This document shows, one piece after another, positions 1 to 64,000 of a DNA stretch of 64,000 bases; within the stretch, counting starts at the first letter, position 1; each line of letters opens with the position of its first letter. This DNA comes from Larkinella humicola. GTDB lineage: Bacteria; Bacteroidota; Bacteroidia; Cytophagales; Spirosomataceae. Where the stretch lies: contig NZ_VTWS01000005.1 of the NCBI RefSeq assembly GCF_008727875.1, positions 124,001 through 188,000 of the forward strand. Reading direction: 5' to 3'. The notes below the pieces were generated by a model. It searched no databases, had not been told where the DNA came from, and worked only from the letters and a program-made list of their open reading frames with translations. The position numbers were made by a program, and so were the translations under genes.

Positions 1-1895
1 TCCCCAAGCGACACCCACTCGCCGGACGTTTGCCCAACCACCACAATATCAGCGGGTTTGATCGGAATAGACTTCTGGCTTTTTCCGTCCGAAACCGTTA
101 CCCCCAACTCCGAAGCACTTTTAGCCAGTCGCGGGAAATAGGTGTAAATGCGGTATTTGCCCGCTTTGACAATGTTCGGCGTAAACCGCACCGACGCGGC
201 TTCGGTGCCCTGTCCTTCGTGGATCAGATACGACGGGCCATAGCCGCCTTTGCTCTTGCTTTCCAGCCGCCACGGGCCGGTTGCCGCCGTCGATACCTGG
301 TCGTCATTATCGACCAGAATTTCGGGTGTACTTTTATCCGCTAACGGATTCATTTTCAGTTCCTGCTGCAATTTGGCGATATCCACTTTCTGTACACTGG
401 TTTTCGCATCGATCGCCATCGAAGCCGCCAGCGCGGTCGATTGGCCCAGCACCATAAAAACCGGCTCCATCCGAATCGATCCGTAGGCAATGTGGGATGC
501 TGACAGGCAAACCGGCACCAGCAGATTCCGGCACTCGGTTTCTTTCGGAATGAGGGCGCGGTACGCAATCGGGTACGGCCCAAAACCACCCACCTCGACG
601 TTACCCTCGTTCTTCGCCATTTTCTTGCCGTCTTTTTCGATCACAATCCGCTGAATGTTATGCGAATCCATCGTGTAAGCCGCCATGCCAACCCCATCGG
701 TCACGACCTCTTTTCCCTGGCAATTGGCCTGCGTCATCACGTAGGCACCGACCATCCGACGCGCTTCCCGGACGTAGAGTTGCGGTGACCAGTTGCCGGT
801 GTCGGTATACTCATCTTTGGGATACCCCCATTTCAGCATCTGCTGTTGAAGTTCCTGCGGAACCCGTGAATCGTGGCCGAAGAAATACAGTAATCCCTTG
901 GTATACAGCTCGTGATCGCGAATAATCTGCGCCCGTTTCTCGTAGCTTCCGTCCGGATACTCGTAATTCATGCCAATCATATCCGTCGAAAAACCGTTCC
1001 GGTTGTTGATGTCGGTTTTCTTGTTGGGCATTCCGCTCCAGATGAAATAGTCGTTGAGCGTGCGCTTCTGCGGCTGGGCCTCAATTAGCCGGGCGAGCAG
1101 GTCAAACCGGGTGGAATCGTAGCCCACCGGGCGTGTAATGGGCACCTGATTGGCCGGATCGGACGACAGGCAAATGCGGTAATTATACGCCTGGACTTTA
1201 TTGTCGCCGGTTCCATCCGGTTCCAGTTTCGCCGGACTAACGCCCCAGAGCAAGCCGGATTCCGGTTTGCCGGGGGTTTTGAACGGGTCGATGCCATCGG
1301 GAAGCTGGTGTCCTTTCATGAGTTGCACTCCACTGATGGTTTCGTTGTACTTTGAATTATCCTCCCGCCCAACGGTGTACGAAACCCCGGCTTTCGCCAT
1401 CAAATCGCCCTCATACGAGCAGTCGATGAACATTTTGGCCCGAACGGTGCGTTTGGCAGCCGGTTTTCCTGAGTCTTCCAAAACGATTTCCTGAATGGTT
1501 CCATTCGTCTTTTTCACACTCGAAAGCCGGTGCGACAACAGCACATCGACCTGGCCGCGCTTGACGTAGTCGTTGAAAAGATTTTCGGCTACGTGCGGTT
1601 CAAAAATCCACTGCTCGAACTTGCCATAGTGTTGTCCGATGCGCCGGTAATAGTCGCGGGAGATGCCCGTAATGGCGTATTTGTTGCCAATGTCGGTGAG
1701 GCCCAAGCCACCGGAGGTCATGCCGCCGAGGTGTTTGCCGGGTTCGATCAGCAACACGGTTTTTCCCAGTTTCCGGGCCGTGTAAGCCGCAATGACGCCC
1801 CCGGATGTGCCGCCGTAGACGCAGACATCCACCTGTTGCTGGGCAATGGCGGAGGTGATGAGAAGTAGATTGAGGCAAAGTAGTATGTATCGCAT
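1..1895 (-). CDS. FAD-dependent oxidoreductase, secreted, 3' end cut by window edge
   Basis: The frame is open from an ATG at 1895 to base 1 without a stop, giving 631 residues. The start is followed by a signal peptide ending near residue 19 (ITSAIAQQ), then a Rossmann-type dinucleotide motif (YGGTSGGVIAAYTARKLGK, about residues 27-45) and a flavoprotein segment HLGGMTSGGLGLTDIG. This fits the FAD_oxidored family (PF12831). The last 110 residues or so, after the conserved RMEP block, resemble the golvesin/xanthan-lyase type C-terminal beta domain, so some databases would call it 'xanthan lyase'; that is from memory of the family. It is the last visible gene of the sigma-FecR-SusC-SusD operon and a paralogue of the gene at 2020-3780. 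The substrate is unknown, presumably a molecule imported or processed with the SusCD system. Confidence 0.85.
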   Translation of the reverse strand, partial: MRYILLCLNLLLITSAIAQQQVDVCVYGGTSGGVIAAYTARKLGKTVLLIEPGKHLGGMTSGGLGLTDIGNKYAITGISRDYYRRIGQHYGKFEQWIFEPHVAENLFNDYVKRGQVDVLLSHRLSSVKKTNGTIQEIVLEDSGKPAAKRTVRAKMFIDCSYEGDLMAKAGVSYTVGREDNSKYNETISGVQLMKGHQLPDGIDPFKTPGKPESGLLWGVSPAKLEPDGTGDNKVQAYNYRICLSSDPANQVPITRPVGYDSTRFDLLARLIEAQPQKRTLNDYFIWSGMPNKKTDINNRNGFSTDMIGMNYEYPDGSYEKRAQIIRDHELYTKGLLYFFGHDSRVPQELQQQMLKWGYPKDEYTDTGNWSPQLYVREARRMVGAYVMTQANCQGKEVVTDGVGMAAYTMDSHNIQRIVIEKDGKKMAKNEGNVEVGGFGPYPIAYRALIPKETECRNLLVPVCLSASHIAYGSIRMEPVFMVLGQSTALAASMAIDAKTSVQKVDIAKLQQELKMNPLADKSTPEILVDNDDQVSTAATGPWRLESKSKGGYGPSYLIHEGQGTEAASVRFTPNIVKAGKYRIYTYFPRLAKSASELGVTVSDGKSQKSIPIKPADIVVVGQTSGEWVSLG

Positions 1896-1912
1896 GTTTT
1901 TTGGATTATTAT

Positions 1913-2003
1913 TTCGCGGAGTTGAGCGGAGTAAAAGAGAGTTAAGCGGAGAACTTACAAAAAACTCTGCTCAACTCCTTTTCCTCTGCTAAACTCCGCG
2001 ATA
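1913..2003. repeat. Long hairpin with 10-base periodic arms (copy A1)
   Basis: Two imperfectly complementary arms of about 38 bases surround a short A-rich loop near 1953-1961. GAG occurs at 1919, 1929, 1939 and 1949 in the left arm, exactly 10 bases apart. CTC occurs at 1965, 1975, 1984 and 1994 in the right arm. It fills the gap between the two oxidoreductase genes, about 16 bases after the stop of the upstream gene. Related copies lie at 21765 and 60935. Confidence 0.85.
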
Positions 2004-2019
2004 CAACTCTTTTTAAAAC

Positions 2020-3780
2020 TCATTTTCCCTGCAAGGCCCCCAACTGATTGGCTTCGAAATTCGGGTCGGATGTTGAAAGTCCCTTCTCATACACCAGAAT
2101 GGCCTTTTGCTGAAGCAGCGATTTCTGCAAGTCCGGCACCGACAGGTCATGCACCGACTGCGATTTCTGGACGCACAAGGCCGCAGCGGTTCCGGCGGCT
2201 TGCCCGAGGGCCATCCAGCACGGTTCCATCCGGAGCGTCGAAAAACCGATGTGCGTGGCCGAAGCCGGGACCGGTGCCAGCAGGTTTTCCAAAGGCGAAT
2301 CCGGCACAATCACCCGGAACGGAACCGTATAAACCGCCGACGGATAACTGATAAAACCGTCCAGGTGAATTTTGCCCGCTTCCCGTTTCCGAACCGCGTG
2401 CGAGTCGAGGGCGTAGTGGCTGGCCGTGATGCTGTCGGCATGGAGCGGAGGTCGGCCGCCCGGTTTGACCGGCTGCGCATCCTGGGCTTTGAAAATGTAT
2501 TTTCCCTTCATCCGGCGGCCTTCCCGAACGTACAACTGCCGGGGAAAATTTCCGTTATCGGTGTATTCGTCTTTCGCCCAGCCCCATTGCGCGCATTCGT
2601 TTCGAAACCACTCGGGCAATTCGGGGTCGTTCTGGGCGAAGTAAAACAGGCCTTCGGTATATTCCCGGAGTCGTTGAGCAAACCGGTCGCGCCACTCCCA
2701 GCCGGAGGTCGGATACGGCCAGTTTTCTTCCGGCAAATCGGTGGAAATGAAGGCGTGGTGCTGGTTGTTACCATCGTTTTTTCCGTTCGGCAGTTTGACC
2801 ATATTCGTCAGCCAGGCAATGCCTTTCGGCATACCGGGAACGTCCGGCGACACGCCCGCTTTCGTCTTGCGCTGAATTTCAGCCTTCTGCGCATCGGTCA
2901 GTTTCGTCATGGCGACGCCGGTATACGTACCGGTTTTGACGTCATTGATCAGCGAGGCATATTCTTCGCGGTTATAACGCGCCGGTTTCTGGATTTTGAC
3001 CCGGATTTTCGGATCGTTGGTCACGCACAAACGGTAATTGTACGACTGCACGGCATTGTCGCCCTGAAACGTCGAGCCTTCGCCTTCCGGCCCGGCCCAG
3101 TATTTATACACTCGCCCGGCTCCCACTTCGTTGTATTCCGATTTGCCTTCCCGGCCCAGAAAAAACGGCACGCCCGCAGCCGCAATCAGGTCACCTTCAT
3201 AGGTCGCGTCGATAAAAAACCGCCCCTGGTAGGTTTCCGTTTTTTTCGTCGTTCGGTTGATGACGCGAATGCCCCGAATGCGGTTTTTCTCAATCGTCAG
3301 ATTTTCCGGTTCAAAATCGAACTGCCGCAGGGTCAATACCATCGCATTCGGGCTGTCTTTCAAAAAACCATTGAAGATTTTGGCGGCTACCGACGGCTCG
3401 AAATGGTAGCCATTGGCACAGTCGGTGGCCTGCTGCGAATCCGCGCCGTATTTTTCGACGTAATAGGCCTTGATGCGCTGCACAAACTCCAGGAATAACC
3501 CGCCCGTGGCTCCGCGGGTGGCGATGTCGGTGGCACCAAGTCCGTTGGCGGGCAAACCGCCAATGTAGGCCGTCCGCTCCAGAATCAACGATTTTTTGCC
3601 CATCCGGGAAGCCGAAACGGCGGCCATGATTCCGCCGGGCGTGGCCCCAACAATGATCAGATCATACTCAGTCTCCGCCAGCGCAGCGTTTGTGCTGGCG
3701 TAAAGTTCGGGGAGTCCGGCGGTGAGGGCTAAACCGCTCAGGCCGGATACTTTCAGAAAGTGACGTCGGGTTGCAGGCAT
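2020..3780 (-). CDS. FAD-dependent oxidoreductase with Tat signal
   Basis: 586 residues. The N-terminus has a twin-arginine motif (RRHFLK) and a hydrophobic stretch to about residue 35, so export by the Tat pathway as a folded flavoprotein is likely. The dinucleotide fold follows (IIVGATPGGIMAAVSASRMG), then GGLPANGLGATDI, which matches the FAD_oxidored family. The C-terminal half has conserved blocks (LYVREGRRMKG, THIGFSTLRMEPCWMALGQA) shared with the neighbour at 1-1895, so the two are paralogues. Unlike the neighbour it ends soon after the RMEP block, without the extra C-terminal domain. It is transcribed after susD in the same operon. The substrate is not known; a role in oxidising a glycan or a related plant compound handled by the SusCD pair is inference. 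Confidence 0.85.
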   Translation of the reverse strand: MPATRRHFLKVSGLSGLALTAGLPELYASTNAALAETEYDLIIVGATPGGIMAAVSASRMGKKSLILERTAYIGGLPANGLGATDIATRGATGGLFLEFVQRIKAYYVEKYGADSQQATDCANGYHFEPSVAAKIFNGFLKDSPNAMVLTLRQFDFEPENLTIEKNRIRGIRVINRTTKKTETYQGRFFIDATYEGDLIAAAGVPFFLGREGKSEYNEVGAGRVYKYWAGPEGEGSTFQGDNAVQSYNYRLCVTNDPKIRVKIQKPARYNREEYASLINDVKTGTYTGVAMTKLTDAQKAEIQRKTKAGVSPDVPGMPKGIAWLTNMVKLPNGKNDGNNQHHAFISTDLPEENWPYPTSGWEWRDRFAQRLREYTEGLFYFAQNDPELPEWFRNECAQWGWAKDEYTDNGNFPRQLYVREGRRMKGKYIFKAQDAQPVKPGGRPPLHADSITASHYALDSHAVRKREAGKIHLDGFISYPSAVYTVPFRVIVPDSPLENLLAPVPASATHIGFSTLRMEPCWMALGQAAGTAAALCVQKSQSVHDLSVPDLQKSLLQQKAILVYEKGLSTSDPNFEANQLGALQGK

Positions 3781-3822
3781 TAGTTTTAGTTTCAGGTAGG
3801 TTTATTACTCCTAAATCTCCTT

Positions 3823-4033
3823 TAAGCTGCTCTAACAGGAACTACCCCGGAGGGGTGATCTGTCAATAGGCAGAGTCCATAAGTCCAGATTCCAAGCCCC
3901 GGCTGGGGCGGACTTAGCGTAAGGGCATTCATTAGAGCGCCCCAGCCGGGGCTTAAGGTCACTAACTGGCTTCCTATTGACTATTAACAGATCACCCCTC
4001 CGGGGTAACTGTAACTCCTATCAGAGCAGCTTA
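3823..4033. repeat. 211-base nested palindrome (element D)
   Basis: Three nested sets of arms are visible. The outermost are 11-base arms (3823-3833 with 4023-4033). Next is a GC-rich pair containing CCCCGGAGGGGTGATCTGT (3843-3870 with 3973-4007, the right side with a small insertion). Innermost is a perfect 17-base pair (3894-3910 with 3938-3954, core CCCCGGCTGGGG) around a 27-base loop. It occupies most of the 291-base gap between susD and the Tat oxidoreductase, starting about 38 bases after the susD stop. It has no open frame and is too small for an autonomous transposon. It could be a MITE-like element or a strong RNA structure. Confidence 0.8.
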
Positions 4034-4071
4034 TAATCAATTTAGAGATGATCAGACATCCGTTTTATTAT

Positions 4072-5730
4072 TTAATAACCAGCGTTTTGAGTCAGCACTT
4101 TATTCGTAACGGTTTCGATGTACGGAATCGGCCACAGGTAATCGCGATTCGGATTAAAAATCCGGAGTTCGACCACCCGCATGTCGGCTTTATTAGGCAC
4201 GTTGCTGTAATCCGGCGTTCCGTTGGCGTCGATCGCTGGCGCTGTCGCCAGCAACCCTTTCGGAATGCGGCCCAGGAAATTCCCGTTCATCAGCTTTTCA
4301 GCGATTTTCCAGCGACGGATGTCAAACAAACGAAAGCCTTCATTGGCCAATTCATACTTCCGTTCCTTCCGAATAATCGAGCGAAGTTCGGCCTGCGTTT
4401 TGCCCGTTTTGATGGCTGGCATGTTGACCCGCTGCCGCACGGCATTGATGGCGTCATAAACCGATTGGTCGATCTGGTTGGCTTCAATTTTAGCTTCCGC
4501 GTAAATCAGTAACACTTCGGCGTAGCGGATCAGGATGATGTTGAGTTCCGAATTGCTCCGGTCGTCTTTGTCCGTCAGGTCGGTATATTTCCGCCAGCAG
4601 TAGCCGGTGTACGTCGCAAAGGCGTGAATGGCGTCCTGGTTGTCAACCCTTGCACCTGTGGCATAATTGATCGTTTTGACGCTGTCCTTGTGGGTTTCAA
4701 ACTTGAAGTTGAAGTAGTTGGAACCCGGCACGGCCAACGTAAAATCCAGGCGCGGGTCGCGGTTTTTAAACGGATCTTTCGGGTTATACAAGGGCGACTT
4801 ATCGATCGACAAACCGTCCGTACATTCGTAGGAATCCACCAGCATTTGCCCCGGCACCTTGTTGGAAGCGCCCTGCGCGTTGCGCGACAGAAAGTTCTGC
4901 GGGGTGCTGTGCGTCAGCGTTCCTTTCAGGTACTGCAACGAGAACATAATTTCACTGGAATTCTGGCCTTTATACGAAAACAACTCCCCGAAATTTGGAT
5001 GCAGTTTGTTGATATTCAAATCCATGACAGCTTTGGCAGCGGTGGCTGCAACGTCCCATTTCTCGTTGTATAAGGCTGTCCGGGCTTTGGTAGCCAGAGC
5101 CGCCTGCCGGGTGGCCCGACCGGTATTTCTGGCATCATAGCTGGTTGGCAACGCCTTGGCAGCTTCGTCCAGCTCATTCATCACGAAGGTGGCGCACTCG
5201 TCTTTGGTGCCTTTCGGAACCTGTGCATCGGCCAGCCCCAGCGTTTTGGTCACCAGCGGAACGCCACCAAACAATTCGATCAGATAACCGTATTGGTAAG
5301 CGCGGATGAAACGGGCTTCGGCCTGGTAGCGGGCATACAGCGTCGCATCCATTTTGCCGTCCAGCTTGTTCATGTTGTCCAGGATAAAATTACAGCGGCC
5401 AATGATCTTGTAGGACTCATTCCAGACCGAACGCACAAAACCGTTGTTGCTGTCGTGGCTTCCTTTGCCGATTTGCTGCATAGCACTGTTGTTCCGGTCC
5501 CAGTTGATATCGGTGCAAACATCCAGCAAAAGCTGGGTCGGCATCCCATCGCTGGGGTGAAAATTCATGCCTTTGTAACAGCCGTTGACGGCCAGCTCCA
5601 GTTCGCTGGCGTTAGCAAAATACGATTGGTCGGCGGGGCCTTCCAGCGGAAAGCGTTCCAGGTAATCCTCGCAGGAGGTGGTACTCAGGATCAGGCAGAC
5701 GGACAAAAACCAGTAGTGTATCTTTTTCAT
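4072..5730 (-). CDS. SusD/RagB family outer-membrane nutrient-binding lipoprotein
   Basis: The chosen ATG at 5730 gives 552 residues starting MKKIHYWFLS with a lipobox (STTSC) and an early EDYLERFP block, the usual SusD N-terminus. An upstream in-frame start would run into the hairpin at 5768-5840 and destroy the signal peptide, so it is rejected. Family features include a TPR-like helical region (ARYQAEARFIRAYQYGYLIELFGGVPLV) and a C-terminal block with RYAEVLLIYAEAKIE and NPNRDYLWPIPYIE. SusD proteins cap the SusC channel at the cell surface and bind the oligomeric substrate. It lies downstream of susC, separated by the hairpin, and ahead of two flavoproteins. Confidence 0.95.
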   Translation of the reverse strand: MKKIHYWFLSVCLILSTTSCEDYLERFPLEGPADQSYFANASELELAVNGCYKGMNFHPSDGMPTQLLLDVCTDINWDRNNSAMQQIGKGSHDSNNGFVRSVWNESYKIIGRCNFILDNMNKLDGKMDATLYARYQAEARFIRAYQYGYLIELFGGVPLVTKTLGLADAQVPKGTKDECATFVMNELDEAAKALPTSYDARNTGRATRQAALATKARTALYNEKWDVAATAAKAVMDLNINKLHPNFGELFSYKGQNSSEIMFSLQYLKGTLTHSTPQNFLSRNAQGASNKVPGQMLVDSYECTDGLSIDKSPLYNPKDPFKNRDPRLDFTLAVPGSNYFNFKFETHKDSVKTINYATGARVDNQDAIHAFATYTGYCWRKYTDLTDKDDRSNSELNIILIRYAEVLLIYAEAKIEANQIDQSVYDAINAVRQRVNMPAIKTGKTQAELRSIIRKERKYELANEGFRLFDIRRWKIAEKLMNGNFLGRIPKGLLATAPAIDANGTPDYSNVPNKADMRVVELRIFNPNRDYLWPIPYIETVTNKVLTQNAGY

Positions 5731-5767
5731 TCGAGTGAGGTTCGTTAAAGCATTGGTAACAAGTGTT

Positions 5768-5840
5768 TTTGCCCCCAACCCCCTAAAGGGGACTTTGCAC
5801 TGCCAGTTTTAAAAGTCCCCTTTAGGGGGTTGGGGGCAAA
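5768..5840. repeat. Perfect 29-base inverted repeat between susC and susD (copy B1)
   Basis: Arms 5768-5796 and 5812-5840 are perfect reverse complements over 29 bases, with a 15-base loop. The arm contains CCCCCAACCCCCTAAAGGGG and so has short internal self-complementarity. It begins 4 bases after the susC stop codon. Related elements lie at 37674-37773 and 55087-55170. In the mRNA it would form a very stable hairpin between susC and susD. Confidence 0.95.
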
Positions 5841-5844
5841 GTTT

Positions 5845-8800
5845 TCAGAAGCTGACATCAAGTCCGAAGCTGACCATTTTGACCTGCGGGTAGCTTCGGC
5901 CCGAACCGACCGGCGATTCGACATCGTAGCCGTCCCAGAACTTGTCCCAGGTCAGCAGATTCTGGCCGTTGGCAAAAACCCGCACGTTGTTGATGCCCGC
6001 GCGCTGGGTCAGATTCGTCGGTAGCGTGTAGCCAATCTGAATATTTTTCAGACGCATATAAGCGGCATTCCGCATCCAGAAGCTGGAGTTCTTTTCGTTG
6101 TTGGCTTCGCTGAACGCCAGCCGGGGGAAAGTGGCATTGGGCGTTTCCGGCGTCCAGTGGTCTTTGTGTTGCTCCTGCACGGTTCCACCCAGAAAGAACG
6201 GCATGATGCCCTGCTCATTCAGGTAGCCGTCGGCTTTGCCAACGCCCTGAAGAACAATATTTAAGCTAAACCCTTTGTAATACGCGTTCAGCGTGCTGCC
6301 GTAGGTGAAGCGGGGAATGGTGTTTCCAAAAACCACGTTATCGTCGTTGTTAATGAGCCCGTCGCCGTTCTGATCCTTGTATTTGATATCACCCGGTTTG
6401 ATCACCCCAAATTGCTGGGCATGGGCGGCCACTTCGTCGGCCGTCTGGAAAAACCCTTCCGACTCCAGACCGAAGAGGGAATTGATGGGATAACCTTCCC
6501 GGTTGGCAGTCAAACCCGTCAGGTTGACACCCCGCATGTCGATCACCTTGTTTTTAACATCCGATATATTGAATCCGACATCGTAGCGAAAATTCCGGAC
6601 GGCTCCTTTGTAATTTATGCCAAGTTCCCAGCCTTTGTTTTCCACCACACCGGCATTTTGTGAAGGCTTTCCCAAGCCGATGATGGCCGGAATATCCAGT
6701 TCCAACAGAATATCTTTGGTACGTTTCGAAAAATAATCAGCGGTGATCGACAGGTTGGAAAACAGCGTCATGTCCAGACCAATATCCGTCATTTCGGTCG
6801 TTTCCCAGGAAATATCCGCGTTCGCCAGCGTATTGAGCGCTACGACGTTGACAATCTGTTTATTGAACGTATAAGGGCCGAATTGCAGCGACGACATAAA
6901 CGGATAGTTGCCAATAAGTTGGTTACCCAGTTGCCCCCACGAAGCCCTTAGTTTCAGTTCATTGACCACGTTGGAAACCGGCAGCATGAACGGTTCCTGT
7001 GAAATCCGCCAGCCGCCCGATACCGAAGGAAAAAAACCGTATTTACGCCCCGTCGCAAACCGGGAAGATCCGTCGTAGCGAGCATTGGCCTCCAGCAGAT
7101 ACTTCTGTTTGTAATCGTAGTTAACCCGTCCGAAAGCGGATTGCAACGCCCATTCCGACGCTCCTCCCGAAGCCCGCTGGATGTCCGAGGCTCCGGCGTT
7201 CAGCACCTGATAATCGGGCAGCAGAAAACCCTCCCGGTAAGCGGAGATGTTGTCATTGCGAAAATCTTCCCGGGAAAAACCGGCTAATACTTTCAATCCG
7301 TGATCACCGTACGCTTTGTCGAACGTCAACGTTCCGCGCAGGGTCGTATAGAGCGATCGGTTTTCTCCTTCTGTCAGCGTGCTTCGGGCCGGTGCCAGAA
7401 AGCTCAGCGCACCATTGGGTTTATACGCCTGAATGGCTTTGTTGAAGTTTTTATCGATCGACAGGGCATATTTCGGGGCATACGCGATTTCCGCCGTCAA
7501 ATACGAGGTGGGTTTGTACACCAGGGCCGCATTCAGAAAAGCGTAGGGGCTGTTGTTCTTCCGGGTTCCGCCGTCGCGCGACATCGCAATCGGGTTGTCG
7601 CCGTTCCAGCCGTCGCCCCAGGTTCCGTTGGAATTGATGCCGATCTGATTGGCCGGAATCCGGTTCATCCAATGGAATACTTCCTCGGAACCCCGGCCCG
7701 GTTCGAGGGTCGTGGCTGCCACGAGCTGGAGATCGACCCGCGCGCTGAATTTTTTAGAAAGCTGAATATCAGCGTTGTTCCGGAGTGTGTAGCGTCTGAA
7801 CGTCGAATTCTCGATGACGCCTTTCTGGTCAAAGTAGCCTACCGACGTCAGAAAGCGGATTTTATCACTCCCACCGTTGATGCTCACAAAGTGGCTCTGT
7901 TGCAGACCGGAACCCGTTAACACTTCTTTCTGCCAGTCCGTATCGGGATACAAATCGCGGTTGGAAGCGCCTTCCGTACGGTATTTCTGGATTAAATCAT
8001 CGGAGTACAGCGGGGAACGGCCAACGTTCACATACGCTTCGTTGGTGAGCAGCATGTGGTCGATGGCGTTGGCCATTTTGGGCAAGTTCGTTGGTGTTTG
8101 CCAGCCGATGTAGTTGTTGTAGTTGACCGAAATCCGGTTTCCTTTGGCCCGTTTGGTGGTGATCAGAATCACGCCGTTGGCCGCCCGCGACCCGTAAATG
8201 GACGACGAAGCCGCATCTTTCAAAACCGAAACCGTCTCGATCAGGTTGGGATCGATGCTGTTCATCGACCCTTCAATGCCGTCGATGAGCACGAGCGGGT
8301 CCGAATTTCCCAACGTTCCAACCCCGCGAATCCGGATGGAACCGCCGTCGGCACCCGGTCGGCCGGAGCGTTGCGTCACCGTTACGCCCGGCATCATGCC
8401 CTGCAAAGCGGCTGAGGTTTGGCCCACGGGGCGTCGCACCAGCTCCTCGTTCGAGATGGACGATACGGCCCCCGTCAGGTTCACTTTTTTCTGCGTGCCA
8501 TAGCCCACCACGACTACTTCCGAGAGCGACTTCGTATCATTTTCCAGTTTAACGCCCACCGTGGAGCGGTTTCCGACGGTCACTTCCTGAGAGATGTAGC
8601 CGACAAAGCTAAAGACCAACACCGCCTTTTCATCGGGAACATTCACCTGGTAGAACCCTTTGCTGTCGGTGGTCGTACCGCGGGTCGTGCCTTTCAACAC
8701 GACGCTAACGCCCGGCAATCCCGCCCCGGATTCGTCGATAACCGTGCCGCTGATGCTGAGGTCGGCCACAACGGGCTGGTGGTTGGCAACGGGTTCGGTC

Positions 8801-9234
8801 GCATTGCCATCGGTGCGCTCGTCAACCGGCGTAGTAGCGGGCATTGAAGCTTCCGACTGCGTTTCCGGGGTCCGGTTCGACAAATCGTTTTTCGTTTTCC
8901 GCTCTTCGGTAATCACAAACGTGTCTTTCCGGATTTTTTTCACCCGCAAACCCGTATTTTTGAGCAAATTGTGCAGGTTTTTCTCGACAGAAACGTTCAG
9001 GTTGACCGGTTCGGAAGGCCCGTTTTTCCCGGCCATGATCCGGTCTTCAAACACAATTTCAACGCGGTAATGGCGCTGCAAATCGAGCAAAACGTTCTTG
9101 AGTTGCACTTGCGCGCTTCGTCCGGCGGAGCGTTGCAGGTGTTGGGCAGACGCCAGCGTCTGGCAAAAACCGGTAACCGGATAGCCGATCAATAGCACTG
9201 CTAACAGACCCAGGTGGTGTACAGTTTTCTTCAT
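5845..9234 (-). CDS. SusC/RagA family TonB-linked outer membrane transporter
   Basis: 1129 residues. Domains in order: signal peptide (about 1-25); STN secretin/TonB short domain (about 40-110), which in this family contacts a FecR anti-sigma factor; a Thr/Glu-rich linker; a carboxypeptidase-D-like regulatory domain (about 160-232, GTVIDESGAGLPGVSVVLKG); the junction SLSEVVVVGYGTQKK (236-250); plug domain; and a 22-strand-type barrel ending in an aromatic residue (SFGLDVSF), typical for BAM-dependent insertion. It imports a glycan or other large nutrient with SusD. The STN domain, together with the sigma and FecR genes upstream, makes this a transporter that signals substrate presence to its own sigma factor. 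The substrate cannot be read from sequence. Confidence 0.97.
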   Translation of the reverse strand: MKKTVHHLGLLAVLLIGYPVTGFCQTLASAQHLQRSAGRSAQVQLKNVLLDLQRHYRVEIVFEDRIMAGKNGPSEPVNLNVSVEKNLHNLLKNTGLRVKKIRKDTFVITEERKTKNDLSNRTPETQSEASMPATTPVDERTDGNATEPVANHQPVVADLSISGTVIDESGAGLPGVSVVLKGTTRGTTTDSKGFYQVNVPDEKAVLVFSFVGYISQEVTVGNRSTVGVKLENDTKSLSEVVVVGYGTQKKVNLTGAVSSISNEELVRRPVGQTSAALQGMMPGVTVTQRSGRPGADGGSIRIRGVGTLGNSDPLVLIDGIEGSMNSIDPNLIETVSVLKDAASSSIYGSRAANGVILITTKRAKGNRISVNYNNYIGWQTPTNLPKMANAIDHMLLTNEAYVNVGRSPLYSDDLIQKYRTEGASNRDLYPDTDWQKEVLTGSGLQQSHFVSINGGSDKIRFLTSVGYFDQKGVIENSTFRRYTLRNNADIQLSKKFSARVDLQLVAATTLEPGRGSEEVFHWMNRIPANQIGINSNGTWGDGWNGDNPIAMSRDGGTRKNNSPYAFLNAALVYKPTSYLTAEIAYAPKYALSIDKNFNKAIQAYKPNGALSFLAPARSTLTEGENRSLYTTLRGTLTFDKAYGDHGLKVLAGFSREDFRNDNISAYREGFLLPDYQVLNAGASDIQRASGGASEWALQSAFGRVNYDYKQKYLLEANARYDGSSRFATGRKYGFFPSVSGGWRISQEPFMLPVSNVVNELKLRASWGQLGNQLIGNYPFMSSLQFGPYTFNKQIVNVVALNTLANADISWETTEMTDIGLDMTLFSNLSITADYFSKRTKDILLELDIPAIIGLGKPSQNAGVVENKGWELGINYKGAVRNFRYDVGFNISDVKNKVIDMRGVNLTGLTANREGYPINSLFGLESEGFFQTADEVAAHAQQFGVIKPGDIKYKDQNGDGLINNDDNVVFGNTIPRFTYGSTLNAYYKGFSLNIVLQGVGKADGYLNEQGIMPFFLGGTVQEQHKDHWTPETPNATFPRLAFSEANNEKNSSFWMRNAAYMRLKNIQIGYTLPTNLTQRAGINNVRVFANGQNLLTWDKFWDGYDVESPVGSGRSYPQVKMVSFGLDVSF

Positions 9235-9264
9235 TTGATCTGAAATAAGAAGGAATAGGGATAA

Positions 9265-10260
9265 TCAGTTGTTTTTTAACAGGAGGCCGGTGCCGGTTTT
9301 CTCGGTCTTGATTTCAAGGGTTTCGATCAGAACATCAAGCAGTTCGTCGGCATTGTCGGCGTGGTAATTCCCGGAAATGGTTCGTTGCGCCAGTGAGTCG
9401 TCAACGATTTCCACTTTCAGGCCAAATTTTTCGCGGAGCAGATAGCAAACTTCCCACACGGACGTTTCCTTGAAGGTCAGGCCGGTTTTGCTCCGGGCTT
9501 CAGCCGGTGGAACCGTCGGAAGCTGGCGCAGATGCAGATTGCCCTGCTGGCTGAGTGTCAGCAGATCGCCCGGTTTCATCGTCAGGTGGTGTTTGTCGGC
9601 TCCCCGGCTGTAATCAACCCGGATTTTACCCCGGCCCAGCGCCACGTTGGTGCTTTGTTTCCGGGCATAAACCGTGAATTCGGTCCCCAGCACTTCAATC
9701 TGAAACTGGTCGGACGTTTTGACCACAAACCGCTGGTGGTCAGGCTGGTGCGTCACCGAAAACCGGCCCTCGCCCGTCAAAAGTACCTCCCGGATGTTCG
9801 TGTAAAAGCCAAACCGGGGCACCTGCAAGGATGAATTGGATTTCAGCACCACGCCGGTTCCGTCTTCCAGCCGGAGGGTTTTCGTTTCCCCGTAGGTCGT
9901 ATAATGTGTCTGATAAAACAGTTTATTCCGTAGTGGAATGAGCAGCGCCAGCAAAACCGTTGCTGCCACCAGATACGGTTTCCAGCCGCCCCAAAAGAAC
10001 AGCGGTTTGCGAACGGGCATCGGTTCTTCGTCGGCTTCCGGCTTTTCGGTCTGATCCAGCCGCTGAACCATTTTTTCAAAAGCCGCTTCCTGATCCGGCA
10101 CAAATTGCAGGGAGCGCATCTCCCATTCGAGCAGCCATTCGTGGAACGTCGGGGTATTGGCCGGATTTTTCAGCCATTCCTCCACGGTTTGACGCTCGAT
10201 CGGGGTTGCCTGTCCGGCCAGATAGGTAAACAGGGTATGTTTCGATACCGAATGATTCAT
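9265..10260 (-). CDS. FecR family anti-sigma factor
   Basis: The ATG at 10260 gives 331 residues starting MNHSVSKHTLFTYLAG. An upstream in-frame extension would overlap the sigma gene and adds low-complexity non-conserved sequence, so it is rejected. It has a cytoplasmic N-terminal region (about 1-90) that holds the sigma factor, one membrane segment (about 95-110, PYLVAATVLLALLIPL), a periplasmic FecR domain (HYTTYGETKTLRLEDGT to KPGDLL) and a C-terminal domain (FKETSVWEVCYLLREKFGL). It should relay the state of the SusC STN domain to the sigma factor encoded just upstream. Confidence 0.95.
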   Translation of the reverse strand: MNHSVSKHTLFTYLAGQATPIERQTVEEWLKNPANTPTFHEWLLEWEMRSLQFVPDQEAAFEKMVQRLDQTEKPEADEEPMPVRKPLFFWGGWKPYLVAATVLLALLIPLRNKLFYQTHYTTYGETKTLRLEDGTGVVLKSNSSLQVPRFGFYTNIREVLLTGEGRFSVTHQPDHQRFVVKTSDQFQIEVLGTEFTVYARKQSTNVALGRGKIRVDYSRGADKHHLTMKPGDLLTLSQQGNLHLRQLPTVPPAEARSKTGLTFKETSVWEVCYLLREKFGLKVEIVDDSLAQRTISGNYHADNADELLDVLIETLEIKTEKTGTGLLLKNN

Positions 10261-10292
10261 GTTTGTGGCATTTGAACGAGAGACTTGAAAAG

Positions 10293-10310
10293 CTACTTTT
10301 CCCCTTAGTT
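10293..10310 (-). promoter_or_regulatory. ACTAAGGGGAAAA motif before fecR
   Basis: Read on the minus strand, the bases right after the sigma-gene TGA are ACTAAGGGGAAAAGTAG. A near copy, CACTAAGGGTAAAATAGTG, lies upstream of the sigma gene at 11017-11035. Recurrence in front of two consecutive genes of one ECF system suggests a binding or promoter element of that system; this is inference. Confidence 0.35.
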
Positions 10311-10978
10311 CAGCAGAAAAATAGATTGATGAGGCAGACGAGCACCGCCCATTCTTCCCGCAGGGTCTGGCGCAGGTGTTTGAGGGCTTTGGAGATATGC
10401 ACCTCGACGGTTCGTGGGGAAATCTGCAATTCGGTGGCAATCTCTTCGTACTTTTTATTCTCGAACCGGCTCAGCAGAAACACCCGCCGACACTGCGCGG
10501 GCAACTGGCTGATGGCGTCGTTGACGGCCAGAAACAGGTTGTTGAAATGGACTTCCGAATCGGGCTGCGGTTGATGGCCCGTCAGGTGGTTTTCGGTCGT
10601 CGCGTCGATGGAATCGGTTTTGCCAAACTCCCGGCGCAGGTGCGTATAGGCTTCGTTCCGAACCGCCGTGAACAGGTAGCTGATGAAGGACGAGTGTACT
10701 TTCCGGTACGCTTCCGTGCGGTAGAACTGGTAGAACACCTCACTCACCAGGTCTTCCGCCAGTTGCCGGGAATAGACGAACCGAACGGCATGGCTACAGA
10801 GCGGGGTATAATAGTGCCGAAACAGCAGTTCAAACCCTTTCCGCGGTTCCTGTTCAAAGGCTTTCCGCAAAAAAAGCTCGGAATCATACACCGTCGTCAC
10901 CGGTTTTTCTCCGGCGATTGAAGGCGTAGGGCGGTTTTCGGGCGATATCGAAGGGTTCAACAGGGTAAAGGTAGCCAT
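10310..10978 (-). CDS. ECF RNA polymerase sigma factor (FecI-like, Bacteroidetes expansion)
   Basis: 222 residues. Region 2 spans about residues 45-115 (GFELLFRHYYTPLCSHAVRF, then AEDLVSEVFYQFYR), and region 4 about 150-205 (LPAQCRRVFLLSRFENKKYEEIATELQISPRTVEVHISKALKHLR in pieces, with a clear helix-turn-helix). A hydrophobic tail (VLVCLINLFFC) closes the protein. It is divided from fecR by only 49 bases and is the first gene of the SusCD operon. In such systems FecR releases the sigma factor when the SusC STN domain reports substrate, and the sigma factor then transcribes the operon. Confidence 0.95.
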   Translation of the reverse strand: MATFTLLNPSISPENRPTPSIAGEKPVTTVYDSELFLRKAFEQEPRKGFELLFRHYYTPLCSHAVRFVYSRQLAEDLVSEVFYQFYRTEAYRKVHSSFISYLFTAVRNEAYTHLRREFGKTDSIDATTENHLTGHQPQPDSEVHFNNLFLAVNDAISQLPAQCRRVFLLSRFENKKYEEIATELQISPRTVEVHISKALKHLRQTLREEWAVLVCLINLFFC

Positions 10979-11016
10979 TAGCGCAAGATCTCTAAAACGA
11001 ATTAAAGACTTTATTG

Positions 11017-11035
11017 CACTATTTTACCCTTAGTG
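11017..11035 (-). promoter_or_regulatory. CACTAAGGG motif upstream of the ECF sigma gene
   Basis: The sequence reads CACTAAGGGTAAAATAGTG on the minus strand, about 40 bases before the sigma start, and resembles the motif before fecR at 10293-10310. It also has inverted ends (CACTA/TAGTG). A role in transcription of the operon is inferred from the repetition and position. Confidence 0.35.
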
Positions 11036-11085
11036 ATTTTTGAAAAAAGTTGACTTTTTTTTGACCGCTGATCGAGATGAGTCGG

Positions 11086-11140
11086 GTGCTGGTCGCGATT
11101 TGCAATCGCGACCCACTCTGTAGCGGATTTTCAATCCGCA
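11086..11140 (+). repeat. Left REP unit of the RAYT locus
   Basis: Two adjacent hairpins are visible. The first has a 10-base perfect stem GGTCGCGATT/AATCGCGACC with loop TGC. After the linker CACTCTG comes a 7-base stem GCGGATT/AATCCGC with loop TTC. The mirror unit lies at 11801-11857 in the opposite orientation. Confidence 0.9.
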
Positions 11141-11185
11141 TTTGTTTAATCTGTCCGCCAATCCGAAACGGATACCATAATTCTT

Positions 11186-11728
11186 TTAAATCACAATCAC
11201 CTCCAACAATCCTTTTTTCCCCGCATAATTCCGGGCAGAACTATGGAGGTATTCTTCCGGATACTCAACAATCCCGGCCCGTACCGGATTATCGTGCAGG
11301 TAGGTTAACTTCTGAACTAAAAACGGATCGGTAAACAGTTCTTTCGCTTCATTGCCATCCTGCCAAAACTTATATTCCTTAATTCTAGGCCGAACCTTTC
11401 CGGCAAATTCAAATCGATACAGCAGCCATTGCCGACGGCTTTCAGGCTCTTCCTGAATCGCTTTTACCAGCGCTTTAGACGTGAATTTCTTGAGATCGCG
11501 GAGAATATCCGACAAAGACGTGCCCGGTTTAGCCGAAGCAATCAGGTGGACATGATTTGTCATCAACACCCAGGCATACAACTCCAGCCCCTTGTGTTTC
11601 TGGCAATACCGCAGCGAATCGACGATTATATTTTTATAAACTGGTCGCGTAAATACATCCACCCAATCAACGACGGTTAGCGTCAGAAAATAGGCATAGT
11701 CTTCGGAAATACGGTTGCGAACCCCCAT
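11186..11728 (-). CDS. REP-associated tyrosine transposase (Y1/HUH superfamily)
   Basis: 180 residues. The HUH metal motif is NHVHL (H59 and H61) after YAWVLMT. The C-terminal YLHDNPVRAGIV followed by PEEYLHSSARNY is the hallmark block of RAYT proteins. The catalytic tyrosine is not assigned with certainty. Family members nick single-stranded REP hairpins. Length and motifs look intact, and the flanking paired REP units support an active or recently active gene. It lies between the SusCD operon and a lipoprotein gene and appears unrelated to either. Confidence 0.92.
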   Translation of the reverse strand: MGVRNRISEDYAYFLTLTVVDWVDVFTRPVYKNIIVDSLRYCQKHKGLELYAWVLMTNHVHLIASAKPGTSLSDILRDLKKFTSKALVKAIQEEPESRRQWLLYRFEFAGKVRPRIKEYKFWQDGNEAKELFTDPFLVQKLTYLHDNPVRAGIVEYPEEYLHSSARNYAGKKGLLEVIVI

Positions 11729-11800
11729 AGCAAACCTTTTATTTTATAGATACCACTGTTTGACGTTAAAAAGGGGGAAGAGTAACGGAATTATGAGAAT

Positions 11801-11857
11801 TGGCGGATTGCAAATCCGCCACAGAGTGGGTCGAGATTGCAAATCTCGACCAGCGCA
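11801..11857 (-). repeat. Right REP unit of the RAYT locus
   Basis: On the minus strand it reads as the same two-hairpin unit as 11086-11140. The first stem is GGTCGAGATT/AATCTCGACC and the second is TGGCGGATT/AATCCGCCA, each with loop TGC. Compared with the left unit, the C-G pair in stem 1 has become A-T on both sides, a compensatory change that keeps pairing. Confidence 0.9.
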
Positions 11858-11984
11858 CCCAGCGCACAATTCAGCCTTCTTTTTCAGCAATTCAATCACT
11901 GGTTCCGCCTTTTGAGTCACCCGGTTTTTGAATACTGCCGCGCGCTTGCCTTGTTTTGTACCAAACAACAAAAACGACTGAACC

Positions 11985-12572
11985 ATGAAAATGCGTTTTC
12001 TCGCGCTGCTGGCGCTGGTACTCCTTTCGGTTGCCTGTAAAAAAGGTGGCAATGAATCCGTTGATCCGACCGATCATTCATCCGGCGACGGAAGCGGCCA
12101 AAATCCGAATTCCGGTAATCCGCCCCCGGCAACCGGAAAAATACCGGCAGAACTCGTCGGCAAATGGTCGTATGGAACGTTCTCGCCGACCAATTTCTGG
12201 GATTATACTGGCAAATACACCGGCAACGCCTACGAGCAGGCCCTGGTGTTCGAATTTCACGCCAATGGCACTTACGAAGAGTACGTCATTAATTCCACCA
12301 CGAGCTACAATTGCCGGACGGAAGCCTACACGTTTTTCAAAGGAACCGTCAAGGTTAACGAAGCAAACCGTTCGTTTGTGATTACGCCCACCAGCGGCAA
12401 CTACCGGGGCTTTTACGGCTGTGCGCCCAAGAGTAACATCAACCGCGATGCGCGTAAGGAAGAACTGAAGCAGGAAACCATGAATTACCAGGTCGAAAGT
12501 GGCAAAACCGCCCTCAAACTCTCGGATGCTGAAAATCCGCAGGGCGTGCGTCTGAAAGCCATTACGTGGTAA
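11985..12572 (+). CDS. Small lipoprotein of unknown function
   Basis: 195 residues. The signal peptide ends in a lipobox (LLSVAC), followed by a Gly/Asn/Pro-rich linker to about residue 50. A small globular domain follows, beginning IPAELVGKWSYGTFSP, with EFHANGTYEEYVINS and a C-terminal LKLSDAENPQGVRLKAITW. The 'GKW ... F..NGTYE' pattern recalls lipocalin-like or META-like Bacteroidota lipoproteins, but I cannot name the family. It has four cysteines after the lipobox, so no strong disulfide prediction is made. It sits alone between the RAYT element and a convergent lipoprotein gene. Confidence 0.75.
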   Translation: MKMRFLALLALVLLSVACKKGGNESVDPTDHSSGDGSGQNPNSGNPPPATGKIPAELVGKWSYGTFSPTNFWDYTGKYTGNAYEQALVFEFHANGTYEEYVINSTTSYNCRTEAYTFFKGTVKVNEANRSFVITPTSGNYRGFYGCAPKSNINRDARKEELKQETMNYQVESGKTALKLSDAENPQGVRLKAITW

Positions 12573-12619
12573 ATTAACCGACATCAAAACAGATCGGCTG
12601 GATGGCTTTTGGAAGGCAA

Positions 12620-14197
12620 TCAGTCGATCTGTATCTTCGTTTTCGACTGATTTTCCAGCAGAATCACCCCGGCTTTCGACTGCCGCCAGCGGTCTAGCAA
12701 CGCCTTGGGCGTGGGCGTCACCCGGAAGGCAAACGACCCCAGCAAAAGGTCTTCGTCGCCATCCTGATCGACGTCGGCGGCATCCAGCGTCAGCCACGCG
12801 CCCTGATCCGCATCGGGAAACGATTTCGGCCGAAACCGGTTATTCCCCCGGTTTTCCAGAAACACAAAGTTCTCCAGCCGTTTGCGCGACACATCCGGGA
12901 AGAACGCAATGGCCGCAACATCCAGATCACCGTCACCGTCGAAGTCGCGGGCGAGGGCTTTCGTGGCCCCGTGCAGGGGATAAAACCAGACCTGCCGGAA
13001 TTTAAAATTGCCGTCGTTGCGGAACAGCCGGACGCCGTGATACCGCTTCAGCGTGTTGGAATAATCCGCATTATCGCCGTTGGTATACAGCAGATCCATG
13101 TCGCCATCCTGGTCAAAATCAACCACATCCAGATAACTGGACCCGAAGACCGGCGGAAAACGCAGCACGGTTTTCTTCCAGAACCGCCCCCCGCCTTCGT
13201 TGTTGAAGACGGCGACCTGCTCGTCACTCTGCGACAACAAAACGACAATGTCCGCCTTGCCATCGCCGTTCATGTCGGTCACCACGGTTCGGATTGCGCC
13301 CGGCACCGGTTCCAGAACGTGTTCGGTGTAGGTCGACCCGGTATTTTCAAACCAGGTCAGTTGTCCGGTATAAAAACCGAACTGACACACCAGAATGTCT
13401 TCTTTTCCGTCGCCGTTCAGATCGGCATACGTGGCATCGACCGGGCGTTGCAGCCGTTTCAGCAACACCGACCGACCGATCTTCTGCGTCGCCGGATTTC
13501 GGTTGATATGTAGCAGTTCGCCATTCAGGAGGTCGTTGGGGTCCATCGTTCCCATCGCCAGCACATCGAGACTACCGTCGGGACGGGTCCGCAGGCTGGA
13601 AGGGGGCGAAAACGTCACCACTGAATCAACCTTTTGCAGGCCACTATCCAGAAAATACAGCCTTCCGCGCCGACTCCCCACCGCGATCCGCCGACTCGCC
13701 GGTTGATAGGCCAGCAGGGTCACCAGATTGTCGACGGGCTGGGCAGGTTTGCGGATTTTGAAAAGCGGCAAATTGTATGAAATCGCGGGGCGGGGGGCTT
13801 GTGGCAACGGTTTTTCCGGCGCGTTTTTTACGTAATAGTCGGTGATTTTCTGCCAATCGTCGGGATGCACCATTGGCGCGTTGGCAAAGGCTGTCGATTG
13901 CAGCACCCGCTGAATTTCGTCGGGGTCGCTCAACTGCCGAAACGGCGAGAGGGAATCGGCCGAAAAGCCCATCCGAAGCGCCATCTGCGGCAACACTTTC
14001 CGCTTCCAGATGTCTTTTTCCAGCAATTCCGGCGACGGAAACGCGTGGCAACCTGCGCAATACTGCCGGGCTAGCTCCTCTCCGCTTAAGCCTGACGGTT
14101 CGGTTGGCGTGGTCGACTTTGGGCTTTGATTACACGCCACTACCCAAAAAACAAAAAACAAATAGACGAAAAACGAAATTGATCTATTGAAAGACAT
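12620..14197 (-). CDS. Lipoprotein with c-type heme site and FG-GAP/VCBS propeller repeats
   Basis: 525 residues. It has a membrane-type signal with lipobox (WVVAC, C22), then a heme-attachment site CAGCH at residues 47-51 in a short cytochrome-like domain containing MALRMGF as a possible distal ligand. The rest is a beta-propeller with five calcium-binding type repeats (DLNGDGKEDI, DMNGDGKADI, DFDQDGDMDL, DFDGDGDLDV, DVDQDGDEDL). Such cytochrome c plus FG-GAP proteins are common in Cytophagales and Planctomycetes, and their role is unproven. It is monocistronic, and its 3' end converges on the small lipoprotein gene. Confidence 0.85.
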   Translation of the reverse strand: MSFNRSISFFVYLFFVFWVVACNQSPKSTTPTEPSGLSGEELARQYCAGCHAFPSPELLEKDIWKRKVLPQMALRMGFSADSLSPFRQLSDPDEIQRVLQSTAFANAPMVHPDDWQKITDYYVKNAPEKPLPQAPRPAISYNLPLFKIRKPAQPVDNLVTLLAYQPASRRIAVGSRRGRLYFLDSGLQKVDSVVTFSPPSSLRTRPDGSLDVLAMGTMDPNDLLNGELLHINRNPATQKIGRSVLLKRLQRPVDATYADLNGDGKEDILVCQFGFYTGQLTWFENTGSTYTEHVLEPVPGAIRTVVTDMNGDGKADIVVLLSQSDEQVAVFNNEGGGRFWKKTVLRFPPVFGSSYLDVVDFDQDGDMDLLYTNGDNADYSNTLKRYHGVRLFRNDGNFKFRQVWFYPLHGATKALARDFDGDGDLDVAAIAFFPDVSRKRLENFVFLENRGNNRFRPKSFPDADQGAWLTLDAADVDQDGDEDLLLGSFAFRVTPTPKALLDRWRQSKAGVILLENQSKTKIQID

Positions 14198-14334
14198 CGT
14201 ATGATAAAAAACAGAACAAACTTATCACAAAACCGCCTGTTTTTCAACTGGTGGCCGACTGCCGTTTGACCTTTTCCGAAATCGCTATTACTTTTTCCCA
14301 TTTCTTTGCACCGCATTAGCCGCCCTTTACTTCT

Positions 14335-15816
14335 ATGATGAATTGCATTCTCGGCGTCGACATCGGCACGACTAACGTTAAGGCCCTCGCTTTTCAGCCG
14401 GAAACCGGCGATATTATCGCCCACGCTTCCGCCCCTCTGACAACACTCCATCCCCAACCCGGTTATGCGGAACAGGACCCGGAGGAAGTCTGGACGAACC
14501 TGGTCGACGTACTGGACGAAGTTTGCCGGGAAGTGCAGCAGCAGAACGGACGCATCGAAGCCGTTGGATTCAGTTCGGCCATGCACAGCAGCGTGGGGGT
14601 CGATGACGCCGGAAAACCGCTCACCAACGCCATTTTGTGGTCCGACAACCGGGCCGAAAAACAGGCAGCCTCCCTGCGCCACGACCAGGCCGTTCTCGGC
14701 AAAGACATTTACGAACGAACCGGCACGCCCCTGCATCCCATGATTCCGCTCTGCAAACTGGCCTGGTTCCGCGAACACAATCTGCGGCTGCTGCGCCGGG
14801 CCACGGGCTGGATTTCGATCAAGGAATACATCTGGCACAAACTAACGGGGAAGTATCAGATTGATTATTCGATTGCCACCGCCACCGGTTTATTCGACAG
14901 CCAGCGGAAAGAATGGTATGCGCCCGCGCTCGACTTTGCCGGGATCCGGATCGAGCAGTTGTCGGAACCGGTGCCGACCACCTACGCCGGCAAGCTCACG
15001 ACCTCCGGGCTACCCGGCTCCGTTACCGACGGGCTAGCAGAAGCGGCCCTATACATCGGGGCGTCGGACGGATGTCTGGCAAATCTGGGAGCCGGAGCCA
15101 TTGAATCCGGGATCACTACCATCACCATTGGCACGAGTGGAGCCATCCGCCGGACGGTTCAACGGCCGCTGCGCGATGAAAAAGGACGGTTATTCAGTTA
15201 CATCCTGAACGTGAACGATCCGGTGGACAAAAATTATTACGTGGTCGGCGGCCCAACCAACAACGGGGCGAATGTTCTGCAATGGGTTTCCGAAAAGCTG
15301 ACACAATCCGAAACCACCGACGTTCTGGCCGAAGCGGCCACCGTGGAAGCCGGTTCCGACGATCTGCTGTTTCTACCCTATTTGCAGGGCGAACGCGCAC
15401 CGCTTTGGGACGCGGGCGTGCGGGGCTCCTACCTGAATGTCGACTGGCACCACGGACGGGCGCACTTTGTGCGGGCCGCGCTGGAAGGCGTGTTGTTCAA
15501 CTTGCTCCGCATCGAGCGCATTTTGTCGCGGCACACCGGGCCCACACGAGTGATTCACGCCAACGGCGGCTTTGCCCAGTCCGCGTTCTGGGTGCAGATG
15601 ATGGCCGATATTTTCGGGGTTCCGGTTCGGCTCAACGAGAGCAACGAAAGTGGTGCCATTGGCGCTATCCTGCTGACGATGAAGGCCACCGGGCGGGTTT
15701 CGTCCCTGGCCGAAGCCACCCGCCACGTCGGCTTCGGCCAGACGTTCGAGCCCGATGCCGAACGCCACCGGCGGTATCAGACGGTGTACAAGCGGTTTGA
15801 ACAAGCCTTGCCTTAA
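14335..15816 (+). CDS. gntK: FGGY-family carbohydrate kinase, probably gluconokinase
   Basis: 493 residues, the usual FGGY length. The N-terminal phosphate loop is GVDIGTTNVKALAFQ. AMHSSVGVDDAGKPLTNAILWSDNR and TGTPLHPMIPLCKLAWFRE match gluconokinases of the Bacillus GntK type. The C-terminal lobe has ANGGFAQSAFWVQMMADIFGVPV. It would phosphorylate gluconate or a related sugar acid with ATP in the cytoplasm. No gluconate transporter is adjacent, so substrate assignment rests on motifs. It converges with the sigma-factor gene across 21 bases with no obvious terminator. Confidence 0.85.
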   Translation: MMNCILGVDIGTTNVKALAFQPETGDIIAHASAPLTTLHPQPGYAEQDPEEVWTNLVDVLDEVCREVQQQNGRIEAVGFSSAMHSSVGVDDAGKPLTNAILWSDNRAEKQAASLRHDQAVLGKDIYERTGTPLHPMIPLCKLAWFREHNLRLLRRATGWISIKEYIWHKLTGKYQIDYSIATATGLFDSQRKEWYAPALDFAGIRIEQLSEPVPTTYAGKLTTSGLPGSVTDGLAEAALYIGASDGCLANLGAGAIESGITTITIGTSGAIRRTVQRPLRDEKGRLFSYILNVNDPVDKNYYVVGGPTNNGANVLQWVSEKLTQSETTDVLAEAATVEAGSDDLLFLPYLQGERAPLWDAGVRGSYLNVDWHHGRAHFVRAALEGVLFNLLRIERILSRHTGPTRVIHANGGFAQSAFWVQMMADIFGVPVRLNESNESGAIGAILLTMKATGRVSSLAEATRHVGFGQTFEPDAERHRRYQTVYKRFEQALP

Positions 15817-15837
15817 AACCGCCCGGTAGCCCCACAA

Positions 15838-16392
15838 TCAATCCATCATAAATTGCTTTTGATACGCATCGATCACCTGCTCACGCGTCCGTTTCAACCG
15901 CATCTTGACGGCGCTGTGGTTAATGTTGTACTGCCGGGCAATTTCGGTAACGTCAATATTATCCACGTATTTGAGTTGTAGCAAGGCCATTCGGTCCGGC
16001 GAAATTTTTTCCATCACCACCGCCATCTGACTCAGCATGGCATGGGCCGTATCACTTCCTTCCGAATCGGGAATGTTGTCGATATCGACTTCATCCATAG
16101 CCACCACCACCATGCGGTTTGCGACCCGGCTTTTCTGCCGGCAATAATTTTGTGAAATAGAAAACAGCCAGGTCGAAAAGGCAGAGCGTCCCTGAAACTG
16201 ATCAATTTTAATGAAGACCTGAAGAAAAATGTCGTGCGTATAGTCTTCCGCCTTGACCGGATCGCGGGTAAATGTCAGACAGCTACCATACACTTTATGC
16301 ACATAGCGTTTGTACAAAGTCTCCAAACAATCCGCCCGGCGGGTGTTCAGATACGAACCAATGAGTTCTTCGTCTCTTAATACACGTTTCAT
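15838..16392 (-). CDS. ECF-type RNA polymerase sigma-70 factor
   Basis: The ATG at 16392 gives 184 residues starting MKRVLRDEELIGSYLN. The longer upstream reading is not sigma-like and is rejected. Region 2: CLETLYKRYVHKVYGSCLTF with KAEDYTHDIFLQVFIKI and STWLFSISQNYC. Region 4: RMALLQLKYVDNIDVTEIARQ and the helix-turn-helix NINHSAVKMRLKRTREQV. No FecR-type or other anti-sigma gene is adjacent, so it differs from the SusCD-linked sigma factor at 10310. Many Cytophagales have such solitary ECF factors with unknown regulons. Confidence 0.92.
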   Translation of the reverse strand: MKRVLRDEELIGSYLNTRRADCLETLYKRYVHKVYGSCLTFTRDPVKAEDYTHDIFLQVFIKIDQFQGRSAFSTWLFSISQNYCRQKSRVANRMVVVAMDEVDIDNIPDSEGSDTAHAMLSQMAVVMEKISPDRMALLQLKYVDNIDVTEIARQYNINHSAVKMRLKRTREQVIDAYQKQFMMD

Positions 16393-16870
16393 ACGACAGA
16401 GAAAATTAATGTACTGTAATGAATTGTTACGTTTAGGTACGACAGAATCAGGCCTTCCCAATCCGGCAACTTCGGAAATGGAGTTGATTTTTGAGTCCGA
16501 AATCAACAGTGATGTTACTGATTTTACATGATTGTTAAATACAATTACCCCGCCACAGGCTCCAGCTTACGGGGATAACACCATGAACGTATAGATTAAC
16601 GTTATAAACCGAATCATATAGAGTATAAATACTTATATTTGGGCTTATCAACTTACTGTACAGGCTTTTTAGCCCCTATATTGAGTACTAACGTCACTAA
16701 ATATTGGCCAAATAGGACTTTTCAGTGCATGAATGTTCTCCAAAGTAGGTCGAGTAAAACATGTTCGGTTATATTCGGTGGGTTGTTTGCTCAAAAAACT
16801 TGTTTACTTATATTTACTAGCTTATCATTACACAGTAACAATTCCCCTCTACTCACCATAGCTCAATTCC
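16393..16870. other. 478-base AT-rich gap between two divergent regulators
   Basis: No credible open frame is seen. The region separates the divergent sigma-factor and LytTR genes and must carry both promoters. One TAnnTTTG box (TATATTTG, 16634-16641) is present on the plus strand, but no TTTG lies at the right distance upstream. A weak CCCCG/CGGGG hairpin occurs near 16549-16576. Confidence 0.5.
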
Positions 16871-17581
16871 ATGAAATATCGTCAATGTCTGATTGTAGAC
16901 GATTCTGATTCGGCGGTAGCCATCCTGCAGGAGTATCTGGCGCGGCTCCCCTTCTTTATGCCCCCTCAGGTCAGCGGAACCGTTCGGGACGCCACAAGCC
17001 TCCTGCAACAGCAGCATTTTGACCTTATCTTGCTGGATATTAGCCTTCCAGACCAAATGGGTCTTGATTTATTACGCTCGTTCCCCAAACCCTTATCGGT
17101 GATTGTTACCACCGCCAACCCCGATTTTGCCGTTGAAAGCTACGATCTCGATGTAGCGGATTATCTGCTCAAACCCTTTTCTTTTAACCGGTTTATTCGG
17201 GCTGTCAACCGCGCCCTGGGGGTTCAACTGGCCCAAAACAGCCTGACCGAGGATCGTTTCATTTTTTTAAAAGTGGGTCATGCCATGCAGCGCTTCGATT
17301 ACGACGCCATCGAATACATACAGGCCTTTGGTACTTACTGCAAGGTCATGATCAACCAGAAAGTGGTGGTGGTGAACGAAATAATTTCCAATCTGGAAAA
17401 TCTGCTCCCCCGGCACAAATTTCTCCGGATTCACAAATCGTACTTATTAAATTTATCCAAAATCAACAGCTATAATTATCGGACAATCTTTGTGGGTACG
17501 GCCAAGATTCCGCTGGGTGCTTCCTACCGGGATAAGTTCGAAGGATTCCTGAATTTGCTCGATAAAAAATCAGAACCGTAA
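16871..17581 (+). CDS. LytTR-family response regulator
   Basis: 236 residues. The receiver domain is about 1-118, with acidic pocket VDDSD, phospho-acceptor D56 (LILLDIS) and K101 (DYLLKPF). The LytTR DNA-binding domain is about 135-232 (FIFLKVGHAMQRFDYDAIEYIQAFGTY, FLRIHKSYLLNLSKI). LytTR regulators usually pair with a 7TM/LytS histidine kinase, but none is next to this gene, so the partner is elsewhere. It is followed after 46 bases by the trypsin-like protease gene in the same direction. Confidence 0.95.
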   Translation: MKYRQCLIVDDSDSAVAILQEYLARLPFFMPPQVSGTVRDATSLLQQQHFDLILLDISLPDQMGLDLLRSFPKPLSVIVTTANPDFAVESYDLDVADYLLKPFSFNRFIRAVNRALGVQLAQNSLTEDRFIFLKVGHAMQRFDYDAIEYIQAFGTYCKVMINQKVVVVNEIISNLENLLPRHKFLRIHKSYLLNLSKINSYNYRTIFVGTAKIPLGASYRDKFEGFLNLLDKKSEP

Positions 17582-17627
17582 AATCAGCGGATTTGCTAAC
17601 TTGCGCGACCGTTTTACCTCCCAATTT

Positions 17628-18512
17628 ATGTTTGTTGAAGCCATTGAGCGGGTCGACCCTTTTGTACGTCCTATTTTATCGATTGTCCGGCGGTATGGCA
17701 GCAGCGAAGTGATTCCGGCCTGTTCGACCATGTTTTTCGTCAATGAGCAGGCCTGCGCCGTCACCTGCAAGCACGTGGCCGAACAACTGATTAGTTCGGA
17801 TACGATCCACCAAAATTACATCCAGTTTCAGGGCGAGCGCCGTTCCATTCCGCGGGACAAAAACCAGACCCGGCGGCAGGAAGACCTGGAAAATAAATAC
17901 AACCTGCGCCGGGAAAGCATCATCCGGATCAAGAACCAGTTTGTCAACTCGGTCGATCAGTTTTCGGAAATCACCTACCACCTCCACCCCACACAGGACC
18001 TGGCCGTTATTCAGTTTAAAGGATACAGCCAGATTAAGTACAACGCCTGTGCGGTTTTTCTGCGCGATAGCAGCAAAATCAAGCAGGGCCGGAGCCTGTG
18101 CCGCCTGGGGTATCCCTTTCCGGAATTTACCAATTACCGCTTCAATCCGGATCTCGACGACATCGAGTGGACTGCCGATGGACGCAGCAACACCCCGCGT
18201 TTTCCCATCGACGGCATCGTGACCCGGCTGCGGGCCGAAAACGGCGAAATCGTCGGCGTTGAAATGAGTACACCCGGTTTGCGGGGACAAAGTGGTGGGC
18301 CGCTTTTCGATACCAGCGGAATCATCTATGGGATGCAAAGCTCCACGCGCCACCTCCACCTCGGTTTCGACATCGAAGACCGGGACGTGATTGTGAACGG
18401 CCGCCAGACCCGCGTGTCCAATTACCCGTTTCTGAACGTTGGCCAGTGCGTCCACGTTGACATCATCAAGAAGTTCCTGCGAGATTTGAGAATTAAATAT
18501 TATGAAGAATAA
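17628..18512 (+). CDS. Cytoplasmic trypsin-like serine protease
   Basis: The ATG at 17628 gives 294 residues; a TTG nine codons upstream is less likely. Trypsin-fold catalytic residues are H49 (VTCKHVAEQ), D124 (PTQDLAVIQF) and S222 (GQSGGPLFD). No signal peptide or membrane segment is seen, so it appears cytoplasmic, unlike HtrA-type proteases. A charged insert (about 68-100, RRSIPRDKNQTRRQEDLENK) separates H and D. The gene overlaps the start of the M20 deacetylase by 11 bases, so translational coupling is likely. Function is unknown; it could process a regulator or be a stress protease. Confidence 0.85.
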   Translation: MFVEAIERVDPFVRPILSIVRRYGSSEVIPACSTMFFVNEQACAVTCKHVAEQLISSDTIHQNYIQFQGERRSIPRDKNQTRRQEDLENKYNLRRESIIRIKNQFVNSVDQFSEITYHLHPTQDLAVIQFKGYSQIKYNACAVFLRDSSKIKQGRSLCRLGYPFPEFTNYRFNPDLDDIEWTADGRSNTPRFPIDGIVTRLRAENGEIVGVEMSTPGLRGQSGGPLFDTSGIIYGMQSSTRHLHLGFDIEDRDVIVNGRQTRVSNYPFLNVGQCVHVDIIKKFLRDLRIKYYEE

Positions 18513-19623
18513 CGCCCCCAAAGACCGGTCTGTAGGCACAAAAACGAAACCACTCACGGCCTATTCGCTGGAGACGCAAACGGAAGCCGCCATCGACCTC
18601 TTGAAGCGGCTCATTGCAACCCCTTCGCTTAGCCGGGAGGAAGACCGTACGGCGGCTCTCATCGAGCAGTTTTTCCGCCAGCGCAGCATTCCTTACAAGC
18701 GGACCAAAAACAACGTCTGGACCCACAACCGGTTTTTCGATCCCGCCAAACCCACTTTGTTGCTCAATTCACACCACGATACCGTCAAACCGAATACGTC
18801 GTGGACCCTCGATCCCTTTCAGCCCATCGAACGCGAAGGCAAACTCTACGGATTGGGAAGCAACGACGCCGGGGGCTGTCTGGTGTCGCTCATGGCCACG
18901 TTTTGCCACTTTTACGACAAAAAAGACCTGGCCTACAACCTCGTGGTGGCCGCTACGGCCGAAGAGGAAATATCCGGTCGCGAAGGGCTGGAAATGATTC
19001 TGCCCGAACTGCCGCCCATCGATTTTGCCATTGTGGGCGAACCCACGCAGATGCACCTGGCCATTGCCGAAAAAGGGCTGCTGGTGCTCGACTGCACGGC
19101 CAAAGGCAAATCTGGTCATGCTGCCCGCGACGAAGGCGACAACGCCATTTATTACGCCATCAAAGACATTGAATGGCTGACCAGTAATCCGTTTCCGAAA
19201 GTGTCGCCGACGCTGGGGCCGGTCAAATTGTCGGTGACGATCATCAACGCGGGTTCGCAGCACAACGTCGTTCCCGACACCTGCACGTTTACGGTCGATG
19301 TGCGCGCTACGGAACAATACACGCTGGAAGAAATCATCGAGACGATTCGCAAAAACATTCGCTCAACCGTTCAGCCGCGTTCGATTCGACTCAAACCGTC
19401 GAGCATTCCGCTGGACCACCCGATTGTGCAGGCCGGTATGGCCCTGAAACGCGAAACCTACGGTTCGCCGACCACTTCCGACCAGGCCCTGCTCGATTGC
19501 CCGTCGCTGAAATGCGGTCCCGGCCACTCCGAGCGGTCGCACACCGCCGACGAATTTATTTATTTGCGGGAAATTGAACAGGGAATTGAGTTATATATCC
19601 GAATGTTAGAACAAATCCTGTAA
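18502..19623 (+). CDS. M20 family deacetylase, ArgE/N-acyl-citrulline type
   Basis: 373 residues. M20 metal ligands: H91 and D93 (SHHDTVKP), D122 (GSNDAGG), E154/E155 (TAEEEISG), E180 (VGEPTQ) and a C-terminal His (SHTADEFI). The dimerisation domain is in the middle (KGKSGHAARDEG). It closely resembles the Bacteroidota enzyme of arginine biosynthesis that removes the N-acyl group from ornithine or citrulline; argH lies about 5 kb downstream. Which acyl group (acetyl or succinyl) cannot be told from this sequence. The gene starts inside the end of the protease gene and is followed by manA after 3 bases. Confidence 0.88.
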   Translation: MKNNAPKDRSVGTKTKPLTAYSLETQTEAAIDLLKRLIATPSLSREEDRTAALIEQFFRQRSIPYKRTKNNVWTHNRFFDPAKPTLLLNSHHDTVKPNTSWTLDPFQPIEREGKLYGLGSNDAGGCLVSLMATFCHFYDKKDLAYNLVVAATAEEEISGREGLEMILPELPPIDFAIVGEPTQMHLAIAEKGLLVLDCTAKGKSGHAARDEGDNAIYYAIKDIEWLTSNPFPKVSPTLGPVKLSVTIINAGSQHNVVPDTCTFTVDVRATEQYTLEEIIETIRKNIRSTVQPRSIRLKPSSIPLDHPIVQAGMALKRETYGSPTTSDQALLDCPSLKCGPGHSERSHTADEFIYLREIEQGIELYIRMLEQIL

Positions 19624-19626
19624 ATC

Positions 19627-20604
19627 ATGTTGCACCCACTCACGTTTGAAACGATTTTCAAAGACAAAATCTGGGGCGGCCAGAAGATCAAAACCGTTCT
19701 GGGCAAAGACTTTTCGCCCCTGCCCAACTGCGGAGAAACCTGGGAAATTTCCGGCGTTACGGGCAACATCTCCGTGGTGGCTGAAGGACCGCTGAAAGGC
19801 CAAAGTTTGCAGGACTTACTGGAACATTACAAAGACGAACTGGTTGGCAAACACGTTTACGAGCGGTTTGGTAACGAATTTCCGCTGCTGGTCAAATTCA
19901 TCGACGCCAACGACGACCTCTCGATTCAGGTCCATCCGAACGACGAACTCGCCAAAAAACGGCACAAAAGTTTCGGAAAAACCGAGATGTGGTACATCCT
20001 CGCAGCCGACGAAGGAGCCACGCTGAACTCCGGTTTTAACCGGGAAGTGACCAAAGACGAGTACGTAAAAGCCGTCGCGGATAACACCCTGATGGACATT
20101 CTAAACATCGAGCCGGTCAGCGCCGGGGATGTGTTCTTTTTGCCGGCCGGTCGGGTTCACTACATCGGAAAAGGCATTCTGCTGGCCGAAATCCAGCAAA
20201 CCTCCGACATCACCTACCGGATTTACGATTTCGACCGCACCGACGACAAAGGGCAGAAACGCGAACTCCACACGGAGCTGGCCGTCGATGCCATCGATTA
20301 CACGCATTACGATCAGTATAAAACGCCGTATGACTCCCAACCGAATCAGAGCGTCAATGCCGTCACCAGCGACTATTTCGTCACCAATGTGCTGAAATTC
20401 GATCAGGAAGTGCTGCACGACTATACGCATCTGGATTCATTCGTCATCCTGGTGTGCGTCGACGGTTCGCTGACGGTCGAAACCGGCGATGGTTACCGCA
20501 TCCCGCTGAAAACGGGCCAATGCGCGCTGCTGCCCGCTTCAACCACGCAGGTAACGCTGCTGCCCAACGGCCCCATGACGGTTCTGGAATCTTACGTACC
20601 TTAA
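19627..20604 (+). CDS. manA: Mannose-6-phosphate isomerase, class I
   Basis: 325 residues, the short bacterial type. Zinc ligands are seen in SIQVHPND (Q101, H103), KTEMWYI (E120) and GRVHYIGKG (H178). The N-terminus KDKIWGGQK and the later LAEIQQTSDITYRIYDFDR are family hallmarks. It interconverts fructose-6-phosphate and mannose-6-phosphate in the cytoplasm, feeding GDP-mannose, and fits with gmd at 55171. It is likely cotranscribed with the M20 gene. A 7-base-periodic hairpin begins 5 bases after its stop. Confidence 0.95.
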   Translation: MLHPLTFETIFKDKIWGGQKIKTVLGKDFSPLPNCGETWEISGVTGNISVVAEGPLKGQSLQDLLEHYKDELVGKHVYERFGNEFPLLVKFIDANDDLSIQVHPNDELAKKRHKSFGKTEMWYILAADEGATLNSGFNREVTKDEYVKAVADNTLMDILNIEPVSAGDVFFLPAGRVHYIGKGILLAEIQQTSDITYRIYDFDRTDDKGQKRELHTELAVDAIDYTHYDQYKTPYDSQPNQSVNAVTSDYFVTNVLKFDQEVLHDYTHLDSFVILVCVDGSLTVETGDGYRIPLKTGQCALLPASTTQVTLLPNGPMTVLESYVP

Positions 20605-20608
20605 ACTG

Positions 20609-20683
20609 ATGATGAATTATGAACGATGAACGATGGATTACCTGCGCCAGCCCATTCATAGCTCATCATCCATAATTCATCAT
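20609..20683. repeat. Hairpin with 7-base periodic arms (copy C1)
   Basis: ATGA (last unit ATGG) occurs at 20612, 20619, 20626 and 20633 on the left. The complement TCAT/CCAT occurs at 20656, 20663, 20670 and 20677 on the right, so every spacing is 7. The element lies in the manA to DMT-gene gap, 5 bases after the manA stop. Confidence 0.85.
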
Positions 20684-20690
20684 TTCATTT

Positions 20691-21134
20691 ATGAATTTCA
20701 TCTACTTCATTTTTGCCTTTCTGGTTGGAACGGCTACGAGCATTCAATCGGGCGTGAATTCCCAGTTGCGGCAGAGCATTGCCCACCCGGTTCTGGCCGC
20801 CCTCATTTCGTTTGGCTCCGGTTTTGTGGTTTTGGCATTGATGTGTCTGGCTTTTCGAACCCCCATACCGGCTCTCGAAACCATGCGGGGCATCAGTTGG
20901 TGGAAATGGACGGGCGGTTTGCTGGGGGCCATTTATGTAACAACCGTCATCATTACCGTTCCCCGGATTGGCGCGGGAAACCTGCTCAGTCTGAGCGTAG
21001 CCGGTCAATTGCTGGCGGCTGTTGTGCTGGATCATTATGGCCTGCTCGGGTTTAAAGAACACGGTCTGACGTTGTGGCGGCTGGTCGGCGTTCTGCTGAT
21101 CGTGCTGGGGGTTGTGCTGGTGGTAAAGAATTGA
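20691..21134 (+). CDS. DMT superfamily small transporter (DUF606/YdcZ type)
   Basis: 147 residues with five predicted membrane helices. It begins MNFIYFIFAFLVGTATSIQSGVNSQLRQ, where the SxQSGVNSQLR block is typical of DUF606 proteins, and ends with a helix rich in Val and Leu (VGVLLIVLGVVLVV). DUF606 proteins are half-size members of the drug/metabolite transporter superfamily and probably work as dimers. The substrate is unknown. Confidence 0.85.
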   Translation: MNFIYFIFAFLVGTATSIQSGVNSQLRQSIAHPVLAALISFGSGFVVLALMCLAFRTPIPALETMRGISWWKWTGGLLGAIYVTTVIITVPRIGAGNLLSLSVAGQLLAAVVLDHYGLLGFKEHGLTLWRLVGVLLIVLGVVLVVKN

Positions 21135-21176
21135 GGAAAAACGAACAATTCGGGTTCGAATCCGTGTTCAGTAGGC

Positions 21177-21755
21177 ATGGTCAAATACCGCTTTTATCCG
21201 ACGCTGCTCAACACCTTTTCCCGGTATCTTTCCGGGGGTAATTTCACGATGCAGCAGTTGCTCGATACCATCAACCGGGTCCCGGCCCCAACGACGGTGG
21301 CGCAGGAGCGCGGCACCCGGTTTGAAGACGCCGTGATCAAGGGCGAAGACGAAGAGCGGTTTAACGCCGACATTCTGGAAAAATTTCGCCGGCACTTGCC
21401 CCGCCCCATCATCGAAACCCAGGTTTATTGCCAGTACGAGATTGACGATGTGCTGTTTTACGGCTACGTCGATCTGATCGGAAAATACAAAGCCGTCGAT
21501 ATCAAAACCACGGCGTCCTATCAGCATCCCCGTTTCACCTTCAACCACCAGAATCTGTATCTCCACGCGCTGAAAAAACGCGGCATCCGGCTGATGGAAT
21601 ACCTGATCACGGATTTTAAGGAGGTGTATGTCGAGAGTTATTCCCTCACGCATCCGATTGATAAACAGCTCGAAGAAATCCGGCTTTTCAAGCAGTTTCT
21701 GGAAGAACACCGGGAGTTAATCTCCGATCCGAAGATTTTTGTGAATCCGGAGTGA
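21177..21755 (+). CDS. PD-(D/E)XK nuclease-like protein
   Basis: 192 residues. A restriction-nuclease-type core is visible: E50 in GTRFED, then D99 (GYVDLIG) and D108-x-K110 (AVDIKTT), followed by HQNLYLHAL with a Gln-x-x-x-Tyr like RecB-family nucleases. This looks like a stand-alone RecB/Cas4-type domain. No helicase or Cas gene is nearby, and the function is unknown. Confidence 0.65.
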   Translation: MVKYRFYPTLLNTFSRYLSGGNFTMQQLLDTINRVPAPTTVAQERGTRFEDAVIKGEDEERFNADILEKFRRHLPRPIIETQVYCQYEIDDVLFYGYVDLIGKYKAVDIKTTASYQHPRFTFNHQNLYLHALKKRGIRLMEYLITDFKEVYVESYSLTHPIDKQLEEIRLFKQFLEEHRELISDPKIFVNPE

Positions 21756-21764
21756 GTAGAAAGG

Positions 21765-21856
21765 GTTGTTTCGCAGAGTTTATCAGAGAAAATCAGAGGT
21801 AAGCGGAGAAATCTCTGATAAACTCCTTTTTTCTCTGATAAACTCTGCGAAACAAC
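21765..21856. repeat. Long hairpin with 10-base periodic arms (copy A2)
   Basis: GAG occurs at 21776, 21786, 21796 and 21806. CTC occurs at 21813, 21823, 21833 and 21843, all exactly 10 apart. Arm ends are GTTGTTTCGCAGAG and CTCTGCGAAACAAC. Units read xCAGAGxxxA where copies A1 and A3 have mostly GCGGAG, with matching changes in the opposite arm. It starts 9 bases after the nuclease-like gene. Confidence 0.9.
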
Positions 21857-21868
21857 TTTCGAATTCTC

Positions 21869-22507
21869 ATGAAAAAACTCATCATCGCCATTTCTTTCAC
21901 CCTCACTTTCTGCGCCTTCCAGAAAGAAAAATGGGTTAAACTCTTCAACGGGAAAGACTTCAGCGGCTGGACCATTCGCGGGGAACAGGTCAAGAATGAT
22001 TACCGGATCGAGAACGACGAAATCGTCGGAATTTCGAAACCCAATTCCCAGAACACCTTCCTTTGTACGAATAAAAATTACGACGATTTCATTCTGGAAC
22101 TGGAAGTGAAGGTCGATACCGGCATGAATTCGGGCATTCAGTTTCGCAGTGAAAGCCGCCCGGATTTCAAAAACGGCCGCGTTCACGGCTACCAGGCCGA
22201 AATCGATCCGGCAGCCCGTGCCTGGAGTGGCGGTTTATACGACGAAGCCCGGCGCGGCTGGTTGGTGGATCTGAAAAACAACCCCGAAGGTCGGCAGGCT
22301 TTTAAAAAATTCGACTGGAACCAGTACCGGATCGAAGCCATTGGCAAAACCGTCAAGATCTTCCTGAATGGCGTCAAAACCACCGACTACACCGATACGC
22401 TGGCGACGAAAGGGTTTATTGCCCTCCAGGTTCACGGCACCAAAGTGCAGCGCCCCATGGAAGTCCGCTGGCGCAACATCCGCTTGCAGGAACTGGCGAA
22501 GAAATAA
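21869..22507 (+). CDS. DUF1080 (3-keto-disaccharide hydrolase domain) secreted protein
   Basis: 212 residues. A short signal peptide to about residue 18 is followed by the DUF1080 beta-sandwich (PF06439): WVKLFNGKDFSGWTIRGEQ, YDDFILELEVKVDTGMNSGIQFRS, GYQAEIDPA, WNQYRIEAIGKTVKIFLNG and FIALQVHG. The family includes glycoside hydrolases acting on 3-keto-sugars and many lectin-like members. No cognate oxidoreductase is adjacent; the flavoproteins at 1-3780 are distant. The activity of this copy is unproven. Confidence 0.9.
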   Translation: MKKLIIAISFTLTFCAFQKEKWVKLFNGKDFSGWTIRGEQVKNDYRIENDEIVGISKPNSQNTFLCTNKNYDDFILELEVKVDTGMNSGIQFRSESRPDFKNGRVHGYQAEIDPAARAWSGGLYDEARRGWLVDLKNNPEGRQAFKKFDWNQYRIEAIGKTVKIFLNGVKTTDYTDTLATKGFIALQVHGTKVQRPMEVRWRNIRLQELAKK

Positions 22508-22574
22508 CGGCAAATCGCGTCCACACCCGAAATCCTTCTTTTTTATTCCCCGCTAACCGGTGACCTTTGCGGCT

Positions 22575-23804
22575 ATGATTGGCCGCAGTTTACGTCTGTA
22601 TCGGGATGCGTACCGGGGTTTGCCCGCACCGGTGTGGCTGTTGGGGGGCGTGATGCTCATCAACCGCAGCGGTACGATGGTGCTGCCCTACCTGACGCTG
22701 TATCTGACGCAACACCTGCACTACAGCGTGACGGAAGCAGGCCTGGTGATGGCCGTTTACGGGGCGGGGGCGCTGGTCGGGACGTTCCTGGGTGGGCGGC
22801 TCTCCGACCAGTTCGGTTTCTACCCGGTTCAGTTTCTGAGCCTTCTGGTTTCGGGCTTTTTCCTGATTTTCCTGCAGTTCGCGCAGGATTTCTACACCAT
22901 GTGTGGGGTCGTTTTTGTCTACACCCTGCTCGGGGATGCCTTTCGTCCGGCGGTTTCGTCGGCGGTGGCCTATTACAGCGTTCCCGAAAACCGCACCCGC
23001 GCCTATTCGCTCAACCGGCTGGCGATCAACCTCGGTTGGTCGCTCGGGGGCGGTTTGGGCGGCTATCTGGCCGGCATCGACTACCGGCTTCTGTTCTGGG
23101 TCGATGGCCTCACCTGCATCGTGGCCGCGATCGTGCTGCGGGCGTACCTGCCCGTTCCCGTCCGGCCTGGTCCAACGGTAGGCAAAACCGACGCCCCTAT
23201 AGCAGGCATCCGATCCGCCTACCGGGATCGGTTGTTTCTGATTTTTGTCGGGGCTACGATCCTGTTTGCGATCGGCTTCTGGCAGTTGTTCGGCATGATT
23301 CCGCTCTATTTCAAACAGGTGCTGCACCTGAAAGAAACCCAGATCGGGCTGCTGATGACGATGAATGGCTTGATGATCGTCTTCATCGAAATGGCGCTGG
23401 TGTATGCGGTTGAAAAGCGGTATGCGCACCTGAAAGTCGGCATCATTGGGTTTGGCGCGCTGCTGGTCGGCTTGTCATACCTGCTCCTGAATACCGGTTT
23501 GTGGCCGGTTTTAGCCATTTTTGCGGTTTTTATCAACACCTTTGGGGAAATGCTGGCGATGCCGTTCATGCAGTCGTTTACGGTGGAACGGGCCAATCCG
23601 CAAAACCGGGGGCAATACCTGGCGTTGTATTCGATGGCCTATGCGGTCGCTCAAATTACGGCACCCGCTTTCGGGTCGCAGATTGTCGCCTGGGCGGGTT
23701 TTCCGACGCTTTGGGTGGTGGTGATGGGATTTTGCCTGACCTCGGCCGTCCTATTCTGGTGGATAGCGGCCCAAGAAAAGAAAACCGCTCTGGTCGGAAA
23801 CTAG
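22575..23804 (+). CDS. MFS transporter (multidrug-efflux type)
   Basis: The ATG at 22575 gives 409 residues; a GTG five codons upstream is possible. About 12 membrane helices are predicted. The loop 2-3 motif A is seen as GGRLSDQFGFYPVQ, and an N-terminal RSGTMVLPYLTLYL block is typical of MdtH-like and related carriers. The substrate is unknown. It converges with the Uma2 gene across 30 bases. Confidence 0.88.
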   Translation: MIGRSLRLYRDAYRGLPAPVWLLGGVMLINRSGTMVLPYLTLYLTQHLHYSVTEAGLVMAVYGAGALVGTFLGGRLSDQFGFYPVQFLSLLVSGFFLIFLQFAQDFYTMCGVVFVYTLLGDAFRPAVSSAVAYYSVPENRTRAYSLNRLAINLGWSLGGGLGGYLAGIDYRLLFWVDGLTCIVAAIVLRAYLPVPVRPGPTVGKTDAPIAGIRSAYRDRLFLIFVGATILFAIGFWQLFGMIPLYFKQVLHLKETQIGLLMTMNGLMIVFIEMALVYAVEKRYAHLKVGIIGFGALLVGLSYLLLNTGLWPVLAIFAVFINTFGEMLAMPFMQSFTVERANPQNRGQYLALYSMAYAVAQITAPAFGSQIVAWAGFPTLWVVVMGFCLTSAVLFWWIAAQEKKTALVGN

Positions 23805-23834
23805 GTAAGGCATCCGAACGGTCTCCTCTTGCCT

Positions 23835-24320
23835 TTAACGAAACACCTCTTCCAGTTCCAGCGATAACCCGAGTTTTTCATCCGTCAGTGTTCCGCCAAT
23901 AAAATTCCGGTACGTTTCTGAATTGTGAATCACGTGAATGATCTTAAACAACGGATTGACCAACCAATAGGACTGAATACCGGCAGCAAAATACTGAGTT
24001 GATTTTTCGACTAATTCTTCCTGCGTCTGGGATGAGGACAAAATTTCGATCACTCCCAACGGCATTTGTGCCATCCGGGTTTCATCGTGTAGCGAGTCAA
24101 ATGTGAGTTGTGGATAAACGGCAATGTCAGGAACAACCCATTTCCCGGCCATATCCAGACTGACCTCCGACAGAAAATCATATTGATTTCCGTACTTCTT
24201 TGACAAAGTCACAAGTATACGGCTTTGAATTAAAGCGTGATTTTTACTGGGCATAGCTTTCCCGCGTTCCGTTTCGTAGTCCGGTCGTATTTGCTCCGGC
24301 TGTGTGATTACCGCTTCCAT
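23835..24320 (-). CDS. Uma2 family (DUF820) putative restriction-endonuclease-fold protein
   Basis: The ATG start gives 162 residues from MEAVITQPEQIRP; the upstream TTG extension (23 codons) is not family-like. The PD-(D/E)XK-type core is KWVVPDIAVYPQ and GVIEILSSSQTQEE, followed by KSTQYFAAGIQSYWLVNP, the standard Uma2 pattern. Uma2 proteins are abundant in cyanobacteria and Cytophagales with no agreed function. A second Uma2 gene lies at 25813. It is divergent from argH. Confidence 0.88.
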   Translation of the reverse strand: MEAVITQPEQIRPDYETERGKAMPSKNHALIQSRILVTLSKKYGNQYDFLSEVSLDMAGKWVVPDIAVYPQLTFDSLHDETRMAQMPLGVIEILSSSQTQEELVEKSTQYFAAGIQSYWLVNPLFKIIHVIHNSETYRNFIGGTLTDEKLGLSLELEEVFR

Positions 24321-24405
24321 AACTTGCCTGTTTTTTAACAAATTTACTAAATAGTCCGGGAAGAACCGCTTAATTTTGCGGCTTTCCAACTGACTCCTTA
24401 CGCGC

Positions 24406-25764
24406 TTGAAACTCTGGCAAAAAGCAACGACCGACCCTCATTCCAACGCAGCATCTGAAAAAATCGAACGGTTTACGGTTGGACGCGACCGCGAGATGGA
24501 TCTGTACCTCGCTCCTTTCGACGTTCTCGGCAACCTCGCTCATGCCACCATGCTCGAAACCATCGGCCTTTTGTCGAGTGATGAGTTAAGAGTTTTGAGT
24601 GAAGAGTTAAAATATATACATCGCCAAATAGAAGCTGGCGAGTTTGTGATTGAGGACGGTGTGGAAGATGTTCACTCGCAGGTGGAACTGATGCTGACCC
24701 GCAAACTGGGCGATGTTGGCAAGAAAATTCACAGCGGACGGTCGCGCAACGACCAGGTGCTGGTCGACCTCAAACTCTTTACCCGCGACCGGCTCTGGCA
24801 AGTGACCGAAGCCGTTCGACAGGTGTTCGACCGGCTGATTGCCCGTTCGGAGCAGCACAAAACCGATTTGCTGCCGGGCTATACGCACTTGCAGATTGCC
24901 ATGCCGTCGTCGTTCGGACTGTGGTTCGGTGCCTACGCCGAAGCCCTGGCCGATGATATGCTGCTGTTGCAAACCGCCTACCGGTTTGCCAACCGGAATC
25001 CGCTCGGTTCGGGCGCGGGCTACGGTTCCTCGTTTCCGCTCAACCGCACGTTAACCACTGAATTGCTGGGCTTTGAAGGCATGCACATCAACGTGGTGTA
25101 TGCGCAGATGAGTCGCGGAAAAACCGAACAAACCGCCCTGACGGCCCTGGCTGCCGTGGCCGCTACGCTCTCACGCATGGCGATGGACATTTGCCTCTAT
25201 AACAGCCAGAACTTCGGGTTCCTGACGCTGCCCGACGCCCTGACGACCGGTTCGAGCATCATGCCGCACAAGAAAAATCCCGACGTGGCCGAACTCCTCC
25301 GCGCCAAAACCAACCGCCTGAAAGCCCTGCCGATGGAGGTGACGCTGGTGATGAGCAACCTGCCGTCGGGCTATCACCGCGACATGCAGATTTTGAAGGA
25401 AATTCTGATGCCGGCTTTTGAAGAACTCCTGGACTGCCTGGAAATCACGGATTTCATGCTCGAAAACATTCAGGTGAAACCCAATCTGATGGACGATCCG
25501 AAATACGATCTGATGTTCAGCGTCGAACGCGTCAACGCGCTGGTGCTGGAAGGCGTTCCGTTTCGGGAAGCGTATCTGATGGTCAAAACCGAAGTGGAAG
25601 AAGGGACTTATAAAGCGTCACGCGAATTGCACCACACGCACGAAGGCAGCCTTGGCAATCTGGGGAACGATCAGATTGTGAAGTACATGGACGCAAACCT
25701 GCAGGGATTTGGCGCGGAGAAAGTGGCCAAAGCCGTGGAACGACTCCTGGCAAAAGCGCTTTAA
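24406..25764 (+). CDS. argH: Argininosuccinate lyase
   Basis: 452 residues. Conserved blocks are ERFTVGRDREMD, EDVHSQVE, KIHSGRSRNDQV, GYTHLQIAMPSSFGLW and the fumarase/lyase signature GSSIMPHKKNPD. It splits argininosuccinate into arginine and fumarate. The start is TTG: an in-frame TGA lies five codons upstream, no ATG is available before the conserved region, and the resulting MKLWQK N-terminus matches the family. Residues 58-69 (SDELRVLSEELK) are encoded by five consecutive 7-base units (see 24577). With the M20 gene at 18502 it points to a partial arginine pathway here, though not an operon. Confidence 0.96.
   Translation: MKLWQKATTDPHSNAASEKIERFTVGRDREMDLYLAPFDVLGNLAHATMLETIGLLSSDELRVLSEELKYIHRQIEAGEFVIEDGVEDVHSQVELMLTRKLGDVGKKIHSGRSRNDQVLVDLKLFTRDRLWQVTEAVRQVFDRLIARSEQHKTDLLPGYTHLQIAMPSSFGLWFGAYAEALADDMLLLQTAYRFANRNPLGSGAGYGSSFPLNRTLTTELLGFEGMHINVVYAQMSRGKTEQTALTALAAVAATLSRMAMDICLYNSQNFGFLTLPDALTTGSSIMPHKKNPDVAELLRAKTNRLKALPMEVTLVMSNLPSGYHRDMQILKEILMPAFEELLDCLEITDFMLENIQVKPNLMDDPKYDLMFSVERVNALVLEGVPFREAYLMVKTEVEEGTYKASRELHHTHEGSLGNLGNDQIVKYMDANLQGFGAEKVAKAVERLLAKAL
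24577..24611 (+). repeat. Five in-frame 7-base units inside argH
   Basis: AGT recurs at 24577, 24584, 24591, 24598 and 24605, giving units AGTGATG, AGTTAAG, AGTTTTG, AGTGAAG and AGTTAAA. The units AGTTAAG and AGTTAAA also occur in the intergenic hairpin at 37619-37670. Codon use here (TTA Leu) differs from the CTG-rich flanks. Only one arm is present, so no hairpin forms. Confidence 0.7.
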
Positions 25765-25812
25765 TTTATCTAAAAATTTACCTACATTGGTTATCAAATC
25801 TGCTTAACGATT

Positions 25813-26424
25813 ATGGTAGCAACTGAAGAAACCGTACAAACAAAACCGGAAACTCCGCCCGTGCCTTCGTACCTGATCTACGAAGTGCTGAACGGACAGC
25901 CGGTTTACTACCGGGGGTACCGGGATGTACTGGCGGGCAAACTCGATTTCAGCGCTATTATGGGCAGTAGTTCGCTTCAATCGTTTCTGGTATCGTTCAT
26001 TTACGGCTTTATTCTCAACAACCGGGATAAAAAACGCTACGTCCCCTTCACCAATGAAGCAGGCCTTCATCTTGAGACGAATGACAATCTAGCCGCCGAC
26101 ATTGCCATCTACGAGAAAGGGACGTTCGAACTAACGACGAAATACTTCAACACACCCCCCAAAATAGTCATTGAAGTGGATATCAAAGCCGATGTCAGCG
26201 AACGACCGGGCGCGGAGATGGAATACATTGCCGAAAAAACGCAGCGATTATTTGATTTCGGCGTCGAAAAAGTATTCTGGGTGTTGAGCAAACCACGTCG
26301 TGTGTTTGTAGCGGTACCGAATCAGGATTGGATCTTTACCGACTGGGGCAACGATGTCCCGATTATGGAGGGCTGCGTTCTGAACGTCAAGAAAATATTG
26401 GAAGACGAAGGGATTCCGTATTGA
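25813..26424 (+). CDS. Uma2 family (DUF820) protein, second copy
   Basis: 203 residues. Start MVATEETVQTKPETPP, then VLAGKLDFSAIMGSSSLQS, the core DNLAADIAIYEKG and KIVIEVDIKADV, and a C-terminal KTQRLFDFGVEKVFWVLSKPRRVFVA. This is a more divergent Uma2 protein than the one at 23835. It probably has the restriction-endonuclease fold; activity is unproven. It follows argH by 48 bases and ends at a bidirectional terminator. Confidence 0.8.
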   Translation: MVATEETVQTKPETPPVPSYLIYEVLNGQPVYYRGYRDVLAGKLDFSAIMGSSSLQSFLVSFIYGFILNNRDKKRYVPFTNEAGLHLETNDNLAADIAIYEKGTFELTTKYFNTPPKIVIEVDIKADVSERPGAEMEYIAEKTQRLFDFGVEKVFWVLSKPRRVFVAVPNQDWIFTDWGNDVPIMEGCVLNVKKILEDEGIPY

Positions 26425-26454
26425 AAGGTGTCAGATCGTTAAGTCTGACACCTT
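26425..26454. terminator. Bidirectional rho-independent terminator
   Basis: An 11-base stem AAGGTGTCAGA/TCTGACACCTT with an 8-base loop is followed by T-rich sequence. It lies between the convergent Uma2 and beta-propeller genes. Confidence 0.85.
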
Positions 26455-26467
26455 TTATTCTATCTAC

Positions 26468-27328
26468 TTATTCCACCCGGTAGGCCACCAGTTTGTTCTT
26501 GAAAAATGTCGGCACAACGATCATTTTCTTGCCCGGAACGTATTCAATATCAGCGGTATTCATTTTTTCAGGCCGCGAATCGAGCATCAATTGTTTCTGC
26601 CCGTCGGCAGTGATGTAAAACAACCGGCCACTCCAGTCGGAAACGATGAAATCTTTTCCGACGGCCACAATGCCGTCGGTGTTTCCCATGCCGTCGGCCA
26701 GTTTCGTAATGGCTTTGGTTTCGACGTCGATGGATTGTAAAGCCCCGATTTTGGTGCTGCCAATCATCATTTTCTTCGTGCCGACCGCCAGCAAACCGTT
26801 CGGATTGTTCAGTTCGCCACCGTCCATCCAGATTTCCCACTTGCTGTCTTTCAGGCGGTAAATCTTGCTGTTCCGGCTGTCTGACACATAGACCGTTCCG
26901 TCTTTATCGATCGTCACGTCGTTCAGAAATGCCTTTTTGTCCGTGGCATCCCAGGTTTGCTCGGCCTGTCCGTTCGACAGATTAATGGCAATCAGCCGGT
27001 AGACGTCCGTGACATACAGGCGGTTTTTATAGATACCCATGCCTTTGGGTGCGTTCAGGCCCGTCGTCCATTTGAGGTTTTCGATTTTGCCGTCGAGCGA
27101 GACTTTCGAAATAAACCCGTCCCCATCGAGCGAATCGGATTTGCCGACGATGTTGGCCACATAAAGAACTTTCCCTTTCGGATCATACAGCACCGATTCC
27201 GGCACCCGCAATGTGGAGTCGGTTTCCCAGACTTTCACGAGTTTCTTTTCTTTTTTCGGCGATTCAAACGCCGACAGGGTAACGGCCAGAACAATACTGC
27301 CGCTTAACAGTAGATTTAGCAAACGCAT
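26468..27328 (-). CDS. Secreted SMP-30/NHL-like beta-propeller protein
   Basis: 286 residues. A signal peptide to about residue 20 is followed by repeats of the SMP-30/gluconolactonase type: PESVLYDPKGKVLYVAN, NAPKGMGIYKNRLYVTD, FLNDVTIDKDGTVYVSD, NNPNGLLAVGTKKMMIGS and GNTDGIVAVGKDFIVSD. The metal ligands of true gluconolactonases were not all recognised. It may act as a periplasmic lactonase or only bind ligand. It stands alone. Confidence 0.82.
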   Translation of the reverse strand: MRLLNLLLSGSIVLAVTLSAFESPKKEKKLVKVWETDSTLRVPESVLYDPKGKVLYVANIVGKSDSLDGDGFISKVSLDGKIENLKWTTGLNAPKGMGIYKNRLYVTDVYRLIAINLSNGQAEQTWDATDKKAFLNDVTIDKDGTVYVSDSRNSKIYRLKDSKWEIWMDGGELNNPNGLLAVGTKKMMIGSTKIGALQSIDVETKAITKLADGMGNTDGIVAVGKDFIVSDWSGRLFYITADGQKQLMLDSRPEKMNTADIEYVPGKKMIVVPTFFKNKLVAYRVE

Positions 27329-27426
27329 AATTCGGGAGCAGATGGTTTTGTACTATTTACCCCGTAAGATAACGACACGGAGGCCGTTATTCCAACGGTT
27401 TGGCCGGTTTGTTACCGTACAGCGCG

Positions 27427-28671
27427 CTAACTTAAGCGAACCGCAAACAGCTCCTTGGAATTGTAATAGACATACGCCACCACGACCAGCGTCACCACCC
27501 CGCCCAGCGCCACCGAAGGCACCACGCCCAGCAACCGGGCCGCCACCCCCGACTCGAAAGCGCCGATCTCGTTGGAAGAACTGACGAAAATACCGTTGAC
27601 AGCCGCCACCCGGCCCCGCATGTGATCGGGTGGGAAAATTTGCAGAACCGTGTTTCGGATCACCACACTGACGCTATCGAAGGCTCCCGTCACCAACAAG
27701 GCAAAAACCGAAAGCCAGAAGTGGGTCGAGAAAGCAAATACCAGCGTGAAAACCCCGAAGCCCAGCACCGCGATGAGCATGTTCCGCCAGGCGTTGTGGG
27801 TCGGTGGAAATCGCGTCAGGAGCAGCATGGTTCCGATGGCGCCGATGGCCGGTGCGGCCCGCAGAATTCCCAGCCCCTGAGCGCCTACCTTCAGAATGTC
27901 TTCGGCAAAAACGGGCAGCATGGCCACCACGCCACCGAACAGAACCGAAAACAGATCCAGCGAAATGGAATAGAGAATAATCTTGGTTTTGAATACAAAC
28001 CGGAAGCCTTCGCGCAGGCTGTTCCACAGGCTGTCTTTCGGGCCTTCCGTCACCGGAACCGGTTTTCTCTTGATCATCGAAATCAATACCAGACAAACCA
28101 GCAGCAAACCGATGACCACCAGCAACGAATAATCCAAGCCCAGCCAGACGTAGAGAAAACCGGCAATGCCCGGCCCGGCAATGGCACCGGCCTGCCAGAA
28201 CGAACCGCTCCAGGTAGACGAATTGGCGTACAATTCCCGCGGAACCAGAAACGGTTTCAACGACGAACTGGTAGGTGAATAAAATCCTTTAGCCGTTCCG
28301 ATCAGCACGAACGCGCTGTAAATCACCACCAACTGCGTGGATTTGGACAGATGTCCGACTACGGAAGGTTGGAACACCAGATAGAGAATGACGGAACCCA
28401 GAATAATCACCGACAGGCTGATCTGCAAAATGGAACGCTTTTCCCGCCGGTCGGCCAGGTGCCCGCCAAACAGCGACATAGCGATGAACGGCAACGCTTC
28501 GGCCAGGCCAACGAGGCCCAGCGCCAGCGGATCGTGCGTCATCTTGTACAATTCATACCCCAACAAAACCTCCTGAATCAGAAGCGTGGCCGTAAACAGA
28601 AAGCTATTGGCAGCAAAAAAGCGAAATTCGGGATAACGAAGGGCTGCGTAGGTGTCAACCTTTTTATTCAT
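27427..28671 (-). CDS. MFS transporter (DHA3/EntS-like)
   Basis: 414 residues with about 12 membrane helices. The N-terminus YAALRYPEFRFFAANSFLFTATLLIQEV is typical of the DHA3 group (EntS-like and macrolide exporters). Motif A is seen as GGHLADRREKRS. The insert KGFYSPTSSSLKPFLVPRELYANSSTWSGSFWQ (in parts) is also family-like. The substrate is unknown. It is divergent from the TrpF-like gene across a 146-base gap. Confidence 0.87.
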   Translation of the reverse strand: MNKKVDTYAALRYPEFRFFAANSFLFTATLLIQEVLLGYELYKMTHDPLALGLVGLAEALPFIAMSLFGGHLADRREKRSILQISLSVIILGSVILYLVFQPSVVGHLSKSTQLVVIYSAFVLIGTAKGFYSPTSSSLKPFLVPRELYANSSTWSGSFWQAGAIAGPGIAGFLYVWLGLDYSLLVVIGLLLVCLVLISMIKRKPVPVTEGPKDSLWNSLREGFRFVFKTKIILYSISLDLFSVLFGGVVAMLPVFAEDILKVGAQGLGILRAAPAIGAIGTMLLLTRFPPTHNAWRNMLIAVLGFGVFTLVFAFSTHFWLSVFALLVTGAFDSVSVVIRNTVLQIFPPDHMRGRVAAVNGIFVSSSNEIGAFESGVAARLLGVVPSVALGGVVTLVVVAYVYYNSKELFAVRLS

Positions 28672-28817
28672 ACGACAAAAATAACGGTTCGATCAGGATT
28701 CTGCTGCTTATTAAGTGGAACTGTCATTTCTTTGTTTTTGTAAATGAGCCGCCGAGCCGCCCCAACCCACGACCGGGCTACCCGTCGTCCTTTTTAACGT
28801 CTTTCAAAAATTCGGTT

Positions 28818-29465
28818 ATGCGTGTCAAAATTTGTTGCATCAGCAGTGTGGAAGAGGCCCGGCTTGCCGTTGGAGCCGGGGCGTCGGCGGTGGGTCTGGT
28901 GGGGCGGATGCCCAGCGGGCCGGGCGTGATCGGGGATGACCTCATCCGAACCATTGCGCAAACCGTGCCTCCCCCCATCGCCACGTTTCTGCTGACGAGC
29001 GAGCCTACGGCCGAAGCCGTGATCGAACACCACCGCCGGGTTTTTACCAACACCATTCAGTTGGTCGACGCTCTGCCACCGGGGAGTTACCGGACCCTGC
29101 GGGCGGCTTTACCGGGCATAAAACTCGTACAAGTGATTCACGTTTTGGATGAGCTCAGCATCGACGAAGCCCTGGCGTCGGCGGAGGAAGTGGATGCGTT
29201 GCTGCTGGATTCGGGCAATCCGAAACTGGCCGTGAAGGAGTTGGGCGGAACGGGTCGCCGACACGATTGGACACTGAGCCGCCGGATTGTGGAGCAAAGC
29301 CGGGTGCCGGTTTTTCTGGCTGGTGGCCTGAATCCGGAGAACGTCCGGCAGGCCATCGACACTGTGCAGCCCTTCGGGCTGGATATTTGCAGCGGTGTCC
29401 GAACCAACGGAAAGCTGGATCCGGATAAACTGACCCGGTTTTTCACCCAAATCCACCGAAATTAG
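28818..29465 (+). CDS. Phosphoribosylanthranilate isomerase-like protein (TrpF family)
   Basis: 215 residues, a TIM-barrel of TrpF length. It keeps a Cys in the first strand (RVKICCI), an Asp in ALLLDSG, the GGTGRRHDW loop, FLAGGLNPENV and the phosphate-binding end GLDICSGVRTNGKLDPDKL. It departs from usual TrpF where KICGIT and the Gly-Phe-x-Phe...Ser-x-Arg loop are expected: here it reads KICCISS and GLVGRMPSGPGVI. No other trp gene is nearby. It may be an active isomerase or a paralogue with a changed substrate; hence no gene symbol. Confidence 0.75.
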   Translation: MRVKICCISSVEEARLAVGAGASAVGLVGRMPSGPGVIGDDLIRTIAQTVPPPIATFLLTSEPTAEAVIEHHRRVFTNTIQLVDALPPGSYRTLRAALPGIKLVQVIHVLDELSIDEALASAEEVDALLLDSGNPKLAVKELGGTGRRHDWTLSRRIVEQSRVPVFLAGGLNPENVRQAIDTVQPFGLDICSGVRTNGKLDPDKLTRFFTQIHRN

Positions 29466-29472
29466 ATACTAA

Positions 29473-29501
29473 AAAACCCCGACCAAACCGGCCGGGGTTT
29501 T
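29473..29501. terminator. Bidirectional terminator
   Basis: The hairpin AAAACCCCGaCC/GGcCGGGGTTTT has a short loop and a T-run on either strand. It lies between the convergent TrpF-like and Hsp20 genes. Confidence 0.85.
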
Positions 29502-29522
29502 CTTTCTATGCGTCGACTTACC

Positions 29523-29960
29523 TTACGCTACTGCAATTTGCTTGGGTTCGATCACCGGTTTTTCAACTTTCGGCAGATCGATCTTCAAAATACCGTCCGT
29601 GTAGGCGGCCTGAATTTGTTCGTTGTTCACGTTTTTCGGTAAGCGGAAGCTCCGTTCAAAAGAACTGTAGCTGAACTCTTTCCGGGTGTACTTTTCGGTT
29701 GTATCTTCCTTCGCTTCTTCCAGTTTGGCGGAGATGGTCAACTGGTTGTTGGTCAGGTTGATCGCGAAATCTTCTTTCTTCAAACCGGGGGCCGCCAGTT
29801 CAATGTGATAGGCGGTTTCATCTTCTTTCACATTCACCGCCGGAACGACCGGGCTAGCCGCTTTGGCAACCGCTGGCGTGTGAAAATGACGGTTGAATTC
29901 GTGGTTTACCAGATTGTTAAAAAACGAGGGCAATTGGTTGTATTGAACTAAGGTTCTCAT
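29523..29960 (-). CDS. Small heat-shock protein, Hsp20/alpha-crystallin family
   Basis: 145 residues. The alpha-crystallin domain is about 42-133, with PAVNVKEDETAYHIELAAPGLKKEDFAI, EFSYSSFERSFRLPKNVN and AAYTDGILKIDLPK. The C-terminal IxI-like anchor appears as PVIEPKQIAVA, weaker than the classical IxI. It is an ATP-independent holdase in the cytoplasm. Phased CATTTTGTC repeats lie upstream (30050-30123). Confidence 0.95.
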   Translation of the reverse strand: MRTLVQYNQLPSFFNNLVNHEFNRHFHTPAVAKAASPVVPAVNVKEDETAYHIELAAPGLKKEDFAINLTNNQLTISAKLEEAKEDTTEKYTRKEFSYSSFERSFRLPKNVNNEQIQAAYTDGILKIDLPKVEKPVIEPKQIAVA

Positions 29961-30049
29961 GGCTTTATGCTGGTTATCTTTTTAATTTCTGAACTACAAC
30001 TCCCTTTATTCAACTTGTGTACCAATCTAAAAACAGAACGCAAATCAGC

Positions 30050-30123
30050 CATTTTGTCACTAAAATTATATATATTGAAATAAACAATGACATTTTGTCT
30101 CGTTTGATCAGCATTTTTGTCTG
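30050..30123. promoter_or_regulatory. Three helically phased CATTTTGTC repeats upstream of hsp20
   Basis: CATTTTGTCA begins at 30050, CATTTTGTCT at 30091 and CATTTTTGTCT at 30112. Spacings of 41 and 21 bases put all three on one helix face. The middle copy is part of a small palindrome, TGACATTTTGTC. An operator for a heat-shock or stress regulator is inferred. Confidence 0.4.
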
Positions 30124-30285
30124 AACGATTGCTCAATGCCCCAGGCGTTCGCGTGTGGAGTTCCCTATCCACTTCTTCAGGCCCGACGGTTGCGGATTCA
30201 AAGTGCGGGATATGGAGCAGAAATATGGGCACAAAAGGGTTAGCATGGCTTTTCGGTATGAGTAAGCCAGAAATTTAATGTAACT

Positions 30286-30307
30286 GATTGTTGATGCATC
30301 GACAATC
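30286..30307. promoter_or_regulatory. 22-base palindrome upstream of the TPR gene
   Basis: The arms are GATTGTtGATG and CATCgACAATC, with one mismatched pair and no loop. It lies 50 bases before the TPR start codon, where a dimeric repressor or activator could bind. Confidence 0.4.
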
Positions 30308-30357
30308 AAACCTTATTTTTAGCCTTCTGTACCTTCCTCTCAACCGTACTATTACTT

Positions 30358-31698
30358 ATGTTCCAGTATTACCGTCTTCTATCCTTCATTTTTTGCGTCT
30401 TCCTAAGTACCACGATCCTACAGGCGCAGCAGACCGCGGCCACGTTTTTTGAAACCGGCATTGTGAAAAGTAAATCGGGCGATTTCATGGGTGCCTTGCA
30501 GGCATTCAGTATGGCCATCGGGGCAAATCCCGAAAACGCACCCAGCTACTACAACCGCGGACTGGCCAAAGCCAATCTGAAAGACCACCGGGGCGCCATT
30601 TTGGACTACGACCGGGCCATTGAACTCAATGGAAAAGATGCCCTGGCTTACCTCAGTCGCGGGGTCAGCAAGAGCAAACAGGACGACCACCGCGCGGCCC
30701 TCATGGACTTCAGCCGGGCCATCGAACTGGCGCCCGACGACGCCCAGGCGTATTATTACCGGGGCGCGAGCCGCAGCCGCCTGGAACAATACCGGGGAGC
30801 CTTGCAGGATTTCTCCAAAACCATCGAACTGGACCCCAACAACGTGCAGACGCTGTATGCCCGTGGCATCACCAAACAGAAACTGGACGATTATGCGGGC
30901 AGTCTGGCCGATTTTTCGAAGGTCATCGAACTGAATCCCAAACGGGCGCAGGCGTATGCCGGTCGGGGAGCGTCGCTGGTGCAACTGGGCCAGTACCAAA
31001 AAGCCGCTGAAGACCTTAACAAGGCCATTGAACTGGCGCCCGAAGATGGCGAATCGTTCTACAACCGGGGCTTTGCCAAGAGCAAACTGGAAGATTACAA
31101 AAGTGCGTTGAATGACTATGACCGGGCGATTGTTCTGGAAGCAACCAACTACCGGGCCTTTTATGGCCGCGCCTTCTGCCGTGGCAAACTGGGCGACCAG
31201 AAAGGGGCGATTCAGGATTACAATACCGCGATTGAAATCAACAATGCCAACGTAGAGACGAAAGTGGTCTATAACGGCAAAATCTCAAGGGCGGTTCTGG
31301 ACAATTTGCGGAACGCCGTGCAGCAGAAAAACATCATCGACGCCCTGTCGACCGAACGCTCGGAAGCGTATTTTAACCGGGCCATCAGCAAAAGCAAAGT
31401 CAACGACATCAAAGGAGCCACGGCCGATCTGAACAAAGCCATCGAACTGAACCCGACCTACTCCGAAGCCTACTTCACCCGCGGCCTCATCCGCTCGCAG
31501 CAGGGCGACCAGAAAGGGGCGATTCTGGACTGCAACAGCGCACTTCAACTTGATCCGAAATACGCAGAAGTCTACTACGTGCGCGGCATCATCCGCCACA
31601 GTCTGGGCGACGAAAACGGCGGCTGTCTCGACCTCAGCAAATCCGGCGAACTCGGCTACACGCCGTCGTACAAGGCGATTAGTGATTACTGTAATTAG
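30358..31698 (+). CDS. Secreted tetratricopeptide-repeat protein
   Basis: 446 residues. A signal peptide (cut near AQQ, residue 24) is followed by about eleven or twelve TPR units, each about 34 residues, with highly similar signatures (AYYYRGASRSRLEQYRGAL, NRGFAKSKLEDYKSALNDY, YVRGIIRHSLGDENGG). One longer spacer interrupts the array (VETKVVYNGKISRAVLDNL, about 302-320). It probably acts as a periplasmic scaffold. The stop codon is 2 bases from a 7-base-periodic hairpin. Confidence 0.92.
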   Translation: MFQYYRLLSFIFCVFLSTTILQAQQTAATFFETGIVKSKSGDFMGALQAFSMAIGANPENAPSYYNRGLAKANLKDHRGAILDYDRAIELNGKDALAYLSRGVSKSKQDDHRAALMDFSRAIELAPDDAQAYYYRGASRSRLEQYRGALQDFSKTIELDPNNVQTLYARGITKQKLDDYAGSLADFSKVIELNPKRAQAYAGRGASLVQLGQYQKAAEDLNKAIELAPEDGESFYNRGFAKSKLEDYKSALNDYDRAIVLEATNYRAFYGRAFCRGKLGDQKGAIQDYNTAIEINNANVETKVVYNGKISRAVLDNLRNAVQQKNIIDALSTERSEAYFNRAISKSKVNDIKGATADLNKAIELNPTYSEAYFTRGLIRSQQGDQKGAILDCNSALQLDPKYAEVYYVRGIIRHSLGDENGGCLDLSKSGELGYTPSYKAISDYCN

Positions 31699-31699
31699 A

Positions 31700-31779
31700 A
31701 TGATGAGTTATGAATGATGAACGATGAACGAGCTTCGCCGGTAAGCATTCATCGTTCATCATTCATAACCCATCATTCA
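31700..31779. repeat. Hairpin with 7-base periodic arms (copy C2)
   Basis: ATGA occurs at 31703, 31710, 31717 and 31724. TCAT/CCAT occurs at 31749, 31756, 31763 and 31770. The right arm contains the stop codon of the AMP nucleosidase gene (31773-31775), and the left arm begins 2 bases after the TPR stop. It is thus the whole 3' region shared by two convergent genes and may terminate both. Confidence 0.85.
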
Positions 31780-32543
31780 AATCTAAGGTGCTTGACCGAT
31801 TCGCCTGAGTTGGCTAGTTCGCGGAGGGAGTCGATGCCGATCTGGAGGTGTTTTTCGACGTACGAGCCGGTAACGCGTTTGTCGCTTTCTTCGGTTTTGA
31901 CGCCTTCCGGCACCATCGGATTGTCGGAAACCAGCAGCAGGGCGCCGTGAGGAATGGCGTTGGCAAAACCGACGATGAAGATCGTGGCGGTTTCCATGTC
32001 GATCGCCATGGCCCGAATCTCACGCAGATACTCCTTGAACACTTCGTCGTGTTCCCAGATCCGCCGGTTGGTCGTATAGACCGTACCGGTCCAGTAATCC
32101 AGTTCGTGTTTTTTGATCATGGACGAAACCGCCCGCTGCAACCTAAACGACGGCAGAGCCGGGATTTCGGGCTTCATATAATCGTTGCTGGTGCCATCGC
32201 CCCGAATGGCCGCAATGGGCAAAACTAGGTCACCGACCAGCGTTTTTTTCAAACCACCGCATTTTCCCAGAAACAACACCGCCTTGGGGTTCACCGCCGT
32301 CAGCAAATCCATGACCGTTGCGGCCATGGCACTGCCCATTCCGAAGTTGATGATCGTGATGTTGTCGGCAGTTGCCGTTTGCATGGCCCGGCCCAGCCCG
32401 TAGATTTCGGTGTCGTATTTTTTCGCAAACAGCTCGACGTAGTTGATAAAATTCGTCAGCAGAATGTACTCTCCGAATTGCTCGATGGGCGTTCCGGTAT
32501 ACCGGGGCAGCCAGTTTTGGACAATTTCATCTTTGGTTTTCAT
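31773..32543 (-). CDS. AMP nucleosidase (short Bacteroidota type)
   Basis: The ATG at 32543 gives 256 residues starting MKTKDEIVQNWLPRYTGTP; a short upstream extension is rejected. It has the phosphorylase/nucleosidase fold with INFGMGSAMAATVMDLL, AVLFLGKCGGLK, the catalytic region AIDMETATIF and LLLVSDNPMVPEGVKT. It hydrolyses AMP to adenine and ribose-5-phosphate. Its last codons lie inside hairpin C2. It is divergent from the HsdR_N-like gene. Confidence 0.9.
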   Translation of the reverse strand: MKTKDEIVQNWLPRYTGTPIEQFGEYILLTNFINYVELFAKKYDTEIYGLGRAMQTATADNITIINFGMGSAMAATVMDLLTAVNPKAVLFLGKCGGLKKTLVGDLVLPIAAIRGDGTSNDYMKPEIPALPSFRLQRAVSSMIKKHELDYWTGTVYTTNRRIWEHDEVFKEYLREIRAMAIDMETATIFIVGFANAIPHGALLLVSDNPMVPEGVKTEESDKRVTGSYVEKHLQIGIDSLRELANSGESVKHLRFE

Positions 32544-32605
32544 GGTTTGAAGTGTATCATCGATCGACGGCAGCATTACTCCGCCAGATTGCTTATTTTT
32601 GACGA

Positions 32606-33049
32606 ATGGAATCGTTAAACCTACCGGTTTTTGAGTACAATACGAAGCAGATCGAGGGGAAACCGTATATTTTCGATGTGTTGCGGAAGAAGTATGTGCT
32701 CATTACACCGGAAGAATGGGTTCGGCAACACGTCGTGCATTTGCTGCTGAATCAGTATGGCTATCCAAAATCGCTGATTCGGAGTGAAGGCGGTTTGAAA
32801 CTCAATCAGTTGCGGAAACGAACGGATATTCTGGTGTTCGACCGGCTTGGGAAACCGTTTTTGCTCGTCGAATGCAAAGCCCCCCAGGTGACCGTCACGC
32901 AGCAGGTTTTCGACCAGATTGGCCGCTACAACCACATCCACCAGGCGCCTTATATCGTGATCACCAACGGCCTGACCCACTATTGCTGCTGTGTCGATTA
33001 TCAACTCCAAACCGTTGATTTTCTGGACGATCTCCCCCGGTTTACGTAA
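32606..33049 (+). CDS. HsdR N-terminal-like nuclease domain protein
   Basis: 147 residues. The PD-(D/E)XK core has D74 (KRTDILVF), E89-x-K91 (LLVECKAP) and the motif VFDQIGRYN, where the QxxxY is typical of RecB/HsdR-type nucleases. This matches the stand-alone 'type I restriction enzyme R protein N-terminal domain' proteins found across Bacteroidota, without helicase or methylase. The function is unknown. It ends before a bidirectional terminator. Confidence 0.85.
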   Translation: MESLNLPVFEYNTKQIEGKPYIFDVLRKKYVLITPEEWVRQHVVHLLLNQYGYPKSLIRSEGGLKLNQLRKRTDILVFDRLGKPFLLVECKAPQVTVTQQVFDQIGRYNHIHQAPYIVITNGLTHYCCCVDYQLQTVDFLDDLPRFT

Positions 33050-33085
33050 TCTACCAATGGCCTGAAAAGTCCCTGGGAACAAAAA

Positions 33086-33114
33086 AACCGCGTCCTGCTG
33101 GCAGGAACGCGGTT
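33086..33114. terminator. Bidirectional terminator
   Basis: The stem is AACCGCGTCCTGC with GCAGGaACGCGGTT, preceded by seven A on the plus strand (a U-tract for the minus-strand gene). It lies between the convergent nuclease-like gene and yceI. Confidence 0.85.
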
Positions 33115-33139
33115 CGTTACGGGGGATACTGCAAAACCC

Positions 33140-33814
33140 TTATTTCGTTTTTACGCCTGAAGCTGCATTGTCGGCCGTTGCCACAATGTTCATATCGACG
33201 GTGAAATCATCGTAGATTACTTTGTCGCCCAGGTTATCGAAGAACGACTTCGAGCCGTATTTGATCTCGAATTTTGCACGATTGATGGTAGCTTTACCAC
33301 TAGCCGTCAGTGTGTTACCCGAAACGGAATACGTGACCGGAAACGTGACGGGATTCGTGATGCCTTTGATCGTCAGATCGCCGGTTACATCGGCAACATT
33401 ACCGGCGGTGGCCTTCACTTTCGTGATTTTGAACGTGGCAACCGGGTGTTTGGCAACCGAGAAGAAATCGTCCGATTTCAGGTGGTTGATCAGTTTGTCG
33501 TGGTATTCCTTGTTGTCTTTCAGGTCGGTGCTGGTCATCGTCCGGAGGTCGATCGAAACGAGACCGCCTTTCAACTGGTTACCACTGAGGGTCAAATAGC
33601 CTTTTTCAGCTTTTACGGGGCCGGTGTGTTCGCCGGTTACTTTTTTACCATTCCAGGTCAATACACTTTTGTCGACGTCGATGTTGTAGGTTGTCGTTTT
33701 GGCGACACTTTTTTTGGCGTTTTTGTCATTGCCGGAAACACCATGGTTGGCTGCTACTGGATTGCTGATTGCCACGCTCAGGGCCACGAATCCTACTAAA
33801 ATTTGCTTGTACAT
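33140..33814 (-). CDS. YceI family periplasmic protein
   Basis: 224 residues. The signal peptide ends near VAANHG. A linker leads to the YceI lipocalin-like barrel from about residue 43: TYNIDVDKSVLTWNGKKVTG, GGLVSIDLRTMTSTDL, HLKSDDFFSVAKHPVATFKI, VTGDLTIKGITNPVTFPV and INRAKFEIKYGSKSFF. Family members bind polyisoprenoid lipids. It is cotranscribed with, or regulated by, the MarR gene 67 bases upstream. Confidence 0.94.
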   Translation of the reverse strand: MYKQILVGFVALSVAISNPVAANHGVSGNDKNAKKSVAKTTTYNIDVDKSVLTWNGKKVTGEHTGPVKAEKGYLTLSGNQLKGGLVSIDLRTMTSTDLKDNKEYHDKLINHLKSDDFFSVAKHPVATFKITKVKATAGNVADVTGDLTIKGITNPVTFPVTYSVSGNTLTASGKATINRAKFEIKYGSKSFFDNLGDKVIYDDFTVDMNIVATADNAASGVKTK

Positions 33815-33881
33815 GAGATTAATTTTTAATTTAGGGAAATTGGTTGGTTGTAATTGGATTGATTGGTAAAAAAAGGGATTG

Positions 33882-34343
33882 TTATTCTGACGATCCGCGA
33901 AGTTTGTCGAGCAAACGGTTTAGCTCATTGGCTTCTTCTTCGGTCAGGTTGTGAAACCGCTTTTCCCACTGATTCTGGTGCTGATCCATGATTTTCAACA
34001 GATCCAGCCCTTTCTCGGTGATCACGACGTCGACGGCCCGACGGTCGTTGGGGCATTCGGTGCGCTGGGCTAATTCTTTTGCAAGCAATTTATCGACCAA
34101 ACGGGACGCATTCGACATTTTATCCAGCATCCGTTCCGTAATATCTGCTACTTTGACCGGGTTGGGATATTGCCCGCGCAAAATCCGGAGGACGTTGTAT
34201 TGCTGAATGGTTAATCCATACGGTTTTAGTAAATACATCTGCTCATCGCATACCCACCCGTTGGTATACATCAGGTTCACCGTCATCCGGTGATACGGAG
34301 ACCGGAACGATGTTGTCTGTTTGATGTCATTCTCGATTGGCAT
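33882..34343 (-). CDS. MarR family transcriptional regulator
   Basis: The ATG at 34343 gives 153 residues starting MPIENDIKQTT; another ATG two codons upstream (34349) is equally possible. The winged helix is in KPYGLTIQQYNVLRILRGQ, KVADITERMLDKMSNASRLVDKLL and CPNDRRAVDVVITEKGLDLL. MarR-YceI pairs are common in Cytophagales. An inverted repeat upstream (34428-34461) is a candidate operator. Confidence 0.93.
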   Translation of the reverse strand: MPIENDIKQTTSFRSPYHRMTVNLMYTNGWVCDEQMYLLKPYGLTIQQYNVLRILRGQYPNPVKVADITERMLDKMSNASRLVDKLLAKELAQRTECPNDRRAVDVVITEKGLDLLKIMDQHQNQWEKRFHNLTEEEANELNRLLDKLRGSSE

Positions 34344-34427
34344 TGTCATTTTTGCTAAGTGAGGAACGGCTTCTTCGGTTCTGTTGCAAAATAACCAATT
34401 CACCTTTAATTACCAGTCCCCGTTAAC

Positions 34428-34461
34428 GTTACAAATATACTGTCTATACATTTAATGTAAC
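34428..34461. promoter_or_regulatory. Inverted repeat upstream of marR
   Basis: The ends are GTTACAAAT and ATTTAATGTAAC, with inner TATACTGTCTATA forming a second small inverted repeat. It lies about 85 bases before the marR start, in the gap after the Omp85-like gene. Autoregulation is inferred. Confidence 0.35.
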
Positions 34462-34483
34462 AACATTATATTCAAAAAAAGTT

Positions 34484-36388
34484 TCAGCGGTATGGAATAA
34501 TTTCTGGCGCCGAGGTATCGAAGTCGCGGAAACGGGCCGTCGGCACCCCTTCGAAGGCAGGACGGAAGGGTGCCGGGTTGTTCGGAATATTGGGATACCA
34601 GGCAATCCGGATCTGAAAACTGTTGAAGGTCAGGTTCTCGTTTCGCAACCGAAACGCTACGCCATAGCCCTGATAAAGAGGCCCATGAAACAGTTTCCGG
34701 GTCTGGTAGGTGACCAGACCGAGGTTGGCAAAGGTGACGATGGCCACCCGAAAACCGACGATGTTCAGACGGGAGAAGAGGATATTTTCGAGATTGGTCA
34801 ACAATAACTTCGTGCCGCGCAGTTCGTTGTTGTTGATCCCGAGCCGGTCGCGGCCACTTAGCGTCAGGTATTCACTGTCGAACCGCTGGGAGCCCATCGT
34901 GTAGCGGAAGTTGATAAAATGCCGCCAGTTGCCCCAGTTGGTCGTTCGAAGGGGGGTGAAATAACTCGACTCCAGCGAAAAAACACCCTGCTCGATGGTG
35001 GTCTTGCTGCGCAAAAAACTACCGATACTCAATGCGCCATACAGATAGCCGAACGATTCGAGGTAATGCGCTTTGGAGTATTTAAAACCCAGGTACTTGC
35101 GTTGCCCCAGTTCGGCGTTGTCGTAACCCGCCACAATGGATGCCAGACTCCCGAAAGGCACGTCCTCCGTCCGGCCAAACCCGTAGATCAACACGTCCCG
35201 CACGTAACGCCGACGCGACAAACCGATGCTGAACAGGGTGGCATTCGTATTCTGAAACAATTGATTGGTGTCTTGCCGTACTTCCGGCCGGTTCGTAAAA
35301 GCGAGTCGCGTAAAGCGGGCAGCCACCACCAGCCGCGTTCGGTCGTCACCTTCCCCTAAAAAACTAAAAAACGGCTTGAACGAATAACCAGCCCAGATAT
35401 CGTTGTAATAATAACCGAGTTTGGTGAGTTGGGCACTGTCTTCGGAAAACACAATGTAGCGGGGAAACCGGTTGTAACTCAATTCAGCCGAACCAGCCCA
35501 CTTGGTATCCGGCGTCAGAAACGGGCGGTAGAAGCGAACTGAATATTGTTTCAGATCGCGGGTTTCTACCACATCGGCCTGACCCGTAAAAAATGTTTTG
35601 CCGATGTACGGAACAATATACCGCCCCCGGTATTCGAGTTTTTGAAAGGGGTCATCGGCGTTGTAAGCAATCTGGTTGGAAAAAGTGTGTGCCAGTCCCC
35701 GGAAATTTCGCTGTTCCAGCCTCAGGTCGAACCGGTTGAAACCGCCCACACTGCCCGACGGCAGCAACGACCAAACGTCCTGCGTAATGACGTAGACATC
35801 GACAAAGCCCCGGCTTCCTTCGTGCGGCACCACGATGATCCGCGCATCATGAAATACGTTGGAATTCCGCAGGAGCCGCTCGTTGTCGCGCAGCGTGTCC
35901 GGGCTGATGCGGTCGCCCTCTTCGAACAACAAAAACGACCGCCGGATCACCCCCTCGCGGGTGTCGGCATGAAGCTGGTTCGCCGTTCGTTCGAGCCAGC
36001 TTCGGGGTCGGCGCAGCGTATCGTATACACTGGGGCCGAACACGCCCAGCCGCCGGATGTAGATTTTATTGATCACCCGGCCCTGGTACTTTACAAATGG
36101 ATTGACTTCAATCTCATTCACATCACCGGTTTTGATCCGGCTGTTATACATGTCGTGAAACAGCAGTTTGTGGAGTTCGCGCGTGATCCTGCGTTTGAAC
36201 ATCCGGTTTTTCAGTTTCACATAAAACAAACTGTCCCGCACCACCTGCTTGGCGTCCCGAATGCCTTTCGTAATCGAATCTGCCCGGGTGAGCGAGTCGC
36301 CTTGGGTGTCGGGAACGGGAATTTTAATTTCCTGCGCCACCGCCACCGAAACGGTCATCAGCAGCCATACGATCGTTGGCCAGCCCAT
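34484..36388 (-). CDS. Outer-membrane barrel protein with POTRA-like domain (BamA/TamA-like)
   Basis: The ATG at 36388 gives 634 residues with a signal peptide (WLLMTVSVAVAQE). A GTG 18 codons upstream is also possible and would leave only 1 base after the GNAT gene. Residues about 90-195 look like a POTRA domain (NKIYIRRLGVFGPSVYDT, REGVIRRSFLLFEEGDRI, ERLLRNSNVFHDARIIVV, VDVYVITQDVWSL). A long beta-barrel region follows. It resembles surface-antigen (D15)-type proteins of Bacteroidota; the substrate or partner is unknown. Confidence 0.75.
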   Translation of the reverse strand: MGWPTIVWLLMTVSVAVAQEIKIPVPDTQGDSLTRADSITKGIRDAKQVVRDSLFYVKLKNRMFKRRITRELHKLLFHDMYNSRIKTGDVNEIEVNPFVKYQGRVINKIYIRRLGVFGPSVYDTLRRPRSWLERTANQLHADTREGVIRRSFLLFEEGDRISPDTLRDNERLLRNSNVFHDARIIVVPHEGSRGFVDVYVITQDVWSLLPSGSVGGFNRFDLRLEQRNFRGLAHTFSNQIAYNADDPFQKLEYRGRYIVPYIGKTFFTGQADVVETRDLKQYSVRFYRPFLTPDTKWAGSAELSYNRFPRYIVFSEDSAQLTKLGYYYNDIWAGYSFKPFFSFLGEGDDRTRLVVAARFTRLAFTNRPEVRQDTNQLFQNTNATLFSIGLSRRRYVRDVLIYGFGRTEDVPFGSLASIVAGYDNAELGQRKYLGFKYSKAHYLESFGYLYGALSIGSFLRSKTTIEQGVFSLESSYFTPLRTTNWGNWRHFINFRYTMGSQRFDSEYLTLSGRDRLGINNNELRGTKLLLTNLENILFSRLNIVGFRVAIVTFANLGLVTYQTRKLFHGPLYQGYGVAFRLRNENLTFNSFQIRIAWYPNIPNNPAPFRPAFEGVPTARFRDFDTSAPEIIPYR

Positions 36389-36443
36389 GCGAATGAGCCA
36401 GAACCTACTGGAATCGATCTGACGACCTCTGACTGGTTTCACG

Positions 36444-37022
36444 CTACTGTACCTCTTTTTTCATCCAGTAATCCCGCTGCCGTTCGTGGCCAAACTGAAA
36501 ATAATGCCACCCACATTGTTGAAAACCCATCCGCTCATAAAAGCCAATGGCCCGTTTGTTCCGTTCCCACACTCCCAGCCACAGCACTTGATAGCCTTCC
36601 CGACGGGCCCGATCAAGGCAGTTTTCCATAAGCTGTCTCCCCAATCCGTTCCCGATCTGACTATCCAATACATATAAACGCTGAATTTCGATGGCATGTT
36701 GGCCTTTTAGCTGACGGGGTGGGCGGTTTCTTCGTAATTTTGCATACCCCACCACTTCCTGTTCGGGACTAATGCTTACTAAAAAAGTAGCTTGGGAATC
36801 CAACAGTTCCTGACGGGTTTGCTCCACGGAAAAAGCTTCTTGTATATACGCTTCAACCAGCTCTGCCGGATTGTGGGGGGGGCCGAACGCTTCCCGCATC
36901 GTCCGGATTGCCAGATCAGTCAACGCAACAGCGTCCTCCAGAGTAGCGGTTCGAATCTGAAAGGGTGTTTTCAAGACAAGTTTAGTTGTTATGTTTGCAG
37001 GGAATAGATGCTCTTGCCCCAT
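36444..37022 (-). CDS. GNAT family N-acetyltransferase
   Basis: The ATG at 37022 gives 193 residues. The upstream in-frame extension runs through the opposite maf gene and is rejected. Acetyl-CoA motif A is IEIQRLYVLDSQIGNGLGRQLM, followed by ARREGYQVLWLGVWERNKRAIGFYERMGF. This pattern is typical of bacterial GNATs with unknown acceptor. It is divergent from maf across 38 bases, upstream of the Omp85-like gene and probably cotranscribed with it. Confidence 0.92.
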   Translation of the reverse strand: MGQEHLFPANITTKLVLKTPFQIRTATLEDAVALTDLAIRTMREAFGPPHNPAELVEAYIQEAFSVEQTRQELLDSQATFLVSISPEQEVVGYAKLRRNRPPRQLKGQHAIEIQRLYVLDSQIGNGLGRQLMENCLDRARREGYQVLWLGVWERNKRAIGFYERMGFQQCGWHYFQFGHERQRDYWMKKEVQ

Positions 37023-37060
37023 TAACCGTTTAAAGTATACGAATAATATTTCAGAAATCC

Positions 37061-37642
37061 ATGCAATTAACCCGTCCCCTGGTGTTGGCCTCCAATTCGC
37101 CCCGCCGACAACAACTGATGCGTGAAATGGGGTGTACGTTCCGCGTTGACGTCCGACCGACCGACGAAAGCTTCCCGGCAGACATGCCCATTGCCGATGT
37201 TCCGGCATTTCTGGCGCGTCAGAAAGCCGACCGGTTTCGGGCTGATCTGGGCGATCAACTGGTTTTGTGCGCCGACACCATCGTCGTTGTCGATTCCGAT
37301 ATTCTGAACAAACCCGCCGATGCCGACGAAGCCGTGCAGATGCTCCGACGGTTGTCGGGCCGGGCGCACCAGGTCATGACGGGCGTTTGTCTGCTGTCGG
37401 CCGAAGAAACCGTTTCGTTCACCGACGTGGTTACGGTGGTTTTCAATCCGCTGGACGACTATGAAATCAACTCCTACGTCGAAAAATACCGCCCCTTCGA
37501 CAAAGCCGGGGCCTACGGAGTTCAGGAACCCATCGGTATGATCGGCATCCAGCGCATCGAAGGGTCTTTTTATACGGTAATGGGTTTACCGGTTCACCAG
37601 GTTTATCAGGCTTTAAAGAGTTATGAGTTAAGGGTTAGCTGA
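37061..37642 (+). CDS. maf: Maf family nucleotide pyrophosphatase
   Basis: 193 residues. The substrate-loop signature is LASNSPRRQQLM near the start, then RPTDES, KADRF, CADTIVV, GRAHQVMTGV, DKAGAYGVQEP and IEGSFYTVMGLPV. Maf proteins hydrolyse non-canonical nucleoside triphosphates. The last nine codons (from KSYELRVS) are read from a 7-base-periodic repeat that continues into the gap, so the natural C-terminus may have been replaced. Confidence 0.93.
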   Translation: MQLTRPLVLASNSPRRQQLMREMGCTFRVDVRPTDESFPADMPIADVPAFLARQKADRFRADLGDQLVLCADTIVVVDSDILNKPADADEAVQMLRRLSGRAHQVMTGVCLLSAEETVSFTDVVTVVFNPLDDYEINSYVEKYRPFDKAGAYGVQEPIGMIGIQRIEGSFYTVMGLPVHQVYQALKSYELRVS

Positions 37643-37672
37643 CGCGTTTAACTTTTAACTCATAATTCAATG
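37612..37672. repeat. Hairpin with 7-base periodic arms, overlapping the maf 3' end (copy C4)
   Basis: AGTT/GGTT occurs at 37619, 37626 and 37633. AACT/AATT occurs at 37650, 37657 and 37664. The left arm encodes the last residues and stop of Maf. The loop is GC-rich (GCTGACGCG). A hairpin of another family starts 2 bases later. Confidence 0.8.
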
Positions 37673-37673
37673 A

Positions 37674-37773
37674 CTTTCGCTTTCTGCCCCTAAATCCCTT
37701 AAAGGGGACTTTTGGAATCCGGATTGATCGTGTCCAAGTCCCCTTTAGGGGATTTAGGGGCAGAAAGCGAAAG
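37674..37773. repeat. 38-base inverted repeat with conserved loop (copy B2)
   Basis: Arms 37674-37711 and 37736-37773 pair with one mismatch. The core is CCCCTAAATCCC with AAAGGGGACTT. The loop contains ATCCG and GTGTCC, shared with copy B3 at 55087. It lies between maf and moaC directly after C4. Confidence 0.92.
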
Positions 37774-37800
37774 CTATAAATTCATAACTTTTACCTCCTT

Positions 37801-38271
37801 ATGTTTACCCATATCGACCCCAAAGGCAATCCGACGATGGTTGACGTCGGCGACAAGGCCGTCACCCGGCGCGTGGCCCGCGCCCGAAGCATTGTGGTAC
37901 TGAACGACGACATCATGCAGCATTTGCAGGGACAGGATATTCAGACCAAAAAAGGGCCGGTTTTTCAAACCGCCATCATCGCCGGCACCATGGCCGCCAA
38001 ACGGACGTCCGATCTGATTCCACTTTGCCACCCGCTCGGTCTGGACAGTTGCAAACTGACCATTACTACCGACGGAAACGAGGTGATCATCGAATGCACC
38101 ACGGCCCTCGAAGCCAAAACCGGCGTTGAGATGGAAGCACTTGTGGGCGCGTCGGTGGCGGCCCTGACGGTGTATGACATGTGCAAAGCGTTTTCGCACA
38201 ATATTGTAATCAAAGAAACCCGGTTGCTGGACAAAACCGGCGGAAAAAATGACTTTCACCAAACCACCTGA
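37801..38271 (+). CDS. moaC: Cyclic pyranopterin monophosphate synthase
   Basis: 156 residues, full length. Hallmarks: TMVDVGDKAVTRRVARA, KKGPVFQTAIIAGTMAAKRT, IPLCHPLGLDSCKL, TGVEMEALVGASVAALTVYDMCKA. It makes cPMP, the first stable intermediate of molybdenum cofactor synthesis. Its end overlaps the start of mobA by 23 bases, so coupling is likely. No other moa gene is in the window. Confidence 0.97.
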   Translation: MFTHIDPKGNPTMVDVGDKAVTRRVARARSIVVLNDDIMQHLQGQDIQTKKGPVFQTAIIAGTMAAKRTSDLIPLCHPLGLDSCKLTITTDGNEVIIECTTALEAKTGVEMEALVGASVAALTVYDMCKAFSHNIVIKETRLLDKTGGKNDFHQTT

Positions 38272-38935
38272 AGCACGCTCTCCCCTGCTGGGTCTGGTGC
38301 TGGCTGGTGGGCGCAGCACCCGCATGGGTGTGGACAAAAGCACCATCGTCTACCACGGAAAACCGCAGTACGAATACCTGCATGATTTGCTGGCCACGTA
38401 TTGCGACGACGTTTTTTTGTCGGTCAATGCGGAGCAGGCCCTTCAATTAGCCAACAGCCGGTTTAAACTCATTCCGGACGATTCGACGGTGAAAGGCCCT
38501 TTAGCCGGTATTTTGACGGCCTTCCAAAACCAGTCGCTCCACCACGCCTGGCTGGTGGTGGTGTGCGATTTGCCGTTTTTATCCGAACAATCGATCCAGA
38601 AACTGGTCTTCAATCGAAAGAGCGAAACCATCGCGACGGCTTTCTGGGACAGCGACCATCGTTTCCCGGAACCGTCCGTCTGCATTTGGGAGCCAGCCGC
38701 CTATCCGGCCCTGCTTCGGGGCATCGCCGAAGGCACGCCCTATCCGCGAACCATTCTGATGAACAATGCGATCGAGTTACTGGAAATCGAGGACGTGAAC
38801 GAGCTGACCAACGTGAATACTCCAGATGGATTGGCTCCCCAACAGCAGGATGCCTTTTTTTTGCGGGAAGCCATTCGACTCGCCAAAAAAGGAATCCAAA
38901 CCGGGCAAGACGGACCAAGCGATGACGGTTTTTGA
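38249..38935 (+). CDS. mobA: Molybdenum cofactor guanylyltransferase-like protein
   Basis: 228 residues. The nucleotidyltransferase motif is GLVLAGGRSTRMGVDKS, then GPLAGILTAF, VVVCDLPFLSEQSIQKLV and FPEPSVCIWEP. MobA attaches GMP to molybdopterin. The overlap with moaC supports a cofactor role. The C-terminal tail (KKGIQTGQDGPSDDGF) is not conserved in the family as I know it. Confidence 0.9.
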   Translation: MTFTKPPEARSPLLGLVLAGGRSTRMGVDKSTIVYHGKPQYEYLHDLLATYCDDVFLSVNAEQALQLANSRFKLIPDDSTVKGPLAGILTAFQNQSLHHAWLVVVCDLPFLSEQSIQKLVFNRKSETIATAFWDSDHRFPEPSVCIWEPAAYPALLRGIAEGTPYPRTILMNNAIELLEIEDVNELTNVNTPDGLAPQQQDAFFLREAIRLAKKGIQTGQDGPSDDGF

Positions 38936-38963
38936 ACAGTGGCCGGAAAAACCAACTAAACAA

Positions 38964-39032
38964 ATGATGAGCAATGAGTGGGCTTATGCGGACGGCCCTG
39001 TCATCGTTCATCATCCATCGTTCATCATTCAT
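38964..39032. repeat. Hairpin with 7-base periodic right arm, eroded left arm (copy C3)
   Basis: TCAT/CCAT occurs at 39001, 39008, 39015, 39022 and 39029. On the left only ATGA at 38967 and 38974 are in register, so pairing is partial. It lies in the gap between mobA and the thiamine pyrophosphokinase gene. Confidence 0.75.
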
Positions 39033-39039
39033 TCAACTT

Positions 39040-39702
39040 ATGTCTTCTCACCACATTGTACGCGATAAACAGGAACCGGCTTTGCTGATTGCCAACGGCG
39101 AAAGCTGCGACCCGGACCTGCTGGGCCAACTGCTTGAATGGAATCCGTTCGTCGTTGTGCTGGACAATGCCATCTGGCGCGTGCTGGATCTGGATATCAA
39201 GGTGGACGCCCTGCTCGGCGATTTCGATGACCAGCCCGATTTTGACCTGATTCGCGAACGGCAATACCCCATCGAAATCATTCACACGCCCGACCAGAAC
39301 AAAACCGACCTCGACAAAGGCATTGAATTTCTGATCGAACGCGGTTTTCCGGCCGTCAACATCGTCTGGGCCACGGGTCGCCGGGCCGATCACACCATGA
39401 CGAACATGACCAATATCATTCGGTACAAAGACCGGATTAAGGTCGTTATGGTCGATGATCATTCAAAAATTACGCCCCTCACCGGTTCTTTCGAAAAATG
39501 GTACGCCAAAGGCACGCCCATTTCGCTGATTCCGGTCGGCGCAGTGGACGGCATCATTACCCAAGGGCTCAAGTACAACCTCGCCGACGAAACCCTGACC
39601 CTCGGCTACCGAACCGGCAGCAGCAACGAAGCCGCCGAAGACGGTTTTGTGAAGATTCAGTACCGAACCGGCGATTTGCTCCTGATGGAATGTTGGGATT
39701 AA
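39040..39702 (+). CDS. Thiamine diphosphokinase
   Basis: The ATG at 39040 gives 220 residues starting MSSHHIVRDKQEP; an upstream start would read through repeat C3 and is rejected. Conserved blocks are VVLDNAIWRVLDLDIKVDALLGDFDD, the ATP/thiamine motif DQNKTDLDKGIEFL, VWATGRRADHTMTN and a C-terminal RTGDLLLMECWD. It transfers pyrophosphate from ATP to thiamine. It converges with the C25 peptidase gene with only 6 bases between the stops. Confidence 0.9.
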   Translation: MSSHHIVRDKQEPALLIANGESCDPDLLGQLLEWNPFVVVLDNAIWRVLDLDIKVDALLGDFDDQPDFDLIRERQYPIEIIHTPDQNKTDLDKGIEFLIERGFPAVNIVWATGRRADHTMTNMTNIIRYKDRIKVVMVDDHSKITPLTGSFEKWYAKGTPISLIPVGAVDGIITQGLKYNLADETLTLGYRTGSSNEAAEDGFVKIQYRTGDLLLMECWD

Positions 39703-39708
39703 ACCAGC

Positions 39709-42700
39709 TTACCGGTTTAGAACGACTTTCCCACTTTTCTGTCGCCCATCAGTCAACAACAACCGAAAGACATACAAACCGTTGGGCAGTGGCACCCCAC
39801 CCTGGTCGGTGCCATCCCAGAAAACCAGATTCTCGCCCACCCGCACCGGCTGCCGAAGCGTGCGAACGAGATGGCCGGTGAGGTTCCGAATCAGAATCTG
39901 CCCCTCCCCCGGCGACTCCGGTCCCGAAACCGTAAACCGTAACCGGGTGTGCGTCGCAAACGGATTGGGCGTTGCCTGCACGGCGGATAAACTATCCTCA
40001 TTCTGGACCCGAAACTGGATCTCGTACGGCCCCGGCCCGGCCCGATTGCCGCTGACATCGGCCGCATAAATCTGCAATGCATACAGGCCATCCGCCAGAT
40101 TCCGGGGCTGATAATCCAGGACAAACCGGTTGTCTGGTCCGGCCGGTTTCCAACGAACGGCCGGACCAGACAGGGTGACCCGTTCAAAATCGCAGGTCAC
40201 GCACGGTTTTTTCAGAAACACCTCAATCCCAACGGTATCCTGACGGATTCGGTACGGGTCTTCGTCCTGCAAAACCAGCCGAATCAACGGATTGGCCGAC
40301 ACCAGGGCTTCATTTTTCAGTGGTATACCGTCAAACGTCACACTCAGTAACGGGTTCAAGCGGTCGGGCGGAAACCGCTGGCCCGAATCCGGTAAAACCA
40401 CCGTGTAGCCATCCGCCCCGGCTTTCAGGTCGAACACCAGCACATTGTTTTTTTCCTCCGACTCCGCAATCTGGTTATCCGGATCAACCGTAATTTCAAA
40501 CCGGTTGGGCGTTTCGGCGTTGGGTAGTAATTCCGGTTTGAAGGCATAAAAAAGGGTATCGCGGTAGGCAATGGCGTTGTTCATCTTCGTACCATACGAG
40601 CGCATCTGCCCGTCGGCCAGCCGTTGCCGAACCGCCAGCCCCACCCGTTGCCCGGCCTCGAAACGCCCCGCGTTGGTGACCACCACGCCCAATCGCACGG
40701 AATCTTTTTGCGAACCCCGCTGAAAAACACCCGACGAATTGACGCTAAAATCCGGTTTCTGAATGGGAAACAAACGCAAAACCGGGTCACCCTGCAACAC
40801 CATCTGGTGGGCGTTGGAAATGTCGTAGGCTCCGCTGTAGTGGGCCAGCACGCGCCGGGTGGTTTCCTGCTGAATCAACCCAATCGGTTTATTGAGAAAA
40901 GCCGTGTCGGCAAATAACGTCTGGTAGAACTGCTGGGTGTAGGTTTCGAGCGGCCCGGAATAGCCCGAACCACTGTGCGCCAAAATCGCAATCGCTCCTT
41001 TGTCGGGCGTTAGCAGCCAGTCGGTGGACAAGTTACCGACCGACCCGAAAAAGATATTTCCGACTCCGCAGCCGTTGAAAAACATCAGTGGATACCGACC
41101 CTTGTTGTGATAACCGTAAGACGGTTTGGAGGCATAGCCGAAATCCAGATCGGTCACGATGGGCGACGAGTGGCCGAAAAACGTCATCAGGGCAACGCCG
41201 GCATTGACAATCCCGCTGACATCGACGCGTTCCACCGGTTCGTCGGTCTGTTTGGCTTTGACGGTAATATTGGCCCCCACATACTGCCTGCGGGCGGTTT
41301 CGCTGGCCCGATCCAGAATGCGCCGGAAGGTGGTCACTTCAAAAACCGAACTCCCTCCGCTCAGGTGCAGCACTTCCTTCCGCCAGGGTTCGTTGACGGG
41401 TGTGCGTTCAAACTCCTTCACTTTTTCGAGGTACGCCAACACCTCCTGCGGATTCAGCGTGTTGATCCGACCGGTCGGAATCGCCGGCACATTCGCCGGA
41501 TAACCGGCCAGCCCTTCCGTCAATAACAGGTCGGAACCCGGCACATTGCCGATGGTCAGCACGAGGTCACGGTAGTACTGATCCGCACTCGTCCGCATGG
41601 GATAATACGCATTGCCGCGCCCGATCAACAGCATGTATTTGGTCGTATCGGCGGATGAGGGTTTTCCCGTCAGCATGTAATCAGCAAACCGGCGGATGGC
41701 CAGGGGCGTCCGTTCGCCGTAGCTAAACTGATTGAGCAATTGCTTCATCGTGACCACCAGCGTATCGTGGCTTCCCCCCGCTGCTGACGCCCGGTAACCC
41801 GCGTAGGCTTTGACCGGATTCGCCACGTTGCCAACTGGTTTCATCAACGACTCGTGACTGACAACCAAATAGTTATGTTTTGTCGGATCAATCTTCCGAA
41901 AAACCGTCCGCTCCAGCCGCGACGGCGTCAGCGTTCCGGCAGTGATCAGAAGCTGGCGCGGGGTTTCAGTATTGGGCACGATCAGTTTCAGACGGGTCTG
42001 GTCGCGGACGGCGGTCAGACGGCGCGGGTGAACCGGATCGGTCAGGTCATACAGCAGCGCATTGGCCGGGGCATCAGTCAATTCCACATACGACCGGCCT
42101 TGGGGATTGGGCAAAAGGTTGATCGTCTTCCGGGTCAGGTTACTCAAACTGAACGTCTGCGGGAACCGAAGCCGGTAGTAGCTCACCGAATAGCGGTCGG
42201 TTTCAAACGGACCATATGATTGGGTTGAAAGCGTTAATTCATTCGACGACGAGACATCTGCTGGCGGTACGTCGAACGCCAGACGGCCCGTATTGAACCA
42301 CTCGAACCGCGTGTTTGCCAGCGGAGACGACCCCGGAGCGGTTTTCCCCGAAAATACATTGACCAGGTGGGTGGTGTTATCGCGTCCGTTCAGCAACAGT
42401 TCCAGGTGCGGTTTTTCGGGTGCCGTTCGCACCCAGCCGTCGAGCAGAAAGGTTCGGCTAACCAGGCTGTCTTTTTTAAGCATTGGGCCGGTGTAGCCTT
42501 CACCTTCTTCAAAAAAAAGTTCGTAGGCCGACGGAAAAGGCGACGGCCCGCCGTTCGACTGGTTGATAGAGATTTCGTTGGTCAAAACCGTGAGTTTCTC
42601 GGCCAGATGATACGGCTCCGCTGTCAGGCCCTGCGCGTCGGTTTCGGCAACGACATCCATGCGTTTGCCCTTCCGTCCATCGAGCCGCCAGGTTAGAAAG

Positions 42701-43092
42701 TAGGCCGCCGTATCCGAATACATGCTGTAATACAGATGGGGCTGGGCGTTTCGGGGGCGGTAGAGCAGCGAATCCTGCCGACCGTCGTTCCGTTCGCCGA
42801 TAAACTCCAGGTAATCATCCGCATCCAGTTTGTTGTCCGACTCGCCGGCTATGTAAATCGCCAGTTCGATGCCCCGCCGAAATACCTGCAAGCTGATGGG
42901 GTTGACGGAAGCCACCGGAATACCGGCTTTCTGCAAATCGGCCGTGGTGAGCCGGTACACACCAGGCTGGGTGATGGGGATTCGGTAATAAGTTTGCCCA
43001 AAATCGATCCATTCATTGCCAAATCTGATTGTTTGCGCAACCAATTTCAATGATACCAGACAGAACAAAAAGCTTAAGAAGATGAGTCTCAT
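39709..43092 (-). CDS. C25 (gingipain-type) cysteine peptidase of the PorU/PorU2 type
   Basis: 1127 residues. It has a signal peptide (cut near LVAQT), an N-terminal beta-rich region (about 20-390), then the C25 catalytic domain with H641 (FFGHSSP) and C675 (FNGCGVGN); the 34-residue spacing matches gingipains. The C-terminus (about 1040-1127) has NPFATHTRLRF, GHLVRTLRQPV and GLYVFRLLLTDGRQKSGKVVLNR, a type A sorting domain of the type IX secretion system. PorU removes this domain from T9SS cargo. Whether this is the main sortase or the PorU2-like paralogue is not settled here. It is divergent from the PadR operon. Confidence 0.85.
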   Translation of the reverse strand: MRLIFLSFLFCLVSLKLVAQTIRFGNEWIDFGQTYYRIPITQPGVYRLTTADLQKAGIPVASVNPISLQVFRRGIELAIYIAGESDNKLDADDYLEFIGERNDGRQDSLLYRPRNAQPHLYYSMYSDTAAYFLTWRLDGRKGKRMDVVAETDAQGLTAEPYHLAEKLTVLTNEISINQSNGGPSPFPSAYELFFEEGEGYTGPMLKKDSLVSRTFLLDGWVRTAPEKPHLELLLNGRDNTTHLVNVFSGKTAPGSSPLANTRFEWFNTGRLAFDVPPADVSSSNELTLSTQSYGPFETDRYSVSYYRLRFPQTFSLSNLTRKTINLLPNPQGRSYVELTDAPANALLYDLTDPVHPRRLTAVRDQTRLKLIVPNTETPRQLLITAGTLTPSRLERTVFRKIDPTKHNYLVVSHESLMKPVGNVANPVKAYAGYRASAAGGSHDTLVVTMKQLLNQFSYGERTPLAIRRFADYMLTGKPSSADTTKYMLLIGRGNAYYPMRTSADQYYRDLVLTIGNVPGSDLLLTEGLAGYPANVPAIPTGRINTLNPQEVLAYLEKVKEFERTPVNEPWRKEVLHLSGGSSVFEVTTFRRILDRASETARRQYVGANITVKAKQTDEPVERVDVSGIVNAGVALMTFFGHSSPIVTDLDFGYASKPSYGYHNKGRYPLMFFNGCGVGNIFFGSVGNLSTDWLLTPDKGAIAILAHSGSGYSGPLETYTQQFYQTLFADTAFLNKPIGLIQQETTRRVLAHYSGAYDISNAHQMVLQGDPVLRLFPIQKPDFSVNSSGVFQRGSQKDSVRLGVVVTNAGRFEAGQRVGLAVRQRLADGQMRSYGTKMNNAIAYRDTLFYAFKPELLPNAETPNRFEITVDPDNQIAESEEKNNVLVFDLKAGADGYTVVLPDSGQRFPPDRLNPLLSVTFDGIPLKNEALVSANPLIRLVLQDEDPYRIRQDTVGIEVFLKKPCVTCDFERVTLSGPAVRWKPAGPDNRFVLDYQPRNLADGLYALQIYAADVSGNRAGPGPYEIQFRVQNEDSLSAVQATPNPFATHTRLRFTVSGPESPGEGQILIRNLTGHLVRTLRQPVRVGENLVFWDGTDQGGVPLPNGLYVFRLLLTDGRQKSGKVVLNR

Positions 43093-43385
43093 GGCGCGGG
43101 TGAATAAAATTCGGCAGATAAACTTACGAATTAATCGGCGTTTACCCCAAATCCGCCATTCATCTCTTTATTTTTTCCGCTCATCATTTCAGCAAAGAGT
43201 ATTTTATAAAGTACCTTGCATTGCATAGTACCTTTGTGTACCTTTGAACTATCAAAACTGGAAAGGTCAGGAGCTGGTTGGACACCGATTACTACGTGAA
43301 CAACAACTGATGAACAACCGATTACACCCATGAATAAGCCAATCAGCTCCCACCCCCGTCAACTCCTTAAACGTCATGCAGTGAT
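43093..43385. other. 293-base gap between divergent C25 peptidase and padR genes
   Basis: No open frame of note. It holds the padR promoter/operator (43211-43246). The remainder is AT-rich sequence in which the C25 peptidase promoter must lie; I could not place its boxes. Confidence 0.5.
43211..43246 (+). promoter_or_regulatory. padR promoter overlapped by a 21-base palindrome
   Basis: The palindrome GTACcTTGCAtTGCAtaGTAC spans 43211-43231 with symmetry GTAC-N2-TGCA-N-TGCA-N2-GTAC. Two perfect TAnnTTTG -7 boxes (TACCTTTG) lie at 43229-43236 and 43239-43246. CTTG at 43215-43218 is 20 bases before the second box and serves as a -33 element. Binding of PadR to the palindrome would block the promoter; autoregulation is inferred from PadR biology. 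Confidence 0.65.
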
Positions 43386-43808
43386 ATGAATATTGAAAAT
43401 GCTCAAGTGCAAATGCGGAAGGGAATTCTGGAATTCTGCATTCTGCACATCATCTCGCGGGGCGAAGTATATGCTTCCGACATGCTGGAGGAACTCACGT
43501 CCGCCCGCATCATGGTCGTAGAAGGCACGCTTTATCCGCTTCTGACCCGGCTCAAGAATGCCGGGTTGCTCGATTATAAATGGGTGGAATCGACCTCCGG
43601 CCCCCCGCGGAAATATTACCTGCTGACCGAAACCGGCCAGGCGTCTCTGAAAGGAATGAACGATACATGGCAGGAATTATCCGATTCGGTGAACTCGATT
43701 GTCAGTAAAACCGAAAAACACAAGGCTGCGATCAATGGATTGACAGCCGTGGAAACTTCGGTTCCGTCCGTCGATAACAATCCCGAAAAGCCCAATCCAG
43801 AAAACTGA
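43386..43808 (+). CDS. PadR family transcriptional regulator
   Basis: 140 residues. The winged helix is GILEFCILHIISRGEVYASDMLEEL and VEGTLYPLLTRLKNAGLL, and the wing is SGPPRKYYLLTETG. The C-terminal tail is charged and disordered. It is first gene of an operon with two membrane or envelope proteins (PspC-GIN and GIN). PadR-PspC pairs occur widely in Bacteroidota and are thought to sense envelope stress. It probably represses its own promoter at 43211. Confidence 0.95.
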   Translation: MNIENAQVQMRKGILEFCILHIISRGEVYASDMLEELTSARIMVVEGTLYPLLTRLKNAGLLDYKWVESTSGPPRKYYLLTETGQASLKGMNDTWQELSDSVNSIVSKTEKHKAAINGLTAVETSVPSVDNNPEKPNPEN

Positions 43809-43846
43809 CCTAAACACATCTCGACTCTTTCACACGCTTTGTTGCC

Positions 43847-46408
43847 ATGAAAAAGACCATCAGTATTAATATAAGCGGAGTGATCTTCCACATCGAGGAA
43901 GATGGCTACGATAAATTGAAAGGGTATCTCACGTCGATTCAACACTACTTTTCGACGTATGAAGACAGCCAGGAAATCATTACCGACATCGAAAACCGGA
44001 TTGCCGAAAAACTGCTCAACAAACTCAAGGCGGCAGAAAAGCAGGCCAGTCCGCGCCAGGTGGTCACGCTGGAGGATGTCAACGAATTGATTCTGTCGAT
44101 GGGAACGGTGGCCGATTTTGAAGCCATCGAAGAAGAAGACAGCATCAGTGTTGCTGCCAGCAGCCGTTCGCAGGCAGCCTACGAATCGGCCGCAACGACA
44201 GGGGCCAATCCGGAACCCAAAACCGGCCCAACCCCCGGAACGGGTTCGGTGCCTCCGCCCCGCCCGAGCGGTTTGCCCCCGCGCAAACTGTACCGCGACC
44301 TACGCCGGAAAATTGCCGGTGGCGTTGCTTCCGGCATTGCCAATTACTTCAACATCGACCCGGTTTGGGTACGGCTGATTTTTGTGACGCTCATTCTGGC
44401 CCTGCCGCCTTTCAGCGGGATTTTCGGCCATGGCAGTGATGAATTCTTTGGCGGCATTTCCGGGTTTACCGTGATTCTGTACATCGCCATGTGGGTGGCC
44501 TTTCCGGGTTCCATGACGCTGGAAGACGACAAAAGTGTCAAGAAGTTTTACCGAAATCCCGACGATAAAGTGCTGGGTGGCGTGGCTTCGGGGATTGCCG
44601 CTTACTTTGGCATCGATGCCGGGGTGGTTCGTTTGCTGTTCGTTCTGACCATCTTCCTGTTCGGTACCGGTTTTCTGGCCTACATTGTTCTCTGGATCAT
44701 TTCGCCGACGGCCAATACGTTAACCGAAAAGATGGAAATGCAGGGGGAGCCCATTACGCTCTCGAACATCGAGAGCAATATCAAGCGCAGCCTTGATATC
44801 AACGAAACCGCCGAAGAAAGTACGCTGGCCAAAGTTCTGCTGTTTCCGTTTCGGCTGATTGCCACCATCTTCAACGGGTTGGCCAGCATTCTGGGGCCGT
44901 TGGCACGCGGCACGGTATCGATTGTTCGGGTTTTAGCCGGGGTGTTTCTGGTCGTGGTCGGGTTTGCCATTATGGTGGGCGCGCTGGGCGTTCTGGGTAC
45001 GGTTTTTGGCCTGAAAGGAATTCACTTCGGGAATAGCGACATTCCCTATATGATCCAGCGGGAAATCACCCCCCCGATGATTCTGTCGGCCTTCGTTGCG
45101 GTTTTTCTGCCCGGTCTGGCCATTGCGATTCTCGGAATTATGATCATTTCGCAACGGGCCCTGGTGACTACCGCTATTTCGTTAACGTTGTTGAGTGTCT
45201 GGTTTTTAGGTCTGATTGGTCTGGCCGCTACGGTTCCGCAGGTGGTCAATGAATTCAGTCGCAGCGGTCACATCGAGGAGACGGTGACGTTGCCGGTTCC
45301 GGCAGCCATCCCAACACTCGACATCAATGACGAGGACGACAATGACAACGATTTTCATACAGCCATTGAACTGGAAGGGGTCGAGGGCACAGCCTGGAGC
45401 TTGCTGAAGCGTCAGGAAGCCCAGGGACCTACCCGCCAGCAAGCGCAGCAAAATGCCCGGACCATTCTGTATAACTGGTCGGTAAAAGACTCGCTGATTC
45501 GGTTTGACGACAGCTACGAAATCAAACCGGGATCACGGTTCCGGGGGCAGGATATCGACCTCACGATCTACATTCCCTATGAACGCCCGTTCCGAATGAC
45601 CGAAGCCTTTGCCCGGCATATTCGCAATGAGTTTGGAAACGAAGAACTGGAACGGATGAAAACCAGTATCTGGAAATTCAGCAAAACTGATGGTCTGGTT
45701 TCCCTGACCCACCCGCGTGAACTGAACGACAACCGCTACGAGGAAGACTTCGATACCAACGACGCCATTGACGAAGCACTGCGCAACGAGTTGGGGGATG
45801 ATTTCCACCAGAAAGGTGAATACACCCGCCAGTTTGAAGCGACGAACTTCTCAAAAATCGACATGGGGGGTGCCTTTGCCGTCCGGGTAAAACGGGGCGA
45901 AACCTTCAAGGTCGTAGCCGATGGCCGTGAAGAAGACATCGACGATCTGCGGGTTCGGGTTGAAAACGGCGAACTCCACGTTGATTTCCGGAACGAGGGC
46001 ATTTTCAAATGGCGCAACCGCCGTCGGATCGGCATCACGGTAACGATGCCGGATGTGCAATCCATCCATTATTCGGGAGCCACGCAGTCGATCATTACCG
46101 GTTTCGACTCGCTCGACAACCTGGACATCGACCTGACCGGAGCCTGCAAAGCCCTCATTGACGTCAAAACCAACAAACTGGACATCGATCTGACCGGCGC
46201 TTCGAAGGCGACCCTGCGGGGACGTTCCAACAATGTGAACGCGCACCTGTCCGGGGCCTGTAAGCTCGATGCGACGGCAATGACAGTTGGCCGGGCCGAC
46301 GTCGAAGCCGTCGGGGCCAGCAACGCGGAATTCGGCACGGTAGACGATCTGAAATCGAAAACCAGCGGAGCCAGCAGCGTACACGGAAATACAAATCAGC
46401 CGCAATAG
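43847..46408 (+). CDS. Double PspC-domain membrane protein with C-terminal head GIN domain
   Basis: 853 residues. The N-terminal cytoplasmic region is about 1-145 and includes a segment conserved in PspC proteins (HIEEDGYDKLKGYL). Two PspC domains follow: KLYRDLRRKIAGGVASGIANYFNID (about 147-225) and KKFYRNPDDKVLGGVASGIAAYF (about 229-290). Four or so further helices run through 345-470. The periplasmic part ends in a GIN beta-helix domain (DUF2807) with stacked GA-rich turns (YSGATQSII, DLTGACKALI, DLTGASKATLRG, HLSGACKLDAT). It probably monitors the envelope and may signal to PadR. Confidence 0.9.
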   Translation: MKKTISINISGVIFHIEEDGYDKLKGYLTSIQHYFSTYEDSQEIITDIENRIAEKLLNKLKAAEKQASPRQVVTLEDVNELILSMGTVADFEAIEEEDSISVAASSRSQAAYESAATTGANPEPKTGPTPGTGSVPPPRPSGLPPRKLYRDLRRKIAGGVASGIANYFNIDPVWVRLIFVTLILALPPFSGIFGHGSDEFFGGISGFTVILYIAMWVAFPGSMTLEDDKSVKKFYRNPDDKVLGGVASGIAAYFGIDAGVVRLLFVLTIFLFGTGFLAYIVLWIISPTANTLTEKMEMQGEPITLSNIESNIKRSLDINETAEESTLAKVLLFPFRLIATIFNGLASILGPLARGTVSIVRVLAGVFLVVVGFAIMVGALGVLGTVFGLKGIHFGNSDIPYMIQREITPPMILSAFVAVFLPGLAIAILGIMIISQRALVTTAISLTLLSVWFLGLIGLAATVPQVVNEFSRSGHIEETVTLPVPAAIPTLDINDEDDNDNDFHTAIELEGVEGTAWSLLKRQEAQGPTRQQAQQNARTILYNWSVKDSLIRFDDSYEIKPGSRFRGQDIDLTIYIPYERPFRMTEAFARHIRNEFGNEELERMKTSIWKFSKTDGLVSLTHPRELNDNRYEEDFDTNDAIDEALRNELGDDFHQKGEYTRQFEATNFSKIDMGGAFAVRVKRGETFKVVADGREEDIDDLRVRVENGELHVDFRNEGIFKWRNRRRIGITVTMPDVQSIHYSGATQSIITGFDSLDNLDIDLTGACKALIDVKTNKLDIDLTGASKATLRGRSNNVNAHLSGACKLDATAMTVGRADVEAVGASNAEFGTVDDLKSKTSGASSVHGNTNQPQ

Positions 46409-46467
46409 ATGCAACGTTTTGGTGCAGCTCTGCATCTTTAGCCTGAATTATTCAACTAAAATCTGCT

Positions 46468-47226
46468 ATGAAAAGGTCACTTGCGTTTTCCTTATTCACA
46501 CCCTTCCTGCTCTCGACAACGGTTTTATCGATAGCCGCCATCAGTCCTTCGGGAAGCCAACTGGTCGAAATCATGAGTGCCCTGCCCGTTCAGGAAGAAA
46601 CCCGGACGTTCAACGTCAGCAACTTCGACAAACTCGACCTTGGCAGTGCCTTTACTATTCACGTGACGCGCGGCAGTGGCTATAAAGTGACGGCTTCGGG
46701 ACGGGGCGATGATTTGGACGATCTGGAAGCGAAAGTAATCAGCAATAAGCTCCAGGTTCGTTACAAAGATAAACTTGGCTGGAACCGCAACCGGCAGCGG
46801 GTAACCGTCACGATTACGATGCCGGATCTGAAAAGTGTTTCCTTCTCGGGCGCTTCCAAGTCCGATGTGACCGGTTTCCGCAACCTCAAGGACCTGGGGG
46901 TCGATATTTCGGGCGCATCGACGTCGACCATCGAAGTGGATGCCGAGCGTGTGATGATCGATCTGTCGGGTGCCTCCAATGTGACCTTGACCGGTCAGGC
47001 CAAACGGCTCGACGGCGACGTTTCGGGGGCCACGACGTTGAAAGCCTATGACCTGAAGGTTTCGAGTGCCAAAGTAGAGCTGTCGGGGGCCAGCAGCGCC
47101 CGGATGAACGTCAGCGACCGGCTCGATGCCGACGCCAGCGGAGCCAGCAGCCTGACCTACCGGGGTTCGGCCTCCATCCGCTCCAATACCTCCGGTGCCA
47201 GCTCGATCAAAAGCGTAGACCGGTAA
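46468..47226 (+). CDS. Secreted head GIN domain protein (DUF2807)
   Basis: 252 residues. The signal peptide ends near residue 25-30. The GIN beta-helix has repeating FSGASKSDVT, DISGASTSTIEV, DLSGASNVTLTG, DVSGATTLKAY and ELSGASSARMNV turns. It is homologous to the C-terminal part of the upstream PspC protein, suggesting duplication. The family name 'auto-transporter adhesin, head GIN' is historical and the function unproven. It is last gene of the padR operon, followed by a 7-base-periodic hairpin and a terminator. Confidence 0.92.
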   Translation: MKRSLAFSLFTPFLLSTTVLSIAAISPSGSQLVEIMSALPVQEETRTFNVSNFDKLDLGSAFTIHVTRGSGYKVTASGRGDDLDDLEAKVISNKLQVRYKDKLGWNRNRQRVTVTITMPDLKSVSFSGASKSDVTGFRNLKDLGVDISGASTSTIEVDAERVMIDLSGASNVTLTGQAKRLDGDVSGATTLKAYDLKVSSAKVELSGASSARMNVSDRLDADASGASSLTYRGSASIRSNTSGASSIKSVDR

Positions 47227-47247
47227 AAGCGTTTAATATGCGAAGAA

Positions 47248-47338
47248 AGAGCATAGACAGGAGAAAAAAGAGGGTAAACACGATCATACCACCCGGTATT
47301 AGGCCCTTCTTTCGTCTCTTGTCTACCTTCTTTCATCT
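47248..47338. repeat. Hairpin with 7-base periodic arms (copy C7)
   Basis: AGA occurs at 47248, 47255, 47262 and 47269. TCT occurs at 47308, 47315, 47322, 47329 and 47336. All spacings are 7 with a different core from the other copies. The arms pair imperfectly. The element starts 21 bases after the GIN gene stop and is followed by a normal terminator. Confidence 0.85.
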
Positions 47339-47368
47339 AACCGATAGTTAATAGAGATTGGTAGAATC

Positions 47369-47400
47369 AAAAATCGCCCTCTGACTCGGAGGGCGATTTT
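47369..47400. terminator. Bidirectional terminator
   Basis: The 12-base stem AAAATCGCCCTC/GAGGGCGATTTT has a 7-base loop and T-runs on both strands. It lies between the convergent GIN and PhyH genes. Confidence 0.92.
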
Positions 47401-47421
47401 TTATAGAACAAAACCGGCTGA

Positions 47422-48441
47422 CTATCCCTGGATCGTCTCACCGCGTTGAAAGGTATTTTCGTATTCTTTCAGCGTGGGGTCCGCAAAGACGTCAGCCCCG
47501 TTCAGGTTGTAGCGGACGGGCTCGTTTACGAGGTCGTGCCGGTGCCGGAAATACCCCAGGGCCGAAGAATAATGACAGACGTACGATTTGCGGGTCAGGT
47601 TCTCATCCAGAATCGGTTCGCCACCGTGGGCCAGAGCCGCATGCCAGATCAGAACGTCGCCCTTTTTGAGCAACAGCGTCTTCCGCTCCAGCCCCTCACA
47701 CTCGGCGATCAGATAACGGCCGAAATCCGTGGGATTTTTGGTCGATTCACCCGTGAAGAAAATACCGTTTCCCCAGTTGAATTTCGGAATCTTGTGCGAA
47801 CCAACAAAGTAATGCAGTTCACCCGATCCGGGTTTCACATCTTCCAGCGCGATCCAGGCTGCGGCCAGATGACTCGGAACCTGGGGAACCACATACGGAA
47901 AATCCTGGTGGGTTTCCTGCTGTGAACCGTACAAAAAGGTCAGGCTCTGCATGGCCACCACCTTTTCGTTGAAGATGGCCTCCAGAAACGAAACAATGGC
48001 TTTATGAAGCATCAGTTTCTTACCGGCCACCGAGGCATTGTGGAAGTCCATTACTTTAATATACTGGCCTTCAATAATTTCACGCGGAACATCCCTGACT
48101 TTCATCACCGGGTGTTTGCTGTATTCGGGCCGGTCGATGCGAATGTTGATGTCATACTGCTTGTGCTTCTCGATCAATTCCTGCACATCGGCCAGATAGG
48201 CATCGATTAGTTCGTCCGAAATGACCTGTTCAAGAATGACATACCCGTTCTTGCACCAAAAATGAAGCTTTTCGGTCAAATCATAGGGTAACTGGCGGGC
48301 TTTGGGGAACTGTCTGACGAACCCCTCGATGTCCGGATTCTGCCTGTCAATCCAGGGCAGGTTCTCAGCCGGAAAATCATTGAGAACCGGGGCAGGAAAG
48401 AGCCTCTTGTAAGCCTGCCGCGCTTTGTTTACGATGGACAT
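47422..48441 (-). CDS. Phytanoyl-CoA dioxygenase (PhyH) family protein
   Basis: The ATG at 48441 gives 339 residues starting MSIVNKARQAYKRLF. The Fe(II)/2-oxoglutarate ligands are H178-x-D180 (ETHQDFPY) and H272 (ALAHGG), with GSGELHYFVGSHKIPKF between. It probably hydroxylates a small molecule or lipid, substrate unknown. It stands alone between two terminators, so it forms its own transcription unit. Confidence 0.9.
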   Translation of the reverse strand: MSIVNKARQAYKRLFPAPVLNDFPAENLPWIDRQNPDIEGFVRQFPKARQLPYDLTEKLHFWCKNGYVILEQVISDELIDAYLADVQELIEKHKQYDINIRIDRPEYSKHPVMKVRDVPREIIEGQYIKVMDFHNASVAGKKLMLHKAIVSFLEAIFNEKVVAMQSLTFLYGSQQETHQDFPYVVPQVPSHLAAAWIALEDVKPGSGELHYFVGSHKIPKFNWGNGIFFTGESTKNPTDFGRYLIAECEGLERKTLLLKKGDVLIWHAALAHGGEPILDENLTRKSYVCHYSSALGYFRHRHDLVNEPVRYNLNGADVFADPTLKEYENTFQRGETIQG

Positions 48442-48512
48442 AGTTTCAGGTAGCAATGTTGCTCCTAAATCTAGTGTTATTCTTTTTAAATTTTTAACAT
48501 AACCAGCTAAAA

Positions 48513-48552
48513 ATCAGATGGATAGATTTTATCAAAAATCTATCCATCTGAT
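48513..48552 (-). terminator. Rho-independent terminator of kduI
   Basis: Perfect 17-base arms (48513-48529 and 48536-48552) have a 6-base loop. On the minus strand the hairpin is followed by TTTTT. It is placed 95 bases after the kduI stop. Confidence 0.85.
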
Positions 48553-48646
48553 AATCAGACAGTCCCGTTCAATCAGGTTTTAAAATTTATCCAAAAATAA
48601 GTGTAAGGAAGGCGCGCGATTTCCAGTCGGAAACGGCGGATTTTCA

Positions 48647-49477
48647 CTACCGGATGTCGCTCAATTGAACAAAATCCATGTCGGTAAACGAATAATTTTC
48701 GCCCGCCATGGCCCAGATGAAGGAGTAACTGGCGGTTCCGGCGCCGGCATGAATGGACCAGGGCGGAGACAGAATGGCCTGATCGGTGGCCACCAGCAGG
48801 TGACGCGTTTCCTGGGGATGGCCCATAAAATGAAAAACCCGCTGGTTTTCAGGAACATCAAAATAAATATAGGCTTCCATACGGCGGTCGTGAACGTGGG
48901 GCGGCATGGTATTCCAGATGTTGCCGGATTTCAGGGTTGTCAGGCCCATCACCAACTGACAGCTTTGCAAACCGTCGGCATGAATGTATTTGTAGATGGT
49001 TCGCTGATTGGCTGTTTCCTGGGCACCCAGATCCACCGGCGAAGCTTCTGCCGATGTCAGTTTTGCCGTCGGACAGGTTCGGTGGGCGGGGGTCGAAATC
49101 AGCGCAAATTTGGCCGGTTTGTCAGCCTGATTGCTCCTGAAGGTCACTTCCCGGCTTCCCATCCCCACGTATAAACACTCTTTTTTTGACAAGTCAATCA
49201 CCTGTCCGTCAACCGTTACGGTTCCGTCTCCGGCCAGATTGATAATCCCCAACTCACGCCGTTGCAGAAAGAAATCCGCTTTCAGCTCGTCATACGCCGG
49301 TAACGTCTGCGGCCCATCAACGGGCATGACGCCCCCCACGATCATCCGGTCGTAATGCGAATAAACGAACTCGAAAGTATTGGGTGTAAACAGGCTTTCG
49401 ATGAGAAATTCCCGGCGAATCCGGTCGGTATCATACTGCTTGAAATCGCTGGGATTGGTCGTATAACGGGTCTGCAT
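48647..49477 (-). CDS. kduI: 5-dehydro-4-deoxy-D-glucuronate isomerase
   Basis: 276 residues, normal length. Zinc ligands H194, H196, E201 and H243 are seen in PPHVHDRRMEAYIYF and PPWSIHAG, in step with the E. coli enzyme. It isomerises the unsaturated uronate product of pectin or alginate-type breakdown. No other uronate gene (kduD, kdgK) is adjacent, although the SusCD operon and gluconokinase at the window start are carbohydrate genes. It is separated from kdsA by 59 bases on the same strand. Confidence 0.96.
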   Translation of the reverse strand: MQTRYTTNPSDFKQYDTDRIRREFLIESLFTPNTFEFVYSHYDRMIVGGVMPVDGPQTLPAYDELKADFFLQRRELGIINLAGDGTVTVDGQVIDLSKKECLYVGMGSREVTFRSNQADKPAKFALISTPAHRTCPTAKLTSAEASPVDLGAQETANQRTIYKYIHADGLQSCQLVMGLTTLKSGNIWNTMPPHVHDRRMEAYIYFDVPENQRVFHFMGHPQETRHLLVATDQAILSPPWSIHAGAGTASYSFIWAMAGENYSFTDMDFVQLSDIR

Positions 49478-49536
49478 GGATAAATAAGATCAGTTTATGA
49501 AGAGAGGGCTGGAGCGGTTTTTTCTACTGTTATCAG

Positions 49537-50346
49537 TCAGGATAGGGCTTGCCGAATCCGGACCAGTTTCTCCAGCAAACCTTCCAACTGACTCAGCGGC
49601 AACATATTGGCCCCATCCGATTTAGCTTCCGACGGGTTGGGGTGGGTTTCGATAAACAGACCGTCGGCCCCTACGGCAATGGCGGCTTTGGCGATGGTGG
49701 CAATCAGGGCCGGTTTTCCGCCGGTGACGCCCGACGACTGGTTGGGCTGTTGCAGCGAGTGCGTACAGTCCATTACCACCGGAACGCCATGGGCCTGCAT
49801 CATCGGCAGGTTGCGGTAATCGACCACCAGATCGCCGTACCCGAATGAGTTGCCCCGGTCGGTCAGAAACACCTCCGCATCCGGCTGAACCGACTTCACT
49901 TTTTCAACGGCAAAAGCCATCGAATCGCCCGACATAAATTGTCCTTTTTTGATGTTGACCACCTTTCCGGTCTGAGCGGCCGCGGTGAGCATATCGGTTT
50001 GCCGACACAGAAAGGCCGGAATTTGCAGCACATCCACGTACTCTGCCGCCATCGCGGCCTCGTGCGATTCATGGAAATCCGTGACGGTCGGAACCTGGAA
50101 CCGCTCGCCCACTTCTCTGAGAATTTCAAGAGCCAAACGATCGCCGATACCGGTAAAAGAATCCAGTTTCGTCCGGTTTGCTTTGCGGTAGGACCCTTTG
50201 AACAGAAACGGGATCCGGAGTCGGTCCGTTATGGCGACCAGTTTTTCGGCAATTTCCAGGGCCATTTCGCGGCTTTCGATGGCGCAGGGCCCCGCAATCA
50301 GGAAAAAATTGCCCGAATCGGTGTGTTTTAGTTTGGTAATCTTCAC
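49537..50346 (-). CDS. kdsA: 3-deoxy-8-phosphooctulonate synthase
   Basis: 269 residues. Conserved blocks are FFLIAGPCAIESREMALEIAE, FKGSYRKANRTKLDSFTGIG, VPTVTDFHES, LQIPAFLCRQTDML and LFIETHPNPSEAKSDGANM. It condenses PEP and arabinose-5-phosphate into KDO-8-phosphate for lipopolysaccharide. The start codon is GTG; no in-frame ATG precedes the conserved region. It is the first gene before kduI on the minus strand. Confidence 0.96.
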   Translation of the reverse strand: MKITKLKHTDSGNFFLIAGPCAIESREMALEIAEKLVAITDRLRIPFLFKGSYRKANRTKLDSFTGIGDRLALEILREVGERFQVPTVTDFHESHEAAMAAEYVDVLQIPAFLCRQTDMLTAAAQTGKVVNIKKGQFMSGDSMAFAVEKVKSVQPDAEVFLTDRGNSFGYGDLVVDYRNLPMMQAHGVPVVMDCTHSLQQPNQSSGVTGGKPALIATIAKAAIAVGADGLFIETHPNPSEAKSDGANMLPLSQLEGLLEKLVRIRQALS

Positions 50347-50739
50347 AGGTGGTTTTGACGTTTTCGTACAAAACTACACAATTAGCCCACTTTGACTGGT
50401 TGAGCCCTGCCAAAATCGCACTTTCGCTAAGTTTTGCCGGTTCTGGCCGCTTCAGAAGCGACTAATCTGAAATTTAAGTCGTTTATTGCCATTTTGATGG
50501 ATTGTTGGGCCATTCGACGAAACCGGAGATACTTCATTTGGCCGTCCGGTGAATGAGTTGCTACCGGGACGGTAGTTCGGTTGGTAAATACAATTTTATT
50601 TTGTAATAAGCTGTTAATCTGTCTTTTTACGAAAAAAACCAAGCTCTTTTAAACGATTTTCGATAGAAAAAATTATTTGACAATACTGTTTTTAATCTCT
50701 TTCTTTGCACAGTTTTTAGAACCCCAAACGCATACAGAA
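50347..50739. other. 393-base gap between divergent kdsA and acpP
   Basis: No gene is credible. The gap is AT-rich toward the acpP side and carries the acpP promoter boxes at 50676-50707. I found no repeat element in it. Confidence 0.55.
50676..50707 (+). promoter_or_regulatory. Probable acpP promoter
   Basis: TTTG at 50676-50679 and TTTCTTTG at 50700-50707 are separated by 20 bases. They match the Bacteroidota -33 TTTG and -7 TAnnTTTG consensus with one mismatch. The boxes end 32 bases before the acpP ATG. Confidence 0.6.
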
Positions 50740-50976
50740 ATGTCAGAAATTGCAGACAAAGTAAAAGCAATCATTGTTGAAAAACTGGGTGTTGAAGAAT
50801 CGGAGGTAACGCCGGAAGCCAGCTTCACTAATGATCTGGGCGCTGATTCGCTCGACACCGTTGAACTGATTATGGAATTTGAAAAAGAGTTTAACATCTC
50901 TATTCCGGACGATCAGGCGGAAAACATTGGTACGGTAGGCCAGGCCATTACGTACCTGGAAGAGAATGTGAAATAA
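50740..50976 (+). CDS. acpP: Acyl carrier protein
   Basis: The ATG at 50740 gives 78 residues starting [12 protein letters not shown]. The phosphopantetheine serine is in [13 protein letters not shown]. Helix 3 and 4 regions ([23 protein letters not shown]) are complete. It carries acyl chains for fatty acid and lipid A synthesis. It is first gene of the classic acpP-fabF-rnc cluster. Confidence 0.98.
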
Positions 50977-51000
50977 GCTTTTCTTTTTGTAGTTCATTCT

Positions 51001-52254
51001 ATGCCTTTTAAACGAGTAGTAATCACCGGCCTGGGCGCTCTTACGCCGATTGGTAACACAGTACAAGAGTTCTGGAACGGCTTATCTGCCGGTGTAAGTG
51101 GCGCCGGTCCGATTACTAAATTCAATGCCGAAAAATTTCGGACAAAATTCGCCTGCGAAGTTAAGAATCTGGACATCAACCAGTTTATTCCTCGTCAGGA
51201 CGCTCGTAAGATGGACCCTTTCGCCCAGTATGCCCTCATTGTGGGCGACGAAGCGGTGAAAGACGCCGGGCTGGATCTCTCCAAGCTCGATCTGAACAAA
51301 GCCGGTGTCATCTGGGGTTCAGGAATCGGAGGGCTAAAAACCTTCGAAGACGAAGTAAAGAATTACGCCACCGGCGATGGCACTCCCCGTTACAATCCAT
51401 TCTTCATTCCGAAAATGATTGCCGACAGTGCATCGGGCATGCTCTCGATCCGCTACGGTTTTCACGGTGTCAATTACGTGACGGTTTCGGCCTGCGCTTC
51501 GGCGACCAACGCCATGATCGACGCCTTCAACTTCATTCGGCTGGGACGACTGAACATCGCCATTTCCGGCGGTTCAGAAGCCGCCGTAACCGAAGCGGGT
51601 GTCGGCGGGTTTAATGCACTCCGGGCGTTGTCGGAACGAAACGAGTCGCCGGAAACGGCATCCCGGCCGTTTGACAAAGACCGCGACGGTTTTGTGCTGG
51701 GCGAAGGTGCCGGGGCACTGATTTTGGAAGAGTATGAACACGCGAAAGCGCGGGGTGCCAAGATTTACGCCGAACTGATCGGCGGAGGCATGTCGTCCGA
51801 TGCTTATCACATCACGGCACCGCACCCCGAAGGTCTAGGTGCGCTCAACGTGATGAAAGATGCCCTCGACGACGCCCAGATTGCTCCGGAAGACATTGAC
51901 TACATCAACGTACACGGAACTTCGACGCCCCTGGGCGACCTCAGTGAAGCGACGGCGATTGAAAAAGTGTTTGGCGATCATGCCTATAAGGTCAACATCA
52001 GCAGCACCAAATCGATGACAGGCCACCTGCTGGGGGCGGCCGGGGCCATCGAAGCCATTGCCTGCCTGATGGCGATGAAATACGGTATTGTTCCACCGAC
52101 GATCAATCATTTTACCGACGACGAACAATTTAACCCGAAGCTGAACTTTACGTTCAACGAAGCCCAGAAACGGACCATCGACGTTGCTTTGAGTAATACG
52201 TTCGGATTCGGGGGTCATAATTTTTCCGTGATATTTCGCAAACTTGAGTCATAA
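51001..52254 (+). CDS. fabF: Beta-ketoacyl-ACP synthase II
   Basis: 417 residues. The catalytic triad is C165 (VSACASATN), a His in NVHGTSTPLGD and a His in MTGHLLGAAGA. The N-terminus RVVITGLGALTPIG and C-terminus SNTFGFGGHNFSVIF are complete. It elongates acyl-ACP. It starts 24 bases after acpP and is followed by rnc after 8 bases. Confidence 0.98.
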   Translation: MPFKRVVITGLGALTPIGNTVQEFWNGLSAGVSGAGPITKFNAEKFRTKFACEVKNLDINQFIPRQDARKMDPFAQYALIVGDEAVKDAGLDLSKLDLNKAGVIWGSGIGGLKTFEDEVKNYATGDGTPRYNPFFIPKMIADSASGMLSIRYGFHGVNYVTVSACASATNAMIDAFNFIRLGRLNIAISGGSEAAVTEAGVGGFNALRALSERNESPETASRPFDKDRDGFVLGEGAGALILEEYEHAKARGAKIYAELIGGGMSSDAYHITAPHPEGLGALNVMKDALDDAQIAPEDIDYINVHGTSTPLGDLSEATAIEKVFGDHAYKVNISSTKSMTGHLLGAAGAIEAIACLMAMKYGIVPPTINHFTDDEQFNPKLNFTFNEAQKRTIDVALSNTFGFGGHNFSVIFRKLES

Positions 52255-52262
52255 CCAGCCGC

Positions 52263-53045
52263 GTGCCAGCCGCTTCAGCCAACACCTTCTTCGAGCCAAT
52301 TCGCAGTTTTTTCCGGTTTCGGCTGGGCAACAGCGAACGCAAAAAATTTAAGCGCTCCGTTGAACACATCATTGGCGAAGCGCCTTCCAACGTCGGCCTG
52401 TATCAACTCGCCTTCCGGCACACTTCGGCTTCGAAAGAAACGGCGATCAAGGGTTTCAAAGAATCCAACGAACGGCTGGAATACCTTGGTGATGCGGTTT
52501 TAGGCATGGTGATTGCCGAGTTTCTCTTCAAAAAATTTCCGTACAAAGACGAAGGCTTCCTGACCGAAATCCGCTCCCGGATCGTCAACCGGGAAACCCT
52601 CAACGGCATCGCTCGCAAAATTGGTCTGGAAAATCTGATCGAATACGACGGCAGCCGCAACCGCGGTATTGTGCCCTCCCGCACCTCCATGTACGGCGAT
52701 GCGCTCGAAGCCCTGGTCGGCGCGATTTACCTCGACAAAGGCTTCCGATTTACGCGCGGGTTCATTCTCAAGGAGTTACTGGGCCATTACGACCTCGAAG
52801 CCCTGATCAGCAACAACGCCAACTACAAGAGTCGCCTGATCGAGTGGGCGCAGCGGGAAGGCAAAAAAGTCGAATTTATCATTATTTCTGAACGCGGAAA
52901 CAACCACTTCCGCGAATTCATCTCGCAGGTAACGGTCAACGACGAACCGTTTGCCCAGGGCAGTGGCTACAGCAAGAAAAAAGCCGAACAGTCGGCCGCC
53001 GAAAAAGCCTGTGAGCAACTGCAAATGAAACCGGTTTCTAATTAA
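52263..53045 (+). CDS. rnc: Ribonuclease III
   Basis: 260 residues. The RNase III signature is NERLEYLGDAVLGMVIAEFL with metal-binding acidic residues, then YGDALEALVGAIYLDKG. The dsRNA-binding domain is about 180-255 (NYKSRLIEWAQREGKKVEF, QGSGYSKKKAEQSAAEKACEQL). The start is GTG because no ATG precedes the conserved region. It cuts double-stranded RNA, so the long intergenic hairpins in this genome are potential substrates; that link is inference. Confidence 0.96.
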   Translation: MPAASANTFFEPIRSFFRFRLGNSERKKFKRSVEHIIGEAPSNVGLYQLAFRHTSASKETAIKGFKESNERLEYLGDAVLGMVIAEFLFKKFPYKDEGFLTEIRSRIVNRETLNGIARKIGLENLIEYDGSRNRGIVPSRTSMYGDALEALVGAIYLDKGFRFTRGFILKELLGHYDLEALISNNANYKSRLIEWAQREGKKVEFIIISERGNNHFREFISQVTVNDEPFAQGSGYSKKKAEQSAAEKACEQLQMKPVSN

Positions 53046-53474
53046 GAACCGACTTCTTCCCATTTCTCGATCAAGACTCCAGATTACTCCTTTCTGCACC
53101 AGCCTTCGGTATTTGGTGTCATTTTATCGAATGTCACCCCTTGCAGTCAAAAACCGTCTGTCAAACTGACTGGGCAGTATGCTAAAATAAACAAATATTC
53201 CCGCCATAATGACATAAATTTATCTAAACATTGGACTGGTATAGATGTTGTAACTAGGGTGATCACATCCCTGATTTTTGAACAAGAACCTGATAAGGGA
53301 AATTTGTAATTTTCACTGGCTCACCATCTTAGGTTTGTGACGACCGAGCCAGCCAACATTCGCCTGTTAAAATTTGTTAATTGCGTTAAAAAAGCGAATT
53401 TTTGGAAAAGCAGATTTCGTTATCATGGGGAACTGGTACGAAAACAGTAAACGACCCATTTTTAGAATCAAGTC
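53046..53474 (+). promoter_or_regulatory. 429-base gap before htrA with two possible promoters
   Basis: No gene is seen. Two candidate box pairs point toward htrA. The first is TTTG at 53303 with a perfect TAGGTTTG at 53330-53337 (spacer 23, long). The second is TTTG at 53373 with AATTTTTG at 53397-53404 (spacer 20, weaker box). Which is used cannot be decided from sequence. Confidence 0.35.
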
Positions 53475-55013
53475 ATGAAAAACAACTGGAAAACGTTAGC
53501 GATCATCGCTCTGCTGTCAAGCTTTGTTACCCTGGCCGCTTATAACTTCTTAGGATTTAATAAGCAGGATGTAATTTTTAACGAATCGTCACCAACTCCC
53601 ACCCCAACGGGCCGGTTGGCGGCACTGACCGGGCCTCAGGGCGCTCCGGGTGATTTTACCTACGCTGCCGAAGCCACTACACCGGCGGTGGTACACATCA
53701 AAACGACTATGACCCGTACGGTTCGCCAACAGCAGATTCCGGATATTTTCCGTGACTTCTTTGGGGATGAATTTGGCCGGGGTGGCAACGGCGGAGGAGG
53801 AGCCCCGCAACGTCAACGCGGGCAGGCTTCCGGCTCTGGCGTCATCATCAGTCAGGACGGTTTTATTGTCACCAACAATCACGTGGTACAGGGTGCCGAC
53901 GAGGTGGAGGTGATTCTGACCGACAAACGCAGTTTCAAAGCGAAAGTGATTGGCACCGACCCGCTGACCGATCTGGCCGTGATTCAGGTCAACGCCAAAA
54001 ATCTGCCTTCCATTACCCTGGGTGATTCGGATGCGCTGAAGCTCGGTGAGTGGGTGTTGGCGGTGGGGTATCCCTTGGATCTGGAATCGACGGTAACCGC
54101 CGGAATTGTGAGTGCGAAAGGACGCCGGATTGGTATCCTGGATCAGAATGTTGATCGCAACGACGCCAAACCGGATTCGCCGGTTGAAGCCTTCATCCAA
54201 ACGGATGCCGCCATCAACCCCGGTAATTCCGGTGGTGCACTGGTCAACCTGCGCGGTGAACTGGTCGGTATCAACTCGGCCATCGCTTCAGCTACGGGCT
54301 ACTACAGCGGATACGGTTTTGCTGTCCCGGTTTCTCTGGTGAAGAAAGTTTCGGCTGACCTGGTTAAATACGGCAACGTGCAACGGGGTTATCTGGGCAT
54401 CATTCCGGTTGAACTGAACAGCCTGCGAGCACAGGAACTGGGTTCTAAAATTGGACGTGGTATCTACATCAACGAAGTCGTGGAAGGTGGTGCCTCAGCG
54501 TCGGCTGGTTTGAAAAAAGGGGACGTGATCGTGAAAATGGAAGGCCAGAATGTGGATTCCGACGCTCAGATGCGGGAGATCATCGGCCGTCGTCGCCCGG
54601 GTGACGTCATTGCCATGACGGTTAACCGGAATGGTGATCTGCGGGATTTCCGCGTCGAACTGCGTAACCGCAACGGAGGTCGTGACATCATCAAGAAAAG
54701 CGACAACATTTCTGCTTCTAATTCAGCCGCCACCCTGGGTTCACTGGGAGCCGACTTCGAAGAACTGGCCGCAACCGATGCCAAACGGCTGGGTGTTGAT
54801 GGCGGTGTTCGGGTGAAACGGATTCGGGAAGGCAAAATGTCCGAAACCGACATCGAAGAAGGTTTCATCATTGTGAAAGCCAACGGAAAAGTTGTCCGCA
54901 CGGTGAAAGATCTGCAAACGGCGCTGAACACTACCAAAGAAGGTGAAGGCCTGATGTTGATCGGAATGTATCCGAACAGTTCCCGGATGTATTACTACGC
55001 TGTGCCGGTATAA
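53475..55013 (+). CDS. Periplasmic Do/HtrA-type serine endopeptidase
   Basis: 512 residues. The N-terminal membrane signal is about 7-26. The trypsin-fold protease has H136 (VTNNHVVQG), D166 (LTDLAVIQV) and S252 (NPGNSGGALV), preceded by a Gly-rich loop (about 101-119). PDZ1 (about 295-390) includes GYLGIIPVELN and ASAGLKKGDVIVKMEGQNV. PDZ2 (about 415-505) is more divergent. It degrades or refolds damaged envelope proteins. It is monocistronic, with a strong terminator after it. Confidence 0.95.
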   Translation: MKNNWKTLAIIALLSSFVTLAAYNFLGFNKQDVIFNESSPTPTPTGRLAALTGPQGAPGDFTYAAEATTPAVVHIKTTMTRTVRQQQIPDIFRDFFGDEFGRGGNGGGGAPQRQRGQASGSGVIISQDGFIVTNNHVVQGADEVEVILTDKRSFKAKVIGTDPLTDLAVIQVNAKNLPSITLGDSDALKLGEWVLAVGYPLDLESTVTAGIVSAKGRRIGILDQNVDRNDAKPDSPVEAFIQTDAAINPGNSGGALVNLRGELVGINSAIASATGYYSGYGFAVPVSLVKKVSADLVKYGNVQRGYLGIIPVELNSLRAQELGSKIGRGIYINEVVEGGASASAGLKKGDVIVKMEGQNVDSDAQMREIIGRRRPGDVIAMTVNRNGDLRDFRVELRNRNGGRDIIKKSDNISASNSAATLGSLGADFEELAATDAKRLGVDGGVRVKRIREGKMSETDIEEGFIIVKANGKVVRTVKDLQTALNTTKEGEGLMLIGMYPNSSRMYYYAVPV

Positions 55014-55035
55014 AGTATCAAGAGTGTTTTCGGGT

Positions 55036-55080
55036 TCATAAAACAGCCGCCGGTTCTCGGAACCGGCGGCTGTTTTATGA
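55036..55080. terminator. Perfect 21-base terminator hairpin
   Basis: Arms 55036-55056 and 55060-55080 pair over 21 bases with loop TCG and T-rich ends on both strands. It lies downstream of htrA and can also serve the convergent gmd. Confidence 0.95.
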
Positions 55081-55086
55081 ACTGGT

Positions 55087-55170
55087 TTTTGCTCCTAAAT
55101 ACCCTGAAGGGGACCGTTAAATCCGAATAAACTGTGTCCAAGTCCCCTTTAGGGTATTCAGGGGTAAAAC
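55087..55170. repeat. Imperfect inverted repeat (copy B3) abutting the gmd stop
   Basis: Arms of about 28 bases (CTCCTAAATACCCT / AGGGTATTCAGGGG with AAGGGGAC / GTCCCCTT) are mostly kept by G-T or matched pairs. The loop shares ATCCG, AT and GTGTCC with copy B2. The right arm ends at the base before the gmd stop codon. Confidence 0.85.
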
Positions 55171-56283
55171 TTACTCGAAATAATTCATCACCCGGTGACC
55201 GCTTTTCTCCAGCAACTGGTCACGTTGGAACAGTTCGATGTCGGCGGCAACCATTTCTTTCACCAAAGCGGCCAGGTCGTATTTCGGTTTCCAGCCCAGT
55301 TTGGTCATGGCTTTGGTCGGATCACCGAGGAGCAGATCCACTTCCGTCGGGCGGAAATAGCGCTCGTCGATGCAGACCAGTTCGCGTCCCACTTCAATGG
55401 GATAATCGGGATTGGTCGACTTGACCACCACACCGGTTTCGTTGACGCCTTCGCCTTTGAACTCCAGTTCAACGCCAATTTCGGCAAAAGCCATCCGGAT
55501 AAAATCGCGGATGTGGGTGGTTTTCCCGGTGGCAATCACGAAGTCTTCCGGAGTTTCCTGCTGCAACATGAGCCACATCGCTTCGACGTAATCTTTGGCG
55601 TGGCCCCAGTCGCGTTGTGCGTCCAGGTTGCCCATGAATACCTTGTCTTGCAAACCCAGCGCAATCCGGGCCACCGCCCGCGTGATTTTCCGGGTTACAA
55701 ACGTCTCCCCGCGCAGGGGTGATTCGTGGTTGAACAGAATCCCGTTACAGGCATACATGCCGTAGGCTTCCCGGTAGTTGACCGTAATCCAGTAGCCGTA
55801 CAGTTTGGCGACGGCGTAGGGAGAACGGGGATAGAAAGGGGTCGTTTCGGATTGGGCATGGCCCTGTACTCCACCATACAACTCTGAAGTCGAAGCCTGA
55901 TAAATACGGGTTTTTTCGCTCAATCCCAGCAACCGAACGGCTTCCAGAATCCGCAGGGTACCGATCCCGTCGACGTGCGCCGTGTATTCGGGTTCTTCAA
56001 AACTCACCCGGACGTGCGACATAGCCCCCAGGTTATAGATTTCATCCGGCTGAACTTCCTGAATGATTCGGATGATGTTAGTCGAATCGGACAAATCACC
56101 GTAGTGCAATACAAACCGCACGTGTTTCTCGTGCGGATCTTCGTAAATATGATCGATCCGCTGGGTGTTGAACAGCGAACTCCGGCGTTTGATGCCATGA
56201 ACTTCGTATCCCTTCGACAGGAGCAGTTCTGCTAAGTAGGCGCCGTCCTGGCCGGTAATTCCGGTAATAAGTGCTTTTTTCAT
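55171..56283 (-). CDS. gmd: GDP-mannose 4,6-dehydratase
   Basis: 370 residues. The NADP motif is [19 protein letters not shown]. The active-site region is [11 protein letters not shown] with [25 protein letters not shown], and the cofactor-binding [15 protein letters not shown] is typical of Gmd. It makes GDP-4-keto-6-deoxymannose, the precursor of GDP-fucose and other deoxysugars. No fcl/wcaG partner is adjacent. ManA at 19627 feeds the same pathway. Confidence 0.97.
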
Positions 56284-56325
56284 AGAATAGTAATAAAGAC
56301 TGGCTACAAAAAATATAGGGTATCG

Positions 56326-56934
56326 CTATTTAATGGACAAACTCCTTCTGATCTCGATCCGATCGGGTAAAAGTGTAGCCGACGAAAACTGCTGACGCAA
56401 TTGGGCCAAATACCGCTCGGCATCGAGCCGACGCATAAAATCGCCCACTTTCAACCGGTACGTTGGTTGGCGATACGTCGTATAGGGGTTCAATTCCGGA
56501 AAATTCTGGTAGGTAAACCGCTTGACGCGGTCCACTTCGGCCCGCTGGTCACCGACGTACACCTGGATTCGATACCCTTGTGCGTACCGGATGGAGCGGT
56601 TTTTAACCGAAATGGTGTCCAGGATGGCATCCAGTTTTTTGTTGATGTGCAAAGGCTCAGCCATCGGCAGCGTCCGGCGGGTTTCGGGAGCCGGGCGGGC
56701 GGGCGGTGTAGAGGGTGACGGTTTTGCCGTTGCTGGCGCGGCCGTGCTGTATTTGGGGCGGGTAGCCGATAAATCGTAATTATACGTATTGTAATCCGTC
56801 GAAGGCACTGACGACGACGACCGGGATACCGCCTTCTTCGATGAGGCACACGAGCTGATCCAGCCCGACAGTCCGACCAAAACTACCAGGATAAACGCGC
56901 TATCCGAACGAATTTTATACATCTGTGCTTTCAT
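56326..56934 (-). CDS. SPOR-domain lipoprotein
   Basis: 202 residues. The lipobox is SGWISSC (about residue 29). A long Ser/Thr/Pro-rich linker (about 35-90) follows, then a SPOR domain (about 118-195, GYRIQVYVGDQRAEVDRVKRF and YRLKVGDFMRRLDAERYLAQLRQQF). SPOR domains bind denuded peptidoglycan at division sites. It may be cotranscribed with gmd 42 bases downstream. It is divergent from murB. Confidence 0.88.
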   Translation of the reverse strand: MKAQMYKIRSDSAFILVVLVGLSGWISSCASSKKAVSRSSSSVPSTDYNTYNYDLSATRPKYSTAAPATAKPSPSTPPARPAPETRRTLPMAEPLHINKKLDAILDTISVKNRSIRYAQGYRIQVYVGDQRAEVDRVKRFTYQNFPELNPYTTYRQPTYRLKVGDFMRRLDAERYLAQLRQQFSSATLLPDRIEIRRSLSIK

Positions 56935-57066
56935 CCCTTGTTTGCAAATTTAGCAACTATCTGGTTATGCAACAATCCGCACGCTATCTTGTTGAGCAAT
57001 ACCGCCAACATACCAACGTTTTCCCTTCTTTTTATTTACTTTGAGGTAGCCTTCTTACGCTAACCC

Positions 57067-58092
57067 ATGCTAGATATTCAAAGCCACGTATCACTGAAAT
57101 CCTATAATACCTTCGGAATCGACGCGAAAGCCCGCTATTGGGTTGAAATCGATACCGAAGAACAACTGAGGACGCTTTTCCAGGTATCCGAGTTTTTAGC
57201 AGCTCCCAAACTGATTCTGGGCGGAGGCAGCAACCTGCTTTTCACGCGTGATTTTGAGGGTCTGGTTGTTAAAATGTCCATACAGGGGATCAAAGTGGTG
57301 CGGGAAGACGAGTCACACGTTTTTGTGAAAGCCGGAGCGGGTGTCAACTGGCACCAGCTGGTTCTGTTTTGTGTACAAAATGGGTATGCCGGCATCGAAA
57401 ACCTGTCCCTGATTCCCGGCACCACGGGTGCGGCCCCCATGCAAAACATCGGAGCCTACGGCGTTGAAATCGAGCAGGTGTTCGATCATCTGGAAGCAGT
57501 GGACATCCAGACGGGCGAAACCCGGATTTTCAATCATGCCGAATGCCGGTTTGGGTATCGGGAAAGCATTTTTAAACACGAAGCCAAAGGTAAATACATC
57601 ATCAGCAGCGTCACGTTTCGCCTGAACAAACAGCCCGTTTTTCACATCGAGTACGGTGCGATTCGGGAAACGCTGGCGACCATGGGCGTGTCGGAGGACA
57701 ATCTCAGCATCAAGGCAATCAGTGAAGCGGTCATCCGAATCCGGCGCAGCAAACTCCCCAATCCCGCCGAAATTGGCAATGCCGGGAGCTTCTTTAAAAA
57801 TCCGGAAATCTCAAAAGACGACTTTGCCCGGCTGAAAGCCGAGTATCCTACCCTGCCCGGCTACCCGACCGGTGATCTGACGATGAAAGTTCCGGCCGGC
57901 TGGCTCATCGAACAATGCGGCTGGAAAGGCAAACACATCGGTGCTGCGGGGGTGCATTCCAAGCAGGCCCTCGTGCTGGTCAACCACGGCGGGGCCACGG
58001 GTGCCGAAATTCTGAACGTAGCCCACCAGGTCCAGCAGTCGGTGGAAGACCAGTTCGGGATTCGGCTGAATCCGGAAGTGAATATTGTTTGA
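57067..58092 (+). CDS. murB: UDP-N-acetylenolpyruvoylglucosamine reductase
   Basis: 341 residues, the longer type like E. coli. The FAD-binding part is YNTFGIDAKARYWVEI and LGGGSNLLFTRDFEG. Active-site regions are CRFGYRESIFK, GNAGSFFKNPEI (catalytic Ser) and a C-terminal Glu near RLNPEVNIV. It completes UDP-MurNAc synthesis. Its stop codon lies in the first bases of hairpin 58091-58210. Confidence 0.97.
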   Translation: MLDIQSHVSLKSYNTFGIDAKARYWVEIDTEEQLRTLFQVSEFLAAPKLILGGGSNLLFTRDFEGLVVKMSIQGIKVVREDESHVFVKAGAGVNWHQLVLFCVQNGYAGIENLSLIPGTTGAAPMQNIGAYGVEIEQVFDHLEAVDIQTGETRIFNHAECRFGYRESIFKHEAKGKYIISSVTFRLNKQPVFHIEYGAIRETLATMGVSEDNLSIKAISEAVIRIRRSKLPNPAEIGNAGSFFKNPEISKDDFARLKAEYPTLPGYPTGDLTMKVPAGWLIEQCGWKGKHIGAAGVHSKQALVLVNHGGATGAEILNVAHQVQQSVEDQFGIRLNPEVNIV

Positions 58093-58210
58093 ATGGATTG
58101 AAATGGCTGGATGGTTAAATGGTTTGAATTGAATGGTTAAAAATGGTTGGAAAGTTGCATGAATCAGCCATTCAAACCATCCAACCATTTTTAACCATCA
58201 AAAACCATCT
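58091..58210. repeat. Long imperfect hairpin with roughly 10-base periodic arms (copy C5)
   Basis: TGG occurs at 58094, 58104, 58134 and 58144 in one register, with 58112 and 58120 off it. CCA occurs at 58185, 58195 and 58205, with 58168 and 58177 off register. Units resemble ATGGTTAAAA. The right arm runs into the stop codon of the ROK gene (58209) and the left arm includes the murB stop, so both convergent genes end inside it. Confidence 0.75.
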
Positions 58211-59123
58211 ATTCAAAACAAAGTGATGCCGCGCCCAGCAGGCCCGCGTCATTGCCGAGGGTAGCGCGTTTGAGCGACAAACCGTTCTGATAATAGGGCG
58301 TGAGCCAGAAGTCCAGTTGCTTCTGAACGGCAGGCAGAATGTAGTCGTAGGAAGCCGACAGACCGCCACCAATGAGGATTTGCTTGATGTCCAGCACCCG
58401 AATCAAGGCCACGAGCCCGTCGCCGAGCATCTCGCCCACTTCCGTCCAGATTTGCAGGGCCAGTTCGTCGCCAATGGCGGCCGCAGCCACCAGACTGGTC
58501 GTCGAAATGCTTCCGTCTGCCGCCAGTTGGGTGGTTCCTTCAAACTCCTGACGCCGTTCGTTGGCTAGATCCAGCAGTTCTTTTTTACCGATGTTCCGTT
58601 CGAGAACGCGGTTGTTGCGCGAAGGCAGATGACCGGGTTCCATCGCGTTACCGTCGCCACCGACAAATACCTTTTTGTTGATAATAGCCGCTCCGCCAAC
58701 ACCCGTTCCCAGGGTTATGAAAATATAATTTTCGTCAATGTTATCGTCAGCAAAATAAAATTCGCCCAGCGCAGCCGCGTTGGCGTCATTTTCCAGAAAA
58801 AACTGGACGTCCGGAAACCGTTTGTTCAGGGATTCGACGAGGGGAACGCCGTTCAATTCAGGAATGGCCGTAATTTCGAGCGGGACGGTTCGCTCCCGGT
58901 TGATCATACCGGGCAAGCCAATGCCTACTTTCTTAATTTCCTTGTGTTCATACAGTTGAAGCGCAATGGCGTCAGCAAATTGTTCGACAAAATGCCCTGA
59001 TTCGCGCCAACTGGCCGTATCATGACTGTAAAAGTTGGAAATATTGCCACTTTGCGCGTCGACAATACCCATTTTGACATTCGTACCGCCGACGTCAATA
59101 CCCAAATATTGAACAGATTCCAT
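58209..59123 (-). CDS. ROK family sugar kinase-like protein
   Basis: 304 residues. The ATP motif is LGIDVGGTNVKMGIV. The second region is ENDANAAALGEFYF with ITLGTGVGGAAI, followed by MEPGHLPSRNN. The cysteine-rich zinc motif CxCGxxGCxE of classical ROK proteins is absent after that His. Similar Cys-less members are annotated as glucokinases. It probably phosphorylates glucose or a related hexose. It is separated from the SDR gene upstream by hairpin C6. Confidence 0.88.
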   Translation of the reverse strand: MESVQYLGIDVGGTNVKMGIVDAQSGNISNFYSHDTASWRESGHFVEQFADAIALQLYEHKEIKKVGIGLPGMINRERTVPLEITAIPELNGVPLVESLNKRFPDVQFFLENDANAAALGEFYFADDNIDENYIFITLGTGVGGAAIINKKVFVGGDGNAMEPGHLPSRNNRVLERNIGKKELLDLANERRQEFEGTTQLAADGSISTTSLVAAAAIGDELALQIWTEVGEMLGDGLVALIRVLDIKQILIGGGLSASYDYILPAVQKQLDFWLTPYYQNGLSLKRATLGNDAGLLGAASLCFE

Positions 59124-59204
59124 TACTGGAGTTTTATGTTTGAAACGTACTTTTCTATCTCAGTTTTTTCAATGAGGGCGCAAGATACGAAGGAAGATTT
59201 TAAT

Positions 59205-59296
59205 GAATATCGAATAATGAATATTGAACGCTGAATGTTGAATGCGGAACCTCCCGCGACCCTACTTCAACATTCGCTATTCAATATTCATTATTC
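59205..59296. repeat. Hairpin with 7-base periodic arms (copy C6)
   Basis: GAA occurs at 59205, 59212, 59219, 59226, 59233, 59240 and 59247, seven units exactly 7 apart. TTC occurs at 59266, 59273, 59280, 59287 and 59294. It is the clearest copy of the class. It lies 18 bases after the SDR stop on the minus strand, upstream of the ROK gene. Confidence 0.93.
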
Positions 59297-59314
59297 GATA
59301 TTTACCAACCTACT

Positions 59315-60055
59315 TTATTTAATATCTCCCAATTGCGGCCTGAGCAAAATCTCTTCAACCACGGCTCCCGCCGATAAATTATACGCCGACCAGATAACTT
59401 CGGCGACATCGGAGGCCTGCATAAACCGGGCTTGGGGCAGACCGGAAGCCGCCCAACTGTCGGTATAGGTGGCCCCCGGCAGCAAGGTTGTCACTTTAAC
59501 GCCATACGGTTTCATCTCTTCCCGCAATTCTTTGGCCATTCCCAGCAAGGCAAACTTGGAAATGCAATACGAACCGCCGTTCGGATAGGCCGTTGTACTG
59601 GCTGTTGACCCCATCATAAAGATGTGGCCGTTCCGCTGCTTCATCATATCGCCAATCAGCCCCCGGGTCAGGTGATAAATGCTGGCCACGTTGAGATCCA
59701 TCGTCCGTTCAAACGTTCCTTCCGGTTCGTTGTGGATTTGCCCCGGCAGAAAAACACCGGCGTTGTTGACCAGCGCACTAACCGGACGGGCCAGCGAACG
59801 AATGAAGTCAACGAATTGGCTAACCTCTTCACGTTGAGCCAGATCAGCCGCAAACGGAAAGATGGTTGGCAGCACCGCATCATCGAATCCTTCCAGAACC
59901 TCCGCCACCGATTCCTCGATTTCGTGCTTCAATTGCCTTAAATCGTCCTCATTGCGGGCACAAACCGCCACGTCAAAACCGCCTTCTGCAAAACGTTCAA
60001 CCACGGCCCGGCCAATGCCTTTCGTGCCGCCTGTAACTACCAATAGTGGATTCAT
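59315..60055 (-). CDS. Short-chain dehydrogenase/reductase (SDR)
   Basis: The ATG at 60055 gives 246 residues starting MNPLLVVTGGTKGIGRAVV. The NAD(P) motif is TGGTKGIG, followed by NNAGVF, the catalytic Ser in MMGSTAS and the Tyr/Lys pair YCISKFAL. This is a classical SDR with NADP-type residues (CARN) after strand 2. The substrate is unknown. Confidence 0.93.
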   Translation of the reverse strand: MNPLLVVTGGTKGIGRAVVERFAEGGFDVAVCARNEDDLRQLKHEIEESVAEVLEGFDDAVLPTIFPFAADLAQREEVSQFVDFIRSLARPVSALVNNAGVFLPGQIHNEPEGTFERTMDLNVASIYHLTRGLIGDMMKQRNGHIFMMGSTASTTAYPNGGSYCISKFALLGMAKELREEMKPYGVKVTTLLPGATYTDSWAASGLPQARFMQASDVAEVIWSAYNLSAGAVVEEILLRPQLGDIK

Positions 60056-60202
60056 AGAATCAGCCAATGGTCATTAGCCACCATCCAATCTACCTAAATA
60101 CGAAAGATTGTTTGTTAATGACTATCGACTCTTTCATGTTTTTTGGCAAGATACGCACAAAAGCGTTCTATCTTTACCGTAGTTTTGTTGTTATTTGTGC
60201 TC

Positions 60203-60931
60203 ATGCATCACCTTGGACGTTATTTTATCTTCTTAGGTTCCTTGTTTCGGAACCGGGAAAAAATGGGGGTTTATTCCAAACTGGTTCTGGACGAATGCAT
60301 CCAAATCGGCATCAACTCCGTCTTCATCGTTTCCATCGTCTCGACGTTCATTGGGGCCGTAACCTGCGTCCAGACAGCTTATAACCTGGTTAGCCCGCTG
60401 GTTCCGTTAACGATTATCGCGGTAATTGTACGCGACAGCACCATTCTGGAACTGGCTCCCACCATCACCTGCGTCGTTTTGTCGGGCAAAGTCGGCTCCA
60501 ACATTGCCGGTGGTTTGGGAACCATGCGAATCACCGAACAAATCGACGCGCTGGAAGTGATGGGGATCAATTCGAGTTCGTATCTCGTGTTGCCCAAAGT
60601 GCTGGCCTCCATGATTACGTTTCCGATGCTGGTCATCCTGGCGGGTTTTCTGTCGATCTACGGCGGTTACATTGCCGGAACAGCAGCCGATATCATTACG
60701 CCCGAAGACTACATCAGTGGACTCCGTTCCGACTTCAAACCGTTCAGCATCACCTTTGCCCTGATCAAATCGGTGGTCTTTGCCTTTCTGATTTCGACCA
60801 TTTCGTCGTTCAAAGGATATTATACGGCAGGGGGAGCGCTGGAAGTAGGACAGGCCTCGACGGCTGCCGTCACGAATAGCTGTATTGCGGTCTTAGCCGC
60901 CGACTTTCTGTTAGCGCAGTTGTTGTTGTAA
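60203..60931 (+). CDS. mlaE: MlaE family ABC transporter permease
   Basis: The ATG at 60203 gives 243 residues starting MHHLGRYFIFLGSLF, which matches the family N-terminus; a TTG 20 codons upstream is less likely. MlaE features include a loop with RDSTILELAPTITCVVLSGKVGSNIAGGLGTMRITEQIDALEVMGI (given in parts in the family) and five or six helices. It moves phospholipids between membranes with MlaF. Hairpin A3 separates it from mlaF. No MlaD-type gene is visible in the window. Confidence 0.93.
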   Translation: MHHLGRYFIFLGSLFRNREKMGVYSKLVLDECIQIGINSVFIVSIVSTFIGAVTCVQTAYNLVSPLVPLTIIAVIVRDSTILELAPTITCVVLSGKVGSNIAGGLGTMRITEQIDALEVMGINSSSYLVLPKVLASMITFPMLVILAGFLSIYGGYIAGTAADIITPEDYISGLRSDFKPFSITFALIKSVVFAFLISTISSFKGYYTAGGALEVGQASTAAVTNSCIAVLAADFLLAQLLL

Positions 60932-60934
60932 AAC

Positions 60935-61030
60935 TGTTTCGCGGAGTTGAGCGGAGGAAAAGGAGTTAAGCAGAGAATTAATAAACAACTCCGCTTAACT
61001 CGCCTTTCCTCCGCTCAACTCCGCGAAACA
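60935..61030. repeat. Long hairpin with 10-base periodic arms (copy A3)
   Basis: GAG occurs at 60944, 60954, 60963 and 60973. CTC occurs at 60989, 60999, 61009 and 61019. Arm ends are TGTTTCGCGGAG and CTCCGCGAAACA. It sits inside the mla operon, 3 bases after the mlaE stop and 10 before mlaF. Confidence 0.92.
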
Positions 61031-61040
61031 ACTCGAAATC

Positions 61041-61787
61041 ATGATTGAAATAAAAAACATTCAGAAAACTTTCGGGGAGCGGACGATTCTGTCTGGTATT
61101 TCGGGGAAGTTTTTGCCCGGCGACACGAGTTTGATCATTGGCGGCAGTGGCACCGGCAAAAGCGTTTTGCTGAAGTGCATGATTGGCCTCATCAAACCCG
61201 AAGAAGGCCAGGTGCTGTACGACGGCCGCGATTTCCTGACCGGCGACGAAGATACCCAGAAAGCCATCCGGCGCGAAATGGGCGTTTTGTTTCAGGGTGG
61301 CGCGTTGTTCGATTCAAAAACCGTCCTGGAAAACGTCCGGTTTCCGCTCGACATGCTGACCAATATGCCCACGTCGGAAAAAATGGAACGGGCGCAGTTC
61401 TGTCTGCAGCGGGTCGGGCTCGAAAATGCGGCCGATCGGATGCCGTCCGAAATCAGCGGTGGGATGAAAAAGCGCGTCGGCATTGCCCGCGCCATTGTGA
61501 TGAACCCCAAATACCTCTTTTGCGACGAACCCAACTCCGGCCTTGACCCGCTGACGTCCATCAAAATTGACGAGCTGATCCGGGAAATTACCGACGAATT
61601 TAAAATCACCACCGTTGTGATTACCCACGACATGAACTCGATGATGGAAATCGGCGAGAAAATCATGTTTCTCTACCAGGGCAAAAAAATGTGGGAAGGC
61701 ACCAGTTCGACCATCACGCAATCGAATGTGGCTGAACTGAATGAGTTTATCTACGCCAATAAACTCTTACGGGATACCAAGGCATGA
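61041..61787 (+). CDS. mlaF: MlaF family ABC transporter ATP-binding protein
   Basis: 248 residues. Walker A is GGSGTGKSVLLK, the Q-loop is VLFQGGALFDS, the signature is ISGGMKKRVGIARAI, Walker B is YLFCDEPNSGLDPLT and the H-loop is VVITHDMNSM. These are typical MlaF/Mkl sequences. It energises phospholipid transport with MlaE. Its stop codon overlaps the ATG of the histidine kinase (ATGA). Confidence 0.96.
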   Translation: MIEIKNIQKTFGERTILSGISGKFLPGDTSLIIGGSGTGKSVLLKCMIGLIKPEEGQVLYDGRDFLTGDEDTQKAIRREMGVLFQGGALFDSKTVLENVRFPLDMLTNMPTSEKMERAQFCLQRVGLENAADRMPSEISGGMKKRVGIARAIVMNPKYLFCDEPNSGLDPLTSIKIDELIREITDEFKITTVVITHDMNSMMEIGEKIMFLYQGKKMWEGTSSTITQSNVAELNEFIYANKLLRDTKA

Positions 61788-64000
61788 CAGCAATGAATGA
61801 TGCACCGTTAACCAGGAATGGCGGACCGACGCGAAGGTCATCCTCTGCGGTGAATGGGGCCTTATTGCTGCTTTTCTGGCTCGGATTTCGATTTTTTGGG
61901 TTTGCGCAGCAGCCCTGGCCACCGGTTTTTGAGATCAAAACGGATTCCGGTCGGGTGGAAGTCGATACGGCCCATTTCCAGGTGCTGGCAGACCCGGCGG
62001 GAAATTACACCTTTGAACAGGTCCGACGCAGCCGTTCGTTCCGGTACGATTCTTACTACAATCCCAACCGAAGTTCGCATGTTTACTGGATTCGCATGCG
62101 GGTCAAAAACACGTTGCCCCACGATCTGAATCTCTATTACGGCGATTTCTACGCCAGCTACCTGGATCTGTACCGACTGGATGCCGGTCAGCGTTGGCAG
62201 CACCAGCGAACCGGTGATCTGGTTCCGGAAAACCAGATTCCGGATCGAAACGGCAATAAAGAACGAAGCCGGTTGTTCATTCATCTGCGCCCCGGCGAGC
62301 AAACAACGCTTTACCAACGCGCGGAAAGCGCCTACTGGCACCCTCCCCTGACCTACCTGGAGCCTCAGTTCGAGACCGAAGAGAACCGCATTCAATCGGT
62401 TTACAAGTCGATCCGGGTTGATAACTTGTGGGAAAATTACTTTTTTGACGGGATCATGATCGGGGTTCTTTTTCTGGCCATTGCCTACAACCTGTTCATC
62501 TTCATTTCGATCAAAGATGTCGTCTATCTCTATTTCGCTATTTGTCTCTTTTTCTTCACCTTAGACCGCAACGCCTACCACATTCAGCTTGCTTTTTTTG
62601 AAAACCAGCCCCATCTGTTCAAACTGCTGGCCAATTTCTTTTTCATTATCTTCTTCAGCTTTTTCATTCAATCAATCCGAAAATTTATTCAACCGGTTCC
62701 AGCGTTAAACCGGTTGAACCGCGCCATCTCTTATTCATTGGCTTTGACGGCCGCCGTCAATATACTTCAGTTCTTCATGTACCGGTTTTCGGGGATGCCG
62801 ACCTCCGAAATCATGCTTCTCATCGAAATCCTGATCCGGGTCGTGTATGTTTTGCTGGGTATCGGAATGGTGAAAATGGTCCGGCGCGGGTCGCTCGACG
62901 CCCGGTTTGCCCTGTTGGCAACGCTGCCTTTGTTTACGTATTGGCTCTTTACCCTTAGCACACAAATTGTAGGACGGTTTCTGAATTTGAAGCTCCCAAA
63001 AGGGTTTCGGGGTATGCTTGAGTACAGCGAAAGTTTCTGCTTTGCCTGGCTCATTATCTTCTTTTCGGGAGCCTTGCTCAACCGCTACAACCTGGCGCGC
63101 AAACGGGTGGCGCAGCAGGCGATTGAAAAGGAACAACTTGAGAAAGAACGCGAAATCGAACGAAACCGCATCATCGCCAGCCAGAACGAGTTGCTGGAAC
63201 AACAGGTAAAAGAGCGTACCGCCCAGCTACAGACCTCACTTGAGGAACTGAAAGCCACGCAGAATCAACTCATTCAGAAAGAAAAACTAGCCTCGCTGGG
63301 TGAGCTAACGGCTGGTATCGCCCATGAAATTCAGAACCCGCTCAACTTCGTCAATAACTTCTCGGAAGTAAGCACCGAACTGGTGACTGAACTCGAAGAG
63401 GAACAGCAAAAAACGGATCGCGACGCCGAACTGGAAAAAGAATTGTTGGGCGATTTGAAGCAGAACCTCCAGAAAATCAATCACCACGGCAGCCGGGCCA
63501 GTCAGATCGTCAAAAATATGCTGGCCCATTCGCGCACCACGACCGGCGACCGCCAGGCCACCAACCTCAACGCGCTCTGTGACGAATACCTGCGGCTGGC
63601 CTACCACGGCCTCCGGGCCAAAGACAACACGTTCAATTGTGAACTGGTAACCGATTTGGACCCGACGGCCGGTTCGGTCAACCTCGTCCCGCAGGAAATC
63701 GGGCGGGTATTGCTGAATCTGTTCAACAATGCATTTTACGTCGTCCAGAAAAAGCAGAAAACAACGCTGTCACCGTATAAGCCAACGGTTACAGTGTCGA
63801 CAAAAGCCGGTTTGAAGCAAATTGAAATCCGAATCATCGACAATGGGCTGGGGATGGACGATTCCGTCAAAGAAAAACTCTTTCAACCCTTCTTTACCAC
63901 CAAACCCACCGGCGAAGGCACCGGTTTGGGGCTTTCACTGAGTTACGACATCATTACCAAAGGCCACGGCGGAACGCTAACCGTCGAAAGCCAGCCAGGA
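61784..64000 (+). CDS. 7TMR-DISM sensor histidine kinase, 3' end cut by window edge
   Basis: The frame is open to the window end: 739 residues from an ATG that overlaps the mlaF stop (ATGA). After a signal peptide (cut near GFAQQ) comes a periplasmic 7TMR-DISMED2 domain (about 50-225), seven membrane helices (about 225-440) and a coiled coil (about 445-505). The HisKA domain has H514 (LTAGIAHEIQNPLN). The HATPase has LFNNAFYV, DNGLGMDD, FFTTKPTGEGTGLGLSLSYD. Only the last part of the ATPase is missing. The overlap with mlaF implies translational coupling. Confidence 0.93.
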   Translation, partial: MTAMNDAPLTRNGGPTRRSSSAVNGALLLLFWLGFRFFGFAQQPWPPVFEIKTDSGRVEVDTAHFQVLADPAGNYTFEQVRRSRSFRYDSYYNPNRSSHVYWIRMRVKNTLPHDLNLYYGDFYASYLDLYRLDAGQRWQHQRTGDLVPENQIPDRNGNKERSRLFIHLRPGEQTTLYQRAESAYWHPPLTYLEPQFETEENRIQSVYKSIRVDNLWENYFFDGIMIGVLFLAIAYNLFIFISIKDVVYLYFAICLFFFTLDRNAYHIQLAFFENQPHLFKLLANFFFIIFFSFFIQSIRKFIQPVPALNRLNRAISYSLALTAAVNILQFFMYRFSGMPTSEIMLLIEILIRVVYVLLGIGMVKMVRRGSLDARFALLATLPLFTYWLFTLSTQIVGRFLNLKLPKGFRGMLEYSESFCFAWLIIFFSGALLNRYNLARKRVAQQAIEKEQLEKEREIERNRIIASQNELLEQQVKERTAQLQTSLEELKATQNQLIQKEKLASLGELTAGIAHEIQNPLNFVNNFSEVSTELVTELEEEQQKTDRDAELEKELLGDLKQNLQKINHHGSRASQIVKNMLAHSRTTTGDRQATNLNALCDEYLRLAYHGLRAKDNTFNCELVTDLDPTAGSVNLVPQEIGRVLLNLFNNAFYVVQKKQKTTLSPYKPTVTVSTKAGLKQIEIRIIDNGLGMDDSVKEKLFQPFFTTKPTGEGTGLGLSLSYDIITKGHGGTLTVESQPG

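Follow-up and report, generated by a model that had tools for sequence, protein, structure and literature searches.

The DNA analysed here, referred to as the window, is a stretch of 64,000 nucleotides of Larkinella humicola in which hairpins with arms made of seven-base words (heptads) lie alongside hairpins of other kinds (Table 1). The six hairpins in which the initial annotation had seen a short core recurring every seven bases were all present at their places, with GAA exactly at the positions given between 59205 and 59247 and TTC likewise from 59266 on. When folded and compared to dinucleotide shuffles, five of the six gave z scores of -5.0, -11.4, -7.4, -5.8, and -10.9 with 0 of 200 shuffles as good; for the hairpin at 38964 z was -2.4 and 2 of 200 shuffles were as good. 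In this last hairpin the fold pairs 38964-39014 and the right-hand array extends to 39032. Under a strict ungapped rule 3 of the 14 inverted repeats in the window had lag-7 arms, and 40 resampled windows contained no lag-7 inverted repeat and averaged 0.03 inverted repeats when all kinds were counted. At the junction of 31694..31782 the words in eight other species were GAATGAT, GAGTTAA, AACAATTA, or GGGTTGAG, the last in G007 with a period of 8 seen by eye only. The aperiodic hairpin at 37674..37773 was absent from the orthologous stretches of eight other species, and the G002 ortholog of the hairpin at 21765..21856 is 20 bp shorter and, by eye, lacks a segment that is flanked by direct repeats in one arm. 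An unpaired heptad array was also seen inside an ORF at 24583-24610.

Table 1. Hairpins in the window, with their words and surroundings
Position	Strand	Feature	Remarks
1914..2001	.	period-10 hairpin (CGCGGAGTTGAG)	
20609..20683	.	heptad hairpin, GAATGAT-type words (F2)	4 bp past stop of gene 19627-20604(+); next gene 7 bp on
21765..21856	.	period-10 hairpin (CGCAGAGTTTATCAGAG)	
31694..31782	.	heptad hairpin, GAATGAT/GAGTTAT words	fills gap of convergent gene pair
37618..37668	.	heptad hairpin, GAGTTAA words (F3), apex GCTGACGC	end of Maf-like gene
37674..37773	.	aperiodic hairpin, CCCCTAAA-type	directly adjoins F3 hairpin 37618..37668
38964..39032	.	worn heptad hairpin, CATCATT/CATCGTT words	unequal arms
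47242..47337	.	imperfect hairpin, AGACAAGAGA-type words (F5)	
58111..58203	.	ATGGTT hairpin	best lag 8-10, varies by species; loop inverted compared to G002 and G006
59206..59302	.	heptad hairpin, GAAYRNY words (F1)	12 bp from stop of 59315-60067(-)
60935..61030	.	period-10 hairpin	arms identical in G006; ACAGAG-type words in G002

In a sample of 864 kb of the 7.86 Mb genome, arm identity at lag 7 was at least 0.5 in 56 of the 170 inverted repeats, compared to a mean of 19.8 and a maximum of 31 for resampled arms. The enrichment over shuffles on which the annotated pattern depended is therefore present in the 864 kb. At lag 14 the count was 50 compared to 17 for resampled arms, and lags 8, 9, and 10 showed no excess over shuffles in the 864 kb at the arm-identity cut-off of 0.5. 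The autocorrelation of hairpin arms at lags 7, 14, and 21 was 0.41, 0.39, and 0.38, respectively, compared to 0.26, 0.26, and 0.28 in intergenic DNA outside hairpins. Free direct heptad arrays were not detected in 59.8 kb of such intergenic DNA, where the lag-7 identity of 0.263 was similar to that of neighbouring lags. A chance origin is ruled out by the resampled windows and the resampled arms. The simpler pattern of GAA every 7 bases was rejected as unspecific, its reversed control being commoner in several relatives, such as G004, G014, G016, G026, and G051. The period of 7 is real in the arms, but it is not the sole one, and minor families with periods of 8, 9, and 10 also occur. The words were not, as had been proposed, mostly private to each copy; when assigned by expressions that we wrote, they form about six heptad families (F) that are common to several or many loci. 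Nor do all copies belong to one family with simple drift, because the word families, loops, and periods differ.

The annotated position after a stop codon held at 63 gene ends, where the hairpin start lies at a median of 6 bp from the stop. Gene borders in this analysis are the longest ORFs chosen greedily by a script and not annotation, and the junction table is without the hairpins 37618 and 38964, probably owing to these ORF borders. Divergent junctions are under-represented, with 4 of 52 hairpins compared to 101 of 451 among all junctions. Inverted repeats have been reported to be enriched behind stop codons, at least in the cited part of that study (PMC13155455), and intrinsic terminators are likewise hairpins behind a stop. 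The hairpins here differ from these in having long arms and loops, and among gene ends a T-run of at least 5 was found at 1 of 25 with F1-F3, 9 of 59 with F4-F6, and 10 of 68 with other hairpins; the U-tract that follows the stem in intrinsic terminators is not characteristic of these ends. At two junctions beyond the window an apparent classic terminator (by eye) is present in some species and a periodic hairpin in others.

Conservation at orthologous junctions, the other comparison that had been suggested, showed that the hairpin and its period are mostly kept and that the words change. In the close trio, three species with flanks about 95% identical that gave 71 pairs at 41 junctions, the period was equal in 63 of the 71 pairs and the pairing of a hairpin's own arms was 0.93. 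The arm identity in these pairs was 0.71, compared to 0.89 for aperiodic hairpins and 0.93 for hairpin-free junction cores. The family was kept in 42 of 49 comparisons between G000 and G002, and at rewritten orthologous junctions arm pairing was 0.93 within species but 0.56 across species. In gapped alignments of same-family arms there were 0.058 substitutions per site, similar to the flanks, and the extra divergence of the arms is therefore due to units gained or lost and families replaced and not to faster substitution.

In same-family heptad pairs, gaps of 7 nt (11) and 14 nt (6) can be compared to those of 6 nt (6), 8 nt (4), 13 nt (1), and 15 nt (1), bearing in mind that in alignments of periodic DNA changed words can pass for gaps and vice versa. 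Short gaps of 1, 2, and 3 nt (13, 9, and 9) were as common as those of 7 nt. The 7-nt peak comes from F1-F3, with 10 gaps of 7 nt and none of 8 nt, and in F4-F6 there were 1 and 4, respectively. Slippage alone should also give heptad arrays outside hairpins, but none were seen in the intergenic lag-7 test. Paired double changes in heptad arms numbered 20 compared to 1.5 expected if independent. In aperiodic hairpins there were 21 compared to 0.9 expected, and arm copying is therefore not special to heptads; selection for pairing could be an alternative source of such changes. When the shared apex motif was masked, 17 of 42 orthologous heptad loop pairs aligned forward and 7 inverted, compared to 1 and 4 of 268 non-orthologous pairs, and these inversions (7 of 24 alignable pairs) lie at 6 junctions. 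At C13:125336 the inversion of an 18-nt loop is exact, and at C13:212264 in G006 one arm alone is longer and the loop is unchanged. Loop inversions in period-10 and CCCC hairpins were dropped as evidence since non-orthologous pairs also align (29 of 303 and 86 of 205). The suggestion that arms are regenerated from each other therefore stands in part: pairing within species, double changes, loop inversions, the restriction of lag-7 periodicity to hairpin arms, and lag-7 arms of unrelated words in other phyla speak for it, but against a strong form substitution is not raised, the family is mostly kept, F4 and F6 look ordinary, and the double changes also occur in aperiodic hairpins.

Homogenised arms and inverted spacers are reported outcomes of template switching (PMC8604942, PMC7202029, in the parts cited). 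At such quasipalindrome sites the arms are made alike and the spacer inverted, as here, but in these parts the sites are described as single short inverted repeats and not as arrays of fixed period. Both marks of a template-switch hotspot, spacer inversion and linked changes in the two arms, are found in the heptad hairpins, and judging from sequence the double changes and inverted loops are probable signatures of template switching.

The explanation that we favour, and to which we give about an even chance, is that these are 3'-end hairpins renewed via 7-nt slippage and arm-to-arm copying, with families replaced at times. Long stem-loops would be kept directly behind stops and seldom in divergent promoter gaps, which is the position observed, and a stable structure at the transcript end would be tolerated or wanted there; it may serve as a two-way transcript end that needs no U-tract or as 3' protection. 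The arms are imperfect tandem arrays of seven-base words in which slippage in 7-nt steps would add or remove one or two words, as the gap lengths indicate chiefly for F1-F3. During replication the polymerase would switch template inside the hairpin and copy one arm onto the other, and this would keep the arms complementary and sometimes flip the loop, in line with the double changes and inversions described above. Now and then, as the orthologous junctions show, a site has exchanged its whole hairpin for one with words of a different family. With slippage, arm copying, and replacement acting together, place, pairing, and period would therefore outlast the words, which drift and are replaced. 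That 7 nt is the length of DNA in the grip of the polymerase is a published suggestion and only a candidate explanation for the step of 7.

A different and rather doubtful explanation is that mobile hairpin families, MITE- or REP-like, land behind stops and that copies later replace each other, the heptad arms being merely what the element looks like. In agreement with this, F4 and F6 conserve word order between loci like ordinary dispersed families, and families replace each other at the same junction: at C11:120922 there is F4 in G000 and G005 and F5 in G002, and at C11:173635 F2 compared to F6. Other hairpin elements are nested inside some of the hairpins, at C13:214773 in both G000 and G006 and, in G006, also at the window junction 20605. 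The apex GGCTGRCGC, which consists of two words, is shared by 24 of 355 inverted repeats in F2, F3, F4, and ATGGTT, compared to a mean of 0.08 and a maximum of 1 for 60 permuted words. However, no near-identical copies were found among 52 hairpins of the 864-kb sample, where the best non-self identity was at most 0.87, and in genome-wide searches with two hairpins the best-scoring paralogs were 86% and 88% identical, with 40 of 68 candidates scored for one hairpin and 40 of 106 for the other. Inspection by eye of two putative empty sites, C13:60484 in G002 and C11:151491 in G006, showed no clear target duplication, and unrelated word families share period and position, in other phyla too. REP/REPIN elements with RAYT transposases (PMC2817692, PMC3116915, PMC3733652) also form many intergenic palindromes per genome, but as far as these sources describe them they differ from the hairpins here, which have free word content, no near-identical copies seen, and no transposase neighbour. 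The foot tags named for REP/REPIN elements are GTAG and CGTC; the GGCTGRCGC shared here is an apex motif. The surroundings of seven REP/IS200-type (Y1_Tnp) transposase loci, taken to about 1.5 kb on each side, contained no long heptad hairpin, and a RAYT/REP origin was rejected for this lack of linkage. Near one Y1_Tnp locus (L112), one repeat with 13-nt arms reaches a lag-7 identity of 0.50.

It is unlikely that selection alone accounts for the hairpins, with a postulated protein or RNA machine reading a core spaced by 7 nt in both arms and mutation supplying the variants. Core bases are fixed and others free, the 5' arm is purine-rich in 39 of 52 hairpins and pyrimidine-rich in 10 of 52, and GAAYNNY words were found again in distant phyla. 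The scan asked for such words, however, and the recurrence is therefore partly by design; lag-7 arms beyond the genome itself were examined at loci preselected for GAA words. Other lag-7 hairpins, found in other phyla, use unrelated words (GTGACAA, GATTGCA, AGTGAGT, and more), and there is therefore no common core. That the arms are stop-codon traps, a spacing of 7 (1 mod 3) placing stops in all frames behind leaky stops, is very improbable: there are 5.1 stops per arm pair compared to 4.1 expected, but only 18 of 52 hairpins have a stop in each frame of the 5' arm, frames with a stop number 1.87 compared to 1.65 expected, and some words elsewhere, for example GATTGCA, are by eye without a stop.

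Renewal by slippage and arm copying, if extended beyond this genome, leads to the tentative and less probable proposal of pan-bacterial self-renewing 3'-end hairpins in which place, pairing, and the 7-base period are inherited and not the sequence, copying bound to the hairpin rewriting the arms word by word with a fixed 7-nt step and unrelated phyla converging on one period with different words. At six loci in two Lentisphaerae bins the arms have different words and pair at the GAAT core only; these loci are slippage without arm copying and speak against the explanation favoured above.

Heptameric SSR/STRR are known from Xanthomonas (GGGAATC), Nostoc (GGGGAYT), and Calothrix (PMC4692102, citing Mrazek 2007), and like the arms here, with their peaks at lags 7, 14, and 21, they are tandem 7-nt intergenic units. 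According to the cited part of that source related species carry them at the same junctions but differ widely in their length and sequence, as here, and some inverted pairs are reported; the source describes direct arrays built from a single kind of word, unlike the intergenic lag-7 signal here, which lies in paired arms next to stops and involves several word families. Direct TAACTGA repeats in Beggiatoaceae, Cyanobacteria, and Bacteroidetes (PMC4679880) are likewise intergenic heptamers in scattered phyla, but as that paper describes them in the part cited they are of one word, direct, and mostly before start codons, with one indirect repeat in the main genome. The combination of heptamer repeats, stop-proximal hairpins, and template switching, each of which is known by itself, was not found described in the open-access literature searched. 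Hairpins kept in place while words change on both arms, together with lag-7 hairpins of other words in several phyla, point to a mode of hairpin renewal that appears undescribed. Conserved non-coding elements are usually found via sequence similarity, but here it is place, pairing, and period that are conserved while the words drift, and such elements therefore escape family databases; within the window Rfam gave 0 matches at gathering scores. The heptad loci keep a natural record of slippage and template switching. Because the intergenic signal sits in hairpin arms, the old puzzle of why bacterial repeats favour seven bases becomes directly testable. If the hairpins end or protect transcripts, they would represent a great many 3' ends, in Bacteroidota and elsewhere, that annotation has missed.

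Neighbouring hairpins were overall not significantly clustered by family (10 of 49 compared to 10.9 when shuffled). Seven F3 hairpins lie in a run at C13:212-243 kb, where tandem genes of about 800 aa surround at least some of them (220-240 kb inspected), and these hairpins were therefore probably copied along with the genes.

All six hairpins with 7-base periodic arms that the initial annotation had described in the window were found, and five of them fold far better than shuffled sequences, the exception being a worn copy at window 38964. An ungapped inverted-repeat scan of 864 kb of the Larkinella humicola genome (7.86 Mb, 20 contigs), comprising the window, C11:1-400000 and C13:1-400000, detected 170 inverted repeats, of which 150 are intergenic. 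When the intergenic arms were compared to themselves at shifts (lags) of 7, 14, 21 and 28 bases, self-agreement was 0.405, 0.382, 0.373 and 0.328, respectively, most other lags being about 0.25, with a smaller rise at lags 10 and 20 (0.309 and 0.317). Lag-7 identity was at least 0.5 in 56 of the 170 inverted repeats compared to a mean of 19.8 and a maximum of 31 when arms were shuffled. In this sample it was 0.413 in hairpin arms, 0.263 in intergenic DNA outside hairpins and 0.242 in coding DNA, and as far as the sample goes the signal is confined to hairpins. The observation of these heptad hairpins holds and it extends wider than could be seen from the window. Unpaired heptad words, GAGTTAA and GAGTGAA, lie at window 24583-24610 within an ORF (24406-25764).

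Word families of the periodic arms and other features of the window and its surroundings
Feature	Location	Strand	Unit or remark
Family F1			GAAYRNY, period 7
Family F2			GAATGAT, period 7
Family F3			GAGTTAA, period 7
Family F4			GGTTTAC, period 7
Family F5			GACAAGAGAG, period 7
Family F6			AATGTAAAATGATG, period 7
REP-associated tyrosine transposase gene	window 11186-11728	-	NF047646, 99.4 bits, cut-off 80
CCCC...GGGG-type hairpin	window 37674-37773
CCCC...GGGG-type hairpin	window 5768-5840
CCCC...GGGG-type hairpin	window 55087-55169
Palindrome	L103:5008-5094, 5 kb past the window end		longer in G000 (L. humicola) and its relative G006 than in its relative G002, insert at centre

Besides F1 to F6 there are smaller word families of period 8, 9 and 10. 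Word order between loci was kept beyond that in word-shuffled arms in F6 (longest match 21.5 vs 16.0 bases) and F4 (20.0 vs 16.2), somewhat kept in F3 (18.2 vs 16.6, sd 0.5), and within about 1.2 sd of shuffles in F1, F2 and F5 (n=5 loci each). The hairpins of F2, F3, F4 and the ATGGTT type have in common an apex motif, GGCTGRCGC, present in 24 of 355 inverted repeats compared to a mean of 0.08 and a maximum of 1 for 60 permuted words. Relatives of the hairpin at window 31694 and of its G002 ortholog were present, among the matches listed, in eight of nine genomes of the genus, and none was among those listed for G007. For these two, the best paralog in the same genome among the candidates scored (40 of 68 and 40 of 106) was 86% and 88% identical, respectively. 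Stretch L040 (G000:C13:220001-240000) contains tandem genes of about 800 aa; behind each of several of them lies a separate GAGTTAA-type hairpin, with a word order that differs between copies, a natural paralog series.

When orthologous junctions of the window region were compared (105 pairs of periodic hairpins, 13 junctions, nine genomes), arm pairing was 0.93 within a hairpin and 0.64 with the arm of another species. The period was equal in 93 of the 105 pairs (shuffled mean 53, maximum 64), and of the 62 pairs with arm identity below 0.65 it was still equal in 54. In a larger set from the three close species G000, G002 and G006 (559 G000 junctions, of which 346 had an ortholog in G002 and 180 had one in G006), flanks were about 95% identical in all classes of junctions, while identity was 0.93 in hairpin-free cores (439 pairs), 0.89 in aperiodic arms (59 pairs) and 0.71 in periodic arms (71 pairs, 41 junctions). 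Where both members were periodic, they belonged to one word family in 42 of 49, 27 of 32 and 24 of 27 cases (6.6, 5.6 and 4.6 expected). A periodic hairpin in one species faced none in the other in 12 pairs and an aperiodic one in 44; nine periodic hairpins of G000 had no counterpart in G002, and the reverse was seen once. Persistence is therefore the rule, and loss and replacement are a minority. Heptameric repeats with conserved positions and variable sequence are reported in Xanthomonas (PMC4692102).

In gap-aligned heptad pairs of the same family (50 pairs, 30 junctions, those with less than 60% identity or coverage left out) per-site change was 0.058, comparable to that of flanks, and therefore the excess divergence of arms is not due to substitution. 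There were 11 gaps of 7 nt and 6 of 14 nt, compared to 6, 4, 1 and 1 at the neighbouring sizes 6, 8, 13 and 15; short gaps were also frequent (13, 9 and 9 at lengths 1, 2 and 3). The peak at 7 and 14 comes from F1-F3 (10 and 5), and F4-F6 had one gap of 7 and four of 8. The suggestion in the initial annotation that arms are renewed from each other is supported in part. Changes of both members of a base pair that kept pairing numbered 20 vs 1.5 expected under independence, beside 107 single changes, and aperiodic hairpins had a similar excess (21 vs 0.9). Among 42 orthologous pairs of heptad loops 17 aligned forward and 7 inverted, the latter at 6 junctions, compared to 1 and 4 of 268 non-orthologous pairs. 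Loop inversions of period-10 and CCCC hairpins were discounted as evidence because their background was too high. At C13:212264 the three species share one loop, but G000 and G002 have different words in both arms, and in G006 the left arm alone is lengthened. Homogenised arms and inverted spacers are reported for template switching (PMC8604942), and over-representation of heptameric repeats in bacteria is reported together with a proposed 7-nt polymerase contact (PMC4692102, PMC4679880). In the open-access literature we found no publication combining heptamers, stop-proximal hairpins and template switching into periodic-arm hairpins.

The 52 lag-7 hairpins lay at 23 ++, 15 +- (convergent), 10 -- and 4 -+ (divergent) junctions, compared to 122, 84, 144 and 101, respectively, among all junctions of at least 50 bp, and the median distance from the stop codon to the hairpin start was 6 bp over 63 gene ends. 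In 39 hairpins the arm rich in purines was the first one, in 10 it was the last, and in 3 neither. The stop-proximal position and the scarcity in divergent gaps point to a function at 3' ends, as judged from sequence; inverted repeats behind stop codons are reported as a general feature (PMC13155455). Of 25 gene ends with F1-F3 hairpins only 1 had a T-run of at least 5 after the hairpin, and therefore these are not standard intrinsic terminators. At two junctions past the window end some species have, by eye, a classic-looking terminator and others a periodic hairpin. At window 47366-47404, near an imperfect F5 hairpin, there is a short hairpin with a GC stem and A- and T-runs that looks like a classic intrinsic terminator, and a similar hairpin is present in several relatives.

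Apart from the transposase gene in the window, the genome has six more Y1_Tnp matches. Close to one of these (stretch L106) there is a AAACCGTTGAAACGGTTT-type palindrome, which may be the REP of that transposase. At C13:214773 a CCCC...GGGG-type copy lies inside an F3 hairpin in G000 and G006 and the hairpin is plain in G002; hence hairpins of this type nest in others.

Of 395 genomes drawn from across the phylum, 27 contained the pattern GAATNNYGAAYNNYGAA, gap, TTCRNNRTTCRNNATTC, and the reversed control of this pattern had none among the matches listed. A scan of species genomes gave at least 120 stretches, and taxa were read from 80 titles among the matches listed. Isolate genomes among these 80 belonged to Bacteroidota, Cyanobacteria (Scytonema, Nostoc) and Chloroflexota (Oscillochloris, a Chloroflexales strain), which we take to be the phyla of these genera. 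Lentisphaerae, Acidobacteria, Verrucomicrobia, Nitrospirae, Planctomycetes, Gemmatimonadetes, Ignavibacteria and others were represented, among the matches listed, by metagenome bins only, whose contigs are possibly misfiled. The hairpin was present in 116 of 120 stretches examined, in 31 ++, 26 +-, 22 -- and 7 -+ contexts, 7 within an ORF and 23 at contig ends, a median of 9 bp from the stop (105 gene ends). In 106 other inverted repeats of these loci, not selected by word and with arms below 15 nt skipped, identity was 0.455 at lag 7 and 0.467 at lag 21, and lag 7 was best at 0.55 or more in 31, followed by lag 8 with 9, a biased census as the loci were picked for carrying one GAA hairpin. 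Their words include GTGACAA, AGTGAGT, GATTGCA (Oscillochloris) and GTCATTT (Nostoc). The hairpins of two Lentisphaerae bins (loci L114, L128, L134, L176, L181 and L186) have unlike arm words, GAATGCT/GAATGTT in one arm vs GAATTAT in the opposite, and pair at the GAAT core only.
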